A stretch of DNA of 64,000 nucleotides from Streptosporangium lutulentum (lineage in GTDB: Bacteria; Actinomycetota; Actinomycetes; Streptosporangiales; Streptosporangiaceae), in the NCBI RefSeq assembly GCF_030811455.1, contig NZ_JAUSQU010000001.1, positions 6,324,001 through 6,388,000 on the forward strand, given 5' to 3'. Made by a program: the position numbers and the translations under genes. The notes under the pieces were generated by a model. It did not search any database, had not been told where the DNA came from, and saw nothing but the letters and a program-made list of their open reading frames with translations. This document shows, one piece after another, positions 1-64,000 of the stretch. The stretch's first letter is position 1. Each line of letters begins with the position of its first letter.

Positions 1-204
1 GCGGGCGGTCAAGATCAGTGAAGGGCGAGTCGAGCACTTAGCCATCTTGCCTCCCCTAACGACCCCCTGTTACCGAATTAAGGCAATGACCAGGGAATAC
101 TGTGACCGGAGATGGAGATCACAGACAGAGCTGTATTTTTCGGACTTTGGCGAAGCGAAAAGACAGACCTATTCGGGTGGTCGGCCGATCGGGAAGATGG
201 ACAC

Positions 205-1290
205 ATGAGCGAACGCCTTGACCCACGTGACCGGGCCGGCCGGCAACCCGTCGAACTGGTCGAGCAGACCGAGCCCGCCGGGCGAGCCGAACGTGCCGGA
301 CCGTTCGAGCCGAACGAGCCCGCCGGGCCGTTCGACCAGGGCGAGCCGGACGAACTGGACGAGATGGACGAGATGGACGAGCCATTCGAACGGGACGAGA
401 TGGCCGAGTTGCTCAAGCTGGTCGAGCGGATCGAGCCCGTCGAGCGGGCCGGTGTCACGAGGCCGGGGGCCACCACCCGCACCCGGGTCAAGGAGGTGAC
501 CCCCGGAGCGGTCAGGGACCGCCGTGACGACCTGGCGACCGAGGAGCCGCTGGAGATCCGGATCCAGGCGGGCGAGTCCCGGCGGACGGTCGCGATCACC
601 ATGCGAACCCCCGGCCACGACTTCGAACTGGCGGCCGGTTTCCTGTACGGCGAGGGCATGGTCACGCCCGGCGGCATCGACAGGATCGGCTACTGCACCG
701 ACGAGGACGTCACCCCCGAGGCGCGCTACAACATCGTGACCGTGCGGCTGCACGGGGAACTGCCCGAGCTGCCCGGCCTCGACAGGCACTTCATGACGTC
801 GAGCGCCTGCGGCATCTGTGGCACGGCCAGCCTCGACGCCCTGCACGACCGCTGCTCCCCGCTACCTCTCCAGGCCGGTCTGCGCGTCGCCCCCGAGACC
901 CTGTACGGCCTGCCGCGACGGCTCAGGGAGAGCCAGGGGGTGTTCGGCAAGACGGGTGGCCTGCACGCGGCGGGGCTGTTCACCCCGGACGGCGAGCTCG
1001 TGACCCTCCGCGAGGACGTGGGGCGGCACAACGCGGTGGACAAGCTGGTCGGCTGGGCCCTGATGGGCGAAGGACTGCCGCTGGGCGGGCACATCCTGAT
1101 GGTCAGCGGGCGGAGCAGCTACGAGATCATGCAGAAGGCCCTCACCGCGGGCCTGCCGATCGTCTGCTCGGTCTCCGCCCCCTCCTCCCTGGCCGTGGAT
1201 CTGGCCAGGGAATTCGGGATGACACTGGTCGGCTTCCTGCGCGAGGAGCGCTTCAACATCTACGCGGGGGCACACCGCATCGAGGCGTGA
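205..1290 (+). CDS. fdhD: FdhD, sulfurtransferase for formate dehydrogenase maturation
   Basis: FdhD moves sulfur from a cysteine desulfurase to the molybdenum cofactor of formate dehydrogenase in the cytoplasm. The conserved core starts near residue 110 of this call (EEPLEIRI, then a TMRTPG-type segment) and contains the CGIC pair, C202 and C205, that carries the sulfur. The family is usually about 280 residues; this call is 361 because of an acidic, repetitive N-terminus (E, P, D and M-D-E units) not known from FdhD. ATG 205 is preceded by GGGAAG; ATG 112 (longer) and ATG 400 (closer to family length) are alternatives. No formate dehydrogenase gene lies in the window, so the client enzyme is elsewhere. 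Function is confident, start is not. Confidence 0.9.
   Translation: MSERLDPRDRAGRQPVELVEQTEPAGRAERAGPFEPNEPAGPFDQGEPDELDEMDEMDEPFERDEMAELLKLVERIEPVERAGVTRPGATTRTRVKEVTPGAVRDRRDDLATEEPLEIRIQAGESRRTVAITMRTPGHDFELAAGFLYGEGMVTPGGIDRIGYCTDEDVTPEARYNIVTVRLHGELPELPGLDRHFMTSSACGICGTASLDALHDRCSPLPLQAGLRVAPETLYGLPRRLRESQGVFGKTGGLHAAGLFTPDGELVTLREDVGRHNAVDKLVGWALMGEGLPLGGHILMVSGRSSYEIMQKALTAGLPIVCSVSAPSSLAVDLAREFGMTLVGFLREERFNIYAGAHRIEA
240..420 (+). repeat. Degenerate GC-rich repeats encoding the acidic FdhD N-terminus
   Basis: Short near-repeats (gagcccgccgggc, gttcgagc, gagatggac twice in tandem) fill this stretch and translate to EPAGR/EPAGPF and DEMDEMDE units. The stretch lies between the first ATGs and the conserved FdhD core, so it may be partly untranslated if ATG 400 is the true start. 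Confidence 0.55.
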
Positions 1291-1351
1291 TTCCAAAACC
1301 GGCACCACAAAACGCCCATGACAGCTCTCAACCGGAATGCAAAGGTACGCC

Positions 1352-1369
1352 ATAATTCAGCAAAATTAT
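1352..1369. promoter_or_regulatory. AT-rich leader with ATAATT/AATTAT inverted repeat
   Basis: The 150-base gap 1291-1442 is far more AT-rich than its surroundings. It contains a perfect 6-bp inverted repeat, ATAATT-N6-AATTAT. This is a plausible promoter or operator for the next gene, but no clear -35/-10 pair was recognised. Confidence 0.35.
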
Positions 1370-1442
1370 CATTATGGACATATCCATTCTTAGCGAATAA
1401 CTTTCAACGACATTCGAAAACTCGCCCCCGATATCGAACGCA

Positions 1443-2342
1443 ATGGTTAATGTGATGGCCATGCCTTCGAAAGAACACGAAGCGTTGATTCATCTTTTCC
1501 GTAACCGGCCGTCTCTCGCTCCCGAGCTGCTGGAAAGCGCGCTGGGCGTCAGCGTGCCCGCCTACGGCGAGGCCCGGCTGGAATCAGGAGAGCTCACCGA
1601 CTGCACTCCCACCGAGTACCGTGCGGACGCGGTGGTGCTGCTCACCCTGGCCGCCGACCCGGTGCTGGCGGTGGTGGTGGAGGTTCAGCGCGGCCGCGAT
1701 GCGGACAAACGATGGAGCTGGCCGGTCTATCTGACCACGCTCCGGGCCCGGACGCGTTGCCCGGCCGTACTACTGGTGATCTGCGCCGATACCCGGACCG
1801 CCACCTGGTGCCGGACTCCAATCCACCTGGGGCATCCTGGCTGGACACTCGCTCCGCTGGTCGTCGGCCCCGAGGCCGTACCGCTGGTGACCGACGCCAA
1901 GCAAGCAGCCGATGCTCCCGAACTGGCGGTTCTGTCGGCGATGGCACACGGCGGCGCCCCGGAGGGGATCGACGTGCTTCAAGCGCTGTTCGGTGCACTC
2001 GCCGTCATCGACGATGACCAAGCGCGACTGTACTCTGATTTTGTGCTCATGGCCCTCCCCGCTGCGGCCCGGCAATCCCTGGAGGAACTGATGAAAACCG
2101 GCACCTACGAATACCAGAGCGACTTCGCCAGGAAATACGTTGCCGAAGGCCGCACCGAGGGCCTCGCCGAGGGAGAGGCCAAGGGGGAGGCCAAGGCTCT
2201 CCTGGCGGTCCTCTCGGCCCGGGGAATCGAGATATCCGACGGCGCCAGGGAGCGCATCTCGAATTGCACCGATATCGAGCAAATCGAGACATGGATTCGC
2301 CTCGCGGCTACGGCGAATTCGACCGACGTGCTGTTCGACTGA
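1443..2342 (+). CDS. Rpn/PD-(D/E)XK nuclease-like protein
   Basis: A 299-residue protein of a type common in large actinobacterial genomes. The N-terminal half has a restriction-endonuclease-like pattern: D62 in RADAVVLL, then E80-V-Q82 in VVVEVQRG, a D...E-x-Q variant of the PD-(D/E)XK catalytic motif as in Rpn/transposase-related nucleases. The C-terminus has the Y-x-EGRTEGLAEGEAKGEAKA charged helix typical of that group. DNA cleavage is inferred from the family; the true role (recombination, defence or relic) is unknown. It follows an AT-rich gap. ATGs at 1455 and 1461 are also possible starts. It stands alone, converging on the GNAT gene. Confidence 0.65.
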   Translation: MVNVMAMPSKEHEALIHLFRNRPSLAPELLESALGVSVPAYGEARLESGELTDCTPTEYRADAVVLLTLAADPVLAVVVEVQRGRDADKRWSWPVYLTTLRARTRCPAVLLVICADTRTATWCRTPIHLGHPGWTLAPLVVGPEAVPLVTDAKQAADAPELAVLSAMAHGGAPEGIDVLQALFGALAVIDDDQARLYSDFVLMALPAAARQSLEELMKTGTYEYQSDFARKYVAEGRTEGLAEGEAKGEAKALLAVLSARGIEISDGARERISNCTDIEQIETWIRLAATANSTDVLFD

Positions 2343-2370
2343 GCTCCGGGAAGCATCTCGTCCCCGGAGC
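2343..2370 (+). terminator. Candidate terminator hairpin
   Basis: GCTCCGGG (2343-2350) pairs with CCCGGAGC (2363-2370) across a 12-base loop, right after the stop of the preceding gene and between convergent genes. There is no U-tract, as is common in actinobacteria. Confidence 0.4.
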
Positions 2371-2441
2371 GGATCGCCATGTGAGCCGCCCGCTCGGCTC
2401 CGGAAGGAGGGAGCACCTCCGCCACGCCCCGGAGCGCGGTC

Positions 2442-2956
2442 TCAGTCGTCAAGCCGCTTCGTCATGAAGACCACGTCTCGCGGGCCGGACCGGCGGCGTT
2501 CGGTGATCTGGTAGCCGAGGCGTTCGTACAGCGCGATGTTCGGCCCCATCAGGGCGTTGGTGTACAGCCGCAGCGCCCCCAGACCCGCCGTACGGGCCTG
2601 GGTCTCGGCGAAGGCCAGCAGCGCCCTGCCCAGTCCCCGACCGTGACGGCCGGGAACCACCGCGACGTTGTCCACCAGCAGCACGCCGTCCTCGGGGACC
2701 AGCACGATGAGCCCGGCGACCCCCTCCTCCGGCTCCTCCAGCAGATGGACGCGACCGGCAGCGATCCGCGCGGCGTAGTCGTCGTCCATCGGCTTGGGCC
2801 TGATGCCGATCAGCTCCGCCCACGGCCGGTAGGCCGCCTCGACGATCCTCTCCACGGCGGGCAGGTCCCCGGGGACGGCGAGACGGATCACCCGGTGTTC
2901 CGCGGCCGTCCGGTCGTCCCGCGTCATCCGGCCGTCCCGCGTCTGGTCATCCCACG

Positions 2957-2960
<4 letters not shown>
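2442..2960 (-). CDS. GNAT family N-acetyltransferase
   Basis: A 172-residue GCN5-related acetyltransferase that would move an acetyl group from acetyl-CoA to an unknown amine. The acetyl-CoA loop is at 103-112 (VPGRHGRGLG) and the closing motif is NIALYERLGY at 141-150. The start chosen overlaps the ppc stop as ATGA, so it should be translated after ppc. The first 22 residues (MTWDDQTRDGR then MTRDDRTAAEH) look like a duplicated 11-residue unit, and ATG 2927 would give a family-sized protein without one copy. Substrate cannot be told from sequence. Confidence 0.85.
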
Positions 2961-5590
<2,630 letters not shown>

Positions 5591-5624
5591 GCCCGTCAGA
5601 GTACCTAGTCCGTTTTCTCCAGCG

Positions 5625-5636
5625 GAGACCGGTCTC
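5625..5636. promoter_or_regulatory. 12-bp palindrome upstream of ppc
   Basis: GAGACCGGTCTC is a perfect palindrome, 35 bases before the ppc start in the short gap between ppc and the ABC permease. Possible operator; no regulator is evident. Confidence 0.25.
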
Positions 5637-5655
5637 ACCCATTGGACTAGACCAT

Positions 5656-7377
5656 TCACTTCGAATGCGCGATGGCCCCAAGAATCTCCGGATACCGCCT
5701 GAACGCCAGGTTTCCGGCGATCCGTCGACCGCCCCAGGAGACCAGCAGACCGTACGGCACCGCCAGCACGCTGACCCAGGGGAGACCGAGCAGTACGGGC
5801 AGCGCGATCGGCAACGCCACCAGAGCGCCGCCGAACAACGCGCCGAACGACGCCAGGAAGGCGATGCCGCCCTGCCCCGGTGCCGCGCCGGTGAAGGCGT
5901 TGAGCCGCTCGGGCACGGTGTACGGCAGGAGCACGCTGGTCAGCGCGCCCGTGCCGAGCCCGACGCCGAGGATGCCCCAGGCTGAGAGGGCCGCGGGAAC
6001 GGCCCACAGGAGGTTGCCGGCCAGGAAGGAGGCGACCACGGACAGCAGGGCGAGCAGCGGGACCGCGATCGCCGCGACGGCCAGGTGCCGCCCGGCGAGA
6101 TCGGTCCGCCAGTCCCGGTCGGTGCCGTAGACCACGGAGTTCATCCACAGCGAGCGGCCGTCGATGCCGAACGCGTTGGCCGACTGCAGGCCGATCAGCA
6201 CCCCGCCGATGCACGCCGGGGCGATCGCCAGAGCGATGCTTCCGGTTCCGGTCTGATCGCGGCTCAGGGAGAAGGCCATGATGCCGGTGACCGCGATGGC
6301 GGCGAACCAGCCGACCCGGCCCCGGGGGTCGCGGCGGGCGTACTTGAGTTCCTTGACGGCGACCGCGGCGAGCGGGCCGTCGGGAAGCACCCGGGCCAGC
6401 AGTCCCTTGGAGTTTCTGACCGAGGCACCCTCGGTGGAAGCGTCCGCCGAGACCAGGGCCCTGCGGAGCGCCATGATCCAGAGCCGGCCGATCACCACGA
6501 CCAGGGCGGCGAGGAAGAGCAGTTCGGCGACCGCCACGATGCCGCCGTCGGCGATGGCGTGCGCGGCCATGCCCGACGGGGTCCAGCGCAGCACCGAGGC
6601 GCCGCCGTGCAGCAGGGCCATCGGGTCACCCGACACGCCGCCGTTGAGCAGCAGGTTGGGAAGCTGGGCCGCCAGGACGAAGAAGACCACCGAGACGGCG
6701 AGCACGTCCCTGCCCCTGCGGGTGCGCAGGATTCCGGACAGCGACGTGGTGACCAGCCGGGAGGTGACGATGCAGAGCGCGAACAGCAGCAGCACCGCGA
6801 CGACGCCCAGCAGCACGCCACCGATGCCGGTGGCCAGGCCGGCGACGGCCCCGATCATGATGATCAGCGTGGCGATCGGCCAGACGCCGGTGACCGCGGT
6901 GGCGAACATGCCCACCGCGAGCCGGCCGGTCCGCAGCGGGAACAGCGACAGCCGCGACGGGTCGAGCGTTTCGTCCAGGCCGAACGCCAGCAGCGGGGTG
7001 ATCGCCCAGCCGACCAGGAAAACGGTGAACAGTATGATCCCGACGTCGGTGGCGACGCCTTCCGGCGCCAGGCGGAGCGACGCCATCAGGAAGAATCCGA
7101 AGCCCGCCAGGACGATCGCCACGACGAGGGTGAAGACGAACCCGAGCACGCGCGAGGGGCTGTTCCGCAGGTTCCCGGCGATGAGGCGGAGTTTGAGCCT
7201 GACGAACACCGAGGGGCCGACCTTGGCGATCACGCCTCCACCGCCGTCCGGTCCCGCCTCGCCCATGACCCCGTCGCGTCCCGCCGGGTTCCCGCCGCCG
7301 TCCCGATCCGCCTCGCCCGTGGGGCCTTCCTGTCCCACGCCGCCCTGTCCCACGCCGCCCTGTCCCACGCCGCTCAT
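5656..7377 (-). CDS. ABC exporter membrane subunit (multi-TM)
   Basis: A membrane protein of 573 residues with about ten to twelve hydrophobic helices, starting with a helix in VLGFVFTLVVAIVLAGFGFF. This matches large permease subunits of ABC-2-like exporters. It is the partner of the ATPase immediately upstream: its ATG at 7377 overlaps the ATPase stop as ATGA. The first 50 residues are a hydrophilic Gly/Glu-rich tail with three GVGQG-type units, encoded by a 15-bp tandem repeat, and are probably unstructured. An ATG at 7398 would overlap the ATPase by 25 bases. Substrate unknown. The ORF can be read continuously into upstream DNA in a wrong-frame fusion with the ATPase region, which was ignored. 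Confidence 0.85.
   Translation of the reverse strand: MSGVGQGGVGQGGVGQEGPTGEADRDGGGNPAGRDGVMGEAGPDGGGGVIAKVGPSVFVRLKLRLIAGNLRNSPSRVLGFVFTLVVAIVLAGFGFFLMASLRLAPEGVATDVGIILFTVFLVGWAITPLLAFGLDETLDPSRLSLFPLRTGRLAVGMFATAVTGVWPIATLIIMIGAVAGLATGIGGVLLGVVAVLLLFALCIVTSRLVTTSLSGILRTRRGRDVLAVSVVFFVLAAQLPNLLLNGGVSGDPMALLHGGASVLRWTPSGMAAHAIADGGIVAVAELLFLAALVVVIGRLWIMALRRALVSADASTEGASVRNSKGLLARVLPDGPLAAVAVKELKYARRDPRGRVGWFAAIAVTGIMAFSLSRDQTGTGSIALAIAPACIGGVLIGLQSANAFGIDGRSLWMNSVVYGTDRDWRTDLAGRHLAVAAIAVPLLALLSVVASFLAGNLLWAVPAALSAWGILGVGLGTGALTSVLLPYTVPERLNAFTGAAPGQGGIAFLASFGALFGGALVALPIALPVLLGLPWVSVLAVPYGLLVSWGGRRIAGNLAFRRYPEILGAIAHSK
7331..7375. repeat. 15-bp tandem repeat, three copies
   Basis: Three head-to-tail copies of tgtcccacgccgccc (the last ending gctc). 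They overlap the 3' end of the ATPase gene and encode the GVGQG units at the permease N-terminus. Confidence 0.85.
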
Positions 7378-8153
7378 TTCGAGGTCGCGCCCAGCCATGA
7401 CAGGCCCTCCTCTCCGCCGGTGTCGCCCCGCGCCCCGACCAGGCCGAGGAACGCCTCGTTGAGGCTCCGGCCCGCCCGGACCGTCTCCAGCGGGCCCTGG
7501 GCGACGATCTGGCCCCGGTTCATCACCGAGACCCAGTCGCACAGGCGCTCGACGAGTTCCATGACGTGGCTGGAGAAGACGACGGTCGATCCGGAGGAGG
7601 TGTAGCGCTGGAGAACCTCGACCAGCGTGTTGGCGCTGACCGGGTCGACTCCCTCGAACGGCTCGTCCAGGAAGAGCACCTTGGGGTTGTGCAGCAGCGC
7701 GGCGGCCAGGCCGATCTTCTTGCGCATGCCGGTGGAGTAGTCGACGACGAGCTTGTCGGCCGCCTCCGTCAGATCCATGATCTTCAGCAGTCCCTCGGCC
7801 CGCTGCTCCACCTCCGCCCTGGGGATGCCCCGGAGCTGACCGTTGTAGGACAGCAACTCCCTGCCGGACAGCCGTTCGAACAGGCGCAGGCCCTCGGGGA
7901 GCACTCCGATACGGCTCTTGATCATGACCTGGTCGCGCCAGACATCGACGCCGTCGATGTGGATGAGGCCCCCGTCGGGACGGAGGAGGCCGGTGACCAT
8001 GCTGAGGGTGGTGGTCTTGCCCGCGCCGTTCGGACCGACCAGCCCGGCGAAACTCCCCTGCGGCACGATCAGGTCGACACCCCCGACGGCCGTCTGCTGC
8101 CCGAATCTCTTGAACAGTCCCCGCGTGCGTACGGCTTCGACGATGTCCGCCAT
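7374..8153 (-). CDS. ABC exporter ATP-binding protein
   Basis: A 259-residue ABC ATPase that powers the coupled permease. Walker A is GPNGAGKT (40-47). A variant signature (STGMRKKIGLA near 140) precedes Walker B, VLFLDEPFEGVDP. The STGM signature with a following DEPFEGVDP resembles the ABC-2/NatA-CcmA drug or antibiotic export group. ATG 8153 fits the family N-terminus. It is divergent from accD across a gap of about 105 bases. Nothing in the window identifies the cargo. Confidence 0.93.
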   Translation of the reverse strand: MADIVEAVRTRGLFKRFGQQTAVGGVDLIVPQGSFAGLVGPNGAGKTTTLSMVTGLLRPDGGLIHIDGVDVWRDQVMIKSRIGVLPEGLRLFERLSGRELLSYNGQLRGIPRAEVEQRAEGLLKIMDLTEAADKLVVDYSTGMRKKIGLAAALLHNPKVLFLDEPFEGVDPVSANTLVEVLQRYTSSGSTVVFSSHVMELVERLCDWVSVMNRGQIVAQGPLETVRAGRSLNEAFLGLVGARGDTGGEEGLSWLGATSK

Positions 8154-8236
8154 GGCATCTACTCTCCAAGGTCGCCCATAAAGATGAGATTGTCCCCTCC
8201 GGCCGAACGAATGACCTCCCTTGATAGTTCTCCTGT

Positions 8237-8257
8237 CAGCAGACGGTTACTCTGCTG
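8237..8257 (+). promoter_or_regulatory. Inverted repeat just upstream of accD start
   Basis: CAGCAGA (8237-8243) and TCTGCTG (8251-8257) form a perfect 7-bp inverted repeat ending two bases before the accD ATG. No Shine-Dalgarno is seen. It could be an operator over the promoter of a leaderless transcript or an mRNA hairpin. Confidence 0.35.
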
Positions 8258-8259
8258 GA

Positions 8260-9864
8260 ATGAACGACCCGATGAGCGCCGAGCCCGTGGCCGCCGGAAC
8301 CGACATTCGCACGACGGCCGGCAAGCTCGCCGATTTGGAGCGCCGCCTGGACGAGGCCGCCCACGCCGGTTCGGCGCGTGCCGTCGAAAAACAGCACGCC
8401 CGGGGCAAGATGACCGCCAGGGAGCGCGTTCTGGAGTTCCTGGACGACGGCAGCTTCGTGGAGTTCGACGAGCTGGCCAGGCACCGCTCCACGAGCTTCG
8501 GCCTGGAGCACGAGCGGCCGTACGGCGACGGCGTGGTGACCGGCTACGGCACGGTGGACGACCGCCCGGTGGCGATCTTCGCCCAGGACTTCACCGTGTT
8601 CGGCGGATCGCTCGGCGAGGTCTTCGGGGAGAAGATCGTCAAGGTCATGGACCACGCGCTGAAGACCGGCTGCCCGATGGTCGGCATCAACGACTCCGGC
8701 GGGGCCCGCATCCAGGAGGGCGTCGTCTCCCTGGGCCTGTACGCCGAGATCTTCAAGCGGAACGTGCACGCCTCGGGAGTGATCCCGCAGATCTCTCTGA
8801 TCATGGGCCCGTGCGCGGGCGGCGCCGTCTACTCCCCGGCGCTCACCGACTTCGTCCTGATGGTGTCGGAGAAGTCGCACATGTTCATCACCGGCCCGGA
8901 CGTCATCAAGACGGTCACGGGCGAGGAGGTGACATTCGAGGAACTCGGCGGCGCGCACACGCACAACTCCAGATCCGGCGTCGCCCACTACGAGGCCTCG
9001 GACGAGGCCGACTGCCTGGAGTTCGCGAGGGCGCTGCTGTCCTATCTGCCGTCCAACAACATGGACGGGACTCCGGTCTTCGACGCCTATCCGGTCATGG
9101 AAACCACCGACGAGGACCGCGAACTCGACACGCTGATCCCCGATTCCGCGAACCAGCCCTACGACATGCACACGGTCATCGAGCATGTCCTGGACGACGG
9201 CGAATTCCTGGAGGTGCACGCGCAATTCGCGCCCAACATCCTCGTGGGTTTCGGCCGGGTCGAAGGGTCTTCCGTGGGGATCGTCGCCAACCAGCCGATG
9301 AGTTTCGCGGGCACGCTGGACATCTCGGCGTCGGAGAAAGCCGCGAGATTCGTCCGAACGTGTGACGCCTTTAACATTCCGGTTCTGACATTTGTCGATG
9401 TGCCCGGATTCCTTCCGGGCACCGACCAGGAATGGAACGGGATCATCCGCCGCGGCGCCAAGCTCCTCTACGCCTATGCGGAGGCGACGGTGCCGCTGGT
9501 CACGGTTATCACCCGTAAGGCGTACGGCGGCGCCTACGACGTCATGGGCTCCAAACACCTGGGCGCGGACGTCAATCTCGCCTGGCCGACCGCGCAGATC
9601 GCGGTCATGGGCGCGCAGGGGGCGGTCAACATCCTTTACCGGCGCGAACTCGCCTCGGCCGACGATCCGGACGCCCAGCGGGCCCGATTCGTCACCGAGT
9701 ACGAGGACACGCTCGCCAACCCGTATCTTGCCGCCGAACGCGGGTATGTAGACGCGGTGATCCGCCCTTCCGACACCCGACTCCAGATCGTCAAGGCATT
9801 GCGCGCGCTGCGCAACAAGCGCGCGACTCTGCCGCCGAAGAAGCATGGGAACATCCCGCTATGA
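8260..9864 (+). CDS. accD: Acyl-CoA carboxylase beta subunit (carboxyltransferase)
   Basis: The carboxyltransferase subunit that moves CO2 from biotin to acetyl-, propionyl- or longer acyl-CoA, feeding fatty acid and polyketide precursors. Family signatures are present throughout: [12 protein letters not shown] near 47, [38 protein letters not shown] and [20 protein letters not shown]. At 534 residues it is full length. The stop overlaps the epsilon gene (ATGA), the usual accD-accE layout in actinomycetes. ATG 8272 is a possible later start. The biotin-carrying alpha subunit is separate, at 34.4 kb. Propionyl-CoA preference is likely from overall similarity, but specificity needs the active-site residue or an assay. 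Confidence 0.95.
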
Positions 9865-10058
9865 GACATTTGAAGATCATCCGAGGAGATGCGACCGAAG
9901 AGGAGATCGCCGCACTGGTGATCGCACTCGCATCACGGGCGACCCCGGCGCCGAAAGCCGTACAGAAATCGGAATCCTGGCGCAATACAGCACATCGCAT
10001 GCGAAAGCCTCTTCCGACTGGACAAGGCGCATGGAGATCAAGCGGCCTGCCGAGATAG
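9861..10058 (+). CDS. accE: Acyl-CoA carboxylase epsilon subunit
   Basis: A 65-residue protein of the small, actinobacteria-specific epsilon type, which binds the carboxyltransferase and raises its activity. The N-terminus [20 protein letters not shown] matches the family beta-strand/helix start. The C-terminus has the expected single Trp segments (SWRN and [10 protein letters not shown]). It starts inside the accD stop codon, so translation is coupled. Confidence 0.9.
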
Positions 10059-10158
10059 ATCTCAGAACGGGGTGTCAACTTACGCGAGAGTTGGGACCAT
10101 CTAAGAAATGGGCGCATATAGTCAGCCGATCAGCTAGTTCCGAGGCCTGGAGGACGAC

Positions 10159-11109
10159 ATGACCATCCTGGACCTCACGTCCCATCCCATTGCCGCGAAG
10201 TACGCCGTCTTGGTAGACGTCGGGTATCTCTATGCGGCGGCGGGCGAAGTGCTTCTGGGCGCCAAGGAGCGCAAGGAGTATCGGGTCGCGGCCGATGAGC
10301 TGATTCAGGCCTTGCAGAAACACGCCGAAGCGCGCATTCACGGTGAACTGCTGCGAATTTATTGGTACGACGCCGCCCGCGACAGGGTGCCGACCGTGGA
10401 CCAGCGGGTCATCGCCCAGCTTCCCTGGGTCAAGGTGCGCCTGGGCAACCTCAACGCCCGGGGCCAGCAGAAGGGCGTGGACGCGCAGATCAGGAGCGAC
10501 CTGGAGGCCCTGGCCAGGCACCACGCGGTGAGCGACACGATCCTGCTCGCCGGTGACGAGGACATGGTCCCGGCCGTCGAGGCCGCCCAGGCGTACGGCG
10601 TGCGGATCCACCTGTGGGGCGTCGAGCCGCCCTACGGCACCAACCAGGCCGAGCGCCTCGTCTGGGAGTCCGACACCGTCGAGATCATCAGTGCCGACTT
10701 CCTCCGCTCCTTCTTCAGCCGCGCGCCCGCGCCCGTCCCGGTTCCGACCACCCCGATCGCGCCCTCGCCCGCCCAGGTCTTCGCCGGTCGCACCCCCGCC
10801 GTCGCCGCCAAGCCCAAGGCCCCCGCGGGCCAGGTCACCAAGCTCGGCCCGAGCCGCCCGCGCGTCGAGGAGGTCGGCGAGCACGTGGCCCAGAAGTGGA
10901 TCCTCACCCGCGGCCGCGACAACATCCGCGACCTGCTCCCCGGCCCGATCCTTCCCACGGTCATCGACACCGAGCTCCTCATCGAGGCGGAGAAGGAGCT
11001 CGGTCACTCCCTGCGGCCGTATCCCGAGGCCCGGGTCTGGCTTCGCGACGGTTTCTGGGCCCGCGTCTACCGCGAGTTCGAGATCGGGGTCGGCGTCTCC
11101 TCCAAGTGA
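10159..11109 (+). CDS. NYN-domain (PIN-like) protein, LabA/DUF88 type
   Basis: A 316-residue protein with an N-terminal NYN domain (residues 15-175), a fold related to PIN ribonucleases. The acidic residues expected to bind metal are D20 (VLVDVGYL), D108 (KGVDAQI) and D133/D135 (LAGDEDM). A Pro/Ala-rich linker (about 185-225) leads to a second conserved region of about 85 residues with VEEVGEHVAQKWI and a basic, Trp-rich end. A GGAGG Shine-Dalgarno precedes ATG 10159. RNA cleavage is inferred from the fold. It has its own promoter space and no functional neighbour. Confidence 0.85.
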   Translation: MTILDLTSHPIAAKYAVLVDVGYLYAAAGEVLLGAKERKEYRVAADELIQALQKHAEARIHGELLRIYWYDAARDRVPTVDQRVIAQLPWVKVRLGNLNARGQQKGVDAQIRSDLEALARHHAVSDTILLAGDEDMVPAVEAAQAYGVRIHLWGVEPPYGTNQAERLVWESDTVEIISADFLRSFFSRAPAPVPVPTTPIAPSPAQVFAGRTPAVAAKPKAPAGQVTKLGPSRPRVEEVGEHVAQKWILTRGRDNIRDLLPGPILPTVIDTELLIEAEKELGHSLRPYPEARVWLRDGFWARVYREFEIGVGVSSK

Positions 11110-11281
11110 CGGCCCGGAGACGCCGGCTTCCCGTGACGACCCGTAGCCGGTGCCGGTTCCAGGCGTCCTCTCGGAGCCGGCGCCCCTGCCGGACGGCTGG
11201 CCGCGAGCCCGCGCCTCCGTGCGACGGCCACGTCCGATTCCCGCCGGTCACCGGGTCTGCGCTGCGGATAGCGTTGCCGAC

Positions 11282-12685
11282 GTGTCTGTGAGAGAGCTCG
11301 ACTTCAACTCCTGTTATCGCGCGGTGGCCGCGAGGGATGCCCGGTTCGACGGGCGGTTCTACACGGCGGTCACCTCCACGCACATCTACTGCCGGCCGAT
11401 CTGCCCCGCGCGCACCCCCTCATCCCGCAACGTCCGGTTCTACCGTCACGCGGCCTCCGCGGAGGCGGCCGGATTCCGGCCCTGCAAGCGGTGCCGTCCC
11501 GAGCTCAGCCCCGGCGATCCCGGCTGGGACCACCGGGGCGACCTGATCGGCCGGGCCCTCCGGCTGATCGACGAGGGCGTGGCCGACGACGGCGGGGTCG
11601 CGAGCCTGGCCAGGCGGCTGCACATCACCGAGCGGCACCTGCACCGGCTGTTCACCGACGAGCTCGGCGTGGGGCCGCTGGCCGTGGCCAGGACCAAGCG
11701 CCTGCTGCTGGCCAAGCAGTTGCTGACCGAGACCGGGCTGTCGATCACGGATGTGGCGTTCGCGTCGGGGTTCGGGAGCGTGCGGCAGTTCAACGCGACC
11801 ATGAAGGAGACCTACGGTTTCCCTCCCGGCGAGCTGCGGGCCACGTCGGGCAGGAACGTCACCGACAACGCGCTGACGCTCCGGTTGCACCGGCGTGAGC
11901 CGTACGACGCCGAGCCCCTGATGCGGTTTTTGAGGGGACGGGCCATCCCGGGGCTGGAGCGCGTCGACGAGACCTCCTACAGCCGTGCCGTCCCCGGCGG
12001 CACGATCACCCTCACCCCGGTGCCCGGTCACGTCCAGCTGGAGGTGAGCCTCGCCGACACCAGCCATCTGGCCCGCGTCGTCGCCCGCTGCCGGCGCCTG
12101 CTCGACCTCGACGCCGACCCCGACGCCATCGCCGGCGCCCTGGGGGAGACCTCCCTGGCCCCGCTCGTCGCCGCCCGGCCCGGTCTGCGGGTCCCCGGTG
12201 CCTGGGACGGCTTCGAGGTGGCCGTACGCGCCGTGGTCGGCCAGCAGATCTCGGTCGCCGGGGCCCGCACCATCCTCGGCCGCATCACGAACCGGGCCGG
12301 TCGCCCCACCGGAGGGGAGGGGCTGAGCCGTCTGTTTCCCACCGCCGCGGAGCTCCTGGAGGCCGATCTCGGCGAGCTGGGGCTGACCGGGCGGCGGGTG
12401 GCCACGCTGAAGGCGCTCGCCGCGAAGGTGGCGGGCGAGGAGATCGACCTGGACGGGGCGCAGCAGCCGGGAGAGGTCTCGGCCAGGTTGCTCGAAATCC
12501 CCGGGATCGGGCCGTGGACGGCCGGATACATCACGCTGCGGGCCCTGCGCGACCCGGACGCTTGGCCCGACGGGGATCTCGGGCTGCGGCGGGCCATGGC
12601 CTGCCTGGGCATACCCGACGACCACGTCGAACGCTGGCGGCCCTGGCGGGCCTACGCCGCGCTGCACCTCTGGAGCTCCGAATGA
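11282..12685 (+). CDS. Ada-AlkA fusion: methylation-responsive activator and DNA glycosylase
   Basis: Combines DNA methyl-phosphotriester sensing with removal of alkylated bases. Residues 1-80 are the Ada zinc domain with C37, C41, C68 and C71; C37 is the expected methyl acceptor. Residues 90-190 hold two AraC-type helix-turn-helix motifs. Residues 200-467 are the AlkA part, with the helix-hairpin-helix LEIPGIGPWTAGYI near 408 and catalytic Asp in PDGDLGLRRA near 430. The methylguanine transferase domain of classical Ada is absent and supplied by the overlapping next gene. GTG 11282 (or GTG 11288) was chosen because the 44 upstream codons have no homology. Likely activates this operon after methylation damage. 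Confidence 0.93.
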   Translation: MSVRELDFNSCYRAVAARDARFDGRFYTAVTSTHIYCRPICPARTPSSRNVRFYRHAASAEAAGFRPCKRCRPELSPGDPGWDHRGDLIGRALRLIDEGVADDGGVASLARRLHITERHLHRLFTDELGVGPLAVARTKRLLLAKQLLTETGLSITDVAFASGFGSVRQFNATMKETYGFPPGELRATSGRNVTDNALTLRLHRREPYDAEPLMRFLRGRAIPGLERVDETSYSRAVPGGTITLTPVPGHVQLEVSLADTSHLARVVARCRRLLDLDADPDAIAGALGETSLAPLVAARPGLRVPGAWDGFEVAVRAVVGQQISVAGARTILGRITNRAGRPTGGEGLSRLFPTAAELLEADLGELGLTGRRVATLKALAAKVAGEEIDLDGAQQPGEVSARLLEIPGIGPWTAGYITLRALRDPDAWPDGDLGLRRAMACLGIPDDHVERWRPWRAYAALHLWSSE

Positions 12686-13200
12686 TCAGGGCGCAGGTCC
12701 TCCCCACCCCGACCGGCCCGCTGGCACTGCTCTCCCACGAGGACGTCGTCGTCGCGGCGGGTTTCACCGCCGATCCGCACGAGATGTTCGTACGGCTCTC
12801 GCCCCGCCTCCAGGAGGAGGGCCTGACCCGGGTGGACGACCTCGGCCGGGCGGCACGGGCCGTACGGGACTATCTGGACGGCGACCTCACCGCCCTCGAC
12901 TCCGTCGAGCTGGAGCAGCCCGGCACGCCCAAGCGGCGGCGGTTGCTCAGGGCCCTGCGTGAGGTGCCGCCGGGCGTCACGATCGGTTACGCCGAGCTCG
13001 CCGAGCGAGCCGGACTGCCGAGGACGGCGGCCAGGGCTGCCGGGTCGGCGTGCGCGCAGAACCTGATCGCGCCGTTCGTCCCCTGCCACCGGATCCTGCC
13101 GTCCACCGGCGGGCTGGGCGGTTACTACTACGGGACGCCGGTCAAGCGGTGGCTGCTGACCCACGAGAAGACCCACTCCCCGGCCGGCGGCACCCGGTAA
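12682..13200 (+). CDS. ogt: Methylated-DNA--protein-cysteine methyltransferase
   Basis: Suicide repair protein that takes the methyl group from O6-methylguanine onto C135 in the PCHR motif. At 172 residues, with a winged-helix end (VTIGYAELAERAGL) and GGLGGYYYG after the active site, it is a complete Ogt/MGMT. The ATG overlaps the stop of the Ada-AlkA gene (ATGA), so the two form one damage-inducible unit. The first half is less conserved, as usual in the family. Confidence 0.94.
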   Translation: MIRAQVLPTPTGPLALLSHEDVVVAAGFTADPHEMFVRLSPRLQEEGLTRVDDLGRAARAVRDYLDGDLTALDSVELEQPGTPKRRRLLRALREVPPGVTIGYAELAERAGLPRTAARAAGSACAQNLIAPFVPCHRILPSTGGLGGYYYGTPVKRWLLTHEKTHSPAGGTR

Positions 13201-13723
13201 CCGTCCTCCCGGACGGCCGGCTTCACCTCGGCGACCCCATACATCGGATGTGTCACGACAAGCCGAGAGCCTGAAGCTCGCAGGCGTCCGACAAGAACTG
13301 CCTGTTTACCGCCCATTATTGGGACATTATGGGGGATTTTGTTGATTCATTGACTCGTTGTTCACTATTGACGTTTGAAGACATCCAATGTTAACTGCGC
13401 CTGACAGTCTGAAAACGGAACTGTGCGGCGTCTCGATCCAGGGGCTGCCGCCGCTTCCGCATCGGGTCTGCGCCGCGCGGAGAGGTCCGCGGAAGCGTGC
13501 CTGACGCCGGTCGCCGATTGCCGGCCCGGGTGTGGTTCGCGGGCCTCTTCGCAACCCCCACGCCGTCTCATCGACGCTCTCGCCCAGCAGTGCACGACCG
13601 TACGACCACCCCCCACATGCATGAACCCCTCGCCGTCGCGGCCGAGCGATGACCAGGACGCCCGCTCCGCGCGGCCACGGCCGCGGCGCGGCGAGGGGTG
13701 ACCGGCCGCAGGAGAGGAAACCC
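13201..13723. other. Intergenic region upstream of the secreted glycosidase
   Basis: A 523-base gap. The first bases hold a small hairpin (CCGTCC-TCCC-GGACGG, 13201-13216) that may end the repair operon. Bases 13310-13410 are AT-rich, with TTGACT and TTGACG -35-like hexamers, and are the best promoter candidate. Bases 13420-13700 are GC-rich without a supported gene; small ORFs here lack recognisable domains. AGGAGAGG just before 13724 is a good ribosome site. Confidence 0.5.
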
Positions 13724-16700
13724 ATGTTGAAGAGGCTGTTACGTTCCCTGCCTCCGTTAGTTCTCGCCGCCGGCCTGGTGGCCGCCGGCGGGGCGACCCC
13801 GTCCCTGGCCTCCACGACCGACGCGGCCTTCGACCAGGCGGCCGGGGCACTCAACGTGGACTATCCGGCATACATGTCCAAGCACGACATCGTCTACAAC
13901 CGTCCCAACACCAACCCGATCCAGGGCCTGACCGTCGGCAACGGCCGCACCGGGGCCATGGCCTGGAACCAGAACGGCCTGTCGATGCAGGTGTCGGGGG
14001 TGGACCTGTCGCCGCAGTCGACCTACGCGGCCGGCCTGGTCAACCTCAGCACCACCCCGGCCATGGACACCGGGTACACCAACTTCCAGCAACGGCTGTC
14101 GCTGTACGACGGAACGCTGACCACCAAGTACGACTCCAACCGGACCGTGACCGTGATGGGGTCGCCGAACTCCGAGGTCATGGGCATCCACGTCGAGGAC
14201 GGCCGCTCGGGCGTGTCCAACGTGGCGTTCGACCTCAGCATGTGGGACCCGGCCACCGTCCAGAACATCGCGGACGTGCCCGACCTGAACACCTGGCGGA
14301 CGATCTCCACCTTCTCCGACGCCAATGTGGCCGGCTTCAGCAGAGGCCAGACCGACGCGGGAGGCTTCGGCTACAGCCTGGCCGCCACCGTCGAGGGCGC
14401 GAACTTCACCACCCAGGTCGTGGACGGCAGGAAGGTTCGGCTGAACATCACGCCCACCTCCAGCTACACGATCTGGTTCACCGCCGCCAGCCGGATCAAC
14501 GCCCCCAACCGTGACTCGGTCGCGCAGGCCCGCAGCCAGCTCGCCTCGGTCAAGAGCACCGGCTACACCAACACGTTCAACAACTACCGCAACTGGTGGC
14601 ACGCGTTCTGGGCCAAGTCGTTCGTCCAGTACTCCAACGCCTCCGGCGAGGCGGACTACCTGGAGAACGTCTACTACCTCAGCACCTACATGATCGCCGC
14701 AGGCGGCTACGGCAACTACCCGATGCACTTCATCAACGGGGTCTTCCGCGCCACCCAGGACAACTCCAAGTGGAGCAACGCCTACTGGTACTGGAACCAG
14801 CGGGACGTCTACAACTCCTTCCTGGCCTCCAACCACGCCGACCTGATGAACACCTTCAACAGGCTCTACAGCCGCAACTACACCGCGCTGAAGTCGTACA
14901 CGCAGACGCGGTACGGGGTGGACGCCCTGTGGGTGCCGGAGACCATGGGCTGGGACGGCAACGCGCGCGGCACGATCAACAGCGACTACACCAAGAACAT
15001 CCTGACGACGGGCTACCAGGCCGCCTACAACATGTACCTGCAGTACCGCTACACCAACGACACGAACTACCTGCGGGACGTGGCGTACCCGTACATGCGG
15101 GAGACCGCGAAGCTCTACAAGGGCCTGCTGTCCTTCGACGGCCCGACCGGCAAGTACTACATGGCGAACTCCAACTCCCATGAGACGTACTGGAACGTCC
15201 GCAACGCGATCACCGACCTGGCCGCGGTGCGCAGCATCTTCCCGCTGACGATCCAGGTCAGCCAGCAGCTCGGCCTCGACAGCGGCCTGCGCGCCGACTG
15301 GCAGAACATCCTCACCAACCTCACCGCCTACCCGACGGCCAACAACGCCTACCTGCCCCACCAGCCGCCGATCTCGCAGACCAGGAACAACGAGAACGTC
15401 GCCTCCGAGCTGATCTGGCCCTACAACATCACCGGCATCGGCTACCCCGACTACCAGACGGCGGTCAACACCTGGAACGCGCGCCCCTTCCCCTACGGCA
15501 ACGTCTGGTCCAACGACGCGGTCCAGGCGGCGCGCCTCGGCCTCGGTGACCAGGCCTACCAGGGCATGCGCACCATGCTGCAGAAGTACCAGAACCACCC
15601 CAACGGCATGACCACCAACACCAACGGCGTCTTCGAGTATCTCGGCGTGCACCTGTCGGCCATGAACGAGTCGCTCATGCAGAGCTACAACGACAAGATC
15701 CGGGTGTTCCCCGCGGTGCCGGCCGACTCCTCCTTCGTCGGGAAGTTCACCCTCCTGGCCAAGGACGGCTTCCAGGTCAGCTCCGAGCGAGAGGCCGGCG
15801 AGATCAAGTACGTCGGGCTCAAGAGCCTGTACGGCAAGCAGGCCACGGTGGTCAACCCCTGGGGCACCCAGCAGGTCAGGGTGCGCCGGACCTCCGACAA
15901 CGCCGTCCTGGCGACCAGCGGCGCCGCCGAGATCTCCTTCGCCACCGCGGCGAACACCGTGTACGTCCTGGAGCGGACCGCCAAGCCGCTGAGCGGCTAC
16001 AGCTCGACCCGGCTGACCGGCACCGCCAACCAGGGCGTCAAGACCCTGCGCAACACCAGCTCCACCCTGGGCCTCGGGCAGACCGGGAACGCGATGGTGA
16101 ACGACACCGAGCTCACCTACGACGCCAACTGGCACGCCACGAGCAGCAGGGGCTACGGCGACTACAACGACGACACCCACCACAGCAACACGGTGGGCTC
16201 GGTCGCCCAGTACACCTTCACCGGGACCGGCATCGAGTACCTCTCGGAGCGCAACGGCGACATGGGCAACGTGGACGTCTACATCGACAACGTCTTCCAG
16301 TCCAACGTGAACCTGAACGTCTCCGGTGCCCGGCAGGCCCAGCAGGTCGTCTTCAGCAAGTCGGGGCTGGCCGGTGGGCAGCACACGATCAGGATCGTCA
16401 ACAAGTCCACCGCGGTCGGCATGGTCGACGCCCTGCGGATCCTCACGCAGACGCCCACCGCCTCGACCGTCAGCCTGCGTTCCAAGGCCAACAACCTCTA
16501 CGTCAGCGCCGCCGCCGGCTCGCCGCTGATCGCCAACAAGACCTCCATCGGGACGGGCGAGCAGTTCGAGCGCGTCGACCTGGGCAACGGCAACGTGGCA
16601 CTACGGGCGAAGATCAACAATCAGTACGTGAGCGCCGCCGGAGCCGGCGCCCAGCCGCTGATCGCCAACGCCGCCGCCGCCGGTTCCTGGGAGGCCTTCC

Positions 16701-16849
16701 AGCTGATCAACAATCCGGACGGCACCGTCAGCCTCAGGGCCCGGATCAACAACCGGCTCGTGTGCGCCGACGGCGGCGGCGCACAGCCGCTGATCGCCAA
16801 CCGCGACGCCGTCGGTCCCTGGGAGCAGTTCGACCTCATCACCAACTGA
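13724..16849 (+). CDS. Secreted GH95/DUF5703-like glycoside hydrolase with beta-trefoil tail
   Basis: A 1041-residue exported enzyme, probably acting on plant or microbial polysaccharide. A Sec signal peptide ends near residue 30 (ATPSLAS). Residues 45-260 resemble the N-terminal beta domain of GH95/DUF5703 proteins (LTVGNGRTGAMAW). Residues 280-660 are rich in aromatic/Asn motifs (NAYWYWNQRDVYNS, ETYWNVRNAI) like an (alpha/alpha)6 barrel. Near 765-910 is a CBM-like beta-sandwich, and the last 125 residues hold three repeats of the LRAKINN.YVSA...PLIAN type, a fascin-like beta-trefoil. AGGAGAGG precedes ATG. The exact substrate is unknown; alpha-L-fucoside or a related sugar is one guess. It stands as a single gene with a strong terminator. 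Confidence 0.8.
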   Translation: MLKRLLRSLPPLVLAAGLVAAGGATPSLASTTDAAFDQAAGALNVDYPAYMSKHDIVYNRPNTNPIQGLTVGNGRTGAMAWNQNGLSMQVSGVDLSPQSTYAAGLVNLSTTPAMDTGYTNFQQRLSLYDGTLTTKYDSNRTVTVMGSPNSEVMGIHVEDGRSGVSNVAFDLSMWDPATVQNIADVPDLNTWRTISTFSDANVAGFSRGQTDAGGFGYSLAATVEGANFTTQVVDGRKVRLNITPTSSYTIWFTAASRINAPNRDSVAQARSQLASVKSTGYTNTFNNYRNWWHAFWAKSFVQYSNASGEADYLENVYYLSTYMIAAGGYGNYPMHFINGVFRATQDNSKWSNAYWYWNQRDVYNSFLASNHADLMNTFNRLYSRNYTALKSYTQTRYGVDALWVPETMGWDGNARGTINSDYTKNILTTGYQAAYNMYLQYRYTNDTNYLRDVAYPYMRETAKLYKGLLSFDGPTGKYYMANSNSHETYWNVRNAITDLAAVRSIFPLTIQVSQQLGLDSGLRADWQNILTNLTAYPTANNAYLPHQPPISQTRNNENVASELIWPYNITGIGYPDYQTAVNTWNARPFPYGNVWSNDAVQAARLGLGDQAYQGMRTMLQKYQNHPNGMTTNTNGVFEYLGVHLSAMNESLMQSYNDKIRVFPAVPADSSFVGKFTLLAKDGFQVSSEREAGEIKYVGLKSLYGKQATVVNPWGTQQVRVRRTSDNAVLATSGAAEISFATAANTVYVLERTAKPLSGYSSTRLTGTANQGVKTLRNTSSTLGLGQTGNAMVNDTELTYDANWHATSSRGYGDYNDDTHHSNTVGSVAQYTFTGTGIEYLSERNGDMGNVDVYIDNVFQSNVNLNVSGARQAQQVVFSKSGLAGGQHTIRIVNKSTAVGMVDALRILTQTPTASTVSLRSKANNLYVSAAAGSPLIANKTSIGTGEQFERVDLGNGNVALRAKINNQYVSAAGAGAQPLIANAAAAGSWEAFQLINNPDGTVSLRARINNRLVCADGGGAQPLIANRDAVGPWEQFDLITN

Positions 16850-16861
16850 GACCCTCGCGAC

Positions 16862-16895
16862 CCGGGCCCGGCGGGACACTCCCCGCCGGGCCCGG
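16862..16895. terminator. Bidirectional terminator hairpin
   Basis: A perfect 14-bp stem, CCGGGCCCGGCGGG (16862-16875) with CCCGCCGGGCCCGG (16882-16895), and a six-base loop. It sits between the convergent glycosidase gene and the tail of the Tad operon, so it can serve both. Confidence 0.85.
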
Positions 16896-16916
16896 CTCAT
16901 GTCAGGAGAGGGGCGC

Positions 16917-17858
16917 TCACCGCGTTCCTCTCCTGACGGTGCTCTGCACCTCGCCCACGGGGACGTCGCGGGTGGCGCTCGCCTCAATGGGGTCGTAGGC
17001 GAAGGGCACCACGTCGTCCTGAACCGCGACCTCCCAGGCGGAGGTCACCGTGAGCTCGTAGACGTCGCGGGGCAGGTCGACCGAGGCACGGAGGTACCTG
17101 ACACCACAGCCGAGGTCGTCCTCCGTCGCACCCTTGAAGTACGGCGTGCCGGTCTGGCCGCAGTCCTCCGTGACCACCACGGCGCGGTTCTTGTCGTCCG
17201 TCCCCGGGTCGATCTCGATGTTCTTCTGTGTGGCGACCACGGTCGCGCTCATGATTCCCGGGAGCGTCGCGGTCACGGACCTGGTGGTCTCGCCGCCGTT
17301 GTCCAGCCAGACCCAGGTGCCCAGGTTGACGTAGCTCTTGGCGTCGGGGTTGAGCTGGACCTTCGGCTCGGGCACGGTCAGCGCCGCCCGGGCGAGGTCG
17401 GCGAGATCCTGGAGGGTGATCCCGGCGGGCGGGGTCGTGCCGGGCGGAACCCAGACGAAGGGGTCCAGCGCGCTCCAGCAGGACATCCCATCGGGATCGG
17501 CTCCGTTGTAGGCGGGCCCCCACCAGCGGCCGTCCTCGCCGACCTTGTCCTGGAACTGCTTGAGGAACTCCTGGAACTTCTCCTCGGTGGCGCCCGGGGT
17601 GAAACGGAACCACCAGGCGCGCACCTCCTGCTGGTTCTCCAGCATGTCGGGGGCGTTCGGCCCGGGTTCGTACCAGCACGGGCGCTTGATCCGGTAGCCG
17701 TCACTCGTGCCGCTGGTTCCGGTCCCGGTGATGATGATCTGGGAGTTCTCCAGACGGACCCCCACCGTGCGGCCGCTCTGGAAGCCTTCGCCGGTCGGGG
17801 CCCCCGGATCTCCCGAGGCAAACAGGAGCAATCCCGCAACGATCACATTTTCGATCAT
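16917..17858 (-). CDS. Secreted protein at the end of the Tad operon, function unknown
   Basis: A 313-residue protein with a short hydrophobic start (MIENVIVAGLLLFASG) that may be a signal peptide, although basic residues are missing from its n-region. The mature part has Trp-rich segments (RAWWFRFTPG, GRWWGPAYNG, TWVWLDNGG) and an even number of scattered cysteines, as in an extracellular beta-sandwich. I do not recognise a named family. ATG 17858 overlaps the stop of the upstream lipoprotein gene (ATGA), so it belongs to the Tad transcription unit. A surface role linked to the pilus is inference from position. Confidence 0.7.
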   Translation of the reverse strand: MIENVIVAGLLLFASGDPGAPTGEGFQSGRTVGVRLENSQIIITGTGTSGTSDGYRIKRPCWYEPGPNAPDMLENQQEVRAWWFRFTPGATEEKFQEFLKQFQDKVGEDGRWWGPAYNGADPDGMSCWSALDPFVWVPPGTTPPAGITLQDLADLARAALTVPEPKVQLNPDAKSYVNLGTWVWLDNGGETTRSVTATLPGIMSATVVATQKNIEIDPGTDDKNRAVVVTEDCGQTGTPYFKGATEDDLGCGVRYLRASVDLPRDVYELTVTSAWEVAVQDDVVPFAYDPIEASATRDVPVGEVQSTVRRGTR

Positions 17859-18541
17859 CGAAGACAACCCTTCGCACGGTCATTGGGAAGTTCGGCGTGG
17901 CGGAACAGCTTGATCCGCCGGACTCCGTCGTCGCCCCGCCCGATTCCGACGGATTGGAAGAAGGGCTTCCGGGTCCAGTCGGGCTGCACGGGGACCGCTT
18001 TGCCCGTCGACGAGTACACGAGACGCATCTCCGACTGGTCCACGCACGCGTCGAGCTGCGCTCCCGGACCGGTGACCGAGCTGACGTTCAGCGCGTACAG
18101 CCGGACGGTCCCGCGTACCGACCGGCGCTCGTCCAGGAACTCCTGCACCCACGAGACCGCGTCCCGGCTCGCGCCGTCCGTGACCGTGTCGAGGTAGGCG
18201 GTGTCCCGGCCCTTGCTCGCGACCGCCTTGAACACCCCGGCGAAGTAGTCACGGAGGACCTCGATCAGCTCGGTGGTGTCCTGGCCGGGTGCGGCGGGCC
18301 ACTCGACCACCACCCGCACCCCGGGCGCGACCTGGACCGTCTCCACCTTCGGCGTGGGCACGGCCTGCTGCGAGGACGCCCGGGAGCCGGCGTCGGCGGG
18401 AAGATCGATCGGGGTGAACGGCTGGGCGGCCGACGGGGAACAACCCGTCAGCACGATCAGGGCCAGCGCGGTCACAACACGCACATCGATCACGCTAGAA
18501 GCGCCCGCCGGGCGAAACCATCGATATGCGCCAATCGGCAT
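17855..18541 (-). CDS. Putative lipoprotein in the Tad operon
   Basis: A 228-residue protein whose N-terminus holds a hydrophobic run ending in the lipobox LTGC (Cys34 with ATG 18541), predicting lipid anchoring outside the membrane. The mature part has no recognised domain; it contains VRVVVEWPAAPG and a helical ELIEVLRDYFAGVFKA stretch. Starts at 18604 (ATG, better ribosome site but long leader) and GTG 18493 (short leader) are also possible. It overlaps the next gene and follows the LysM-BTAD gene by about 135 bases. Function unknown; the location suggests a pilus or envelope accessory. Confidence 0.72.
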   Translation of the reverse strand: MPIGAYRWFRPAGASSVIDVRVVTALALIVLTGCSPSAAQPFTPIDLPADAGSRASSQQAVPTPKVETVQVAPGVRVVVEWPAAPGQDTTELIEVLRDYFAGVFKAVASKGRDTAYLDTVTDGASRDAVSWVQEFLDERRSVRGTVRLYALNVSSVTGPGAQLDACVDQSEMRLVYSSTGKAVPVQPDWTRKPFFQSVGIGRGDDGVRRIKLFRHAELPNDRAKGCLR

Positions 18542-18675
18542 GGCTGCGCGCACACCCTTCATCCGACTGCTCGCCCCCGCGTCGCGCATCCGGTGATTCG
18601 TCATGATTTCGCGTGCCTTTCCCTTCCGATCCTCCGGCGCGGCTCTCACCTCGGGCTCCGGGCCCGTCCGCCCGG

Positions 18676-21531
18676 TCATGCCGTCGGCGCCGAGCGCATC
18701 CGCCACGAGGGCAGGAGCTCGTCGATGAGGGCCTCGGTCTCCGGCGCCATCCCGCCGCCGTAGGGGTGGGAGGCGGCCCGCCGGTGCAGGGCGTCGGCCA
18801 CTGCTCCCAGCCGTCCGGGATCGGAGGTCAGGTGGGTGGCCCGCAACAGGTCGCGCCAGAGACCCTCGTCGTCGGCGGCCAGCAGCAGTCCGGCCCGCAC
18901 CGCCGCCACGGCCTCGTCGGCCTCGCCGTGGGCCAGTCGCACCTCGCAGAGCCGATGCGCGGCGTCCGCGACGCCCGCGGTCACGTTGTACTCCAGGTCG
19001 TCGGCGGCCAGCCAGGTGTAGCGACCACGCGGGCGGCCGTTCAGCAGCGGACCCCGTACCAGGTTCAGGGCCTCCTCCAGGAGCCGGGCGCGGCCGGTGG
19101 GGTCGGTGTGCGACCTGCGGACGAAGTCGCGGAAGAGCATCCAGTCGGTCCGCACGTCGGGCCCCAGGCGGAGCCGCCCGGACTCGTCGGCGTAGAGGTT
19201 GGGCCGTCCCTCGCCGTCGGTGCCCAGCCACGCGACGACCCTGGCGATCGTGGCGTCCCTGACCACGGACTGCACGCCCCGCGGCCAGAGGATGCCGCCG
19301 AGCACGACGGGATGGACCCCACCGGGATGGGTCGCCAGGTAGACGACCATCTCGACGGCGAGCACGGCCCGTCCCTCCTCCAGGGGCGGCGGCCCGGTGA
19401 TCTCGATCGAACCCAGGATCCGCACCTCGACCGAGGGCGTCCGGGTGACCTGCTCCGGCTCGTCGGGCAGGGGCTCGCCCTCGAATCGCCCGGCCGTCAG
19501 GAACAGGTCGATCAGCGCCCGGTACTGGCGGCGGGGCAGCAGCTGGGCGTCCACCTCGAAACCGAGCACGTCCACGGCGGCCCGGTCGTTCTCGGTGATC
19601 GTCCAGTTCCAGGTGGCGTGCGGGACGTCGCCCGCGATCACATATCCGGCGGCCGTACGGGTGCCCTTCCTGCCGAGCATCGCCAGGCGGCGGCCCTCCT
19701 CGGCGCTCGGGGCGATCGCGGACAGCAGGTAGTGCGGCGGCCAGGCCGGGTCGGCGGCGCGTCCGTGGATCCGGCCGGTCAGCACCTCTCCGCCGTGGCC
19801 GCGATCACCGGCCTTGGCCTCCAGTTCGGGCAGGACCTCGGCCAGGCTTCCCACGCATCTGATCCTCTCGGGAGCGATCACGGCCAGCTCCTCGCCGAAG
19901 CCGACGAGCGTGATGCGCATCCGGTCCGACCAGCGGTTGGTGGCCAGCTCCACCGCGAGCGCGGCGAGGGCGGCGGTGGCCTGGGGGCCCTTGACGCTGA
20001 TCAGTCCGTGGGCGGCCTCCAGGTCGACGAGCACCCTGCCCTCGCCGTTGGAGCCGAGCGAGACCAGACCCGGATACGGCGCGGGCGCGTCGGCGAGAGC
20101 CTGCTCGTCGAGCATCCGGCCCTCGTGCGCGGGGAGCCGCCACACCTGGCCGCCGTCGTGGGCGGCCCAGGGCGCGGGAGCGTCGGGGTCGGGCGGGTGG
20201 ATCCACAGGTCTAGGGTCTGCGCGGACAGGTGGGCGGCGTAGATCGTGGGCGGGATCCGGTCCTGGGCCGCGAGGGACCTGCCGAGAAGCCGGAGCCCGA
20301 TGTCCAGCATCCGGCTGCCGGGGGCGTCCGCGCCGAGCCGGAGCGCGACCTCGGCCTGGGCGGCGTCGTCTCTCGGCCGGGTGATCCGGTGCCCGAACGC
20401 CCGATGCCAGAGCTGCTCCCTGCGCCTGCGCCCGAGTGCCGCCAGCAGCCCCGCCGCCGCCAGCGAGGCGCCCGCCAGGTAGTCGAGCATCCCCAGCCCG
20501 GCGTCCTGCCCCGTGTTCTGGCTCGTGTTCTGCCCGGTGTTCTGGTTCGCGTTCTGGCTCGTGTTCTGCCCCGTGTGGCCGGGCTCGGCCGTCGCTCCCG
20601 GGTCCCGGCGCTCGGCGGGACCGCTCTGCCCGCCTTCGGACCTTCCCTCGGGGATGACGGAGGTGTCCGGGGAGACGGAGACCTCGGACGGGGACTCCAC
20701 CGGGAGGGCCGAGCGGCCGGGATCGACGTTCTGGGTGCGGCCGTCCAGTTTGGCGGGTTTGGTGCGGTGGTCCTTGAGGGTGTCGTCCCGGGGCTGGGAC
20801 GCCGGGACGACGTGAATGTTCCTGGCGTCGTCCGGCATGTCCAGCACCCACCCGGGCCTGATCAGGTCGGCCATGTGGAGGCGGCTGCCGTCGGGCTGTT
20901 CCTTGTGCTGGTTGAGCTTATAGATCTCCGGATAGCGCCGACCGTCGCCGAGACACTTCTCCGCGATCTCCCACAGGCTCTCGTGGTGCCGTCCATGCGG
21001 CGGCTGCACCACGTAGACCTTCTTGGCCTTCTCCACCGACACCAGCGGCGCCCGCTCCTCGGCGGCCGGTGAGGACATGGCGTACAGGGCGGTCGCGACG
21101 GTGGCGGGCCGGGCGGGCGGGCCGGTCAGCTTCGCGATCGGGACGACCACCGCCGACACCGTGAACAGCAGCAGGACGGCCGAGACCAGCCGGTTGGCGA
21201 GCAACTGGGTGCCGCCGGACAGTGGCACCCTGGCCGGCATGCCGACCCGGCGCAGCCCGGCGTAGATCTCGACGATCACGCAGACGACCAGCTGAGCCCA
21301 CGCGAGCCAGACCAGCAGCACGAGGATCGCGGTGATCGTGCTCGTGCCCACCTGGCTGGTCAGCAGGTCGAGGTTGAGCAACTCAGGAGGAAGCGGCGGC
21401 CCGGCCAGCCGGAGCAGGGCGTAAGGGACTCCGGCGATGAGTGCGACCAGGACGACCAGCGCGCCGAGTCCGGCCAGCAGGTCGCCCGGGGTGCGCTTGG
21501 GCTTGATACGTACGGGCTGTCGCGTGGGCAT
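18676..21531 (-). CDS. Four-TM LysM and BTAD (SARP-like) regulator
   Basis: A 951-residue membrane protein. Predicted helices are at 19-41, 64-90, 112-133 and 349-367. Between helices 3 and 4, a LysM-like peptidoglycan-binding domain (172-232, YVVQPP...SLWEIAEKCLGDGRRYPEIYKLN) and a linker of six XQNX repeats (321-344) should face outside. After helix 4, a long cytoplasmic region leads to a winged-helix-like segment (701-790) and a BTAD helical domain (795-945), as in SARP activators. ATG 21531 has GGAGG upstream. BTAD proteins regulate transcription, so wall sensing coupled to gene control is plausible but unproven. Similar proteins accompany Tad loci in other actinomycetes. Confidence 0.85.
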   Translation of the reverse strand: MPTRQPVRIKPKRTPGDLLAGLGALVVLVALIAGVPYALLRLAGPPLPPELLNLDLLTSQVGTSTITAILVLLVWLAWAQLVVCVIVEIYAGLRRVGMPARVPLSGGTQLLANRLVSAVLLLFTVSAVVVPIAKLTGPPARPATVATALYAMSSPAAEERAPLVSVEKAKKVYVVQPPHGRHHESLWEIAEKCLGDGRRYPEIYKLNQHKEQPDGSRLHMADLIRPGWVLDMPDDARNIHVVPASQPRDDTLKDHRTKPAKLDGRTQNVDPGRSALPVESPSEVSVSPDTSVIPEGRSEGGQSGPAERRDPGATAEPGHTGQNTSQNANQNTGQNTSQNTGQDAGLGMLDYLAGASLAAAGLLAALGRRRREQLWHRAFGHRITRPRDDAAQAEVALRLGADAPGSRMLDIGLRLLGRSLAAQDRIPPTIYAAHLSAQTLDLWIHPPDPDAPAPWAAHDGGQVWRLPAHEGRMLDEQALADAPAPYPGLVSLGSNGEGRVLVDLEAAHGLISVKGPQATAALAALAVELATNRWSDRMRITLVGFGEELAVIAPERIRCVGSLAEVLPELEAKAGDRGHGGEVLTGRIHGRAADPAWPPHYLLSAIAPSAEEGRRLAMLGRKGTRTAAGYVIAGDVPHATWNWTITENDRAAVDVLGFEVDAQLLPRRQYRALIDLFLTAGRFEGEPLPDEPEQVTRTPSVEVRILGSIEITGPPPLEEGRAVLAVEMVVYLATHPGGVHPVVLGGILWPRGVQSVVRDATIARVVAWLGTDGEGRPNLYADESGRLRLGPDVRTDWMLFRDFVRRSHTDPTGRARLLEEALNLVRGPLLNGRPRGRYTWLAADDLEYNVTAGVADAAHRLCEVRLAHGEADEAVAAVRAGLLLAADDEGLWRDLLRATHLTSDPGRLGAVADALHRRAASHPYGGGMAPETEALIDELLPSWRMRSAPTA
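20501..20572. repeat. 12-bp tandem repeat, six copies
   Basis: Six in-frame units of the gtgttctggctc type. On the minus strand they encode GQNT, SQNA, NQNT, GQNT, SQNT and GQDA, a flexible polar linker before the fourth membrane helix of the LysM-BTAD protein. Confidence 0.9.
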
Positions 21532-21583
21532 TCCTCTCCCTCCTCGTCCAGATTCGTGGCCGGTCATCCGGCGGGCCCGCGGT

Positions 21584-22195
21584 TCACGGCAATTGGTCTT
21601 CCCCGGTGTCCGGACCGGCGGTGGCCGTGGCCTCCATCTCCGAACCGGGGAAACCGAAGGCGGCGAGGAAGAACGCCTTCCAGCTGACGGAGACGCTCAC
21701 CGTGACCTCGGCCTGGCCCGGTTCGACCGTGCACTCGGGGGGCTGAATGTCCTCGCCGTCGTGGGCGGAGACGATCTCCTCGGCCTTTTCGCAGACCGTG
21801 GCGCCCTCCAGTAGCCGAGCCTGGCCGGTCTCACGGAGATACTCGACGTCGACCTGGTCGGCGGCGGCCCTGGCGGCCTGCTCGGCGACGTCGGCGGCCC
21901 GCAGCCGGGCGTTGATGGCGGCCCCGCCGTCCACGAGAAGCCCCGCCAGCAGGAAGACCACCACGGAGAAGAGCACCGTGAAGATCGACATCGATCCTCG
22001 GTCGCCGCGGCGGCTCCCATCGGCGGCTCCTCGAACGGACGCGCCACAAGCACGCGGCGGCGACGCCCCCGCCCTGGCACGCCCGGATCCACCGGAAGCA
22101 CGCGGCGGCGACTCCTTCGCGTCAACGCGCTCCCCCGGACGCCCGGGTCCACCGGAAGCGCGCGGCGGTGCTCCGCCTTCTCCAGCGAGATTCAA
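21584..22195 (-). CDS. TadG/TadE-like pilus assembly protein
   Basis: A pseudopilin-like protein with one N-terminal anchor helix (SIFTVLFSVVVFLLAGLLVDGGAA) preceded by RRGDRGS, the charged stretch usual in TadE/TadG proteins. The rest is an outside domain ending in TAGPDTGEDQLP. The frame opens at TTG 22195, but the first 60 residues are three PPRASGG-type repeats and may not be translated. ATG 21991, with GAGGA before it, gives a 135-residue protein starting at the anchor. It lies in the Tad operon, adjoining another TadE-like gene and followed by the LysM-BTAD gene. Confidence 0.75.
   Translation of the reverse strand: MNLAGEGGAPPRASGGPGRPGERVDAKESPPRASGGSGRARAGASPPRACGASVRGAADGSRRGDRGSMSIFTVLFSVVVFLLAGLLVDGGAAINARLRAADVAEQAARAAADQVDVEYLRETGQARLLEGATVCEKAEEIVSAHDGEDIQPPECTVEPGQAEVTVSVSVSWKAFFLAAFGFPGSEMEATATAGPDTGEDQLP
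22045..22190. repeat. Three degenerate repeats at the tadE/tadG junction
   Basis: Copies of (a/g)aagc(a/g)cgcggcggcgactcc occur at about 22048, 22096 and 22156, the last two inside near-identical 35-base blocks 60 bases apart. They encode the PPRASGG units at the N-terminus of the downstream open frame. Confidence 0.75.
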
Positions 22196-22686
22196 TCCTC
22201 GACCCTCCGGTACAGCTCAAGCGGGACCACCGAGTCGCCCGTCATCTCCTTGGCCGCGCCGAAGCCGAGGAACGCGAGGTCCAGCGAACAGGTCACCTCG
22301 ACCCGGACCCGTCCGCCCTCCGTCCAGTCCGAACCGGTCAGGCTGACCTCCGGCTCGCACTCGCCCGACAGCGCGGCCTCGGCCGCCTCACCGGCCGCGG
22401 TCTCGGCGTCGGACTGGGTGCGCTCCACCGAAGCGGCCCTGGCGGCGTCCCTGGCCGCTCCGTTGACCTCGCCCTGAGCCTCCACCACCCTTCCCGCGCC
22501 GACCAGGAACAGCAGGAACAGCAGGAAGACCGGGGCGAGCAGCACCGTCTCGGCGCTCAGCGACCCGCGTTCGCCGTCACGCCGCCGCCCGGACCGGCCG
22601 GCGGCGCCTTCCCGATCGCGTTCCCGCTCGGGGCCGTGATCGCATCCATGGGCGCGGCCGGAGCGGAGCTGGGAGATCACGGACAT
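22192..22686 (-). CDS. TadE-like pilus assembly protein
   Basis: A 164-residue protein with a highly basic cytoplasmic start, then ERGSLSAETVLLAPVFLLFLLFLVGAGR, the TadE-type anchor helix with the usual Glu at +5 after a possible processing site. The outside domain has one Cys pair (GECEPE, VTCSLD). It overlaps the preceding TadE gene by 10 bases. Minor pseudopilins of this kind are needed for assembly of Tad pili; the exact job of each paralogue here cannot be told. Confidence 0.85.
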   Translation of the reverse strand: MSVISQLRSGRAHGCDHGPERERDREGAAGRSGRRRDGERGSLSAETVLLAPVFLLFLLFLVGAGRVVEAQGEVNGAARDAARAASVERTQSDAETAAGEAAEAALSGECEPEVSLTGSDWTEGGRVRVEVTCSLDLAFLGFGAAKEMTGDSVVPLELYRRVED

Positions 22687-23102
22687 CCCTCACCGTCGCC
22701 GTTGTCCTCGTCGGGGCGGAAGCACTCGATGGGTCCTCCGAAGCGGGCGGTGACGGTGAACGTCGTGGAGGGCAGCAGCGGGATGACCTGGACCGCCGTG
22801 GCGGTGATCTCGACGCCTCGCTGGTCGCCCTCCTGCCAGGTCTCGACCGTGGCGCCGTCGAGGAGCTTCGGACCGATGGCCTTGAGCAGCTCGTCGGCCC
22901 GCTCCTTCGCGCCGGTCTCCCAGTCGTCCGTGTCGATCCGGGCCAGCCGCGCCCCTTCCCTGGCCGCGGCGTCGGCCACCTGGCGCCCGTGGAACCACAG
23001 GGCCGACTGCACGATGAGCAGGATGACGACCAGCACCACCGGCATGATGATCGCCAGCTCGACGACGGTGGCGCCCCGCTCCCGGTCGCTACCCCTGGTC
23101 AC
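22677..23102 (-). CDS. TadE-like pilus assembly protein
   Basis: Contains the classical TadE start DRERGATVVELAIIMPVVLVVILLIVQSALWFHGRQVADAAAREGAR: basic residues, a GATVVE processing-like motif, one helix, then an Ala-rich amphipathic helix. GTG 23102 gives 141 residues and overlaps the Flp gene by 14 bases; GTG 23132 is an alternative. First of three TadE/G-like genes in the operon. Confidence 0.87.
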   Translation of the reverse strand: MTRGSDRERGATVVELAIIMPVVLVVILLIVQSALWFHGRQVADAAAREGARLARIDTDDWETGAKERADELLKAIGPKLLDGATVETWQEGDQRGVEITATAVQVIPLLPSTTFTVTARFGGPIECFRPDEDNGDGEGCP

Positions 23103-23349
23103 CGACTTCACCGCCACCACCACCGCCGCCACCGCCGCCGCCGCCGCCGAACTGTTCCTCGATCTCGCCCTGCTTCTCCTCCACCAGGGTCCTGATGAGC
23201 GCGGCGAGACCGAGCGCCACCCCGGCGATGATGGCGGTGATGATGACCCACTCGACGGCGGAGGCTCCCCTGGTGGGGGCGTTGCGGGCCTTGTCGATCC
23301 GCACGTTCAGGAAGGCGACCGTATAAACGATCCACGGATGGTTCAGCAT
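23089..23349 (-). CDS. Flp-type pilin
   Basis: An 86-residue pilin. A 28-residue leader ends at the G of RGASAVEWVIITAIIAG; cleavage after that Gly would leave Ala+1 and Glu+5 as in Flp/type IVb pilins, though the usual Tyr+6 is Trp. One hydrophobic helix follows, then a charged stretch (EEKQGEIEEQF) and an unusual run of 13 glycines at the C-terminus. It lies two bases after tadC and overlaps the first TadE gene. No prepilin peptidase gene is present in this window, so processing relies on one elsewhere. Confidence 0.85.
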   Translation of the reverse strand: MLNHPWIVYTVAFLNVRIDKARNAPTRGASAVEWVIITAIIAGVALGLAALIRTLVEEKQGEIEEQFGGGGGGGGGGGGGEVGDQG

Positions 23350-23351
23350 GG

Positions 23352-24287
23352 TCAGGACCCCAACATCTTCATAGCGGCCGGGAAACTCAGAAAGATCACG
23401 AAGCCTGCGCAGAGCAGAAGCTGGGCGACGAGCATCGACTGGGACCGCTCGCCCGCCTTCCCCTCCACCTCGGCGAGCTCGCGCCGCCGCATGGTCGCGG
23501 CGCGGGCGGTCAGGGACGAGCGGACCTTGGCACCGTCGTCGGCGACCAGCCCGAGTGCGGCGGACAGGTCGCGCAGCTCGTCGACGTTGATCTCGTCACC
23601 GAGCTGGCCGAGGGCCTGCCAGGGGGTGATGCCGACGATCCTGGCGTTGCCGAGCGCCTCGCGGATCCGGGACATCGCCCAGTTGGTCCCCTCGTCGTCG
23701 GGCCCGGGACTGCCCACGGAGACCGCCATCATCAGCGCCTCGGGCACGCCGCGCCCACCCGCGAGGTTCATCGCCACCAGGTCCAGGAAGGAGCCGACGA
23801 CGTGCCGGAAGTCGCGGCGCATCCGGGCGGCGTCCCGTTTGATCTGCAGGTCGGGCAGGACGAAGAAGAGCCCGGCGACGATGAGCGCGGCCCACAGCGG
23901 GATGGTGAGCGAGACGCCCCACTCCATCAGCACCAGCCAGCCGAGCAGCAGCGGGAACGCCAGCAGCCCGGAGACGGCCAGCAGCACCTTGGTCGCCAGG
24001 AAGCCCTCGAACGACTTGCCCAGCAGCGCCAGATCCGCCTTCGCCGAGCGGACCTCCCAGCCCCTGGCGGCGTAGAAGCGGGCCAGCCGTACGCCCAGAT
24101 TCCGCCGGAACGCGCTGACCTCCTCGTCGGGCAGGATGAGCCGCGCGGCCGAGGCGTTCGTCCCCTCCCTGGCCGCGTCCAGCGCCAGCAGCCGCGTGAC
24201 CAGGCCGGGGCGGGCCGGGAACAGAGCACGTATCAGCAGGAACAGGCCCAGTCCGAGCACCGCTCCCGCGAGCAGTTCCTCAGTCAT
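23352..24287 (-). CDS. tadC: TadC, pilus assembly inner-membrane protein
   Basis: A 311-residue T2SSF-domain protein with an N-terminal helix, two central helices (VLLAVSGLLAFPLLLGWLV, IPLWAALIVAGLFFVLPDL) and a C-terminal one. The family block FLDLVAMNLAGGRGVPEALMMA is present. With TadB it forms the membrane platform driven by the TadA ATPase. ATG 24287 overlaps the tadB stop by eight bases. Confidence 0.93.
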   Translation of the reverse strand: MTEELLAGAVLGLGLFLLIRALFPARPGLVTRLLALDAAREGTNASAARLILPDEEVSAFRRNLGVRLARFYAARGWEVRSAKADLALLGKSFEGFLATKVLLAVSGLLAFPLLLGWLVLMEWGVSLTIPLWAALIVAGLFFVLPDLQIKRDAARMRRDFRHVVGSFLDLVAMNLAGGRGVPEALMMAVSVGSPGPDDEGTNWAMSRIREALGNARIVGITPWQALGQLGDEINVDELRDLSAALGLVADDGAKVRSSLTARAATMRRRELAEVEGKAGERSQSMLVAQLLLCAGFVIFLSFPAAMKMLGS

Positions 24288-25167
24288 CGCGCACCTCACC
24301 TCCGGAGGGCAGGCCCAGCAGGCGGGCGGGCTTGTCGAAACGGGCCAGCCGGCGCATCCAGGCGAACCCGGCGCCGAAGAACCCGGCGACGACCACGAGT
24401 ACGGCCTGGCCGAGGGTGTTGTCGTACTCCTCGACGTAGGAGGGGTTGAACACGACCAGCAGGGCGGCGAAGGCGACGGCCGTACCGACCACGATCTGGG
24501 CGCTGCGCCGGGTGGAGCGACGCTCCGCCTCGACCCGGCGGCGCATGTCGAGCTCCTCGCGGGCCGATACGGCCAGCGCGCCGAGCACGTCGCGCAGACC
24601 GGGGCCGCGCAACTTGGAGTTGAGGATCAGAGCGGCCACGACCAGGTCGGCCGAGGGGTCGTCGAGCTCGTCGGCGAACAACCGGAGCGCGTCGGGCAGC
24701 GCCATCCGGGTGCGCAGGCGGTCGACCAGCGCCAGCAGGTGCGGGCGGAGCGTGGGGGCGGCGGCCCGGATGGAGGACGGGATCGCCTGTTCCAGACCCG
24801 CCGCTCCGGCGATGGTGTCGCGGAGCGACTCGGTCCAGGCGGCCAGCCCCTCCAGCTGACGCATCGCCGTGCGTTCGGAGGCCGCGCCACCGGAGAGGCC
24901 CTTCCATCCGATCGCGAGAAGCACGGCTCCCACCGCCATGACCGGCCATCCGGTCACCACGAGCACGACCAGCCCGGCGATGGCGCCCACGGCGGAGCGG
25001 GTGGACAGCGCCCGGACGAACTCGCGCCTGCCGGCCTTCCGGTTCGGGGTGGCCTGTTTGGGGCGCATGCCGTACAGGGCGAGGACGAGCAGGAACAGGC
25101 CGGCGCCCACCACGGCCCCGGAGAGCAGCACCAGCGGGTCGAACAGTCCCGGCGGGATGGGGATCAT
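24280..25167 (-). CDS. tadB: TadB, pilus assembly inner-membrane protein
   Basis: A 295-residue T2SSF-domain protein. It has two N-terminal helices, the central cytoplasmic block (LAAWTESLRDTIAGAAGLEQAI and a DDPSADLVVAALI motif), and two C-terminal helices. Paralogue and partner of TadC. The ATG overlaps the tadA stop as ATGA. Confidence 0.93.
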   Translation of the reverse strand: MIPIPPGLFDPLVLLSGAVVGAGLFLLVLALYGMRPKQATPNRKAGRREFVRALSTRSAVGAIAGLVVLVVTGWPVMAVGAVLLAIGWKGLSGGAASERTAMRQLEGLAAWTESLRDTIAGAAGLEQAIPSSIRAAAPTLRPHLLALVDRLRTRMALPDALRLFADELDDPSADLVVAALILNSKLRGPGLRDVLGALAVSAREELDMRRRVEAERRSTRRSAQIVVGTAVAFAALLVVFNPSYVEEYDNTLGQAVLVVVAGFFGAGFAWMRRLARFDKPARLLGLPSGGEVRDD

Positions 25168-26465
25168 GCCCAGCCTCCCGGGTCGTAGCCGTGACGGGCG
25201 AGCTCCTCCATACAGGACAGGGGGGCGTGCGGGACGAGCTGTCCGTCACGCGACAGGGCGAACACCTCCGAGGAGAGCACCCTGCCGTCCACCCCGGCCA
25301 CCTCGCGCACGCTCGACACGAAGCGGCGCAGCGTGCCGCCCGCCGCGTACTCGTTGCGCTTCTCCAGGAAGACCACGAAGTCGATCGCGCCCGCGATGAG
25401 CATGTGGGTGGCCTCGATCGGCAGGCGTTCGTTGGCCTGAAGCGCGTAGGTGGCGATGCGGTTGAAGACCTCCATCGAGGAGTTGGCGTGGATGGTCGAC
25501 AGCGAGCCGTCGTTGCCCTGGGTCATCGCGTTGAGCATGGTGACGATCTCGTCGCCGAGGACCTCGCCGACGATCACCCGGGACGGGTTCATGCGCAGGG
25601 ACCGGCGGACCAGCTCCGCCATGCTGATCTCGCCCTGGCCCTCGGAGTTGGGGAGCCTCTGCTCGAAGGCCACCACGTTGGGATGGAGCTCGGAGAACTG
25701 GTCGAGGCCGAGCTCCAGGGCGCGCTCCACGGTGATGAGTCGTTCGGAGGGCGGGATCTCGTTGGCCAGGGCTCGCAGCAGGGTCGTCTTTCCCGCGTTG
25801 GTCGAGCCGGAGATCATGATGTTCTTCCTGGCCGCCACGGCGGCGGCGAGGAAGCGGCCCAGCTCCGGGGTGAGGGTGCCGTTTCCCACGAGGTCGCTGA
25901 GGAACACCTTGCCCAGCCGGGAACGGCGGATGGAGACGGACGGCCGGACCGTCACGTCCATCACCGCCGAGAGCCGGGAGCCGTCGGGAAGGCGCAGGTC
26001 GAGCTGGGGGTTGGCGGTGTCGAACGGCCTGCTGGACAGACCGCTGTAGGCGGCGAGGATCTGGATCAGCTCGACAAGCTCCTCGTCGGACTCGGCCACC
26101 GGATCGCGCATGATCTCCTGGCCGTCGGCGTAGCCGACGAAGACCCGGTCGCAGCCGTTGATGTCGATGTTCTCGACCTCGGGGTCGTCCAGCAGCGGTT
26201 GGAGGCGGCCGACGCCGAACAGCGCGGCGTGGATGCCGGCGGCGAGCGCCTCCTCCTCCTCCGCCGTGGGAGGGGTCCTGCCGATGCCGATCTCACCGCG
26301 GGCGAACTCCTCGAGCACCTGCGCGATCAGCGCGCGGGCGAACTGGCGCTCGTCCTCGCCGGTCATCGGCACCAGGCCGTTGGCCTGGTCCAGGCGACGC
26401 TGATGGGCCAGCCGGTCGCCGACCTCCTGCCTGAAACGCTTCACCAGCGTGTGGTCGATGGTCAC
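25164..26465 (-). CDS. tadA: TadA/CpaF secretion ATPase
   Basis: A 433-residue hexameric ATPase of the type II/IV secretion group that powers Flp pilus assembly. Walker A is GSTNAGKTT near 218. The Asp box, ERLITVERALELGLDQ, and the Walker B region RMNPSRVIVGEVLGDEI follow, with GNDGSLSTIHANSS (His box) as in CpaF. The start is GTG 26465. A repeat-rich 196-base gap separates it from the CpaE-like gene; tadB follows with ATGA overlap. Confidence 0.95.
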   Translation of the reverse strand: MTIDHTLVKRFRQEVGDRLAHQRRLDQANGLVPMTGEDERQFARALIAQVLEEFARGEIGIGRTPPTAEEEEALAAGIHAALFGVGRLQPLLDDPEVENIDINGCDRVFVGYADGQEIMRDPVAESDEELVELIQILAAYSGLSSRPFDTANPQLDLRLPDGSRLSAVMDVTVRPSVSIRRSRLGKVFLSDLVGNGTLTPELGRFLAAAVAARKNIMISGSTNAGKTTLLRALANEIPPSERLITVERALELGLDQFSELHPNVVAFEQRLPNSEGQGEISMAELVRRSLRMNPSRVIVGEVLGDEIVTMLNAMTQGNDGSLSTIHANSSMEVFNRIATYALQANERLPIEATHMLIAGAIDFVVFLEKRNEYAAGGTLRRFVSSVREVAGVDGRVLSSEVFALSRDGQLVPHAPLSCMEELARHGYDPGGWA

Positions 26466-26503
26466 GGCCTCGCCTCGCTCGGCGGCTCGACCCGCGAGTT
26501 CGC

Positions 26504-26690
26504 GGGGCGGCCCCCGGCACGGAGGATCGCCGGCCCACCCCCGGCACTCGGGGTCGGCAGGCCACCTCTGGCGCTCGGGGTCGGCAGACCGCCTGCGGTA
26601 CGCGGGGTCGGCAGAGCGGCCACGGCGCGTGAGTTCGCCGGACCGGCTCCGGCGCGACGGCTCATTGGACCGGCTCCGGGGCGCGGACCT
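26504..26690. repeat. 27-28-bp degenerate tandem repeats between cpaE-like and tadA
   Basis: About six units ending in ctcggggtcggca or similar, with period 26-28 bases. They fill the gap and run slightly into the 3' end of the CpaE-like gene. No coding role is evident. Confidence 0.75.
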
Positions 26691-27417
26691 GCGCCGTGAG
26701 ACGACCGGCGAGCTCGCGGGCGGTGCGGATCAGCAGCGAGCGGTCCAGGCGTCCGCCCCACTGGCCGCGCAGCAACTCCGCGCCCTTGGGGTCGTGGGCG
26801 AGCCCGCTCACGAAGGCGACGCTCCTGCCGGTGGCGGCGACGATGCGGCGGACCTCGTCGATCGTCGTGCGGTACTGGCGGGGGTCGGCGATCACCACCA
26901 CGCCGACCTGGGGATCGCGCGGCATCACCTGGAGGCGCTCGCGCAGATGCGCGACGTGGTCCAGGCTCGCCCTGGTGAACAGCACCACCAGCGCGGCCTC
27001 GGCTGTCAGTTCGGCCAGCTGCGGGTGCCCGCCGAGCCGGCCGCAGTCGGCCAGCACGTCCGCCTGGGGCAGTGCGGCCAGCGCCCGGCCGAGCGGGCTC
27101 CAGAGCCAGGTCAGCCCAGCCGCCTGCTCTCCGTGGGTCAGCCCCGCCAGGACGTCCAGGCCACCGATGATCTTCTGGGTGTGCTCGTAGACCTGGTCGG
27201 GGTGCAGGCCGCGGCGGGCCGTGGCGCCCAGGGTGAGCAGGCCCCTGCTGGGGTTGAGCACGCCGCCGTCGGCGGCGGGGAGGCGATAGGCGAGGTCCCC
27301 TCCCGCCGGATCGCACTCGGCGAGCAGCACCGGGCGCGGCCAGACCGCGCCGAGTGCCGTGGCCGCCGTGGTCACGCCCGGCGCGCCCTTGTCGGCGGCC
27401 AGCACGATAAGCGCCAC
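26662..27417 (-). CDS. CpaE/MinD-like pilus protein with altered P-loop
   Basis: A 251-residue MinD/ParA-fold protein, the usual TadZ/CpaE position that localises the pilus machine. The deviant Walker A is KGAPGVTTAA: the conserved GKT lysine is Val, although the first lysine (KG) and the later ECDPAGGD motif remain. Such GxPGVTT loops are seen in other actinobacterial CpaE-like proteins, so it probably binds rather than hydrolyses nucleotide. GTG 27417 is two bases after the SAF gene stop. Confidence 0.85.
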   Translation of the reverse strand: MALIVLAADKGAPGVTTAATALGAVWPRPVLLAECDPAGGDLAYRLPAADGGVLNPSRGLLTLGATARRGLHPDQVYEHTQKIIGGLDVLAGLTHGEQAAGLTWLWSPLGRALAALPQADVLADCGRLGGHPQLAELTAEAALVVLFTRASLDHVAHLRERLQVMPRDPQVGVVVIADPRQYRTTIDEVRRIVAATGRSVAFVSGLAHDPKGAELLRGQWGGRLDRSLLIRTARELAGRLTAQVRAPEPVQ

Positions 27418-27418
27418 G

Positions 27419-28120
27419 TCAGCGCGCTCCGGGTAGCTCGGCCAGCGCGATCTCACCACTGGAGGCGTAGGCGACGACGGTCGGCGAGATCGAGCTGTCC
27501 ACGATCACCGTGACGCGACCGGTCGATCCGCTGCTGCCCGGTGTCCCGACCTGGTCGACCAGGGCGCTCTCGGCCAGCACCCTGCTCTGCGCGGTCGAGG
27601 TGCCGCCCCGGCTGGGCACGTAGACGATCTGGACCCGGTCGCCCCTCTCCAGGGTGCCCGGCGACTGGCCGGGTTTGAGCGACAGGCCGACCTGCGCCTT
27701 CCCCGGGCCCAGCTCCCTGCTGGAGGAGACCACCATCTCCCTGGTGAGCAGGGTTCCGGGGATGAGGGTGACCCGGGCGAAATTCTCGGCGACGCGGGCG
27801 CGGTCGGCCCAGGCGACGTAACCGATGCCGGTGTCGGCGATCTGGACCTCCCTCATCACCGCCTCGGTGAAGGGCTGGCCCGCGCCGACCTGCCGGGTGA
27901 TTCCGATCGCGGAGACACGGTCTCCACTGCGCAGGACCAGCAGGGTGGTGGCGAGGGCGCCGCCCAGAATGAGCAGAACGGCTAGGGCGGCGAGCGCGGG
28001 TTTGCGCTCGCGCGGGGGCACGGGAAGTTTGCGCGACGCAGGCCCTGAAAGGGTGCCCGCCGACATTTGCCTGTCGGCGTTCACCGGGACACGGCCCGTT
28101 GGCTTCTCACTGGTCCTCAT
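27419..28120 (-). CDS. CpaB/RcpC-like SAF-domain pilus protein
   Basis: A 233-residue protein with one membrane helix (41-63), an SAF domain (residues about 68-130, ITRQVGAGQPFTEAVMREV...IPGTLLTREMV) and a RcpC-like beta domain (LKPGQSPGTLERGDRVQIVYVP). CpaB proteins support the Tad channel at the wall side. It is the first gene of the Tad operon, reading away from the EssC-like gene across an 860-base gap. ATG 28147 is a possible longer start. Confidence 0.88.
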   Translation of the reverse strand: MRTSEKPTGRVPVNADRQMSAGTLSGPASRKLPVPPRERKPALAALAVLLILGGALATTLLVLRSGDRVSAIGITRQVGAGQPFTEAVMREVQIADTGIGYVAWADRARVAENFARVTLIPGTLLTREMVVSSSRELGPGKAQVGLSLKPGQSPGTLERGDRVQIVYVPSRGGTSTAQSRVLAESALVDQVGTPGSSGSTGRVTVIVDSSISPTVVAYASSGEIALAELPGAR

Positions 28121-28979
28121 GGGTAGGGGGACTCCCAGAGTGATCATAAATATGGGGACTACTGGTCGAATTTACGCCATTATGCGCACCATGCCGACGA
28201 GCTGCCGGACAAAAGCCAGTACCCATGCTCGTTTGATAGGAACACGTCTGTCAACGTCGCTTCAGAAGAACATGACGTTTTGGCTAGATGACAGGATACT
28301 TATCTGGGTGATAAGGACTGTTATTAACTCTCACAACAGTCGTCACACCATTTACACGCGTCATTTCGGATCGGGCTTCGACCTCGCTCCCTTCTCCCCC
28401 GCCAGGCGCGCACTTCCCATACGATTTCAATGCGCCTCTCATCGCCCCGAACTCGCTCAAACGCGCCGCCTCGAAGGCATGACCACGTCGTTCAGGTGCC
28501 GAGCGCCGGATACGGGACGTATCAGACCCCCCACCGCGACAGTCGAGCGCCCGCGACGCGGGGTCGCCGGACGCGTCGCCGCCGCACCGGCGACGGGAAG
28601 GGTCCTCGGTAGCCCGCGTCGCGCGGCGACCGGACGGGCCACGGCGACCTCCGAGGTGACCTCCGAGGTCAGCGCGTACGCCGGGCTCCCGGAGGAGAGG
28701 ACCGGCGAGCTCCGGGCCAGGATCCGCACCCGGAGGAGGCCCACCTCTCGGGGGAGTTTTCCACAGCCTCGTACGGCGAAGCCCCCGCTGGTCAGAAGCA
28801 TTGAAATCATCAAATGCCCATCTAGACCGGCATAATCGCCCAACACCGCCCGACAGTTGTCCACAGGCTGGGACGTTTTCCACATAGCAGGCGGTGACTC
28901 ATCGCATTGCCGCAAACAACCTCTCCAGAGCCGCCCGCACTATGTACCTTGGATCGGGGGCCTGACCCGAGGAGCGGCG
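28121..28979. other. Long divergent control region between the Tad operon and the EssC-like gene
   Basis: 859 bases without a supported gene. The Tad-side part (28140-28350) is AT-rich and contains the inverted repeat CTTATC-TGGGT-GATAAG (28299-28315). Bases 28380-28740 are GC-rich, with a direct repeat gacctccgaggt (28649-28672 area). The EssC-side part holds three TT(G/T)TCCACA boxes. GGAG ten bases before ATG 28980 is the ribosome site of the EssC-like gene. Two promoters are expected but no consensus pair stood out. Confidence 0.6.
28757..28884 (+). promoter_or_regulatory. Three DnaA-box-like sites
   Basis: TTTTCCACA at 28757-28765, TTGTCCACA at 28857-28865 and TTTTCCACA at 28876-28884, all in the same direction. 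TTGTCCACA equals the high-GC actinobacterial DnaA box. No dnaA/dnaN neighbours, so an origin is unlikely; a DnaA-responsive promoter is possible. Confidence 0.35.
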
Positions 28980-31900
28980 ATGCGGATCATGCTCACCGTG
29001 CTCAGCGAGCACACCGACCGCGATGTCGTGGTCGAAGGCGACGAAACGACCACGGTGGCGCGGCTCGCGGAGGCACTCGCCGGGCAGGCGGGTGAGCGGC
29101 CGACCAACGTGGTCCGCCTGACCCGCAGCAAGGCCCCCTACGGGCTGGGCCGCGACTCCCCCGCCGCCGAACCCCCCACCCTCTGGCTGGGCGGCCGGCC
29201 CCTGCCCCCCACCGCGCCCGCGCTGGGCCTGCTCCGTGACGGCGACCTCGTCACCCTCGAACGCGCCCTCGCCGGGGTCACCCTCACCGAGGAACCCGGC
29301 GGCATCGTGGAGATCCGGGTGATCGGCGGTCCCGCCGCCGGTTCCGTGCACCGCCTCAGCCTCGGCGTCCACACCATCGGCTCGGACCCGGCCTGTGCGG
29401 TGTCCGTCCCCGACCCCCTGCTGTCCGGCGAGGCGGCCGTGGTGCGGCTCACCCCCGACGCCATCACCGTGGAGCCCGCCGAGGGAGGCGGGCAGTACGC
29501 GCAGCGCGCCCCCCGCCTGGACCGCGACCCGCTGGAACGCGCCGAGCCGTGGCCCGAGCACGCCCTGCTGACCTGCGGCGCGACCGTGCTGACCCTCAAG
29601 ACCGTCGAACCGCCCGACGCCCACCTGGACGCCCAGTCCGACGGCGGGCTCGCCTACAACCGGCCGCCCAGGTTCCGGCCGCCGGGAGGCGGGCGGCGCT
29701 TCGAGGTCCCGGCCGAGCCCAAACGCGCCGAGACCATGCGGCTGCAACTGCTGACGGCGTTCCTGCCCGCCGGGCTGGGGGTGGCCATGGCCTGGGCCTT
29801 CCAGATCTGGTACTTCCTGCTGTTCGCGCTGATGACCCCGATGATCGTGATCGGCCAGTGGTGGAGCGACAGGCGGCACGGCCGCAAGCAGTACCGCCAG
29901 CAGATCAAGCGGTACAGGGAGCGGCTGAAGGCCTTCGAGGCCACCGTGGAGCAGGCCCGCGCCGACGACGAGACCGCCCGCCGTACCGCGGCGCCCGACC
30001 CCGCCGAGGTGCTGCTCACCGCGACCGGCCCGCGGCGGCGGCTGTGGGAGCGGCGCGACCACGACCCCGACGCGCTGCGGCTGCGGGTCGGCCTCGCCGA
30101 CCTCCCCGCCGACCTGGAGTTCGTCCCCGAACGCGCCGCCCCGATCGAGACCCCGATGCCCGACCCTCCCACCTGCCACGCGGTGCCGGTGGCCCTGGCC
30201 ATGCGCCGCCTGGGCGTCGCCGGCCTGACCGGCCCCCGGGAGACGACGGCCGGGCTGGCCCGCTGGCTGGTCGGTCAGGCCGCCACCCTGCACAGCCCGC
30301 GTGACCTGGCGATCGTCGTGCTCTCCGCGCACGGCGACGGCGAAGAACGCTGGAGCTGGGTCCGCTGGCTTCCGCACTGCGCCCCGCGCGGCGGCGAAGA
30401 CTGCGTGGTCCTGGTCGGCGCCGACCCCGAGGCCGCGGCCCGCAGGGTGAGCGAGCTGGCCACGCTGATAGAGGAGCGTCTCGACGAGAACGACGGCTCG
30501 GTGAGCTCGGCGATGAGGCCGGCCCGGATCCCGTCCGGCTGGAGCGACCTCGGCGGCGCGGAGCAACCGCTGGCCGCCCCCGTCTACGACGAGCGCCCGT
30601 ACGACGTGCTGGTCGTCCTGGACGGCGCCCAGGTCCTGCGCGCGCTGCCCGGCATGCCGCAGGTGCTCCGCCAGGGCCCCCGTGCGGGCGTCTACACCCT
30701 GGCCGTCGACGGCGACCAGCGGCTGCTGCCCGAGGAGTGCGCCACCGTGGCCGCGGTGACCGCGGACGGCACGGTCCGGCTGCGCGGCGGCGGCCTGGAC
30801 GACCTCGGCGAGATCCTGGCCGACCAGGTGTCGGCCTCCTGGTGCGACCGGCTCGCCCGCTCCCTGGCCCCGATCCGCGACGTCAGCAGGGACGACTCGA
30901 ACCTGGCCCTGCCCGGGTCCGCACGGCTGCTGGACCTGCTGGAGCTGCCCGCGATCTCGGGGACGGCCCTCGCCGGACGCTGGGGCCGCGGCACCGAGGC
31001 CGTGGTGGGAGTCGGCCCCGAAGGGGCGTTCTCCGTCGACCTGCGCCGGGACGGACCGCACGCGCTCATCGCGGGCACCACCGGCGCGGGCAAGTCCGAA
31101 CTGCTGCAGACCCTGATCTGCTCGCTGGCGGTGACCAACCGGCCCGACGAGATGACGTTCGTGCTGATCGACTACAAGGGCGGGGCCGCGTTCAAGGAGT
31201 GCGTACGGCTCCCGCACACGGTCGGCATGGTCAGCGACCTCGACGGCCATCTGACCCAGCGGGCCCTGGCCTCCCTGGCCGCCGAGATCCGCCGCAGGGA
31301 GCGCCTGCTGCTGTCCGCCGGCGCGAAGGACATCGAGGACTACCACGAGCTCCGCGACGCCCGGACGGCCCGCGCCTCCCGCGACCTGCTCGTCGCCGGC
31401 GGCGGGCCCTCGGTCAGGTCCCTGCGCGGACGTTCGGAGCCACCGCCCGCGCTGCCCCGGCTGGTGCTGGTCATCGACGAGTTCGCGGCCATGGTCAGCG
31501 AGCTGCCCGACTTCATGACCGGGCTGGTCGACATCGCCAGACGCGGCCGGTCGCTCGGCATCCACCTCATCCTCGCCACCCAGAGACCCGGCGGCGTGGT
31601 GACCGCCGACATCCAGGCCAACACCTCGCTGCGGATCGCGCTACGGGTCACCGAGGCCTCCGAGTCCGCCGACGTCATCGACCGTCCCGACGCCGCGCAC
31701 ATCTCCAAATCCACGCCCGGCAGGTGCTACGTGAAATCCGGCGCGGGCGGGGCGACGGCCGTGCAGACCGCCAGGATCGGCGGGCGGAGCCCCGGCGCCT
31801 CCAGCGAGGTCAGGGTCCGCGTGACGGAGCTCGGCTGGCGGGCTCTGGGCCATCCGCTGTCCGCGCCCGACCCGGCCCTCGACGGATCCCCTGTCACCGA

Positions 31901-33545
31901 CCTGTCCATCCTCACCGACGCCCTGGTCGACGCCGCCCGCATCGCGGGGATCCCCGAGCAGCCGAGTCCCTGGCTGCCGCCGCTCGCCGACCTCGTCGTC
32001 ACCCCCGCGTTCCCGGACCTGTCCGGCGACGCGCTGCCGTACCGCGCGGGGGTCGAGGAGGTGCCGCCGCTCGCGTTCGGAATCACCGACCTGCCGTGGG
32101 CGCAGGACCGCCGGGCGCTGGAGCTGGACCTCGCCCACGGGGGGCACCTGCTCCTCGCGGGCGCCTCGCGGAGCGGGCGGTCCACCGCCCTGCGCACGCT
32201 GGCGGGGGCGATCGCCGCCGGCGCCTCCCCCGACGACGTGCACGTGCACGCGATCGACTGCGGTTCGGGGGCCCTGCTGCCGCTGATGGCGATGCCGCAC
32301 TGCGGGGCGGTGGTGACCCGCGACCAGCTCGACCGGGTGGAGCGGCTGCTGACGCGGCTCCGCGCCGAGATCGGGCGGCGGCAGCAGCTCCTCGCCGAGG
32401 CCGGATACGCGTCGCTGGCCGAGCTGCGCGCCGTCCAGGGAGGGCCGCGGCTGCCGTGGCTGGTCCTGATGCTCGACCGGTGGGAGGGATTCGTCGCCGC
32501 GTTCGAGGGCTACGACTACGGGCGGCTGATCGAGTCGCTCATGCAGCTGCTCAGGGAGGGCCCGGCGGTCGGGCTGCGGGCCGTGGTGACCGGCGACCGG
32601 TCCGCGCTGATCGGGCAGATCTCCACGGTCTTCGACGACCGGCTGATCCTCCGGCTGGCCGATCCAGCCGACTACGGCCTGGCCGGGCTGCCCGTCAAGG
32701 ACCTGCCCGCCTCGCTCGCCCCCGGCCGCGCGCTGTCCATCGGCGAGCACGGCATCACCGAGAACCAGATCGCCCTGCTCTGCGACGACCCCTCGGGACC
32801 AGCCCAGGTCGCCGCGCTCCAGGCGCTGGCCCGGGCGGCCCGCGAGATCACCGCGGAGCCCCCGATGCGGGTGGACGCGCTGCCCATGCGCATCACCGTG
32901 GCCCAGACGCTGGATCTGGCGCCCTCCTTCAAGCCGCCGTCCCCGCTGTGGGCGCTGCTCGGCGCCGGAGGCGACTCACTGACCCCGCTCGGCGTCGACC
33001 TGCTCGCCCACGGCCCCGGCGCGGTCATCGCGGGCCCGCCCAGGTCCGGCCGGTCCTCGGCCCTGCTGACCGCCACCCAGTCCCTGCTCTCCCGCGGCAT
33101 CCCCACGGTCCTCGTCACCCCCCGCCGCAGCCCGCTGTGCACGCTGGTGGACGCGCCGGGCGTGCTGGCCGTGCTCGACGCGAACGGCGACCTGAACGAG
33201 GCCGTCGCCGGGCAGGAACGCTACGTCGTGATCGTCGACGACGCCGAGCTGATCGTCGCCGATTCGTCCCTCGGCATGGCCCTGGAGCAGGTGCTGCGCA
33301 CCGGCAGGGACGGCGAGCACGGCCTCATCGTCGGCGGCAGCACCGGCGATCTCGCCACCGCCTACCGCGGCTTCGTCGCCGAGGCCCGCAAGGCCCGCAC
33401 GGGCCTGCTCCTGTCGATCCAGAGTCCCGCCGACGGCGACCTGTTCACCGTCCGGCTGCCTCGCGGCGCGGTCGGCGGCCCGCCCGGCCGCGGCCTGCTG
33501 GTCACCCTGGGCTCGGTGGTCCCCATCCAGACCGCCATCACCTGA
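28980..33545 (+). CDS. EssC/EccC-type FtsK-SpoIIIE secretion ATPase with FHA-like N-terminus
   Basis: A 1521-residue motor of the type VII secretion class. Residues 1-95 resemble a ubiquitin-like fold (MRIMLTVL..., LWLGGRPLPP). Residues 109-195 look like an FHA domain (VHTIGSDPACAVSVPD). Two helices lie at about 251-295. Three FtsK/SpoIIIE ATPase domains follow: P-loop 1 GTTGAGKS at 699 with Walker B LVLVIDEF near 828; P-loop 2 GASRSGRS at 1061; P-loop 3 GPPRSGRS at 1352, the last two with Arg for the catalytic Lys. FHA-plus-ATPase order is like Firmicutes EssC rather than mycobacterial EccC. It converges on a WXG100 gene, its likely substrate; other secretion components are not in the window. 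Confidence 0.9.
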   Translation: MRIMLTVLSEHTDRDVVVEGDETTTVARLAEALAGQAGERPTNVVRLTRSKAPYGLGRDSPAAEPPTLWLGGRPLPPTAPALGLLRDGDLVTLERALAGVTLTEEPGGIVEIRVIGGPAAGSVHRLSLGVHTIGSDPACAVSVPDPLLSGEAAVVRLTPDAITVEPAEGGGQYAQRAPRLDRDPLERAEPWPEHALLTCGATVLTLKTVEPPDAHLDAQSDGGLAYNRPPRFRPPGGGRRFEVPAEPKRAETMRLQLLTAFLPAGLGVAMAWAFQIWYFLLFALMTPMIVIGQWWSDRRHGRKQYRQQIKRYRERLKAFEATVEQARADDETARRTAAPDPAEVLLTATGPRRRLWERRDHDPDALRLRVGLADLPADLEFVPERAAPIETPMPDPPTCHAVPVALAMRRLGVAGLTGPRETTAGLARWLVGQAATLHSPRDLAIVVLSAHGDGEERWSWVRWLPHCAPRGGEDCVVLVGADPEAAARRVSELATLIEERLDENDGSVSSAMRPARIPSGWSDLGGAEQPLAAPVYDERPYDVLVVLDGAQVLRALPGMPQVLRQGPRAGVYTLAVDGDQRLLPEECATVAAVTADGTVRLRGGGLDDLGEILADQVSASWCDRLARSLAPIRDVSRDDSNLALPGSARLLDLLELPAISGTALAGRWGRGTEAVVGVGPEGAFSVDLRRDGPHALIAGTTGAGKSELLQTLICSLAVTNRPDEMTFVLIDYKGGAAFKECVRLPHTVGMVSDLDGHLTQRALASLAAEIRRRERLLLSAGAKDIEDYHELRDARTARASRDLLVAGGGPSVRSLRGRSEPPPALPRLVLVIDEFAAMVSELPDFMTGLVDIARRGRSLGIHLILATQRPGGVVTADIQANTSLRIALRVTEASESADVIDRPDAAHISKSTPGRCYVKSGAGGATAVQTARIGGRSPGASSEVRVRVTELGWRALGHPLSAPDPALDGSPVTDLSILTDALVDAARIAGIPEQPSPWLPPLADLVVTPAFPDLSGDALPYRAGVEEVPPLAFGITDLPWAQDRRALELDLAHGGHLLLAGASRSGRSTALRTLAGAIAAGASPDDVHVHAIDCGSGALLPLMAMPHCGAVVTRDQLDRVERLLTRLRAEIGRRQQLLAEAGYASLAELRAVQGGPRLPWLVLMLDRWEGFVAAFEGYDYGRLIESLMQLLREGPAVGLRAVVTGDRSALIGQISTVFDDRLILRLADPADYGLAGLPVKDLPASLAPGRALSIGEHGITENQIALLCDDPSGPAQVAALQALARAAREITAEPPMRVDALPMRITVAQTLDLAPSFKPPSPLWALLGAGGDSLTPLGVDLLAHGPGAVIAGPPRSGRSSALLTATQSLLSRGIPTVLVTPRRSPLCTLVDAPGVLAVLDANGDLNEAVAGQERYVVIVDDAELIVADSSLGMALEQVLRTGRDGEHGLIVGGSTGDLATAYRGFVAEARKARTGLLLSIQSPADGDLFTVRLPRGAVGGPPGRGLLVTLGSVVPIQTAIT

Positions 33546-33565
33546 CGGGGCACTCGCCCACGAAC

Positions 33566-33660
33566 GCCCGGCCCGGTCCGTGGGCCGACCGATCCCCGGC
33601 CCGATCCGTAGGCCGACCGACGCCAGGCCCGGTCCGTGAGCCGACCGACGCCCGACCCCT
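33566..33660. repeat. 28-bp tandem repeat, about 3.3 copies
   Basis: Units at 33566-33593, 33594-33621 and 33622-33649 share ggcccg(g/a)tccgt(g/a)(g/a)gccgaccga, followed by a partial copy. They directly abut each other without spacers, so this is not a CRISPR array. They lie between the EssC-like stop and a terminator. Confidence 0.85.
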
Positions 33661-33671
33661 GGAAACCGGCG

Positions 33672-33701
33672 AACGCCCCGGCCCTCAAGGGCCGGGGCGT
33701 T
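33672..33701. terminator. Bidirectional terminator hairpin
   Basis: A perfect 14-bp stem, AACGCCCCGGCCCT and AGGGCCGGGGCGTT, with a two-base CA gap, ending in a short T/C stretch. It separates the convergent EssC-like and WXG100 genes. Confidence 0.88.
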
Positions 33702-33726
33702 CTGGCGGATCAGCCGGTTCGTGCGC

Positions 33727-33999
33727 CTAACGCGTGGCGGACTCGATGTTTCCTCGGTAGGTGTTGATGACCCGGGAAGCCTCGGCGAGCTCCTCGGACA
33801 TACGCTGGAAAGCCGCGCGGTAGTTCTGCCAGGCCTCGCTGAAACGCTGGGCGCCCGGGCCGGTCCAGGCGGTGCCGACCTTTGCGGCCTCCCGATCGAG
33901 GGCGGCCATTGTGGCCCTCACCTGGTCCGCCTGCTGGGTGAACTGGGTGGCCATCTGCTGCATTTCCGCGGGATTGCCGCCGAGCAAGTTCTGGCTCAT
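33727..33999 (-). CDS. WXG100 (ESAT-6-like) protein
   Basis: A 90-residue helical hairpin protein with W45-T-G47 at the turn and the expected amphipathic helices (MQQMATQFTQQADQVRATMAAL; FSEAWQNYRAAFQRMSEELAEASRVINTY). WXG100 proteins are substrates of type VII systems and usually act as dimers. AAGGAG sits before ATG 33999; in-frame codons upstream are not needed. Only one such gene is present, so it may form a homodimer. The C-terminal YxxxD/E signal is weak: YRGNIES is the nearest match. Its transcription runs toward the EssC-like gene. Confidence 0.92.
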   Translation of the reverse strand: MSQNLLGGNPAEMQQMATQFTQQADQVRATMAALDREAAKVGTAWTGPGAQRFSEAWQNYRAAFQRMSEELAEASRVINTYRGNIESATR

Positions 34000-34359
34000 G
34001 CCCGTCTCCTTCGGGATCGGTGTCGAGGGGTCACCAAACGAAATCACGATAGGGGAGTGGATCACAATGATTTCGACGTTATACCGAGCGGATATGGACC
34101 TTCTCGCACACGCGGACGGGCTGGTTCGCCTCTTTATCTTGAATTTTCGCGATGCGGGGAGTTATTAATCCGGCCCCTCCGGTCCCGTCGTGGACGCCGG
34201 ACCGCTCCGGGGCCTTTCAGCCGGTGGCGCGGGCCCTGACGGGCGAAGACCCGGGAGAACTTCCGAGGACCCAGAGGGACTTCGCGATCAGAAGACGCTT
34301 ACACTCCGTTGAAGGCCCGCCAGCCCCCTGTTCGCACGTATATGAAGGGAACGACGTCG
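34000..34359. other. Divergent region between WXG100 and acyl-CoA carboxylase alpha
   Basis: 360 bases without a supported gene. The left 150 bases are AT-rich and should hold the WXG100 promoter. The right part is GC-rich up to AAGGGA at about 34345, the best ribosome site for the carboxylase gene. No operator or hairpin stood out. Confidence 0.5.
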
Positions 34360-36108
34360 GTGCAGAAGGTCATGATCGCCAACCGTGGCGAGATCGCCGT
34401 GCGGATCGCGCGCGCATGCAAGGACGCGGGGCTGGCCAGCGTCGCCGTCTACGCCGACCAGGACCTCGACGCGCTTCACGTCAGGGTCGCCGACGAGGCG
34501 CACGCGCTCGGCGGCCAGACCCCGGCCGAGACCTACCTCGACATCGGCAAGCTGTTGCGGGTCGCCGCCGACACCGGGGCCGACGCCGTCCACCCCGGCT
34601 ACGGCTTCCTGGCCGAGAACGCGGACTTCGCCCGGGCGGTGATCGACGCCGGCCTGACCTGGATCGGCCCGCCGCCCTCCGCGATCACCGCGCTCGGCGA
34701 CAAGGTGCAGGCCAGGCACATCGCGCAGAAGGTCGGCGCCCCGCTGGTCGCCGGCACCAAGGACCCCGTCTCCGGGGCCGAGGAGGTCGTCGCGTTCGCC
34801 AGGGAGAACGGGCTGCCGATCGCGATCAAGGCGGCGTACGGCGGCGGCGGGCGCGGCCTGAAGGTGGCCCGCACGCTGGAGGAGATCCCCGGCCTCTACG
34901 ACAGCGCGGTCCGCGAGGCCGTCACCGCGTTCGGCCGGGGTGAGTGCTTCGTCGAGCGTTACCTGGACCGGCCCCGGCACGTGGAGACCCAGTGCCTGGC
35001 CGACTCCCACGGCAACGTGGTCGTCGTCAGCACCCGTGACTGCTCGCTCCAGCGCCGCCACCAGAAGCTGGTCGAGGAGGCTCCGGCGCCGTTCCTGTCC
35101 GCCGAGCAGCTCGACCTTCTCTCCACGAGTTCCAAGGCGATCCTGCGCGAGGCCGGTTACGTCGGCGCGGGCACGTGCGAGTTCCTCGTGGGCCAGGACG
35201 GCACGATCTCCTTCCTGGAGGTCAACACCCGCCTGCAGGTCGAGCACCCGGTGACCGAGGAGGTCGCCGGAGTCGACCTGGTGCGGGAGATGTTCCGGAT
35301 CGCCGACGGCGAGGAACTGGGGTACGACGACCCCGAGGCGCGCGGCCACTCGATCGAGTTCCGGATCAACGCCGAGGACGCCGGCCGCGGTTTCCTGCCC
35401 GCCCCGGGCACCATCACCGCCATGCGCACCCCGTCCGGGCCGGGGGTCCGTCTGGACTCCGGCTACGAGGCCGGCATGACCGTGCCGGGCGCCTTCGACT
35501 CGCTGGTCGCCAAGCTGATCGTCACCGGCGCCACCCGGCGCGAGGCCCTGCAGCGCGCCGCCCGCGCGCTGGCCGAGTTCGACATCGACGGCATGCCCAC
35601 CGTGCTGCCCTTCCACCGGGCGGTGGTGGCCGACCCGGCGTTCGCAAGCGAGCCGTTCTCCGTGCACACCCGGTGGATCGAGACGGAGTTCGACAACACG
35701 ATCCCGCCGTATGACGGGGAGATCGGCGACGCGCGGGAACCCGGCGAGCGCGAGCGGGTGACGGTCGAGGTGGGCGGCAAGCGGCTGGAGGTCGTGCTGC
35801 CCGCCGGATTCGCCACCGCCGGACCGGCCCGCACCGGTGCGCGGCCGCCCAGGCGCGGCGGCGGCGCGGCCGGCAAGAAGGCCGCCTCCGGCGACAGCCT
35901 GATCAGCCCGATGCAGGGCACCATCGTCAAGGTCGTGGCCACCGACGGCGACACCGTCGCCGTCGGCGACACCGTCGTGGTGCTGGAGGCGATGAAGATG
36001 GAACAACCCCTCACCGCCCACAAGGCCGGCACCGTCACCGGCCTGGCGGCCACCACGGGCCAGACCGTCACCGCGGGCGCGACGATCTGCGACATCAAGG
36101 ACGCCTGA
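34360..36108 (+). CDS. accA: Acyl-CoA carboxylase alpha subunit (biotin carboxylase and BCCP)
   Basis: Carboxylates biotin with ATP and bicarbonate and carries it to the carboxyltransferase. The biotin carboxylase part starts [20 protein letters not shown] and has GYGFLAEN, the ATP loop [13 protein letters not shown] and the catalytic block [15 protein letters not shown] basic, Ala-rich linker ([16 protein letters not shown]) leads to the biotinyl domain, with Lys546 in EAMKMEQ. At 582 residues it is normal for actinobacterial AccA. GTG 34360 behind AAGGGA was preferred to ATG 34342, which has no ribosome site. Partner of accD/accE at 8.3 kb, so the complex is encoded in two places. Confidence 0.95.
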
Positions 36109-36152
36109 CCGATCAAGGACATCTGATCGCGGCCCGAACGCTCCAGCGCGAT

Positions 36153-36180
36153 CACGGGAACGGCGGCACGCCGTCCCGTG
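36153..36180 (+). terminator. Terminator hairpin after accA
   Basis: CACGGGAACGGCG pairs with CGCCGTCCCGTG (12 bp with one bulged A) around a GCA loop, 45 bases after the accA stop. Confidence 0.7.
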
Positions 36181-36253
36181 GTCCTTCTCGACGGGATTCC
36201 CCCACGTCGGCCCGAAGATCGACGGGTGTTCCCGCCGACACGGGGAACCGATG

Positions 36254-36281
36254 TTGACGCTATGTATAGAGTGGGTATACC
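36254..36281 (+). promoter_or_regulatory. Vegetative-type promoter
   Basis: TTGACG (36254-36259) and TATACC (36276-36281) are 16 bases apart, close to the housekeeping sigma consensus. Transcription would start about 36288 and give a leader of about 115 bases before GTG 36405, where AAGGAGG is the ribosome site. Confidence 0.65.
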
Positions 36282-36404
36282 AGCAGTACAGAAGTCTGAC
36301 GACGATCTCGATGCCACAGGCGGCCTTGAAGGGGATACGGTCAAGTCGTAGGGAACTCTGACGTCCACTCATTCGTCTATTCAGGACGAAGGAGGCTTTC
36401 TGCC

Positions 36405-37757
36405 GTGACCATCACAAAAACCGCGCCGGGTCGATTCGGTGCTGCGATCATCGCACTGCTCACCGGGCTCCTCGCCATCTTCATGATCGCGCCCGCGGCC
36501 AGCGCCGCGGCGCCCGACCCCGGTGCGATCGCGTCGGGGCTGAAGGACGGCGATCACTTCTTCGTCGACCCCGCGGCCGGCCTGCCGGCGAACGCCGTCG
36601 ACGCCATGCGCAGCGCCGTCGAGCAGACCTCCTCGGTCTACCTCGGAATGCTGCCCCAAGGCTCGATCAGCAGCCAGTCGCAGGCCAGGACGCTGCTGAC
36701 CGCGGTCCGCAAGAACGTGGGCGGCAAGTCCACCATCCTGCTGATGAGCGGCACGTCACCGTTCGGCGTCTCCAACATCAGGGGCATCGACGTCGACGAG
36801 CTCCTCGGCCGTGCCAAGACGAGCACCAGCCCGACGGACAATGTGATCAACTTCGTCAAGCTGGCGGATGAGGCGGACACCACCGGTGGCTCCAGCTCCC
36901 GCTCCAGCTCGTCCTCCAGCGGCTCCAGCACGGGCGTGCTGATCGGCATCCTGGTGCTCGCCCTGGCCGGCGGCGCGGGCATCCTCTTCTACTCCCGCAA
37001 GAAGAAGAAGGACCGCGAGGTGCGCGAGGCCGCCGAGCTGGCCGCGGTCAAGCAGACCGTGGACGAAGACGTCACCAAGTTCGGTGAGGAGATCACCGAC
37101 CTCGACACCGACGTCAAGCTGCTCGGCGACAGCGCCGACCACCAGCAGGACTGGCAGCGTGCGCTCGACTCCTACGAGCGGGCCAAGACGGAGCTCACGG
37201 CGGTCAAGCGCCCTGACGATCTCCGTGGTGTGACGACCGCGCTGGAGGAGGGCCGCTACGCCCTCGCGTGCGTGAAGGCGCGCGTCAACCACCTGCCGCT
37301 CCCCGAGCGGCGGTCCCCGTGCTTCTTCAACCCGCAGCACGGCCCCTCGGTCCGTGACGTGCGCTGGGCCCCGCCCGGTGGCGCGCTGCGCGACGTGCCC
37401 GCCTGCGCGGCCGACGCGGAGGCCATCGACCGCGGCTACGAGCCCCAGACGCGTGAGGTCATGGTCAACGGCCAGCGCCGCCCCTACTACGACGCGGGCC
37501 CGGGCTACCAGCCCTACGCCCAGGGCTACTACGGCGGCTTCGGCGACGTCATGACCGGCATGCTCGTCGGCACGATGATCGGCAGCATGATGAGCGGCGG
37601 CTTCGGATACGGCGGCTACGGCGGCGCGGAGAGCGGGGGTGACTTCGGCGGGGGCGGCGACTTCGGTGGCGGCGGCGGCTGGGGTGACTTCGGCGGAGGC
37701 GGCGACTTCGGCGGAGGCGACTTCGGCGGAGGCGACTTCGGCGGAGGCGACTGGTAG
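36405..37757 (+). CDS. TPM-like exported membrane protein with Gly-Asp-Phe tail
   Basis: A 450-residue protein. A signal peptide (1-35, ending ASAAA) is followed by a region of about 120 residues resembling TPM domains (KDGDHFFVDPAAGL...VYLGMLP), a Ser-rich linker, one membrane helix (177-196) and a basic anchor (SRKKKK). A helical stretch (205-285) leads to a conserved block with NPQHGPSVRDVRWAPPGG and VPACAADA, a Met/Gly-rich hydrophobic patch (VMTGMLVGTMIGSMM) and a tail of GGGDFGG repeats. Similar proteins are known in actinomycetes but have no assigned role. GTG is preceded by AAGGAGG. A strong terminator follows. Envelope function is inference. Confidence 0.72.
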   Translation: MTITKTAPGRFGAAIIALLTGLLAIFMIAPAASAAAPDPGAIASGLKDGDHFFVDPAAGLPANAVDAMRSAVEQTSSVYLGMLPQGSISSQSQARTLLTAVRKNVGGKSTILLMSGTSPFGVSNIRGIDVDELLGRAKTSTSPTDNVINFVKLADEADTTGGSSSRSSSSSSGSSTGVLIGILVLALAGGAGILFYSRKKKKDREVREAAELAAVKQTVDEDVTKFGEEITDLDTDVKLLGDSADHQQDWQRALDSYERAKTELTAVKRPDDLRGVTTALEEGRYALACVKARVNHLPLPERRSPCFFNPQHGPSVRDVRWAPPGGALRDVPACAADAEAIDRGYEPQTREVMVNGQRRPYYDAGPGYQPYAQGYYGGFGDVMTGMLVGTMIGSMMSGGFGYGGYGGAESGGDFGGGGDFGGGGGWGDFGGGGDFGGGDFGGGDFGGGDW

Positions 37758-37838
37758 TCGGCGGCAGCCGACGCCCATCGCTTGAGAAGCCGGTGACCAC
37801 CGCCGCATGACGGCCGGCGGTCACCGCGGAGAGCCGGA

Positions 37839-37872
37839 GACGGGCACGTTCCTGAAAAGGAACGTGCCCGTC
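37839..37872. terminator. Bidirectional terminator, 15-bp stem with GAAA loop
   Basis: GACGGGCACGTTCCT (37839-37853) pairs perfectly with AGGAACGTGCCCGTC (37858-37872) around GAAA. It lies between the convergent TPM-like and LacI genes. Confidence 0.9.
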
Positions 37873-37893
37873 GTCATGCCGGGCGATGCCGGC

Positions 37894-38898
37894 TCAGGTG
37901 CTGTCGCGTACGGCCAGCCGGGGCTGGAGCAGCGTGCCGTCCGGTACGGCACCGCCTTCGAGCTTCTCCATGAGCAGTCGCACCGCCTGACGGCCGACCT
38001 CCTCGGCCGGGATCAGCACCGAGGTCAGGGCCGGGCTGGACCGTTCCGCTATGTCGTCGGGGCAGATCGCCACCACCGCGATGTCGCCGGGCACGCGCCT
38101 GCCGTACTGGCGCAGTGCCCCGAGCACGTGGTTGACCGCGGCCTCGTTGTGCACGACCAGCCCCGACAGGCCGGGCCTCGCGTCGAGCAGCTCCCCGACC
38201 TCGGCGGACACCTGGTCGAAGTTCTCCTCGCACGGCAGCGCGACTCCGGTCAGGCCGTGCCGGGCCACGGCCTCGGTGAACCCCTCCCTCGTCCGGCGGG
38301 CGAAGCCGGTGCCGCGCTCGTAGACCACCGAAGGGGCGCCGAGCAGTGCGATCTCCCGGTGCCCTCGTTCGGCCAGATGCTCCACGCAGAGCGCGCCCGC
38401 CCGCGTGAAGTCCAGATCAACGCAGGTCAGCCCGGCCGAGTCGGCGGGAAACCCGATCAGCACGCTGGGCTCGGCGAGCTCCCTGAGCAGCGGAACCCTG
38501 CTGTCGTGGAGCTCCACGTCCATCAGCACCAGCCCGTCCACCAGCGCGCTCGCCGCCGCCCGGCGAAGCCCGTCGGACCCCTCGTCAGCGGTCAGCAGCA
38601 GCACGTCGTGGTCGTACTGCCGCGCGGCGGTGACCACCGAGGTGGCGAACTGCATCAGCACCGGGACGTGCATGCCCGCCCGCAGCGGCAGGACCAGCGC
38701 GATGACGTTGGCCCGCTTGCTGGCCAGGGCCCTGGCCCCGGCGTTGGGGTGGTAGCCCAGTGCCCGCACGCTGTCCAGCACCCGCCGGCGGGTGTCGGCC
38801 GAGATCGCCCGCTTTCCGCTGAGCACGTAGGACACCGTGCTCACCGCGACTCCGGCGTGCCTGGCGACCTCGCTGATCGTCACCGCCCGCCCCGTCAT
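37894..38898 (-). CDS. LacI-family transcriptional regulator
   Basis: A 334-residue sugar-responsive repressor. The N-terminal helix-turn-helix VTISEVARHAGVAVSTVSYVLSGKRAIS and hinge YHPNAGARALASKRANVIALVLP are typical; a periplasmic-binding-like effector domain follows. It lies 146 bases behind the GH3 gene on the same strand. The twin palindromes before GH3 are its most likely targets, which would make it control its own operon. The effector is probably a sugar released by the GH3 enzyme. Confidence 0.92.
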   Translation of the reverse strand: MTGRAVTISEVARHAGVAVSTVSYVLSGKRAISADTRRRVLDSVRALGYHPNAGARALASKRANVIALVLPLRAGMHVPVLMQFATSVVTAARQYDHDVLLLTADEGSDGLRRAAASALVDGLVLMDVELHDSRVPLLRELAEPSVLIGFPADSAGLTCVDLDFTRAGALCVEHLAERGHREIALLGAPSVVYERGTGFARRTREGFTEAVARHGLTGVALPCEENFDQVSAEVGELLDARPGLSGLVVHNEAAVNHVLGALRQYGRRVPGDIAVVAICPDDIAERSSPALTSVLIPAEEVGRQAVRLLMEKLEGGAVPDGTLLQPRLAVRDST

Positions 38899-39044
38899 GC
38901 TCCCCCCTCGTCCGGTGGCCGGGAACCCGCGTTCGCGGGCGCCCCGCGGCCACCGGCCGCCTCGTCACCCTGGCTCATGCGGTCCTCTCACCCGGCCGCT
39001 CGGAACCGTGTTCGGCGACGCCCCATACCTACCGGCTTCCTCGG

Positions 39045-41816
39045 TCATGCGCGTTTCCCAAAGTCGAGGGTGGCCACGGTGATTCCCGCGTTCTCGAGCA
39101 CCACATAAAGATCGTGCACTCCACGGGCGTCCGCAAGGCCGGTACGCAACTCGGCGAGGTCGTAGCGGCCGGCCCGGGGAACGGGAAGGGCGCCGACGAC
39201 CGGCCCATAGAGGGGATCGTCCAGCCGCAGGGTGATCACGCCGCCCTCGGTGCCGGCCGCCCGGACCGCCGCCGAGTCGGCCCCCGCCCCGAAGTCGACC
39301 GAGCGGAACAGGATCCACGCCCCCTCGGCCGTGGACCGTACGGCGTCGCCGGAGACCTTGGCCGCGTCCACGAACGCCACCGAGTCGTACTCGTCGTGGT
39401 TCACCGCGGGGATCGGGCCCGCGAGGGCGGCGCGGGGCGGGATGATCTCGCCCTCGACGTGGAAGCGGGCGCTCAGGCGGAGGTCGCGGGCGGAGCCGCC
39501 GACCATGATCTTGTGGGGCGCGTCCTCGACGACGAACCGGTTCCTGGTGACGTCCCAGAAGGCCAGCTCGCCGACGTCGAAGGTCCAGCGGACCTCGGTG
39601 CTCTCCCCGGGGGCGAGCCGCACCTTGACGAAGCCCCGCAGGCGGCGCAGGGCCTGCTTGACCCGGGAGCGCTGCTGGTGGGAGTAGATCTGGACGACCT
39701 CCACCCCGGCGCGGGAGCCGGTGTTGGTGACGGTGGCCGAGACGGTGACCCTGCCCTCCAGCACCGACACGGTCAGGTCGTCGTAGCCGAAGGTGGTGTA
39801 GCTGAGCCCGTGGCCGAAGGGGTAGAGGGGGGTGCCTCTGAAGTACTGGTAGGTCGCGTCGGTGGCGATGATGTCGTAGTCGAGCAGGTCGGGCAGCTCG
39901 CACGCCGAGCGGTACCAGGTCTGGGTGAGCCGCCCCTCGGGGTCGGCGTCGCCGAACAGCACCTCGGCCAGCGCGTGGCCGTACTCCTGGCCCCCGTGCG
40001 ACGACCACAGCACCGCGGGCAGGTCCTCGTCGGCCCAGGTGACCGGGTAACCGCTGCTGATCACCATGACGGTTCTGGGGTTGGCCGCGCGCACGGCCCT
40101 GACCACGGCCTCCTGCGCGGCGGGCAGGTCCAGGTCGAGGCGGTCCTCGGTCTCCCTGCCGTTGACCAGCGGGTGGTCGCCGACGACCACCACGGCCACG
40201 TCCGCCGTCGCGGCGAGGGCGGCGGCGGCCTCGGCGCCGTTGACGATCCGCTCCATCGTCAGCCAGACGGCCGCGTCGGCGTCGTCGACCAGGCGGAACA
40301 CCCCGTCCTCCAGCGCGACGTAGCGGCCGGTGGAGATGTGCCGGAGCGCCAGCGTGCCGCGCGGCCGGTCCTCCATCCGGAAGGTCTGGCGCACCTCCCA
40401 GCCGCTGGGGCCCGGCTGGTCGTTGACCAGCACGCCGTCGTCGTCCACCGACAGGTGGCGTCCGGTCGCCACGGCCCGCAGCGCGTATGATCCGCCGCCC
40501 CAGTCGAAGAGGTCGAACGGGTCCGGCTCGGCGCCGATCCCGAGGGGCCCGCCGTCGAGGTCGACGATGACCGGACCGCCCTCGGCGGACAGCGTGACCC
40601 GGTCCACGGCCTCGCAGAACAGGGTCTCGCATCGTTCGGAGAGCCCGGCCCGGGCGGTGACGGCGTACGGGAGCGTGCCCGAGTACCAGTCTTCCATCAG
40701 CGTGTCGCCGAGCTGGCCGATGACCGCGATCGTCGTGACCGAGGTCAGCGGGAGGATGCCGTCATTGCGCAGCAGCACGATCGAGCGCCGGGCCGCCTCG
40801 CGGGCCAGCGTCTGGTGCTCGGGGCAGTTGACGACCGCCTCGGTGATGTCGTCGTACGGTGTGGCGGGGTCGAACTCGCCCAGCCGGAAGCGGATGGACA
40901 GCGCGTGCCGTACCGCCACGTCGACGTCCGGCTCGGTGAGCAGGCCCCGTTCCAGCGCCCGGCGGATGTGTCCGAGGGTGGCCTCGGTCCGGTCGTCGTC
41001 CTGGGTGAAGCTGTCGAGTCCCGCCTTGATCGCGTGGGCGTAGGCCTCGGGAAGGTCGTCGTGGTAGGCCTGCAGCCCGGTGAGATTGCCGGGCGCGTAG
41101 GCGTCGCTGACCACCAGGACGTCGCCGGAGGCCCAGCCCCGCAGCACCTCGTTGATCAGCGGGCTGAGGTGGGCCGGCCGGCCGTTGACCAGGTTGTAGG
41201 AGGGCATCACGGCGACCGCCGCCCCGTGCTCCAGAGCGGGCCGGTAGGCGGGGAGCTCGTACTCGTGCAGCACCCGGGGCGGCAGGTCGCTGGAGGTGAC
41301 GCAGCGGTCGGTCTCGTTGTTGTAGCCGAGGAAGTGTTTGAGCGTGGGCGCGGTCTTCAACACCGTGGGATCGCTCCCACGAAGGCCGGAGGCATACGCC
41401 GTGGCCATGACACCGGTCAGCCACGGGTCCTCGGAGTAGCCCTCCTCGTTGCGGCCCCAGCGGGGGTCGCGGAGGGGGTTGACCACCGGCGCCCAGACGT
41501 TGAGCCCGGCCGCGCCCGGGTCCTTGTGGTGGAAGGCCACGACCTCGTCGCTCGTCGCCTCGCCGACCCGCCTGACCAGTTCCGGGTCCCAGGTGCTCGC
41601 CAGCCCGACCGCCTGCGGGAACACCGTCGCGGGCCCCAGCCAGGCCAGCCCGTGCAACGCCTCGGTGCCGGTGCGGAAACGGCCCAGCCCGAGCCGCCCG
41701 ACCGGTGCGTGGTACTGGTGCAGCAGCCCGATCTTCTCCTCCAGCGTCAGCCTGGCCTGAAGGTCGGCGATCCGCAGGGCGAGGGGGAGCTCCGGGTCGC
41801 GGAACGGTTCGTTCAT
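39045..41816 (-). CDS. Family 3 glycoside hydrolase with inserted trefoil-like domain
   Basis: A 923-residue beta-glycosidase, probably intracellular because no signal peptide is seen. The first domain (about 1-320) is the GH3 barrel with GTEALHG, RWGRNEEGYSEDPWLTG, KHFLGYNNET and the nucleophile Asp in VVSDAYAPGN near 236. The second GH3 domain holds VLLRNDGILPL. An insert at about 440-522 (YALRAVATGRHLSV..., LALRHISTGRYVAL) resembles a fascin-like beta-trefoil, where related enzymes often have a PA14 domain. A fibronectin-III-like end follows. Start ATG 41816 was preferred over ATG 41828 because AAGGG is then well spaced. Probably beta-glucoside or beta-xyloside; the specificity is not visible. 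Confidence 0.9.
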   Translation of the reverse strand: MNEPFRDPELPLALRIADLQARLTLEEKIGLLHQYHAPVGRLGLGRFRTGTEALHGLAWLGPATVFPQAVGLASTWDPELVRRVGEATSDEVVAFHHKDPGAAGLNVWAPVVNPLRDPRWGRNEEGYSEDPWLTGVMATAYASGLRGSDPTVLKTAPTLKHFLGYNNETDRCVTSSDLPPRVLHEYELPAYRPALEHGAAVAVMPSYNLVNGRPAHLSPLINEVLRGWASGDVLVVSDAYAPGNLTGLQAYHDDLPEAYAHAIKAGLDSFTQDDDRTEATLGHIRRALERGLLTEPDVDVAVRHALSIRFRLGEFDPATPYDDITEAVVNCPEHQTLAREAARRSIVLLRNDGILPLTSVTTIAVIGQLGDTLMEDWYSGTLPYAVTARAGLSERCETLFCEAVDRVTLSAEGGPVIVDLDGGPLGIGAEPDPFDLFDWGGGSYALRAVATGRHLSVDDDGVLVNDQPGPSGWEVRQTFRMEDRPRGTLALRHISTGRYVALEDGVFRLVDDADAAVWLTMERIVNGAEAAAALAATADVAVVVVGDHPLVNGRETEDRLDLDLPAAQEAVVRAVRAANPRTVMVISSGYPVTWADEDLPAVLWSSHGGQEYGHALAEVLFGDADPEGRLTQTWYRSACELPDLLDYDIIATDATYQYFRGTPLYPFGHGLSYTTFGYDDLTVSVLEGRVTVSATVTNTGSRAGVEVVQIYSHQQRSRVKQALRRLRGFVKVRLAPGESTEVRWTFDVGELAFWDVTRNRFVVEDAPHKIMVGGSARDLRLSARFHVEGEIIPPRAALAGPIPAVNHDEYDSVAFVDAAKVSGDAVRSTAEGAWILFRSVDFGAGADSAAVRAAGTEGGVITLRLDDPLYGPVVGALPVPRAGRYDLAELRTGLADARGVHDLYVVLENAGITVATLDFGKRA

Positions 41817-41839
41817 GGGGGGGACCATCCCTTGGAGAG

Positions 41840-41857
41840 CGTCGAAGCGCTTCGACG
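41840..41857. promoter_or_regulatory. LacI-type operator 1, proximal to GH3
   Basis: CGTCGAAGCGCTTCGACG is a perfect 18-bp palindrome with a central CG, typical of LacI-family sites, starting 24 bases before the GH3 ATG. A repressor here would block transcription. Confidence 0.82.
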
Positions 41858-41881
41858 AGCGCCCGTGAAAACGCGCCTCTG

Positions 41882-41895
41882 TCGAAGCGCTTCGA
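41882..41895. promoter_or_regulatory. LacI-type operator 2, distal
   Basis: TCGAAGCGCTTCGA repeats the core of the first site exactly, with centres 40 bp apart. This spacing is close to four helix turns and suits cooperative binding or a small loop. Confidence 0.8.
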
Positions 41896-41978
41896 TGATC
41901 GGTCCAGGAAAACTCCGTTCGTTACACGCGTGTTTCGAGCGGAGCTTCCCTGAAGGGTGCACTTCTGTGAGGCTCAGG

Positions 41979-43184
41979 TCAAGAGACTCGGGGCAAACGG
42001 CCCGAATCCACCGAGTCGAGAACGCGCGCGGCACCCCCCAGGGCCGCCGCGCCGTACCCCAGGGTGGAGGCCACGACCCTGCAGCCCCCGAGGTCCGGCG
42101 CGATCGTGCGCCCCCGCAGCTCGGCCTCCACCTCGGGCAGCAGCCACGGCGCCAGCGGCACGTAGTAGCCGCCCAGGATGACCACGTCGGGGTTGAGCAG
42201 GTTGGCCATCATGGCCACGCCCTTGCCGAGGTTGCGGCCCACGGTGCCCAGCACGTTGAGTGTGCGGGGGTCGCCCGCGTGGGCCAGCCGTACCACCTCG
42301 TCGAGCTCGACCTCGACCTCAGCGGGGGAGAGCGCGGCGTGCTCCAGCACCGCCCCGATCCCGGCGACGGCCTCCAGGCAGCCCAGCCGCCCGCAGCGGC
42401 ACTCGGCGCCGAGCGGATCGAGCTGGATGTGGCCGATCTCCCCGGCGTATCCCCGCCCGCCGCGACGGAGCCGCCCGTCGAGGATGACCCCGGCGCCGAC
42501 CCCGATCTCGCCGGTGAGATAGACCAGGTTGGCCACTCCCGCCTGCGAGCCGAAACGGTGCTCGGCCAGGGCCGCGAGGTTGGCGTCGTTGTCGACCTGA
42601 ACGGAGAAGCCCGGGTCGCGCAGGGCCTTCGCGAGGTCGCCGGACAGATCGACGTCATGCCAGCCGAGGTTGGGTGCGATGCGCACGGAGCCGTCCGTGC
42701 CGACCAGCCCCGGCACGCCCACGGTGAGGCCGAGGACCTGGCGCTCCTCCTTCGCCATCCGGTTCACCACCCGGCGGACGATCGCCGCGACGCTCGCGAT
42801 GGCCTGACCGGCCGTGACGGTCGCGCCGGCGAAGGAGCGCCGCCAGGACAGCAGCCTCTCCCCCGACAGGTCCACCGCGACGGCGGTGACGTAGTCGACG
42901 TTGATCTCGATGCCGATCGCGGCGTACGGCGAGCCGTCGAGCACCAGCATCGTGGCCGGGCGGCCGACGCGATTCTCGGTCAGCCCGGTCTCCCTGACCA
43001 GACGGCGGTCGATCAGGTCGGCGACCAGGCTCGACACGGTCGCCTTGTTGAGGCCCGTGGAGGCCGCGATGTCCGCCCGCGAGCACGGCGCGTGCTCGCG
43101 CACGAACCTCAACACAACGGCGAGGTTGGTGGCCCGGACGTCGGCGAAGTCGGCCGGCTGCGGGTCAGTCGTAGATGTGATCAA
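41979..43184 (-). CDS. ROK-family transcriptional regulator
   Basis: A 401-residue repressor of the NagC/XylR type. A MarR-like winged helix (DIAASTGLNKATVSSLVADLIDRRLV) precedes the ROK sugar-kinase fold, with zinc motif CRCGRLGCLE and GEIGHIQLDPLG. The DNA-binding domain marks it as regulator rather than kinase. The start codon is unclear: TTG 43184 gives the expected N-terminus. It is divergent from the importer operon across 213 bases containing an inverted repeat, so it probably controls that operon. The effector is unknown. Confidence 0.9.
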   Translation of the reverse strand: MITSTTDPQPADFADVRATNLAVVLRFVREHAPCSRADIAASTGLNKATVSSLVADLIDRRLVRETGLTENRVGRPATMLVLDGSPYAAIGIEINVDYVTAVAVDLSGERLLSWRRSFAGATVTAGQAIASVAAIVRRVVNRMAKEERQVLGLTVGVPGLVGTDGSVRIAPNLGWHDVDLSGDLAKALRDPGFSVQVDNDANLAALAEHRFGSQAGVANLVYLTGEIGVGAGVILDGRLRRGGRGYAGEIGHIQLDPLGAECRCGRLGCLEAVAGIGAVLEHAALSPAEVEVELDEVVRLAHAGDPRTLNVLGTVGRNLGKGVAMMANLLNPDVVILGGYYVPLAPWLLPEVEAELRGRTIAPDLGGCRVVASTLGYGAAALGGAARVLDSVDSGRLPRVS

Positions 43185-43304
43185 GGTCAGTCCCGCTCCC
43201 GCTCGGCCAAGCTGGCCCCATCATGCCCCATCGTTCACCAATCTGTGACCGCCCTCCGGCGTCCGGCGATCGGCGGTCCCTTGTGGCGGAGGTCACCCTC
43301 GACT

Positions 43305-43333
43305 AATTTGTTTGGTCGAAAGACGAACTAATT
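43305..43333. promoter_or_regulatory. Inverted repeat between ROK and importer genes
   Basis: AATTTGTTTGG (43305-43315) and the reverse complement of CGAACTAATT (43324-43333) match in AATTnGTTnG. The AT-rich dyad resembles ROK-repressor sites and is 65 bases before the importer start. Confidence 0.55.
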
Positions 43334-43397
43334 CTACGCACAGCCATCCCCCACCGACACCCCCTGACACGTGTCGAACCAATGAAGGGAGCGCGCC

Positions 43398-45092
43398 GTG
43401 AATGATCTCCCCCGAGGCGCGACGACCAGCCGCCGCGGGTTCCTCGGCCTGGTAGGACTCAGCGCCACGATGGTCGCCGGCGGCGGCCTGCTCAGCGCGT
43501 GCTCCACGCCGAGCGGCCCCAGGCCGGGCAGCGGAGGCGCCACGGCGGCGGCAGCGGACAGGCTGACGTCCCTGACCCCCACGTACACCGCCTTCCCCGG
43601 CGTCAAACCCGACGTCCCGGGTACCGTCTCCACCCTGCCCGGAGTGCCCGACGTCAGCGGCGGTTTCACCACCTACCCCGCCGCCCCCACCGCCGCCCTC
43701 TCCCAGAAGGCGGGCAGGGGCGGCACCTACAAGGCCATGACGCCGCTGTGGGGCCCGCCGCCGCCCGGCCTCGCGGACAACTCCTACTTCCAGGCCGTCA
43801 ACGCCGACATCGGCGCGACCGTGGAGTTCCAGATCACCGACGGCAACGTCTACGGCGACAAGACGATCGCCCGGCTCGCCGCGGGGGACATCCCGGAGAT
43901 CATGGTCATCCCCAGCTGGGAGATCGAGAAGATGGCGGACTTCAACACCGCCGTCGACCAGGCCTTCGAGGACCTCACCCCCTATCTGCAGGGCGACAAG
44001 GTCAAGCCGTACCCCCTGCTGGCCAACCTGCCGACCGCCGCATGGCAGTGGTCGGTCTGGAACAACAAGCTGATGGCCGTGCCGTACCCCACCGAGCCGT
44101 ACCCCTATGCCCTGCTCTACCGCAAGGACCTGTTCGCCAAGAACGGCTGGAACGAGAACCCCACGACCGCCGACGAGCTCTACCTGCTCGGCAAGGAGAT
44201 CACCGACCCCAAGGCCAAGCGCTGGGCGTTCGGCAGCATCCACGAGATGATGTGGCCGACCTTCGGCATCCCGCAGGAGTGGCGCTACGAGGGCGGAAAA
44301 CTCGTCTACAAGTATGAGACGCCCGAGTTCGAGCCGATGCTCGCGTTCATGCAGAAGATCTACAAGGAGGATCTGGTCCACCCGAACGTCGTCGGCAGCA
44401 AGGGCGCCAACGAGAAGGACCTGATCGGGGCCGGGCAGATCCTCGTCTACCGCGACGGGCTCGGCGGCTGGAAGGAGCTGCTCCAGCAGCACACCGGCAA
44501 GAACCCCGAGTTCGCCCTGGGCGCCTTGCCGCTGTTCGCCCACGACGGCGGCACGCCGATCATGTATCACAACACCGCGGCGGGCATCTTCACCTTCATC
44601 AAGAAGGGTCTCCCGAAGGAGAAGGTGGAGGAGATCCTCTCCATCCTCAACTGGTCGGCGGCGCCGTACGGGACCAAGGAATACGAGCTCGCCAACTTCG
44701 GGGTGGAGGGAAAGCACTTCACCCGGGGCGCGAACGGCATCCCGGAGCTCAACGACCTCGGCCGCAAGGAGGTCGCCCCCACCTACAGCTTCCTCGGCGG
44801 GCGTCCGCTGTTCGTGGACTGGCCCTTTCCCGAGGCGGTCAAACTCAACATGGAGTGGCAGAACGCCGGCTTCAAGTACATCGAGAAGATCCCCTTCGAC
44901 GGGATCCGGGTCCAGCGGCCGTCCAAGATGTCCGGCCTGCAGATTCCCACCGAGGACAAGTTCACCGACATCATGCGGGGGCGACGTCCGGTGAGCGACC
45001 TCAAACAGATCGTCAGCGAGTGGCGGAGAGACGGCGGCGACGAGGCCCGCGACTTCTACATGAAGGTCCTGCGGGACAACGGCCGTGCTTAG
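43398..45092 (+). CDS. Sugar ABC importer substrate-binding lipoprotein (LplA-like)
   Basis: A 564-residue extracellular binding protein. SRRGFLG at 11-17 is a twin-arginine motif, and LLSAC gives Cys35 as the lipidated residue, so it is exported folded and anchored outside. The domain resembles family 1 oligosaccharide-binding proteins of the LplA type (about 540 residues). GTG 43398 has GGGAG before it. The two permeases follow with overlaps; no ATPase gene is present, as is usual for actinobacterial carbohydrate importers, which share MsiK. Substrate is unknown, probably an oligosaccharide linked to the GH3 enzyme. Confidence 0.92.
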   Translation: MNDLPRGATTSRRGFLGLVGLSATMVAGGGLLSACSTPSGPRPGSGGATAAAADRLTSLTPTYTAFPGVKPDVPGTVSTLPGVPDVSGGFTTYPAAPTAALSQKAGRGGTYKAMTPLWGPPPPGLADNSYFQAVNADIGATVEFQITDGNVYGDKTIARLAAGDIPEIMVIPSWEIEKMADFNTAVDQAFEDLTPYLQGDKVKPYPLLANLPTAAWQWSVWNNKLMAVPYPTEPYPYALLYRKDLFAKNGWNENPTTADELYLLGKEITDPKAKRWAFGSIHEMMWPTFGIPQEWRYEGGKLVYKYETPEFEPMLAFMQKIYKEDLVHPNVVGSKGANEKDLIGAGQILVYRDGLGGWKELLQQHTGKNPEFALGALPLFAHDGGTPIMYHNTAAGIFTFIKKGLPKEKVEEILSILNWSAAPYGTKEYELANFGVEGKHFTRGANGIPELNDLGRKEVAPTYSFLGGRPLFVDWPFPEAVKLNMEWQNAGFKYIEKIPFDGIRVQRPSKMSGLQIPTEDKFTDIMRGRRPVSDLKQIVSEWRRDGGDEARDFYMKVLRDNGRA

Positions 45093-46104
45093 CGACCGTG
45101 TAAGGACCGGGCCGGCGGGTGACCTGACCTCACCCGCCGGCGCCGGCACCTCCAAGGATGTAGGTAAGAAGGCCGCCAGGACAAGCCGGACGCGCCAACC
45201 GCTGTCTTCCCGGTTGAAACGTGACTGGCAGTTGCTGCTGATGACGCTTCCCGCGATCGCCCTGCTGCTCGTTTTCCACTACGTGCCTCTGCTCGGCAAC
45301 GTCATCGCCTTCCAGGACTACTCGCCCTATGTCGGCATGAAGGACAGCCCCTGGGTCGGCCTGTCCAACTTCCAGTGGCTGCTGCTCGACGAGAGCTTCT
45401 GGGACGCGACCCTCAACACGCTGTCGATCACGGCCTTTCAGCTGATCTTCTACTTTCCCGTTCCGATCATGCTGGCCGTACTTCTCGACAGCGTGGTACG
45501 GCCCCGCCTGCGCCTGTTCGTCCAGGGCATCGTCTACATGCCGCACTTCTTCTCGTGGGTGCTGGTCGTGACGTTGTTCCAGCAGATGTTCGGCGGCGCC
45601 GGCGTGCTGTCGCAGACGCTGCGCAATCAGGGGTATGACGGCATCGATCTCATGACAAATCCGGATACGTTCATCGCGCTCGTGACGGCGGAGACGATCT
45701 GGAAGGACGCGGGCTGGGGAACGATCATATTCCTGGCCGCCCTGGCGGCCATCAACCAGAATCTCTACGAGGCCGCCGCCGTCGACGGCGCGAGCCGCTG
45801 GCGGCGGATGTGGCACATCACCCTGCCCGGCCTGCGACCGATCATCATCCTGCTCCTCATCCTCCGTCTCGGAGAGGCGCTGAACGTCGGCTTCGAACAG
45901 TTCTTCCTCCAGCGCGACGCGGTCGGCAGGGACGCCGCCGAGGTGCTGGACACCTTCGTGTACTGGCGCACGCTGCTGACCGGCGAGTGGAGCTACGGCG
46001 CGGCGGCGGGCCTGGTCAAGGGCCTGGTGGGACTGATCCTGATTCTGGTGGCCAACAAGGTCGCCCATCGGTTCGGCGAGGACGGGATCTACAAGCGATC
46101 ATGA
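45085..46104 (+). CDS. Sugar ABC importer permease 1 (LplB-like)
   Basis: A 339-residue inner-membrane subunit with about six helices. The ATPase-contact loop EAAAVDGASRWRRMWHITLPGLRP is the EAA motif of this class. A variable 45-residue N-terminal tail precedes the first helix. GTG 45085 overlaps the binding-protein stop by eight bases. Confidence 0.93.
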   Translation: MLSDRVRTGPAGDLTSPAGAGTSKDVGKKAARTSRTRQPLSSRLKRDWQLLLMTLPAIALLLVFHYVPLLGNVIAFQDYSPYVGMKDSPWVGLSNFQWLLLDESFWDATLNTLSITAFQLIFYFPVPIMLAVLLDSVVRPRLRLFVQGIVYMPHFFSWVLVVTLFQQMFGGAGVLSQTLRNQGYDGIDLMTNPDTFIALVTAETIWKDAGWGTIIFLAALAAINQNLYEAAAVDGASRWRRMWHITLPGLRPIIILLLILRLGEALNVGFEQFFLQRDAVGRDAAEVLDTFVYWRTLLTGEWSYGAAAGLVKGLVGLILILVANKVAHRFGEDGIYKRS

Positions 46105-47000
46105 CGACTCTTCCCCCCTGGGCCGAGCGGCCGAGCCGCGCCGGCGGGCTCGTCAAAGGGCTCCTCCTCACGCTCATCACGCTGTGCGTCCTGTTCCCGA
46201 TCTACATGGTCGTACTGACCAGCCTCTCCACGCAGGAGGCCGTGACCGAGGCCGGCGGCCTGGTCACGGTGCCCGGCGAGCTCTCCTTCGCCGCCTACGG
46301 GGAGCTCTTCTCCGGAGGGGTGGTGAGCAGGTCGGTCATGGTCAGCCTGGGCGTGACCCTCGTCGGCACGACGATCAGCCTGACCGTCACGGTGCTGGCC
46401 GCCTACGGCCTGTCGCGGCCGGGCTCCCTGCTGCACCGGCCGATGCTCTTCCTCGTCCTGCTGACGTTCCTGTTCGGCCCCGGGATGATCCCGAGCTACC
46501 TGCTGATCAGCTCTCTGGGACTCATCGACACGTACTGGTCCCTGATCCTGCCCGGCGCGGTCGCCGCGTTCAACCTCGTGGTGATGCGGTCGTTCTTCAT
46601 GAACATCCCCGCCGAGGTGACCGACAGCGCGCGCGTGGACGGCGCGAGCGAGTTCCGCATCCTGCTTCGGCTCGTGCTGCCGATGTCGAAGGGCGTCACC
46701 GCGGTCATCGGCCTGTTCTACGCGGTCGGCTACTGGAACTCGTTCTTCAACGCCGTCCTCTACCTGAACGACAACGCCAAGTGGCCCCTGCAGGTCGTGC
46801 TCCGGCAGTACGTGCTCCAGGGGCAGTCCCTGATCGTCGGCCAGACGGGAAACACCACGATCGCGGGCCAGCCGCTGCCCCCCAGCCTCGCGATCCAGAT
46901 GGCCATCGTCGTCATCGCGCTGCTCCCGGTGCTGTTCGTCTACCCGTTCGTCCAGCGGCACTTCACCAAGGGAGTGATCATCGGCGCCATCAAGGGCTGA
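46101..47000 (+). CDS. Sugar ABC importer permease 2 (LplC/YtcP-like)
   Basis: A 299-residue permease with six helices and the EAA-type loop DSARVDGASEFRILLRLVLPMSKG. The ATG overlaps the stop of permease 1 (ATGA), and it pairs with that subunit as a heterodimer. The last residues FTKGVIIGAIKG are characteristic of the LplC group. Confidence 0.94.
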   Translation: MTTLPPWAERPSRAGGLVKGLLLTLITLCVLFPIYMVVLTSLSTQEAVTEAGGLVTVPGELSFAAYGELFSGGVVSRSVMVSLGVTLVGTTISLTVTVLAAYGLSRPGSLLHRPMLFLVLLTFLFGPGMIPSYLLISSLGLIDTYWSLILPGAVAAFNLVVMRSFFMNIPAEVTDSARVDGASEFRILLRLVLPMSKGVTAVIGLFYAVGYWNSFFNAVLYLNDNAKWPLQVVLRQYVLQGQSLIVGQTGNTTIAGQPLPPSLAIQMAIVVIALLPVLFVYPFVQRHFTKGVIIGAIKG

Positions 47001-47189
47001 CGGAGAACGGCTCCTCGACGGACGGAGACCCGCGTACAGGCCTGGGCCGTATGGCCGGGGTCTTCGTCCGCAGGCACACGATTCCGAGCGTGTCAACGAA
47101 CAACCTGAAGTGGTCCGGGTCCGTCACGTGGTGGAGGCCGGCCGGCCCACAATCCCTCTTCCTGAGGATCGTCAGTCCGCCATCGTCTC

Positions 47190-47195
47190 TATACC
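47190..47195 (+). promoter_or_regulatory. -10 box of a probable leaderless mRNA
   Basis: TATACC lies eight bases before the ATG of the NarL-type regulator, and no Shine-Dalgarno is present. The transcript would begin at or next to the ATG. Confidence 0.5.
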
Positions 47196-47203
47196 CTGTC
47201 CTC

Positions 47204-47884
47204 ATGCCAGGCCCCCCCTTGACGATCAGGTTGATCATCGCGGACGATCAGGCCTTGATCCGGTTCGGCCTGCGGCTCATCGTGGAGACCGCCCCCGGCA
47301 TCGAGGTCGTCGGGGAGGCGTCCGACGGACTCCAGGCCGTCGCCGAGGCCCGGCGACTGCGGCCGGACGTGCTGCTGATGGACATCTCGATGCCGCGGCT
47401 GGACGGGCTCAGCGCCGCCCGGCGGCTGCTCGGCGATCCCCACCCGCCGAGGATCGTCATGCTGACCACCTTCGACACCGACGAGAACCTTCATGTCGCG
47501 CTGCGCACGGGGGTGAGCGGTTTCCTGCTCAAGAACTCGCCGCCGGAGCGGCTCCTGGAGGCGATCCGTGCGGCGACCGCCGGGGACGCGCTGATCGACC
47601 CGGCGGTCACCACACGGTTGATCGCCGCCTTCGCCGGCCGCCACGAACCCACCGCGCCACCGGAGCTGGCCACGCTCACCCCGCGCGAGTCACAGGTGCT
47701 GCTCCTGCTGGCCCGTGGCCTGGCCAATATGGAGATCGCCCGGGAACTGAACATCGGGGAGGCGACCGTACGGACCCACGTCATGCAGGTGCTGCGCAAG
47801 CTCGGGCTCCGCGACCGGGTGCAGGCCGTGGTGTTCGCCTACGAGGCCGGAGTGGTCCGGCCCGGGGCACAGGACCTGCCGTGA
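47204..47884 (+). CDS. NarL/LuxR-type response regulator
   Basis: A 226-residue regulator. The receiver has D60 in LLMDISMPRLDG and the late Lys in FLLKNSPP. A LuxR-type helix-turn-helix (TPRESQVLLLLARGLANMEIARELNIGEATVRTHVMQVLRKL) forms the C-terminus. The stop overlaps the kinase start (GTGA). It probably responds to the paired kinase; the target is unknown. Confidence 0.93.
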   Translation: MPGPPLTIRLIIADDQALIRFGLRLIVETAPGIEVVGEASDGLQAVAEARRLRPDVLLMDISMPRLDGLSAARRLLGDPHPPRIVMLTTFDTDENLHVALRTGVSGFLLKNSPPERLLEAIRAATAGDALIDPAVTTRLIAAFAGRHEPTAPPELATLTPRESQVLLLLARGLANMEIARELNIGEATVRTHVMQVLRKLGLRDRVQAVVFAYEAGVVRPGAQDLP

Positions 47885-49065
47885 CACATCCGGCGCTTCA
47901 AGGCTGGCGACCCACCCTGCTCGATCTGCTGCTCTCCCTCGCCGTGGTGGTCGCAGGCCTGGTCGAGTCGTTCGGTCGCCAAGGGCCGCTGCCCGGGCAG
48001 ATCGACCACCCGGTGCCGCTGGCGGCGGGCGCGGTCGCCGCCGGGGCACTGCTGCTGTTCCGGCGCAGGTTCCCGACGACCATACTGCTTCTGCTGACCG
48101 CGGACGGCTATGCGGTACGGGTGGTCACCGACGCCGGTTACTACGCCGCCTGGCACTTCTACTCCACGCTCATTTTGGTGCACACCGTGGCCAGCGCGGC
48201 GGAGCTGCGCAGCCGGCGCGGCCTGGGAGGGCTGGCGTGCGTGCTGACCACGTACGGCTACCTGCAGACCTTCCAGCACAACGACATGGCCGAAGTGCTG
48301 ATCAGCGCCATCTTCATGGGCGTGGCGTACACCAGCGGCATCCTGCTGCGCCGCCAGATCGACCAGACGATGCGGCTCACCGTCCACACCACGCGGTTGG
48401 AGCTGGAGCGCGAGGAACGAGCTCGGTGGGCCGTGACGGAAGAGCGCAACCGGATCGCCCGCGAGCTGCACGACGTCATCTCACACAACGTGAGCCTGAT
48501 GACCCTGCACACCGGAGGGGTGCGGATGCTGCTCGGCGACGACCGGGCGCGGGAGCGCGACCTGCTGCTCGGCGTCGAACGGGCCGGGCGGGAGGCGGTC
48601 GAGGAACTGCGGCTCATGCTGGGGATGCTCCGCGGCGCGGACGGCAACGATCCCGAGGCCCTCCAGCCGAGCCTGGACCGCCTGAACGACCTGGTCGCTC
48701 AGGTCGGGAAGGCCGGGCTGGAGGTCCGCCTGCGGATCGTCGGGGAGCCTTACCCGCTGTCACCGGGCCTCGACCAGTCGGCCTACCGGGTGATCCAGGA
48801 GGCCCTGACGAACGTGATCAAGCACGCCCACGCCGCCAAGGCCGAGGTCGTCATCGGGTACGACCGGGCGGAGCTCAGTGTGGAGGTCACCGACGACGGT
48901 ATCGGTCACCCGCCGGGCGGTGGGCACGGGACGGGACACGGCCTGATCGGGATGCGGGAACGGACCGCGATGTACGGCGGTGCTCTGGTTACCGGTCCCG
49001 TCCCGGGCGGCGGCTACCGCGTGTCCGCCAGGTTCTCGCCCACCGGTTTGCCGGCGGCTTCCTGA
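47881..49065 (+). CDS. NarL-type sensor histidine kinase
   Basis: A 394-residue membrane kinase. Four to five helices in the first 160 residues have no large outside loop, suggesting signal detection in or near the membrane. A coiled stretch leads to the HisKA_3 motif with H197 in ARELHDVISHNVS, and the ATP-binding domain has ALTNVIKHAHA and GHGLIGMRER. GTG start overlaps the regulator stop. Its 3' end overlaps the opposing membrane-protein gene by 52 bases. Confidence 0.92.
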   Translation: MTHPALQGWRPTLLDLLLSLAVVVAGLVESFGRQGPLPGQIDHPVPLAAGAVAAGALLLFRRRFPTTILLLLTADGYAVRVVTDAGYYAAWHFYSTLILVHTVASAAELRSRRGLGGLACVLTTYGYLQTFQHNDMAEVLISAIFMGVAYTSGILLRRQIDQTMRLTVHTTRLELEREERARWAVTEERNRIARELHDVISHNVSLMTLHTGGVRMLLGDDRARERDLLLGVERAGREAVEELRLMLGMLRGADGNDPEALQPSLDRLNDLVAQVGKAGLEVRLRIVGEPYPLSPGLDQSAYRVIQEALTNVIKHAHAAKAEVVIGYDRAELSVEVTDDGIGHPPGGGHGTGHGLIGMRERTAMYGGALVTGPVPGGGYRVSARFSPTGLPAAS

Positions 49066-49715
49066 ACGACGGCCCCGCCGGACCATTCGACATCGGCCAT
49101 CCGCAGCAGCCGCAACCCGATGACCCCGGAGCCCGCCAGGTAGAGCAGGCCGCCCACCGACGTGCCGATCGGGAAGATCGGTGCCCCCAGGATGCCCGCG
49201 AGCATCGCGAAGGGAGACCACCAGGGCGCGTGGCGTGCGTGGGCCAGCGCCAGGCCGAGCAGGAAAAGGCCGAGCAGCCCGGCGAAGCCCGGGATCTGGA
49301 ACCCCCAGCGAGCTCCGGCGTCGGCGAATGCCTCGTCCGCGAGCTTGGCCCCTTCGGCCGGTGGCAGTGCGCGTTCGAGACGGGAGTAGAAGAAGTCGCC
49401 GAGCATCAGCCCGGAGAAGTTCACGATGCCGAGCAGCGCGAGACCACCGGCGATATGACCGAACAGGACCCCGCGATGCCGGATGAGGTGAATCATCCCG
49501 ATGATGCCCGGGATCAGCAGGACCCAGCTCCAGTGCAGCAGCGAGGCACTGACCGAGACCTGTTCCGGGTACCTGCCGTAGACGCCGACGGTGTCACCCC
49601 CCTGCCTGATCGCCGGGTCCGCGACGAGACCCGCCACGTAAACGAGAGGCGCGGCGAGCAGGCAGATCCCGGCCGCGGACCTGCGCAATGTGTGTGAATC
49701 GGAAAGCACCGACAT
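49014..49715 (-). CDS. Multi-TM membrane protein, DUF4386-like
   Basis: A 233-residue protein with about six hydrophobic helices (AAGICLLAAPLVYVAGLVA, HWSWVLLIPGIIGMIHLI, GLALLGIVNFSGLMLG and later ones). It resembles small DUF4386-type membrane proteins; function unknown. AAGGAAGG precedes ATG 49715. It is transcribed toward the kinase gene and overlaps it at the 3' ends. Confidence 0.75.
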   Translation of the reverse strand: MSVLSDSHTLRRSAAGICLLAAPLVYVAGLVADPAIRQGGDTVGVYGRYPEQVSVSASLLHWSWVLLIPGIIGMIHLIRHRGVLFGHIAGGLALLGIVNFSGLMLGDFFYSRLERALPPAEGAKLADEAFADAGARWGFQIPGFAGLLGLFLLGLALAHARHAPWWSPFAMLAGILGAPIFPIGTSVGGLLYLAGSGVIGLRLLRMADVEWSGGAVVQEAAGKPVGENLADTR

Positions 49716-49862
49716 GAGACCTTCCTTGCGTGTCCGGCCCACCGGAGGCAGGCGGGTGGAGACGGAACGTTAGGCGGCGGCGATGCCCCGCCGCCTCCAC
49801 CGCACGGGCTACCGGCCGTCCGCATCCTGTTGGGCGGCGTTTTCGCGGAGAGCCGGGAGAGG

Positions 49863-51116
49863 TCAGGGGCGGCGGCCCGGGGCCAGGGGCACGCCCAGCA
49901 GAGGTGCCAGCGCGGCGACGGCCCACACCACGCTCCACGAGGACTGCTCAAGCAGGACGGGGATGGCCAGGGGGACGACGAAGCCCACGGTGAAGAGTGT
50001 CGTCCCCTCCAGGCCGAGTGCCGCGCCCGCCCGGCGGGCGCCCGCCATGGTGGCGATCTCGGTGTAGGCGACGCCGTGCCAGGCGTTGGCGAGCACTCCC
50101 CCGGCGGCGAGCGCGGAGGCGGTGAGGAGGACGGGCGCGCCGGCGAGGGTGAGACCGGCCGCGCAGGCGATCACGACACCCGACAGCGCGCCGACCGTCC
50201 GGAAGTAGCCCCGGCGGTTGCCGTGCCTGTCGGTGTACCGGCCGCTCCAGACGCGCGCCGCCCCACCGCCGAGCTGTCCCACCAGGACGACCAGGGGGCC
50301 CGCGACCGCTCCGGCGTGCTCCGCGTCGTGCAGGAAGATCGCGGCGAAGGTGAGGACGGCCATCTGGGGGACGGACAGCAGGGCGCTCGCCAGCGCGAGG
50401 CGCCAGACCTCCCGGCTCCGGAGCGGCGAGCGCTCCCGCACCGGCTCGCCCGCCGTTCCCCCGCCGCCCTGTGGCGCGTCGTCGGGCTCGTGGAGCCACT
50501 TCCAGGTCGCCACCGCCGTGACCAGGCAGAACGCGGCCAGCACGGCGTAGACCGGGCGGAAGCCGTGACTCGCGGCGAGCCACGGCAGCAGGGCGACCCC
50601 GACGGCGCCGCCCACGGGGATCGCGGTCTGGCGGATGCTCATCGCGAGGCCCCGCTGCCCCTCCCGGAACCAGGTCATGACCGCGCGCCCGGACGACCCG
50701 TTGACGCTGCCTCCGAGGACACCGGCGAGCAGCAGCCCCGCCGCGAGCAGCGGCATCGGAGGCCGGCCGTCGCCGGTGGGGACGACGGCGAGGCTCATGA
50801 GCACGAGCAGCGCGCCGGTGGAGATCAGCCCGGTCAGCAGGATCCGCCGGTCACCGAAGCGGTCGGTCAGCAGCCCCCACACGATGTCGGACGCCGCGAC
50901 GCCCAGCGCGGTACAGCCCAGGACCAGGCCCAGCTCCCCGGTCGACAGGCCGTAGTCGGCCCGCATCGTGATCGCCGTGACCGGGATACCGGAGAACATC
51001 GCGGAGAAACTCGCCTGCGCGGCCACGCCGACGCCGAGGATGACCCAGCGGTGCTCCGGCCCGAGGGGTGGTCTCCGGCGCGGCGTCTCCGGCACCTGGT
51101 CTGTGTGAGTGGGCAC
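49863..51116 (-). CDS. MFS transporter
   Basis: A 417-residue major facilitator with about twelve helices; the loop 2-3 motif is LLTDRFGDRRIL. It resembles CynX/NNP-like or drug-type exporters, without a clear substrate. GTG 51116 has AGGGGAG upstream. It diverges from the CGNR regulator across a short gap with inverted repeats, the typical layout of a repressor and its efflux or uptake pump. Confidence 0.88.
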   Translation of the reverse strand: MPTHTDQVPETPRRRPPLGPEHRWVILGVGVAAQASFSAMFSGIPVTAITMRADYGLSTGELGLVLGCTALGVAASDIVWGLLTDRFGDRRILLTGLISTGALLVLMSLAVVPTGDGRPPMPLLAAGLLLAGVLGGSVNGSSGRAVMTWFREGQRGLAMSIRQTAIPVGGAVGVALLPWLAASHGFRPVYAVLAAFCLVTAVATWKWLHEPDDAPQGGGGTAGEPVRERSPLRSREVWRLALASALLSVPQMAVLTFAAIFLHDAEHAGAVAGPLVVLVGQLGGGAARVWSGRYTDRHGNRRGYFRTVGALSGVVIACAAGLTLAGAPVLLTASALAAGGVLANAWHGVAYTEIATMAGARRAGAALGLEGTTLFTVGFVVPLAIPVLLEQSSWSVVWAVAALAPLLGVPLAPGRRP

Positions 51117-51134
51117 GGGCTCCCCTAAGGCAAA

Positions 51135-51195
51135 TAACCGTTAAATGAGGTTACTCACCTTGGCAACACTGTCCATAACCTGTCAATACAGTTAT
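51135..51195. promoter_or_regulatory. Inverted repeats in the MFS/CGNR divergent promoter
   Basis: TAACC-N9-GGTTA (51135-51153) and the longer ATAACCTG-N6-CAGTTAT (51175-51195). The second overlaps the -10-like TATGCT (51193-51198) of the CGNR gene. The two are plausible operators. Confidence 0.5.
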
Positions 51196-51204
51196 GCTGA
51201 AGTC

Positions 51205-51744
51205 GTGGACTTCACCTTCATCAGCGGGAACCCGGGCCTCGACCTCGCCGGCACCGTCGGGCACCGGCGGCACGAGCGATGGGAGCTGCTGGAGTCACCG
51301 GAGGACCTGGCCCGATGGACGGTCTCGGCCGGGCTGCTCGACGCGCCGCCCGCCGTGGACCCGGCCGAGCTCGTCGCGGCGCGGACCCTCCGGGAGGCGA
51401 TCTACCGGCTGGCCCGTGCGAGCTGCGACGGGACCGAGTACGGCCGGGCGGATCGCGAGCTGCTCAACCAGGCCGCGGCGGGGATGCCGGTGGGCGTCCG
51501 CCTCGGCGACGGGGCCCGCGTCGAGCGCGCAGGCGACCTGGCGACCGCGATGACCACCGTGGCGAGAGACGCGGTCGAGCTTCTCGGCGGCCCGTCCGCC
51601 CGGGACATCCGAGAGTGCGACGAGGAACGGTGCACCCGCCTGTACGTGGACGGCTCCCGGCGCGGCTCGCGCCGCTGGTGCGACATGCGCGAGTGCGGCA
51701 ACCGGGCCAAGGCCGCCGCCTTCCGCGCCCGGCACCGCCTCTGA
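51205..51744 (+). CDS. CGNR zinc-finger regulator (ABATE domain)
   Basis: A 179-residue protein. The N-terminal part (VDFTFISGNPGLDLAGTV) is the ABATE stress-response domain. The C-terminus is a CGNR zinc finger with C138, C143, C159 and C164 and the ECGNRAKAAAFRARH signature, which binds DNA in related regulators. GTG 51205 is only six bases after a -10-like sequence, so the mRNA is probably leaderless. Likely controls the divergent transporter. Confidence 0.9.
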   Translation: MDFTFISGNPGLDLAGTVGHRRHERWELLESPEDLARWTVSAGLLDAPPAVDPAELVAARTLREAIYRLARASCDGTEYGRADRELLNQAAAGMPVGVRLGDGARVERAGDLATAMTTVARDAVELLGGPSARDIRECDEERCTRLYVDGSRRGSRRWCDMRECGNRAKAAAFRARHRL

Positions 51745-51798
51745 CCTCCCTCGCCGAAGGCTGGACCCGCCCTCCGCTCCCCGACGGTCGTCATCGGG

Positions 51799-52452
51799 CT
51801 AGAGCCCCTTCCCGCCTCCGAAGGCCTTGACCTGGCACTCGTTCTGGATCTTCTCGATGTCCACCCCGTTCCCCGGGATGCTGTCGTACGTCCAGGAGAT
51901 CTCGTTGGGGTCCGAGCCGGTGGCCGGAACGACGCGCACCTTGAATCCGTAACCCTTCATGCACTTCACCTGGGCTCTGACGGCGTCGGCGTAGTGCGGG
52001 TTCGTCTTGGGATTCATCTCCGGCGGCAGGAGCGGAACCTTGTCCTCGCACGCCTTCGCCGCGGCCTCTGCCGCCTTGATGCCCGCGGCGCTGGGAGCGC
52101 TGTTCGTCTTGGCCGGCATTCCATGGTTCTTCAGGCAGGTGGCGTATGCCTGCCGGTACTTCGTCACCTCCTCCGGAGAGCTGTCCAGCCGTAGCTGGGG
52201 GCGGTCGTCGTCCGCGGCGGGCTTCTTCGACGAGCCGGCATTCGCCGTGCCGGCACCGCCGCCGGCGGCTTCGCCGGGGGATTCACTGACCATCGAGGCG
52301 ACGCCGTCGTCCTTGGCCGCGGCGCTGCCGCCCGAGTCGGCGCCGCCGCACGCGGTGAGCAGGAAGGAGCCGGCGAGCGCCACGGCGGCGAGGACGGCGA
52401 CGCGTTTCACGGGGGTCCTGGTGGCGGTGACGTGACCGGTGGAAAGAGTCAT
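51799..52452 (-). CDS. Lipoprotein near the efflux operon
   Basis: A 217-residue secreted protein with a signal peptide ending in lipobox LTAC (Cys about 34), a low-complexity Gly/Ala region, and then a domain with three spaced cysteines (YATCLKNHGMP, AAKACEDKVP, VKCMKGYGF). The CxxxHG-like spacing recurs in small actinobacterial lipoproteins of unknown role. ATG 52452 fits the signal peptide. A response-regulator-like direct repeat lies just upstream and suggests control by the OmpR-type pair. Confidence 0.8.
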   Translation of the reverse strand: MTLSTGHVTATRTPVKRVAVLAAVALAGSFLLTACGGADSGGSAAAKDDGVASMVSESPGEAAGGGAGTANAGSSKKPAADDDRPQLRLDSSPEEVTKYRQAYATCLKNHGMPAKTNSAPSAAGIKAAEAAAKACEDKVPLLPPEMNPKTNPHYADAVRAQVKCMKGYGFKVRVVPATGSDPNEISWTYDSIPGNGVDIEKIQNECQVKAFGGGKGL

Positions 52453-52476
52453 GCGGAAGAGGATGCAGGGCCGATG

Positions 52477-52498
52477 TGAGGAACCTGTCAGGGAGCGG
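52477..52498. promoter_or_regulatory. OmpR-type direct repeat upstream of the lipoprotein
   Basis: TGAGGAACCTG-TCAGGGAGCGG gives two 11-bp units sharing (T/C)AGG-A-C. The core GAGGAACCTGTCAGG nearly equals the site upstream of the response regulator gene at 56055. Confidence 0.65.
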
Positions 52499-52632
52499 TG
52501 AGATTGTCTTGTGCCCTTCGACGGGGCACGAACGGATCCGCGACCGGCCCCATCGGGACCTGGCAGGTCGTACGGCCCGCACCACCCGAGGACCTGGTCC
52601 ACCGGTGCCGGCGAAGGGGACGATCCTGTGAG

Positions 52633-53898
52633 TCAGGGTGCGGCCAGGGCCTCGGTGGGGGTCAGCCGTGACGCGCGAACCGACGGGTACACGCCGGCCA
52701 GCATGCCGACCACCACCGCGCCGCCGATCCCGCCGGCCACCGCCACCGCGGGGATGACCGGGGGCCATCCCTGGTAGGCCGCGTAACCGAGGGTCGCCGC
52801 CACGCCCAGTGCGGTGCCGATCACACCGCCGAGTCCGGACAGCGCCACCGACTCGGTGAGGAACTGGGCGCGGATCTGGCCGCGGGACGCGCCCAGCGCC
52901 CGCCGCAGGCCGATCTCGCGCCGGCGTTCCAGCACCGAGACGACCATGGTGTTGGCCACCCCGATTCCGCCCACCAGCAGGGCGACGCCGGCCAGCCCGA
53001 GGAACAGCGCGGAGAAGGTGCTCTCGGTCACGCGTTTGGCGGCGAGAGCGTCGGAGGGCCGGCTGACCTGGACCAGGTCGGGAAGCTCGGGGTGGAGGGT
53101 GGCGGGCAGCACCTCCCGCACGTCCTCCAGCGCGTCCTCTTTGACCTGCGTGTAGATGACCGTGGGGTGGCCGTCGAAGCGCAGGAGGTGGCGGGCGGCC
53201 TCCCAGCCGACCAGGACGGAGCGTTCTATGTCGGGGGCCAGCGGCATCGGGCCGAGGATGCCGGTGACGGTGAACCAGTGCTCGCCGATGAACACCTGCG
53301 GGGGTTCCCCGCCGGGCGCCAGGTCGTTGATTCCCAGACGGCCGGCGGCGACGTAGCCGAGGACCACGATGGGAAAATCGTCGGTCGCGGCGCTGAGGAA
53401 CTTTCCCGTCTGGACGGTCCCGTTGATCGCGTCGAGCAGGTTGGCCCGGCTCGCGAGCACGCTGATCCCGGCGGAGTCGCCGGCGTCCGCCTTGTCCGAG
53501 CGGGCCAGGGCCGCGTGGGTGTTGGCGACCGCACTCGCCACCGTGACGGGTGCGATGCGGGCGGCCATGCCGTCCGCCTCTTCCGGCAGCAGGACCGGCG
53601 GGTCCTGGTCGGACATGGGTTCGGCGCGCAGCACGTTGGTGCCGAGCGCGGAAAGCTCGTCGAGCAGGGCCTTCTGGCTGGAGGCCGGGATGCCCGTCAC
53701 GATGATCAGGGTGGCGATCCCGATCGAGACCCCCAGGGCGGACAGCGCGGCCCGCGCCTTCCGGGTGCGGATGCCCAGCAGGCCGAGCCGCAGCACGTCG
53801 GCCGGCGCCAGCCGTACCGGCCGGCGCCGTGCCACGGTCTCCGCGGTGCCGTCCGCGCCGCTCCCCCGGGCCGGAAGATCTGGGAGAACGTCCGTCAT
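52633..53898 (-). CDS. MacB/FtsX-type ABC permease
   Basis: A 421-residue protein with one N-terminal helix, a large outside MacB-PCD domain (about 75-280) and three C-terminal helices ([23 protein letters not shown], then two more). The loop [17 protein letters not shown] is the class signature. ATG overlaps the ATPase stop. Mechanotransmission permease for efflux or lipoprotein-like cargo; the substrate is unknown. Confidence 0.92.
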
Positions 53899-54746
53899 GT
53901 CCTGCCCCCTCGGTGCGTGTCGCTCATGATGCGGCCGTCGCGGATCTCCACCCGCCGGGGCAGCCGCGCCGCGATGTCCCGGTCGTGGGTGATGACCGCG
54001 ATGGTGGACCCCTCGCCGTTCAGAGTGGTCAGCAGTTCGAGCACGGCCTGGCCGTTGGCGGTGTCGAGGGCCCCGGTCGGCTCGTCGGCGAGGATCAGCG
54101 CGGGCTCGTTGACCAGGGCCCGGGCGATGGCGACCCGTTGCCGCTCGCCGCCGGAGAGCTGGTGTGGCAGGTGCCCGACCCGGTGGGCCAGGCCCACGCG
54201 CGCCAGTGCCTCCAGCGCCAGCGGACGACGCCTGCGGTGCGGCACCCCGGCGTAGAGCAGTCCGGTCGCCACGTTCTCGGCGGCGCTGAGCCCGTCGGTG
54301 AGGTGGAACTGCTGGAAGACGAAACCAAGCAGCCGTCCGCGCAGCGCGGACAGCAGGCGGTCGGACAGGGTGGAGACGTTCTGCCCGCCGATCTCCACGG
54401 TGCCGCTGGTGGGCAGATCGAGCGTGCCCATGATGTTCAGCAGCGTGGACTTGCCCGATCCGGACGGGCCGAGGATGGCGAGCAGCTCGCCTTCCTCGAT
54501 CACCAGCGAGACGTCGTCCAGTGCGGTGACCCCGCCCGGATACGTCTTGCTCGCCCGGTGGACCCGCAGGACGGGTGTGGCCGGCGCGGACCCCGTGCGC
54601 GTCGGCCGGAACCGCGCGTCGCGCGGGTCCGACGTGGACCCCGCGGGCATCGGCGGAACGGACGAGTCCGGCGCGGACCCCGTACGCGCCGGTTGAACCC
54701 GTGGAGCGGGCGAATCCGATGCGGAGCCCGGACGCGCCGGGCTCAT
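53895..54746 (-). CDS. MacB/LolD-type ABC ATPase with repeat N-terminus
   Basis: A 283-residue ATPase. The first 60 residues are Pro/Ser/Ala-rich repeats of about 16 residues ([30 protein letters not shown]) not found in the family. From residue 60 it is a standard LolD/MacB domain with Walker A GPSGSGKS (93-100), [16 protein letters not shown], and [11 protein letters not shown] overlaps the adaptor stop (ATGA); a start inside the repeats cannot be excluded. Confidence 0.93.
54595..54740. repeat. Degenerate 45-48-bp repeats in the ATPase 5' end
   Basis: Units ggcgcggaccccgt(g/a)cgcg(t/c)c alternate with spacers and encode the PAR(P/T)GSA repeats. Confidence 0.75.
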
Positions 54747-55927
54747 GAGCTCGTCACCACTTTCAGGCCCGAAGTGATGCCGTCGCCGCTGACCTCCACC
54801 ATTCCCCTGGCGAACATCCCGGTCTCCGCGGCGACCAGCCTGCCGTCGGTGAGCTGGAGTGCGTAGCCGCCCTCACGCAGGGCGAGCAGCGCGCCGACCG
54901 GTACGGCGAGCACGCCCCGCCGTACCCGGGAGGTGACGTTCACCTGGACCGCCGCGGAGTCCAGCGCCTTCACGTCCGTGCTCCGGTCCGGTGTGACCGT
55001 GACGTTCAGCTGCGGCGTACCGGACCCGCCCGGCGTCTCGTTGTCCCGCGTGTCCTTGCCGATCGCGGTGACCTTCCCGCTGATCTTCTTGTCGTCGGGG
55101 AGGACGACGGTCATCCGCGTGCCCCGGCGGATCGTGCCCACATCGGTGGCGTCCACCGGTACGGTCACCACCTTCCTCGTCGAGGTCACGGTCATCAGCT
55201 CCTCCGCGACCACGTCCCCGAGCTGCGCCTTCACCGAGCCGACGCGGACCGGCCCGGGAAGGACGACGACCTGGCCGACGTCCAGCGTGCCGGTCGGCTC
55301 CAGCCCGGAGTCCAGTTGCCACCGCTTGAGCGCCGCGCCGAGGGAGGCGGTGAAGACGTCTCCCGGCAGGAGGGGCTTGTCCCTGCCGGCAAGAGGCACC
55401 CGGGACGCGTCTGCCCCCGGAGCGGTTTTGGCCGTGGTGACAGCGGACGTCCGGGGCGGCGGAAGGCCGATGTCATAGCCGAGTGCTTTGAGGTTGTTCG
55501 CCACCACCGTCACGTCACGGCCCTGGACGCCCTCCTCACCCAGCTTGCGAAAGAGCGGCGTGTCACCGAAGAACGCCGTCACGGGCCGGTCGTCCACCCA
55601 GTACAGCGGCTTGCCCCTGAGCACCGCGGCGCCCGCCTTCGGCAGCCGGGTGACCAGTCCCTCCCCCACGCCCCGCAGGGGTCTCTCCGCGCCGAAGCCC
55701 AGGGAGCCGGGGAGCGTCCGGGTGTCCGACAGGTCGGTCTTGACCACGGAGGCGATCTCCACGTGGGGCTTGACGGTTCCCGCCGTCTCCGGTTTCCCCT
55801 CGTGACCGGCCAGCGCGACCGCGACCACCCCGGCCGCCGCGACGGCGATCAGCGCCACCGCTCCGGCGACGACCGGCTTCCACCTTCGCCCGCGCCCCCT
55901 CGCGTCCGCGGCTTCGCTACTCGCCAC
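54743..55927 (-). CDS. HlyD/MacA-like efflux adaptor
   Basis: A 394-residue protein with a basic N-terminus, one anchor helix (18-40) and a long outside region. The middle part ([19 protein letters not shown], then [19 protein letters not shown]) matches the peptidoglycan-binding-type insert of actinobacterial adaptors, and the C-terminal half has HlyD-like beta domains ([14 protein letters not shown]). It would work with the ATPase and permease behind it. GTG 55927 has GGAGGA before it. Confidence 0.88.
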
Positions 55928-56054
55928 TGAAGTCCTCCAACCGGCGGCCCCCGCCGATGCCGGTCCCCACCACGGCGGCGCGTGGCAGGCGGATGCGTGG
56001 GCCGGGAACAGAGCTCGGGGATTTCGGCATGCCGACGAGGATTATCCGGAGATG

Positions 56055-56076
56055 TTAGGAACCTGTCAGGAACCCA
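56055..56076. promoter_or_regulatory. OmpR-type direct repeat between efflux operon and regulator
   Basis: TTAGGAACCTG-TCAGGAACCCA: two 11-bp units with AGGAACC in each, the spacing expected for an OmpR-family dimer. On the minus strand, GATAAT follows 11 bases after the repeat and may be the -10 of the efflux operon. Confidence 0.7.
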
Positions 56077-56154
56077 TGGTCGTCCCGTGATTCCGCCTCG
56101 GCCGACGGCCCGCTGGGCGGACAGTGGTGTCCAGGCCGACCTAAGCTCGGCGAT

Positions 56155-56898
56155 ATGTGCGCATATGTCCTAGTAGCGGAGGACGACCTGAAGCAGGCCG
56201 AGCTGGTCCGTCGCTATCTGGAAAGGGAGGGGCATTCGGTCGTCGCCGTACACGACGGACGCTCGGCGCTGGACGCCGTTCGCCGCCGGCTCCCCGACCT
56301 CCTCGTCCTCGACGTGATGATGCCCAGGGTCGACGGGCTGGACGTGTGCCGGATCCTGCGCGCCGAGTCGGACCTGCCGATGCTGATGCTGACCGCCCGG
56401 ACCACCGAGGACGACCTGCTGCTCGGCCTCGACCTGGGCGCCGACGACTACATGACCAAGCCCTACAGCCCGCGCGAGCTGATGGCGCGCGTCCGCACTC
56501 TGCTCCGGCGGGCCCGTCCGGTCGTCACCGAGCCCGATCCGGTGCTGAGGGTCGGCGCGCTGGCGGTGGATCCCGGCCGTCACGAGGTCAGCGTGGACGG
56601 CAGGCACATCGAGTGCACTCCGGGCGAGTTCGAAATACTGGAGTTGCTGGCGACACAACCCGGCCGGGTGTTCTCCCGGGAGCAGATCCTCGGACATCTC
56701 CACGGCTTCGACCGCTACATCACCTCCCGGACCGTCGACGTGCACGTGATGAACCTGCGCAAGAAGATCGAGCCGGAGTCGCGCAGGCCCGCCCGGCTGG
56801 TCACCGTCTACGGGGTGGGCTACAAGCTGACCGCCCCCCGGGGCGAGGCCACCGGGGACGGTTCCGGCGGCCGGCAGGACACGCCTGATGCGCCGTGA
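56155..56898 (+). CDS. OmpR-type response regulator
   Basis: A 247-residue regulator: receiver with D53 in LLVLDVMMPRVDG and K in MTKPYSP, then the winged-helix domain ending VDVHVMNLRKKIEP...VYGVGYKL. TAAGCT lies seven bases before the ATG and no ribosome site is seen, so the mRNA may be leaderless. The direct repeat at 56055 is the likely autoregulatory site. It is divergent from the efflux operon, which is probably its target. Confidence 0.93.
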   Translation: MCAYVLVAEDDLKQAELVRRYLEREGHSVVAVHDGRSALDAVRRRLPDLLVLDVMMPRVDGLDVCRILRAESDLPMLMLTARTTEDDLLLGLDLGADDYMTKPYSPRELMARVRTLLRRARPVVTEPDPVLRVGALAVDPGRHEVSVDGRHIECTPGEFEILELLATQPGRVFSREQILGHLHGFDRYITSRTVDVHVMNLRKKIEPESRRPARLVTVYGVGYKLTAPRGEATGDGSGGRQDTPDAP

Positions 56899-58705
56899 CG
56901 TGCCGCTACGCCGCAGCCTGCTCCTGAGGTTGCTGGCGGTCTCGGTGCTGGTGTCCGTCTGCTCCATCGTGGCGACCGCCTGGCTGACCGTACGGAGCAC
57001 CACCGTGGCGATCCAGCAGGAACAGGGCCAGGCTCTCGCCGACGACGCCCGGATCTACGACGAGCTCCTCGGCTACGCGGCCGGCCACTCCACCTGGAAG
57101 GGCGCGGACAAGACGGTACGCCTGCTGGCGCAGCAGACCGGGCACCGGGTCACGCTGACCACCGAGGACCGCAGGCCGGTCCTCGACTCCGATTCGGGTC
57201 CGTCCTCGCTGCCCGCGAAGCCGACGGCGGTCATCGAGCCCCTGGCCGTCGACACCGCCCTGACCGCCGCCTCGTCGTCCGACCGCATCGATCCGCGTGC
57301 GGTCGGACCGTTCCGGCTTCCCCGCAAGGAGCGTGACGAGCTGCACACCGCGGCCCTGCGAACCGCCGCCTGCCTGCGCGACAACTTCAGAACCATCACC
57401 AAGATCGTCGATGGTCCCAGCGGGCGTCCGCGTGTCGAGACCCCCGCGCTCAACCCGGATTTCTCCACCACGAGATGCGCCAGTCCGGCCCTGGACGAAC
57501 TGACGCCCACCGAGGTGAAGGCGCTCACCCGGCTCAACAAGCTCGTCAACGCCTGTCTCGCGCACCAGGCGGGGCCCATCGTGAAAGTCGGCCTGGACTT
57601 CACCTGGGGTGAGGTGACCACAGCGGTCACGGGCGACGATCGGACGGGCGGGCGCTCGACCACTCCCGCCAAGGGCAGCGAGGTGAGCGTTCCCATCTGC
57701 ATCACCACCGGCCGGCACGAGCAACTCGCGCCCTACGTCGCCCCGACCGCGCTGCTCTTCGTCAGCAGCCGCGGCGGTGCCGCATCGACGATCTTCGACT
57801 TCTCGCCGGCCAACCAGGCGCGCATCGCCGGGGTCACGGCCCTGGTGCTGCTGATCACCATGACCGTCACCGTCCTGGCCGGCATCCGGCTGGTCAGGCC
57901 GCTGCGCGCACTGACCGGCGCGGCGCGCCGGATGGGAGAGGGAGACGTCACGGCCCGGGTCAAGGTCACGGGAGGGGACGAGATCGGCAGGCTGGCGACG
58001 GCCTTCAACGCCATGTCGGAGCGGCGCGAGCAACTGGAGGAACTGCGCAGGGCGATGGTCAGCGACGTCGCGCACGAGCTGCGCACCCCGCTCAGCAACA
58101 TCCGCGGCTGGCTGGAGGCGGCCGAGGACGGAGTCGTCGCTCCGGACCGGACGCTGATGTCCTCGCTGCTGGAGGAGGCTCTGCTTCTCCAGCACGTCAT
58201 CGACGACCTGCAGGACCTGGCGATGGCCGACGCCGGTGAGCTGAGGCTCCGCAGGGAGCGCGTCAACGCGGCCGACCTGCTCGCCCAGGTCGCCACCGCG
58301 CACGGGGGAAGCGCGGATACCGCGGGCGTCACACTGTCGACGCGCTCCGAAGGCGACCTGGAACTGCTCGCCGATCCGGTACGGCTGCGCCAGGCGGTGG
58401 GCAACCTGGTGTCCAACGCCGTACGGCACACTCCCGCCGGCGGCACGGTCGGCCTGAGCGCCCGCGGGGAGGGCGACCAGGTGGTGATCGACGTCGCCGA
58501 CACCGGAGCCGGGATCGCCGCCGAGGATCTGCCGATGGTCTTCGAGCGGTTCTGGCGGGCGGAGAAGTCACGCAACCGGCAGACCGGGGGCAGCGGCCTC
58601 GGCCTCTCCATCGTCCGCAAGCTCGTGGAGGCGCACGGCGGCACCGTGTCCGCCACGAGTGTCGTCGGCGCGGGCTCGGTTTTCACCCTCCGGCTCCCCG
58701 TCTGA
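56888..58705 (+). CDS. OmpR-type sensor histidine kinase
   Basis: A 605-residue kinase. Helix 1 (about 12-34) and helix 2 (about 311-335) enclose a 275-residue outside sensor with several cysteines (TAACLRDNF, TTRCASP, VNACLAH, VPICITT) that may form disulfides. A HAMP domain (336-388), HisKA with H396 in DVAHELRTPLS, and the ATP-binding domain (NLVSNAVRHTPAG, GSGLGLSIVRKL) follow. It overlaps the regulator by 11 bases. The ligand is unknown; the efflux operon suggests an envelope-active compound. Confidence 0.93.
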   Translation: MRRDVPLRRSLLLRLLAVSVLVSVCSIVATAWLTVRSTTVAIQQEQGQALADDARIYDELLGYAAGHSTWKGADKTVRLLAQQTGHRVTLTTEDRRPVLDSDSGPSSLPAKPTAVIEPLAVDTALTAASSSDRIDPRAVGPFRLPRKERDELHTAALRTAACLRDNFRTITKIVDGPSGRPRVETPALNPDFSTTRCASPALDELTPTEVKALTRLNKLVNACLAHQAGPIVKVGLDFTWGEVTTAVTGDDRTGGRSTTPAKGSEVSVPICITTGRHEQLAPYVAPTALLFVSSRGGAASTIFDFSPANQARIAGVTALVLLITMTVTVLAGIRLVRPLRALTGAARRMGEGDVTARVKVTGGDEIGRLATAFNAMSERREQLEELRRAMVSDVAHELRTPLSNIRGWLEAAEDGVVAPDRTLMSSLLEEALLLQHVIDDLQDLAMADAGELRLRRERVNAADLLAQVATAHGGSADTAGVTLSTRSEGDLELLADPVRLRQAVGNLVSNAVRHTPAGGTVGLSARGEGDQVVIDVADTGAGIAAEDLPMVFERFWRAEKSRNRQTGGSGLGLSIVRKLVEAHGGTVSATSVVGAGSVFTLRLPV

Positions 58706-58740
58706 ACGAGGCGCCTCCCTCCCCGGCGAAGACGCCGGCC

Positions 58741-59217
58741 TCAACCCTGCCGTAGCTCTCGGGTCTGCTTCCGTATGACGTCGTTGGCGCGGACGGCGAA
58801 ATCGCGGACGATCGCCAGCTCCGCGTCGCTGTAGCTCTCGGCGAGATCCGCGTAGGCCCGGTTGATGTCCGCCAGGATTGCCTGCAGGTCACGGTAGGGA
58901 CCTTCGCGTACCAGCTCGACGAGGACACGGCGCCGGTCGGCGCCGTCCCGGCGGCGGTGCACGTATCCCGCCCTCTCCAGGCGGTCCACGACCGAGGTGA
59001 TGGCGCCGCCGCGCGTCAGCCCTATCCGTTCGGCGAGATCGTGAGGGGTCATGGACCCCTCCTTGTCGAGTACGGCCAGGCAGTTGAAGTCGGTCACGTT
59101 GATTCCGGCCCGGCCCGCGACGCCGACGTGAAACAGCGCCGACCACATGGCCGTCAGGCGCCCCTGATCGGATACGGCCGCGATCATCTCCGCTCGGCTT
59201 CCGGGTTCCGTTGACAT
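58741..59217 (-). CDS. MarR-family regulator
   Basis: A 158-residue winged-helix repressor: LTRGGAITSVVDRLERAGYVHRRRDGADRRRVLVEL holds the recognition helix and wing. It diverges from an MFS exporter gene; the AT-rich gap between them has two inverted repeats, the classical MarR arrangement in which a ligand of the pump releases the repressor. Confidence 0.92.
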   Translation of the reverse strand: MSTEPGSRAEMIAAVSDQGRLTAMWSALFHVGVAGRAGINVTDFNCLAVLDKEGSMTPHDLAERIGLTRGGAITSVVDRLERAGYVHRRRDGADRRRVLVELVREGPYRDLQAILADINRAYADLAESYSDAELAIVRDFAVRANDVIRKQTRELRQG

Positions 59218-59237
59218 GACGGCACAACCCTTCCTAA

Positions 59238-59277
59238 TCTCTCTAAAATAGAGAGACTCTTAATTAGAGAAACTCTA
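59238..59277. promoter_or_regulatory. Twin MarR-type operators
   Basis: TCTCTCTA-AAA-TAGAGAGA (59238-59256) is a perfect 8-bp dyad, and TAGAG-AAA-CTCTA (59265-59277) a perfect 5-bp dyad sharing the same core, 24 bp centre to centre. The strongly AT-rich gap probably contains both divergent promoters. Confidence 0.8.
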
Positions 59278-59318
59278 TTTTTGTACTGTCAGAGTAGTCG
59301 ATCTCCCGGGAAGCAGCC

Positions 59319-60752
59319 GTGCTCGCATCCACTCCCCGAACCGGTCCACCCGCCTCGCCCCGGCGCTGGGCGGCGCTCGGCATCGTCCTGAGCGCCGCCT
59401 TCATGGACAACGTCGACGCGACCATCCTCAGCATCGCGCTGCCCCACATCCAGAACGACCTTGGCGCCGACCACACCACCGCCCAATGGAGCCTCGCCGG
59501 ATACGTCCTGGCGTTCGCGTTACTACTGATCACCGGTGGACGTCTGGGTGACGCCTTCGGCCGCAGGCGCCTCTTCCTGATCGGTGTCGCCGGATTCACC
59601 GCCGCCTCCGTCGCGTGCGGCGCCGCCACGACGCCCGAAATGCTCATCGGCGGCCGCCTCGCACAGGGCGCGATGGCCGCTCTGATGGTGCCCCAGGTCA
59701 TGTCGGTCATCGTCACCATGTTCGGCCCGGCTGAGCGAGCGTCGGCGTTCTCGCTGCTGGGTGCGGTTCTCAGCGTGGGCAGCGTCAGCGGGCCGCTGCT
59801 GGGTGGACTGCTGACCGAGTACGACGCGCTGGGGCTGGGCTGGCGCGCGATCTTCTACGTCAACGTTCCCATCGGGATCCTCGCTTTCGGCCTGGCCGTG
59901 TGGATCATGCCCGAGACCCGTTCCGACCGTCCGCTCCGGCTCGACCTGGTGGGAGTGGCCCTGGTGACGCCGGCCACGCTGGGGATCATGTACCCGCTTG
60001 TGCAGGGGCGTGCGGAGGGCTGGCCCACCTGGATGTTCGTCGCGATGGCCGCGGCGGTCGTACTCCTGATGCTGTTCGTCGCCCAGCAGCGGCGCCGCCA
60101 CCGGCGGGACGGCTCCGCCCTGGTGCCGCCCACCCTGTTCCGGCAGAGGTCGTTCACGGTCGGGGTGGTCGTCGTGCTGCTGGTCTTCTCCGGTGTGACG
60201 TCGTTTTTCCTCGTGCTGACCTACCACCTGCAGTCCGGCCTGGGGTGGACGCCGCTACACACGGCACTGGTGACGCTGGCCTGGCCCGTCGGCATCACCG
60301 CGACCACTCATCTCGCGTTGCGCCACGGCGCGGCGCACGGTCGCCGGCTCATCGGCACGGGCGCGCTCATCATGGCCGCGGGCACCCTCGTCGTGATCGT
60401 CTCCACGCTGACCTCGGGGGCCGGCCTGACCTGGCCGCACGTCGCGGTCGCCGAACTGGTCATCGGTTTCGGCATGGGACTGTGCGTGCCGATCCTCACC
60501 ACCGTGGTGCTCGGCGACGTTCCCGCCGACGACGCCGGTGCCGGTTCCGGCGTCGTCAACACCGGCATACAGCTCGGTACCGCCGTCGGAATAGCGATCG
60601 TCGGAGTTGTCTTCTTCGCTCTCGTCTCCACCGGGACCGGCGCCCCCGCGGACCGGTTCAGCTCGGCGACCGCGACGACGCTCTGGTACAACGCCGGCGT
60701 CTTCGCCCTGGCCGCACTGCTGAGTCCGCTGCTTCCCGCTTCCCGGAGATGA
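59319..60752 (+). CDS. DHA2-family MFS drug exporter (EmrB/QacA-like)
   Basis: A 477-residue exporter with about 14 helices. Early DNVDATILSIALPHIQNDL carries the acidic residue used in proton or cation coupling; GRLGDAFGRRRLF is the loop 2-3 motif and SVSGPLLGGLLTEY matches motif C of antiporters. GTG 59319 has GGGA before it. Repressed, by inference, by the divergent MarR protein. Confidence 0.92.
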   Translation: MLASTPRTGPPASPRRWAALGIVLSAAFMDNVDATILSIALPHIQNDLGADHTTAQWSLAGYVLAFALLLITGGRLGDAFGRRRLFLIGVAGFTAASVACGAATTPEMLIGGRLAQGAMAALMVPQVMSVIVTMFGPAERASAFSLLGAVLSVGSVSGPLLGGLLTEYDALGLGWRAIFYVNVPIGILAFGLAVWIMPETRSDRPLRLDLVGVALVTPATLGIMYPLVQGRAEGWPTWMFVAMAAAVVLLMLFVAQQRRRHRRDGSALVPPTLFRQRSFTVGVVVVLLVFSGVTSFFLVLTYHLQSGLGWTPLHTALVTLAWPVGITATTHLALRHGAAHGRRLIGTGALIMAAGTLVVIVSTLTSGAGLTWPHVAVAELVIGFGMGLCVPILTTVVLGDVPADDAGAGSGVVNTGIQLGTAVGIAIVGVVFFALVSTGTGAPADRFSSATATTLWYNAGVFALAALLSPLLPASRR

Positions 60753-60795
60753 CCTGGAAGGGGCGGGATCACCACAGCTGGAAGGAGCCCGATCG

Positions 60796-60823
60796 GCCCG
60801 CGGGTCGTGAGCCTCGCGGGCCT
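60796..60823. terminator. Candidate terminator hairpin
   Basis: GGCCCGCG (60796-60803) pairs with CGCGGGCC (60816-60823) over a 12-base loop, between the convergent MFS and TetR genes. Confidence 0.5.
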
Positions 60824-60841
60824 GGGCGTTCCGCCGGACGA

Positions 60842-61525
60842 TCATAGGCCCGTGGCGCGGTCCTTCGCGCGGAGCCCGTTCAGTGCCGCCGCCGAGAGGG
60901 CGTCCGCCTCGGACACGCTGAGCGGCGCGTGGCCGCTGATCAGGCGGAAGATCAGCGGGCCGAAGAGGAGGTCGATCGCCGTCTCGACGTCGACCCCCGC
61001 GTCCACCTCACCCCGCTCGACCGCGCGCCGCCAGAGCCGGGCGCCGGCCTCCCTCCGGCCGGCCAGGAAGAGCTCCCGGAAGTATCGGGCCCCCTCGGGG
61101 TCGGTCACGCAGGCCGCGAGGAGTTGCGCGAAGATCGTCCCGGCCCGGCTGTGGTAGAAGTCGCTGACCTGGCGGACCTGCTCGGACAGGTCCTCCAGGG
61201 CGTCGCCGGTGTCCGGCAGCGGGACGGCGTCGCCCATCTCGACGCCGAACGCCTCGGCCGCGATGGCGATGCGGCTGGGCCAGTGCTTGTAGATGGTCGC
61301 CTTGCTGACGCCGGACCGCGTACTGATCGCGTCGATGGTCGCGGCGCACAGCCCGCCCTCGTTGAGCAGCTCACGGGTCGCCGTCAGCACGGACTGCTGG
61401 GCCCGGAGGCTGCGCGGCCGGGTGGGCCGGGCCGCCTTCGCCGGGGACGCCCAGTTCGCCTGGACAGGCAGTCCCGTCCATTCCGCCTGGTCCGGCAGAG
61501 GTCGATCCGGCTCGCCGTCACGCAT
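60842..61525 (-). CDS. TetR-family regulator
   Basis: A 227-residue regulator. After a 45-residue basic tail the DNA-binding domain is TIDAISTRSGVSKATIYKHWPSR; the C-terminal part matches TetR_C_11-like domains (FYHSRAGTIFAQLLAACVTDPE). ATG overlaps the SDR stop by eight bases, so the two are one transcript and the regulator may act on it. No operator could be assigned with confidence. Confidence 0.9.
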   Translation of the reverse strand: MRDGEPDRPLPDQAEWTGLPVQANWASPAKAARPTRPRSLRAQQSVLTATRELLNEGGLCAATIDAISTRSGVSKATIYKHWPSRIAIAAEAFGVEMGDAVPLPDTGDALEDLSEQVRQVSDFYHSRAGTIFAQLLAACVTDPEGARYFRELFLAGRREAGARLWRRAVERGEVDAGVDVETAIDLLFGPLIFRLISGHAPLSVSEADALSAAALNGLRAKDRATGL

Positions 61526-62369
61526 CCTCGGCCCCGTTGCGGTAGTTCGTCGAGACCGAGGCCTCGCGCCACATGTCCAGCTCGTACTGGACGAACTGGA
61601 TTTTGGCCTCGACCCGGGAGACCGCGTCCGCCCCGAGCTGGATGCGCAGCGGGGGCTCGGGAACCGAGGCCAGGTTGACGATCACCGACGCCGCCCTGGC
61701 GGGATCGCCCGGCTGCGTGTGGTTGCGCTCGCTCACGGTGTCGCGTATCGCGCCCGCCGTCTTGGCGTAGTCGTCGATGACGTCCTCCGCGGCACGCAGG
61801 CTGGAATCGTCCAGGAAATCGGTCCTGAAGGCTCCGGGCTCCACGACGGTGACCGACACGCCCAGGGGGGCGAGCTCGATCCGCATGGACTCCGACAGGC
61901 CCTCGATCGCGAACTTGGTCGCGCCGTAGATGCCCATGCCCGGTCCTCCCTGTGTGAAGCCGCCGACGGAGCCGATGTTGATGACGTGTCCCGAACGCTG
62001 CCCGCGCAGCACCGGCAACACGGCCCGGTTCACGTTCAGCAGCCCGAAGACGTTGACGTCGAAGACCGCGCGGACCGCGGAGTCGGACGCCTCCTCGACG
62101 GCTCCGAGCAGGCCGCGCCCCGCGTTGTTGACCAGCACGTCGATCCTGCCGAAGCGCTTCACGGCCTGCGTCACGGCCTCGTGGGCCTGGCGCTCGTCGG
62201 TGACGTCCAACGTGACGACGAGGAGTTCGCCCCCCGCGTCCTGGAACTCCTTCCTGGCCGCCTCGGCGTCGCGTACCGCGGCGACGACCTGCCGGCCACG
62301 CGAGAGTGCCTCTCGGACGATCTCCGCACCAAGCCCTCGCGAGGCTCCGGTGACGAACCAGACGCTCAT
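61518..62369 (-). CDS. Short-chain dehydrogenase/reductase
   Basis: A 283-residue NAD(P)-dependent oxidoreductase. TGASRGLG (7-14) is the cofactor loop, NNAG follows, and the active site includes a Ser in INIGSVGG and YGATK. It resembles the classical SDRs that reduce carbonyls of varied substrates. AAAGGAGAG precedes ATG 62369. Translationally coupled with the TetR gene. Confidence 0.93.
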   Translation of the reverse strand: MSVWFVTGASRGLGAEIVREALSRGRQVVAAVRDAEAARKEFQDAGGELLVVTLDVTDERQAHEAVTQAVKRFGRIDVLVNNAGRGLLGAVEEASDSAVRAVFDVNVFGLLNVNRAVLPVLRGQRSGHVINIGSVGGFTQGGPGMGIYGATKFAIEGLSESMRIELAPLGVSVTVVEPGAFRTDFLDDSSLRAAEDVIDDYAKTAGAIRDTVSERNHTQPGDPARAASVIVNLASVPEPPLRIQLGADAVSRVEAKIQFVQYELDMWREASVSTNYRNGAEDA

Positions 62370-62500
62370 CTCTTCTCTCCTTTCGGGGCGGGCCGGGGGC
62401 TTGAACTCGTCGCCGGTGCGGGTGGCCCGGATCGATCCGGACCACCCGGGTCGGACCTCGGACTTCCAGGTCCCCGGGTCGGGGCCTTGGCTCCGCCGGT

Positions 62501-63367
62501 TCAGACCTCCCGGGTCAGGGTCTCGAACTCCTCGTCGCTGAGCTCGATGAGCGCGGCGGCCATGTTGTCCTCCAGGTGCGAGACCGTGGAGGTACCGGGG
62601 ATGGGCAGCATCACGGGCGAGCGCCTGAGCAGCCACGCCAGCGCGAGCTGCGACGGCGTGGCGCCGTGCCTCTTGGAGAACGTCTCAAGCGGGCTGCCCT
62701 CCTTCGCCAGCTTTCCGGTGGCGAGCGGGGCCCAAGGGATGAAGGCGATGCCGTTCTCCTCGGAGTACTTCAGCAGCGGCTCCGCGTCGCGCTTCGCGAG
62801 GTTGTAGAGGTTCTGCACCGAGACGATGGTCGCGAACTCGCTCGCCCGCTCGACGTCCTCGACGCTGACCTCGCTGAGGCCGATGTGCCGGATCTTGCCC
62901 TCCTGCTGCAGGAGGGCGAGCTCCCCGATCTGGTCGGCGAGCGGCACCTGCGAGTCGATGCGGTGCAGCTGGAGCAGGTCGATCCGGTCGACGCCGAGGT
63001 GGCGCAGGCTCAGCATGACCTGCTGCCGCAGGTATTCCGGGCGGCCGACCACCCGCCAGTCACCGGGGCCCGAACGGGTGAACCCCGCCTTGGTCGCGAT
63101 GATCAGATCATCGGCATAGGGGTGCAGCGCCTTCTTGATCAGCATGTCGGCCACGAACGGGCCGTACGCGTCGGCGGTGTCGATGAAGTTCACACCGAGC
63201 TCGACGGCGCGGCGGAGCACGCGGACCGCCTCATCCGGGTCGCGCGGGTCTCCCCATACCCCCGTGCCGGTCAACTGCATGGCCCCGTAACCCAGGCGGT
63301 TGACGCGAAGGTCGCCTCCGATGGCGAAAGATCCCGAGGCGTCTGCCGGACGAACAGTAGTGGTCAT
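62501..63367 (-). CDS. Aldo/keto reductase
   Basis: A 288-residue NADPH-dependent barrel enzyme. The catalytic tetrad is visible: D63 and Y68 in [10 protein letters not shown]93 in IIATKAG, His in LLQLHRID. The C-terminal cofactor block [13 protein letters not shown] is present. AGGGGAG precedes ATG 63367, and an 18-bp palindrome lies just upstream. The gene ends 131 bases before the SDR gene and may be cotranscribed. Substrate unknown; removal of reactive carbonyls is plausible. Confidence 0.94.
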
Positions 63368-63383
63368 TGTCTCCCCTAAAGAC

Positions 63384-63401
63384 GAACTGAACGTTCAGTT
63401 C
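63384..63401. promoter_or_regulatory. TetR-type palindromic operator of the aldo/keto reductase
   Basis: GAACTGAACGTTCAGTTC is a perfect 18-bp palindrome. On the minus strand, TATAGT (63402-63407), a good -10 box, directly abuts it. A repressor bound here would block transcription from that promoter. Confidence 0.8.
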
Positions 63402-63588
63402 ACTATAAGACTTCAGGTGGCGGCGGGAAAAATCCCCCCCGGATTCGACCGACCGCCGAGGGCCGCCGGGCCGCCCGACCCCGGACCCGGCCTTCCCACA
63501 GCGCCTGCGAGGACCCGCCCACGGTTCGGACACGACTCCCGGTGCGTCCCGTTCGGGCGTTCCGGCCCTGTCCGGTGGCCTGCCGCGT

Positions 63589-64000
63589 TCAGCGGGCCCG
63601 GTAACAGCGCAGCCACATGGTGACGCCGTCGTCGACGATCGCGGCGACCTCCGCGTCGGAGAGCTCACACAGCCCGTACCGGGACCGGTCGATCGCCTCG
63701 TTGAGCACCAGCACGATGAGCTGGCGGACCGCCAGGTCCAGATTGTCCACGTCAAGGACACCGAGCCGGACCTGCTGCTCCACCTCTTGCCTGATGGAGA
63801 GTTCGAAGGCGGGTCGCGCCTGCGTCCACTTCTCCATCAGCTCGGGCTGGCGCATCTGCTCGATGACGACGAGACGGCGGAACGCGGCGACGTCCCCGCC
63901 CAGGTTCAGGCGCACCATCAGGCGGAAGACCGTACGAAGATCCTGGTCGATGTCGCCCGTGTCCTCGAACTTCTCGGCGAACACGGCCTCCGAGTCCTCG
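63589..64000 (-). CDS. TetR-family regulator, C-terminal part (cut by window end)
   Basis: The last 136 or so codons of a TetR-type regulator reading in from beyond base 64000. What is visible is the ligand-binding region, with helices LRTVFRLMVRLNLGGDVAAFRRLVVIEQM and AVRQLIVLVLNEAIDRSRYGL. The N-terminal DNA-binding domain is outside the window; the GTG at 63984 is internal. It is the natural candidate to bind the palindrome before the downstream aldo/keto reductase. Confidence 0.75.
   Translation of the reverse strand, partial: EDSEAVFAEKFEDTGDIDQDLRTVFRLMVRLNLGGDVAAFRRLVVIEQMRQPELMEKWTQARPAFELSIRQEVEQQVRLGVLDVDNLDLAVRQLIVLVLNEAIDRSRYGLCELSDAEVAAIVDDGVTMWLRCYRAR

What the first reader, a model, noticed from the sequence alone, without database searches (positions are those of the whole stretch)
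16917..33999. Back-to-back Tad pilus operon, LysM-BTAD protein and EssC-like/WXG100 pair
A near-complete Tad core (CpaB, CpaE-like, TadA, TadB, TadC, Flp, TadE/G) shares an 860-base divergent control region with an FHA-bearing EssC-like ATPase, and that gene faces one WXG100 gene. No EccB, EccD, EccE, mycosin, secretin or prepilin peptidase is seen. Tad and type VII-like parts may be co-regulated or function together in the envelope; that link is inference from position. This is the best candidate for a poorly described system here.
Basis: partly seen in the sequence, partly recalled or inferred. Interest (0 to 1): 0.72.

Follow-up and report, generated by a model that had tools for sequence, protein, structure and literature searches.

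The report
Tad pilus welded to secretion module
In this soil actinomycete (genus Streptosporangium) the genes for a surface pilus and for a small type VII-like protein exporter sit back to back, and the same pairing recurs, reshuffled, in many related bacterial families, so the two machines probably work together.

Summary
Minus-strand genes 16917-28147 form a complete Flp/Tad operon plus three extra genes. An 832-bp divergent region separates it from a plus-strand Ubl-FHA-FtsK/EssC-like ATPase (28980-33545), which faces one WXG100 gene (33727-33999). The proposed link, first inferred from position alone, survives testing. In 197 Actinomycetes genomes the same TadA clade occurs in 31 others; all 31 carry the ATPase family, within about 25 kb in 29. 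Seventy-six TadA loci of other clades: none near. Linkage survives at least five rearrangements, including single co-directional operons. The LysM-like protein in the tad operon has homologues beside the ATPase in Tad-less genomes, so it bridges the two systems. The ATPase is neither EccC nor EssC (below curated cut-offs, separate clade). Garrett et al. 2024 reported Tad beside the Bacillota subtypes T7SSg and T7SSh and could not say whether that was chance; their only new actinomycete subtype, T7SSd, differs. Best reading: an undescribed, Tad-coupled type VII subtype exporting WXG100. Coupling is well supported; mechanism and secretion are inferred. Three DnaA-box-like sites, the only ones in the window, lie before the ATPase gene and are conserved in several related genera.

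The parts
16917..17858 (-). p316: exported protein of unknown fold, last gene of the tad operon; fast-evolving
   Evidence: conserved beside the tad operon; AlphaFold pLDDT 85, no significant PDB match; pN/pS 0.5-0.8, the highest of 8 genes tested
17855..18475 (-). lipoprotein-like gene paired with p316
   Evidence: sequence LTGC; travels with p316
18676..21567 (-). membrane protein with LysM-like segment, middle domain 'X' (model positions ~385-655) and C-terminal BTAD
   Evidence: Pfam BTAD; LysM+X or X-only homologues lie beside the ATPase in Tad-less loci
21584..21991 (-). TadG-like protein
   Evidence: Pfam Tad 1e-8
22192..22545 (-). TadE-like minor pilin
   Evidence: Pfam TadE
22677..23132 (-). 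TadE-like minor pilin
   Evidence: Pfam TadE 2e-14
23089..23349 (-). Flp-like major pilin
   Evidence: prepilin-like motif RGASAVEWVIITAI read from sequence; conserved between TadC and TadE
23352..24287 (-). TadC
   Evidence: T2SSF weak; conserved
24280..25167 (-). TadB
   Evidence: T2SSF
25164..26465 (-). TadA/CpaF ATPase of the linked clade
   Evidence: T2SSE; clade split
26662..27417 (-). CpaE/TadZ-like ATPase
   Evidence: position and P-loop motif; conserved
27419..28147 (-). CpaB/RcpC
   Evidence: Pfam RcpC weak
28148..28979 (.). divergent control region
   Evidence: conserved blocks before cpaB (GATAAG inverted repeat, TGTCAACG) and before the ATPase gene
28757..28884 (+). three DnaA-box-like sites (28757, 28857, 28876)
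   Evidence: the only TTNTCCACA in 64 kb; about -224/-124/-105 in relatives; controls
28980..33545 (+). type VII-like ATPase: Ubl-like (1-95), FHA (104-211), two TM, three FtsK-type ATPase domains
   Evidence: the TM segments are read from the sequence
33727..33999 (-). WXG100 protein, single copy, convergent with the ATPase gene
   Evidence: Pfam/NCBIfam; 98-100% identical in the genus; pN/pS 0-0.035

Best explanation
This is a compact type VII-like export module genetically fused to one clade of actinomycete Tad pilus. The membrane ATPase (Ubl-like + FHA + TM + three FtsK domains, only the first with a canonical Walker A lysine) binds and exports the single WXG100 protein, probably as a homodimer. 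The tad-encoded LysM-like/X/BTAD membrane protein would be the ATPase's envelope partner, tying it to peptidoglycan and to the Tad machine. p316 and its lipoprotein partner would be surface parts of the pilus. Shown: architecture, conserved linkage, strong constraint on WXG100, the bridging homology. Inferred: secretion, homodimer, physical contact, surface role. Confidence that Tad and the ATPase/WXG100 module are functionally coupled is about 0.8; for this whole mechanism it is lower.
For: Linkage: 29 of 31 genomes with this TadA clade within about 25 kb, 0 of 76 for other TadA loci. Presence: ATPase family in 31 of 31 genomes with this TadA clade, 18 of 39 with only other TadA, 89 of 197 overall (counted). 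Rearranged yet linked: divergent; tad...LysM-BTAD-WXG-FtsK in one direction (L050, L139, L161, L165, L175); LysM-BTAD-FtsK-WXG (L154, L157); Nocardioides L153; Streptomyces L115, or 10-25 kb apart. Bridge: LysM+X or X proteins next to the ATPase in genomes with no TadA hit. Tad-less sister loci hold candidate T7SS_signal proteins beside the ATPase (below cut-off). WXG100 pN/pS 0-0.035 versus 0.07-0.19 for TadA. Nearest solved WXG100 structures are named EsxA.
Against: No secretion, expression or interaction data. No accessory T7 protein beyond the LysM-like one, so the membrane channel is unexplained. G157 and S. albus subsp. chlorinus keep both but about 2-4 Mb apart. Many genomes keep the ATPase without this Tad clade. 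In Nonomuraea the WXG100 gene is not next to the ATPase (G018: about 23 kb away). FHA lacks the phosphothreonine residues.
Confidence: 0.6

Rival explanations
1. Two independent surface systems kept together only because they share timing: the divergent region co-regulates them (for example during development or replication, through the DnaA-box-like sites), with no physical cooperation.
For: Shared 832-bp region with conserved blocks on both sides; DnaA-box-like trio before the ATPase; box clusters also at the genome's second tad locus.
Against: Linkage persists where the shared divergent promoter is lost (co-directional and separated arrangements); the LysM-like/X protein belongs to both.
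Confidence: 0.25
2. Chance or inherited neighbourhood: a single ancestral placement that was never broken, without function in common.
For: Vertical inheritance explains much of the linkage inside Streptosporangiaceae; pairs on two Streptomyces chromosomes are unlinked.
Against: At least five gene orders across families; 0 of 76 other TadA loci linked; presence is also tied, 31 of 31 versus 18 of 39.
Confidence: 0.1
3. The ATPase is a DNA translocase (FtsK/TraB-like) acting in DNA transfer or uptake with the Tad pilus, and WXG100 is accessory.
For: FtsK fold; Tad-type pili are known in DNA uptake in some actinobacteria (own knowledge, not tested).
Against: Best family scores are EssC/EccC, far above FtsK or TraB (487 and 393 versus 82 and 30 bits); WXG100 partner; three ATPase domains.
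Confidence: 0.05

Closest known systems
T7SSg and T7SSh of Bacillota (Garrett, Higginson and Palmer 2024, PMC11217815)
   Same: WXG100 + membrane ATPase + ubiquitin-like part, always encoded next to a Tad cluster
   Different: their ATPases lack FHA and Ubl is a separate gene; TshG, TshM, TsgL not seen here; other phylum; linkage there left open as possibly coincidental
T7SSd of Actinomycetota (same paper)
   Same: actinomycete, single WXG100, FHA-bearing ATPase
   Different: T7SSd FHA keeps phosphothreonine residues, has kinase TsdD, TsdH, TsdI, no ubiquitin-like part, and no Tad linkage is reported
T7SSb (EssC/EsxA) of Bacillota
   Same: FHA + TM + FtsK domains, single EsxA-like WXG100, FHA without phosphothreonine residues
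   Different: ATPase scores 487 bits against the 778 EssC cut-off; Ubl-like part fused to the ATPase; no EssA, EssB, EsaA recognised in the block
T7SSa / ESX (EccC)
   Same: FtsK-type ATPase and WXG100; an EccC-type locus exists elsewhere in this genome
   Different: no EccB/D/E or mycosin in the block; ATPase below EccCa/EccCb cut-offs and outside the EccC clade
Flp/Tad pilus loci
   Same: CpaB, CpaE, TadA, TadB, TadC, Flp, TadE, TadG
   Different: adds LysM-like/X/BTAD, lipoprotein and p316; prepilin peptidase unlinked

Membership tests
Flp/Tad pilus | TadA, TadB, TadC, Flp, TadE/G in one operon | tested here: met
   Flp by motif
Flp/Tad pilus | prepilin peptidase available | tested here: met
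   one PF01478 gene elsewhere, C1:638852; that it serves Flp is inferred
Type VII secretion (broad) | EccC/EssC-type membrane ATPase with three FtsK domains | tested here: met
Type VII secretion (broad) | WXG100 protein encoded with it | tested here: met
Type VII secretion (broad) | ATPase-dependent secretion of WXG100 | not testable with these tools
   needs experiment
T7SSa (ESX) | EccC equivalog score | tested here: not met
   393<509 and 313<346 bits; separate clade, support 100
T7SSa (ESX) | EccB, EccD, EccE, mycosin in the cluster | tested here: not met
   none among the block's genes
T7SSb (Ess/Yuk) | EssC equivalog score | tested here: not met
   487<778 bits
T7SSd | FHA with intact phosphothreonine motif, kinase TsdD, no Ubl | tested here: not met
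   GR and SxxH absent in the alignment; no kinase in the block; Ubl-like topology
T7SSg/T7SSh | ATPase without FHA, next to Tad | tested here: not met
   Tad linkage met, but an FHA fold is present
Ubiquitin-like EsaB/YukD fused to ATPase | beta-grasp fold at residues 1-95 | tested here: inconclusive
   AlphaFold strand/helix order fits; best profile match redesigned ubiquitin E 0.006; the structure hit list was filled by FHA
LysM domain | LysM match in the BTAD protein | tested here: inconclusive
   no Pfam match in 10 homologues; PDB LysM protein E 0.047
DnaA box cluster | DnaA binding | not testable with these tools
   consensus match only

The most novel reading that the evidence does not exclude
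Tad pilus and type VII module are one hybrid machine: the FHA/Ubl ATPase loads WXG100 (and perhaps cargo) through a LysM-anchored membrane complex onto or through the Tad apparatus. It would be an actinomycete counterpart of the Tad-linked T7SSg/T7SSh, meaning that coupling of Tad and type VII arose or persisted across two phyla.
Probability: 0.3. Interest if true: 0.85.

Novelty: new variant of a known kind. Interest (0 to 1): 0.68.

Why it matters
A 2024 survey found Tad loci beside two Bacillota type VII subtypes and could not tell coincidence from function because few genomes were available (PMC11217815). The actinomycete system described here has many genomes, several gene orders and internal controls (paralogous Tad loci in the same genomes), so the question becomes directly testable. 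Streptomycetaceae and Jiangella-type bacteria carry it, so genetics is feasible in laboratory strains. It also names a candidate shared component (the LysM-like/X/BTAD protein) and a possible replication-linked control element.

Tried and rejected
p316 fold: AlphaFold model good (pLDDT 85) but no significant PDB match; PDB matches near E 0.05-1 ignored. Ubl domain by Foldseek/VIA-align: the FHA domain filled the list, so neither shown nor excluded there. Rfam: nothing in the window. LysM by Pfam: not found even in homologues. T7SS_signal effectors in the own genome: only the WXG100 region itself, below cut-off. Literature by Streptomyces locus tags (SCO4508, SCO4526-4531, recalled from memory): only a promoter-cloning mention of SCO4508; DnaA-box cluster papers for Streptomyces: none useful. 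The alignment omitted the window row by a script slip; window box positions come. Considered and rejected: DNA translocase, canonical ESX, pure chance.

Full report
WHAT IS THERE. The window lies in a 10.6-Mb genome. Its nearest named relative in the collections is Streptosporangium violaceochromogenes (locus L082), whose contig has the same length (100,580) as that of a genome scored 'same genus' (G008, contig of locus L076), so the genus is Streptosporangium. A gene caller with Pfam gives, on the minus strand: CpaB, CpaE-like, TadA, TadB, TadC, Flp, TadE, TadE, TadG, a 963-aa membrane protein with BTAD, a lipoprotein-like gene and p316. A divergent region of 832 bp follows, then a 1521-aa ATPase on the plus strand and a convergent 90-aa WXG100 gene.

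IS THE LINK MORE THAN POSITION. In the relatives set all 15 same-genus genomes keep TadA, ATPase and WXG100 in one block (G010 is split by a contig end). In an even draw of 197 genomes of the class, TadA matches fall into two score groups with a gap between them (804 bits or more, and 587 or less). The upper clade occurs in 31 genomes besides this one. All 31 have the ATPase family; 28 within 25 kb, one at 25.2 kb, one on another contig of a fragmented assembly, one 2.1 Mb away. Of 76 TadA loci in the lower group none is within 25 kb, and the listing of those under 100 kb is empty. By my count, genomes with only lower-group TadA carry the ATPase family in 18 of 39 cases, the class background being 89 of 197. 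Relatedness inflates these counts, but the contrast lies inside the same genomes.

REARRANGED YET LINKED. Gene order differs between families while linkage stays. Divergent in Streptosporangiaceae, Actinomadura, Actinoallomurus, Actinacidiphila and Aeromicrobium. One co-directional array CpaB...TadG, LysM-BTAD, WXG100, ATPase in Jiangella (L161), an uncultured actinomycete (L139), G058 (L050), G188 (L165) and G260 (L175). LysM-BTAD, ATPase, WXG100 in Serinicoccus (L154, L157). A third order in Nocardioides (L153). ATPase and WXG100 upstream of cpaB in Streptomyces sp. 7-21 (L115). In many Streptomyces the tad operon lies roughly 10-25 kb away where contigs can be matched (compare). S. albus subsp. 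chlorinus and G157 have the two far apart.

A SHARED COMPONENT. The BTAD protein of the tad operon has a LysM-like segment and a middle domain, here called X. In genomes without a TadA match (L145, L150, L155 and L159; L051 in G056) a protein carrying X, with or without the LysM-like segment and without the BTAD region, lies 1-2 genes from the ATPase (11 genes in L150); further cases are L052, L053 and L143. So the gene that sits in the tad operon here has relatives that go with the ATPase. This is the strongest anatomical sign that the two systems meet. Not every Tad-less locus has it. Tad-less loci also hold proteins with weak T7SS_signal matches beside the ATPase, which fits a protein exporter.

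THE ATPASE. NCBIfam scores are highest for EssC and EccC but below all three cut-offs. In a tree of 108 sequences six EccC-type proteins form their own branch with full support, two of them from this genome (quick method, midpoint root). The N-terminus was modelled from 31 homologues: residues 104-211 are an FHA fold (Z 16.5 to 3gqs_A, rmsd 1.8 over 97 residues); residues 1-95 have the strand-helix order of a ubiquitin-like fold, with only weak sequence support. The FHA lacks the GR and SxxH residues, as described for EssC in PMC11217815. Walker A motifs are GTTGAGKS, GASRSGRS and GPPRSGRS, so only the first domain has the canonical lysine. No named subtype of PMC11217815 has this combination in the sections read.

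WXG100. One gene, 98-100% identical across the genus, pN/pS 0-0.035 against 0.07-0.19 for TadA and 0.5-0.8 for p316. It is the most constrained of the eight genes tested, p316 the least, as expected for a surface-exposed protein. The nearest solved structures are named EsxA, which are homodimers (own knowledge).

CONTROL REGION. TTNTCCACA occurs three times in the 64 kb, all 95-225 bp before the ATPase start. The same trio at about -224, -124 and -105 is found in Streptosporangium; similar trios or pairs in Planobispora, Planomonospora, Sphaerisporangium, Herbidospora and Sinosporangium. Nineteen of 111 ATPase upstream regions have two or more, against 3 of 1670 other genes in the same loci. 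In the whole genome only four close same-strand pairs exist; this is one, and two lie at the genome's other Tad locus. They look like DnaA boxes; binding is untested.

MECHANISM. Most likely an ATPase-driven WXG100 exporter acting with the Tad pilus, the LysM-like/X/BTAD protein as the joint. Secretion, contacts and order of events are inferred. Co-regulation without contact is the main rival; it does not explain linkage after loss of the shared promoter, nor the shared component.

KNOWN AND NEW. Tad next to type VII is already on record in Bacillota (T7SSg, T7SSh; PMC11217815), with coincidence left open. Literature searches here surfaced no description of the actinomycete pairing; the library holds open-licence papers only. 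I class it as a new variant of a known kind.

Noticed in passing
window 28757, 28857, 28876: Only three TTNTCCACA sites in the window, all before the ATPase gene, with conserved spacing in related genera; possible DnaA control or titration site.
   Followed up: partly
L181 (G000:C1:7195000-7214500): A second, Rv3654c-Rv3660c-like Tad locus; its tadA reading frame appears split by an insert with two tyrosine-recombinase genes and a third gene; it also carries two clusters of the same DnaA-box-like sites.
   Followed up: partly
L069 (G018:C222:56000-75900): In a Nonomuraea-like genome an ESX-type cluster (EccC, EccD, subtilase, kinase) lies between the ATPase and its WXG100 gene.
   Followed up: partly
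L086, L092, L106: Planotetraspora, Microbispora corallina and Sphaerisporangium rufum carry two tad gene sets around the ATPase.
   Followed up: no
window 16917-17858: p316, exported, unknown fold, fastest-evolving of 8 genes tested in the block; candidate pilus-associated surface protein.
   Followed up: partly
L162 3210-4310 and 6751-7857: Two WXG100-domain proteins (366 and 368 aa) with identical starts, close together at the genome's EccC-type locus.
   Followed up: no
L137 14621-16432: In Streptomyces a Ser/Thr kinase gene lies directly beside the ATPase of this family.
   Followed up: no
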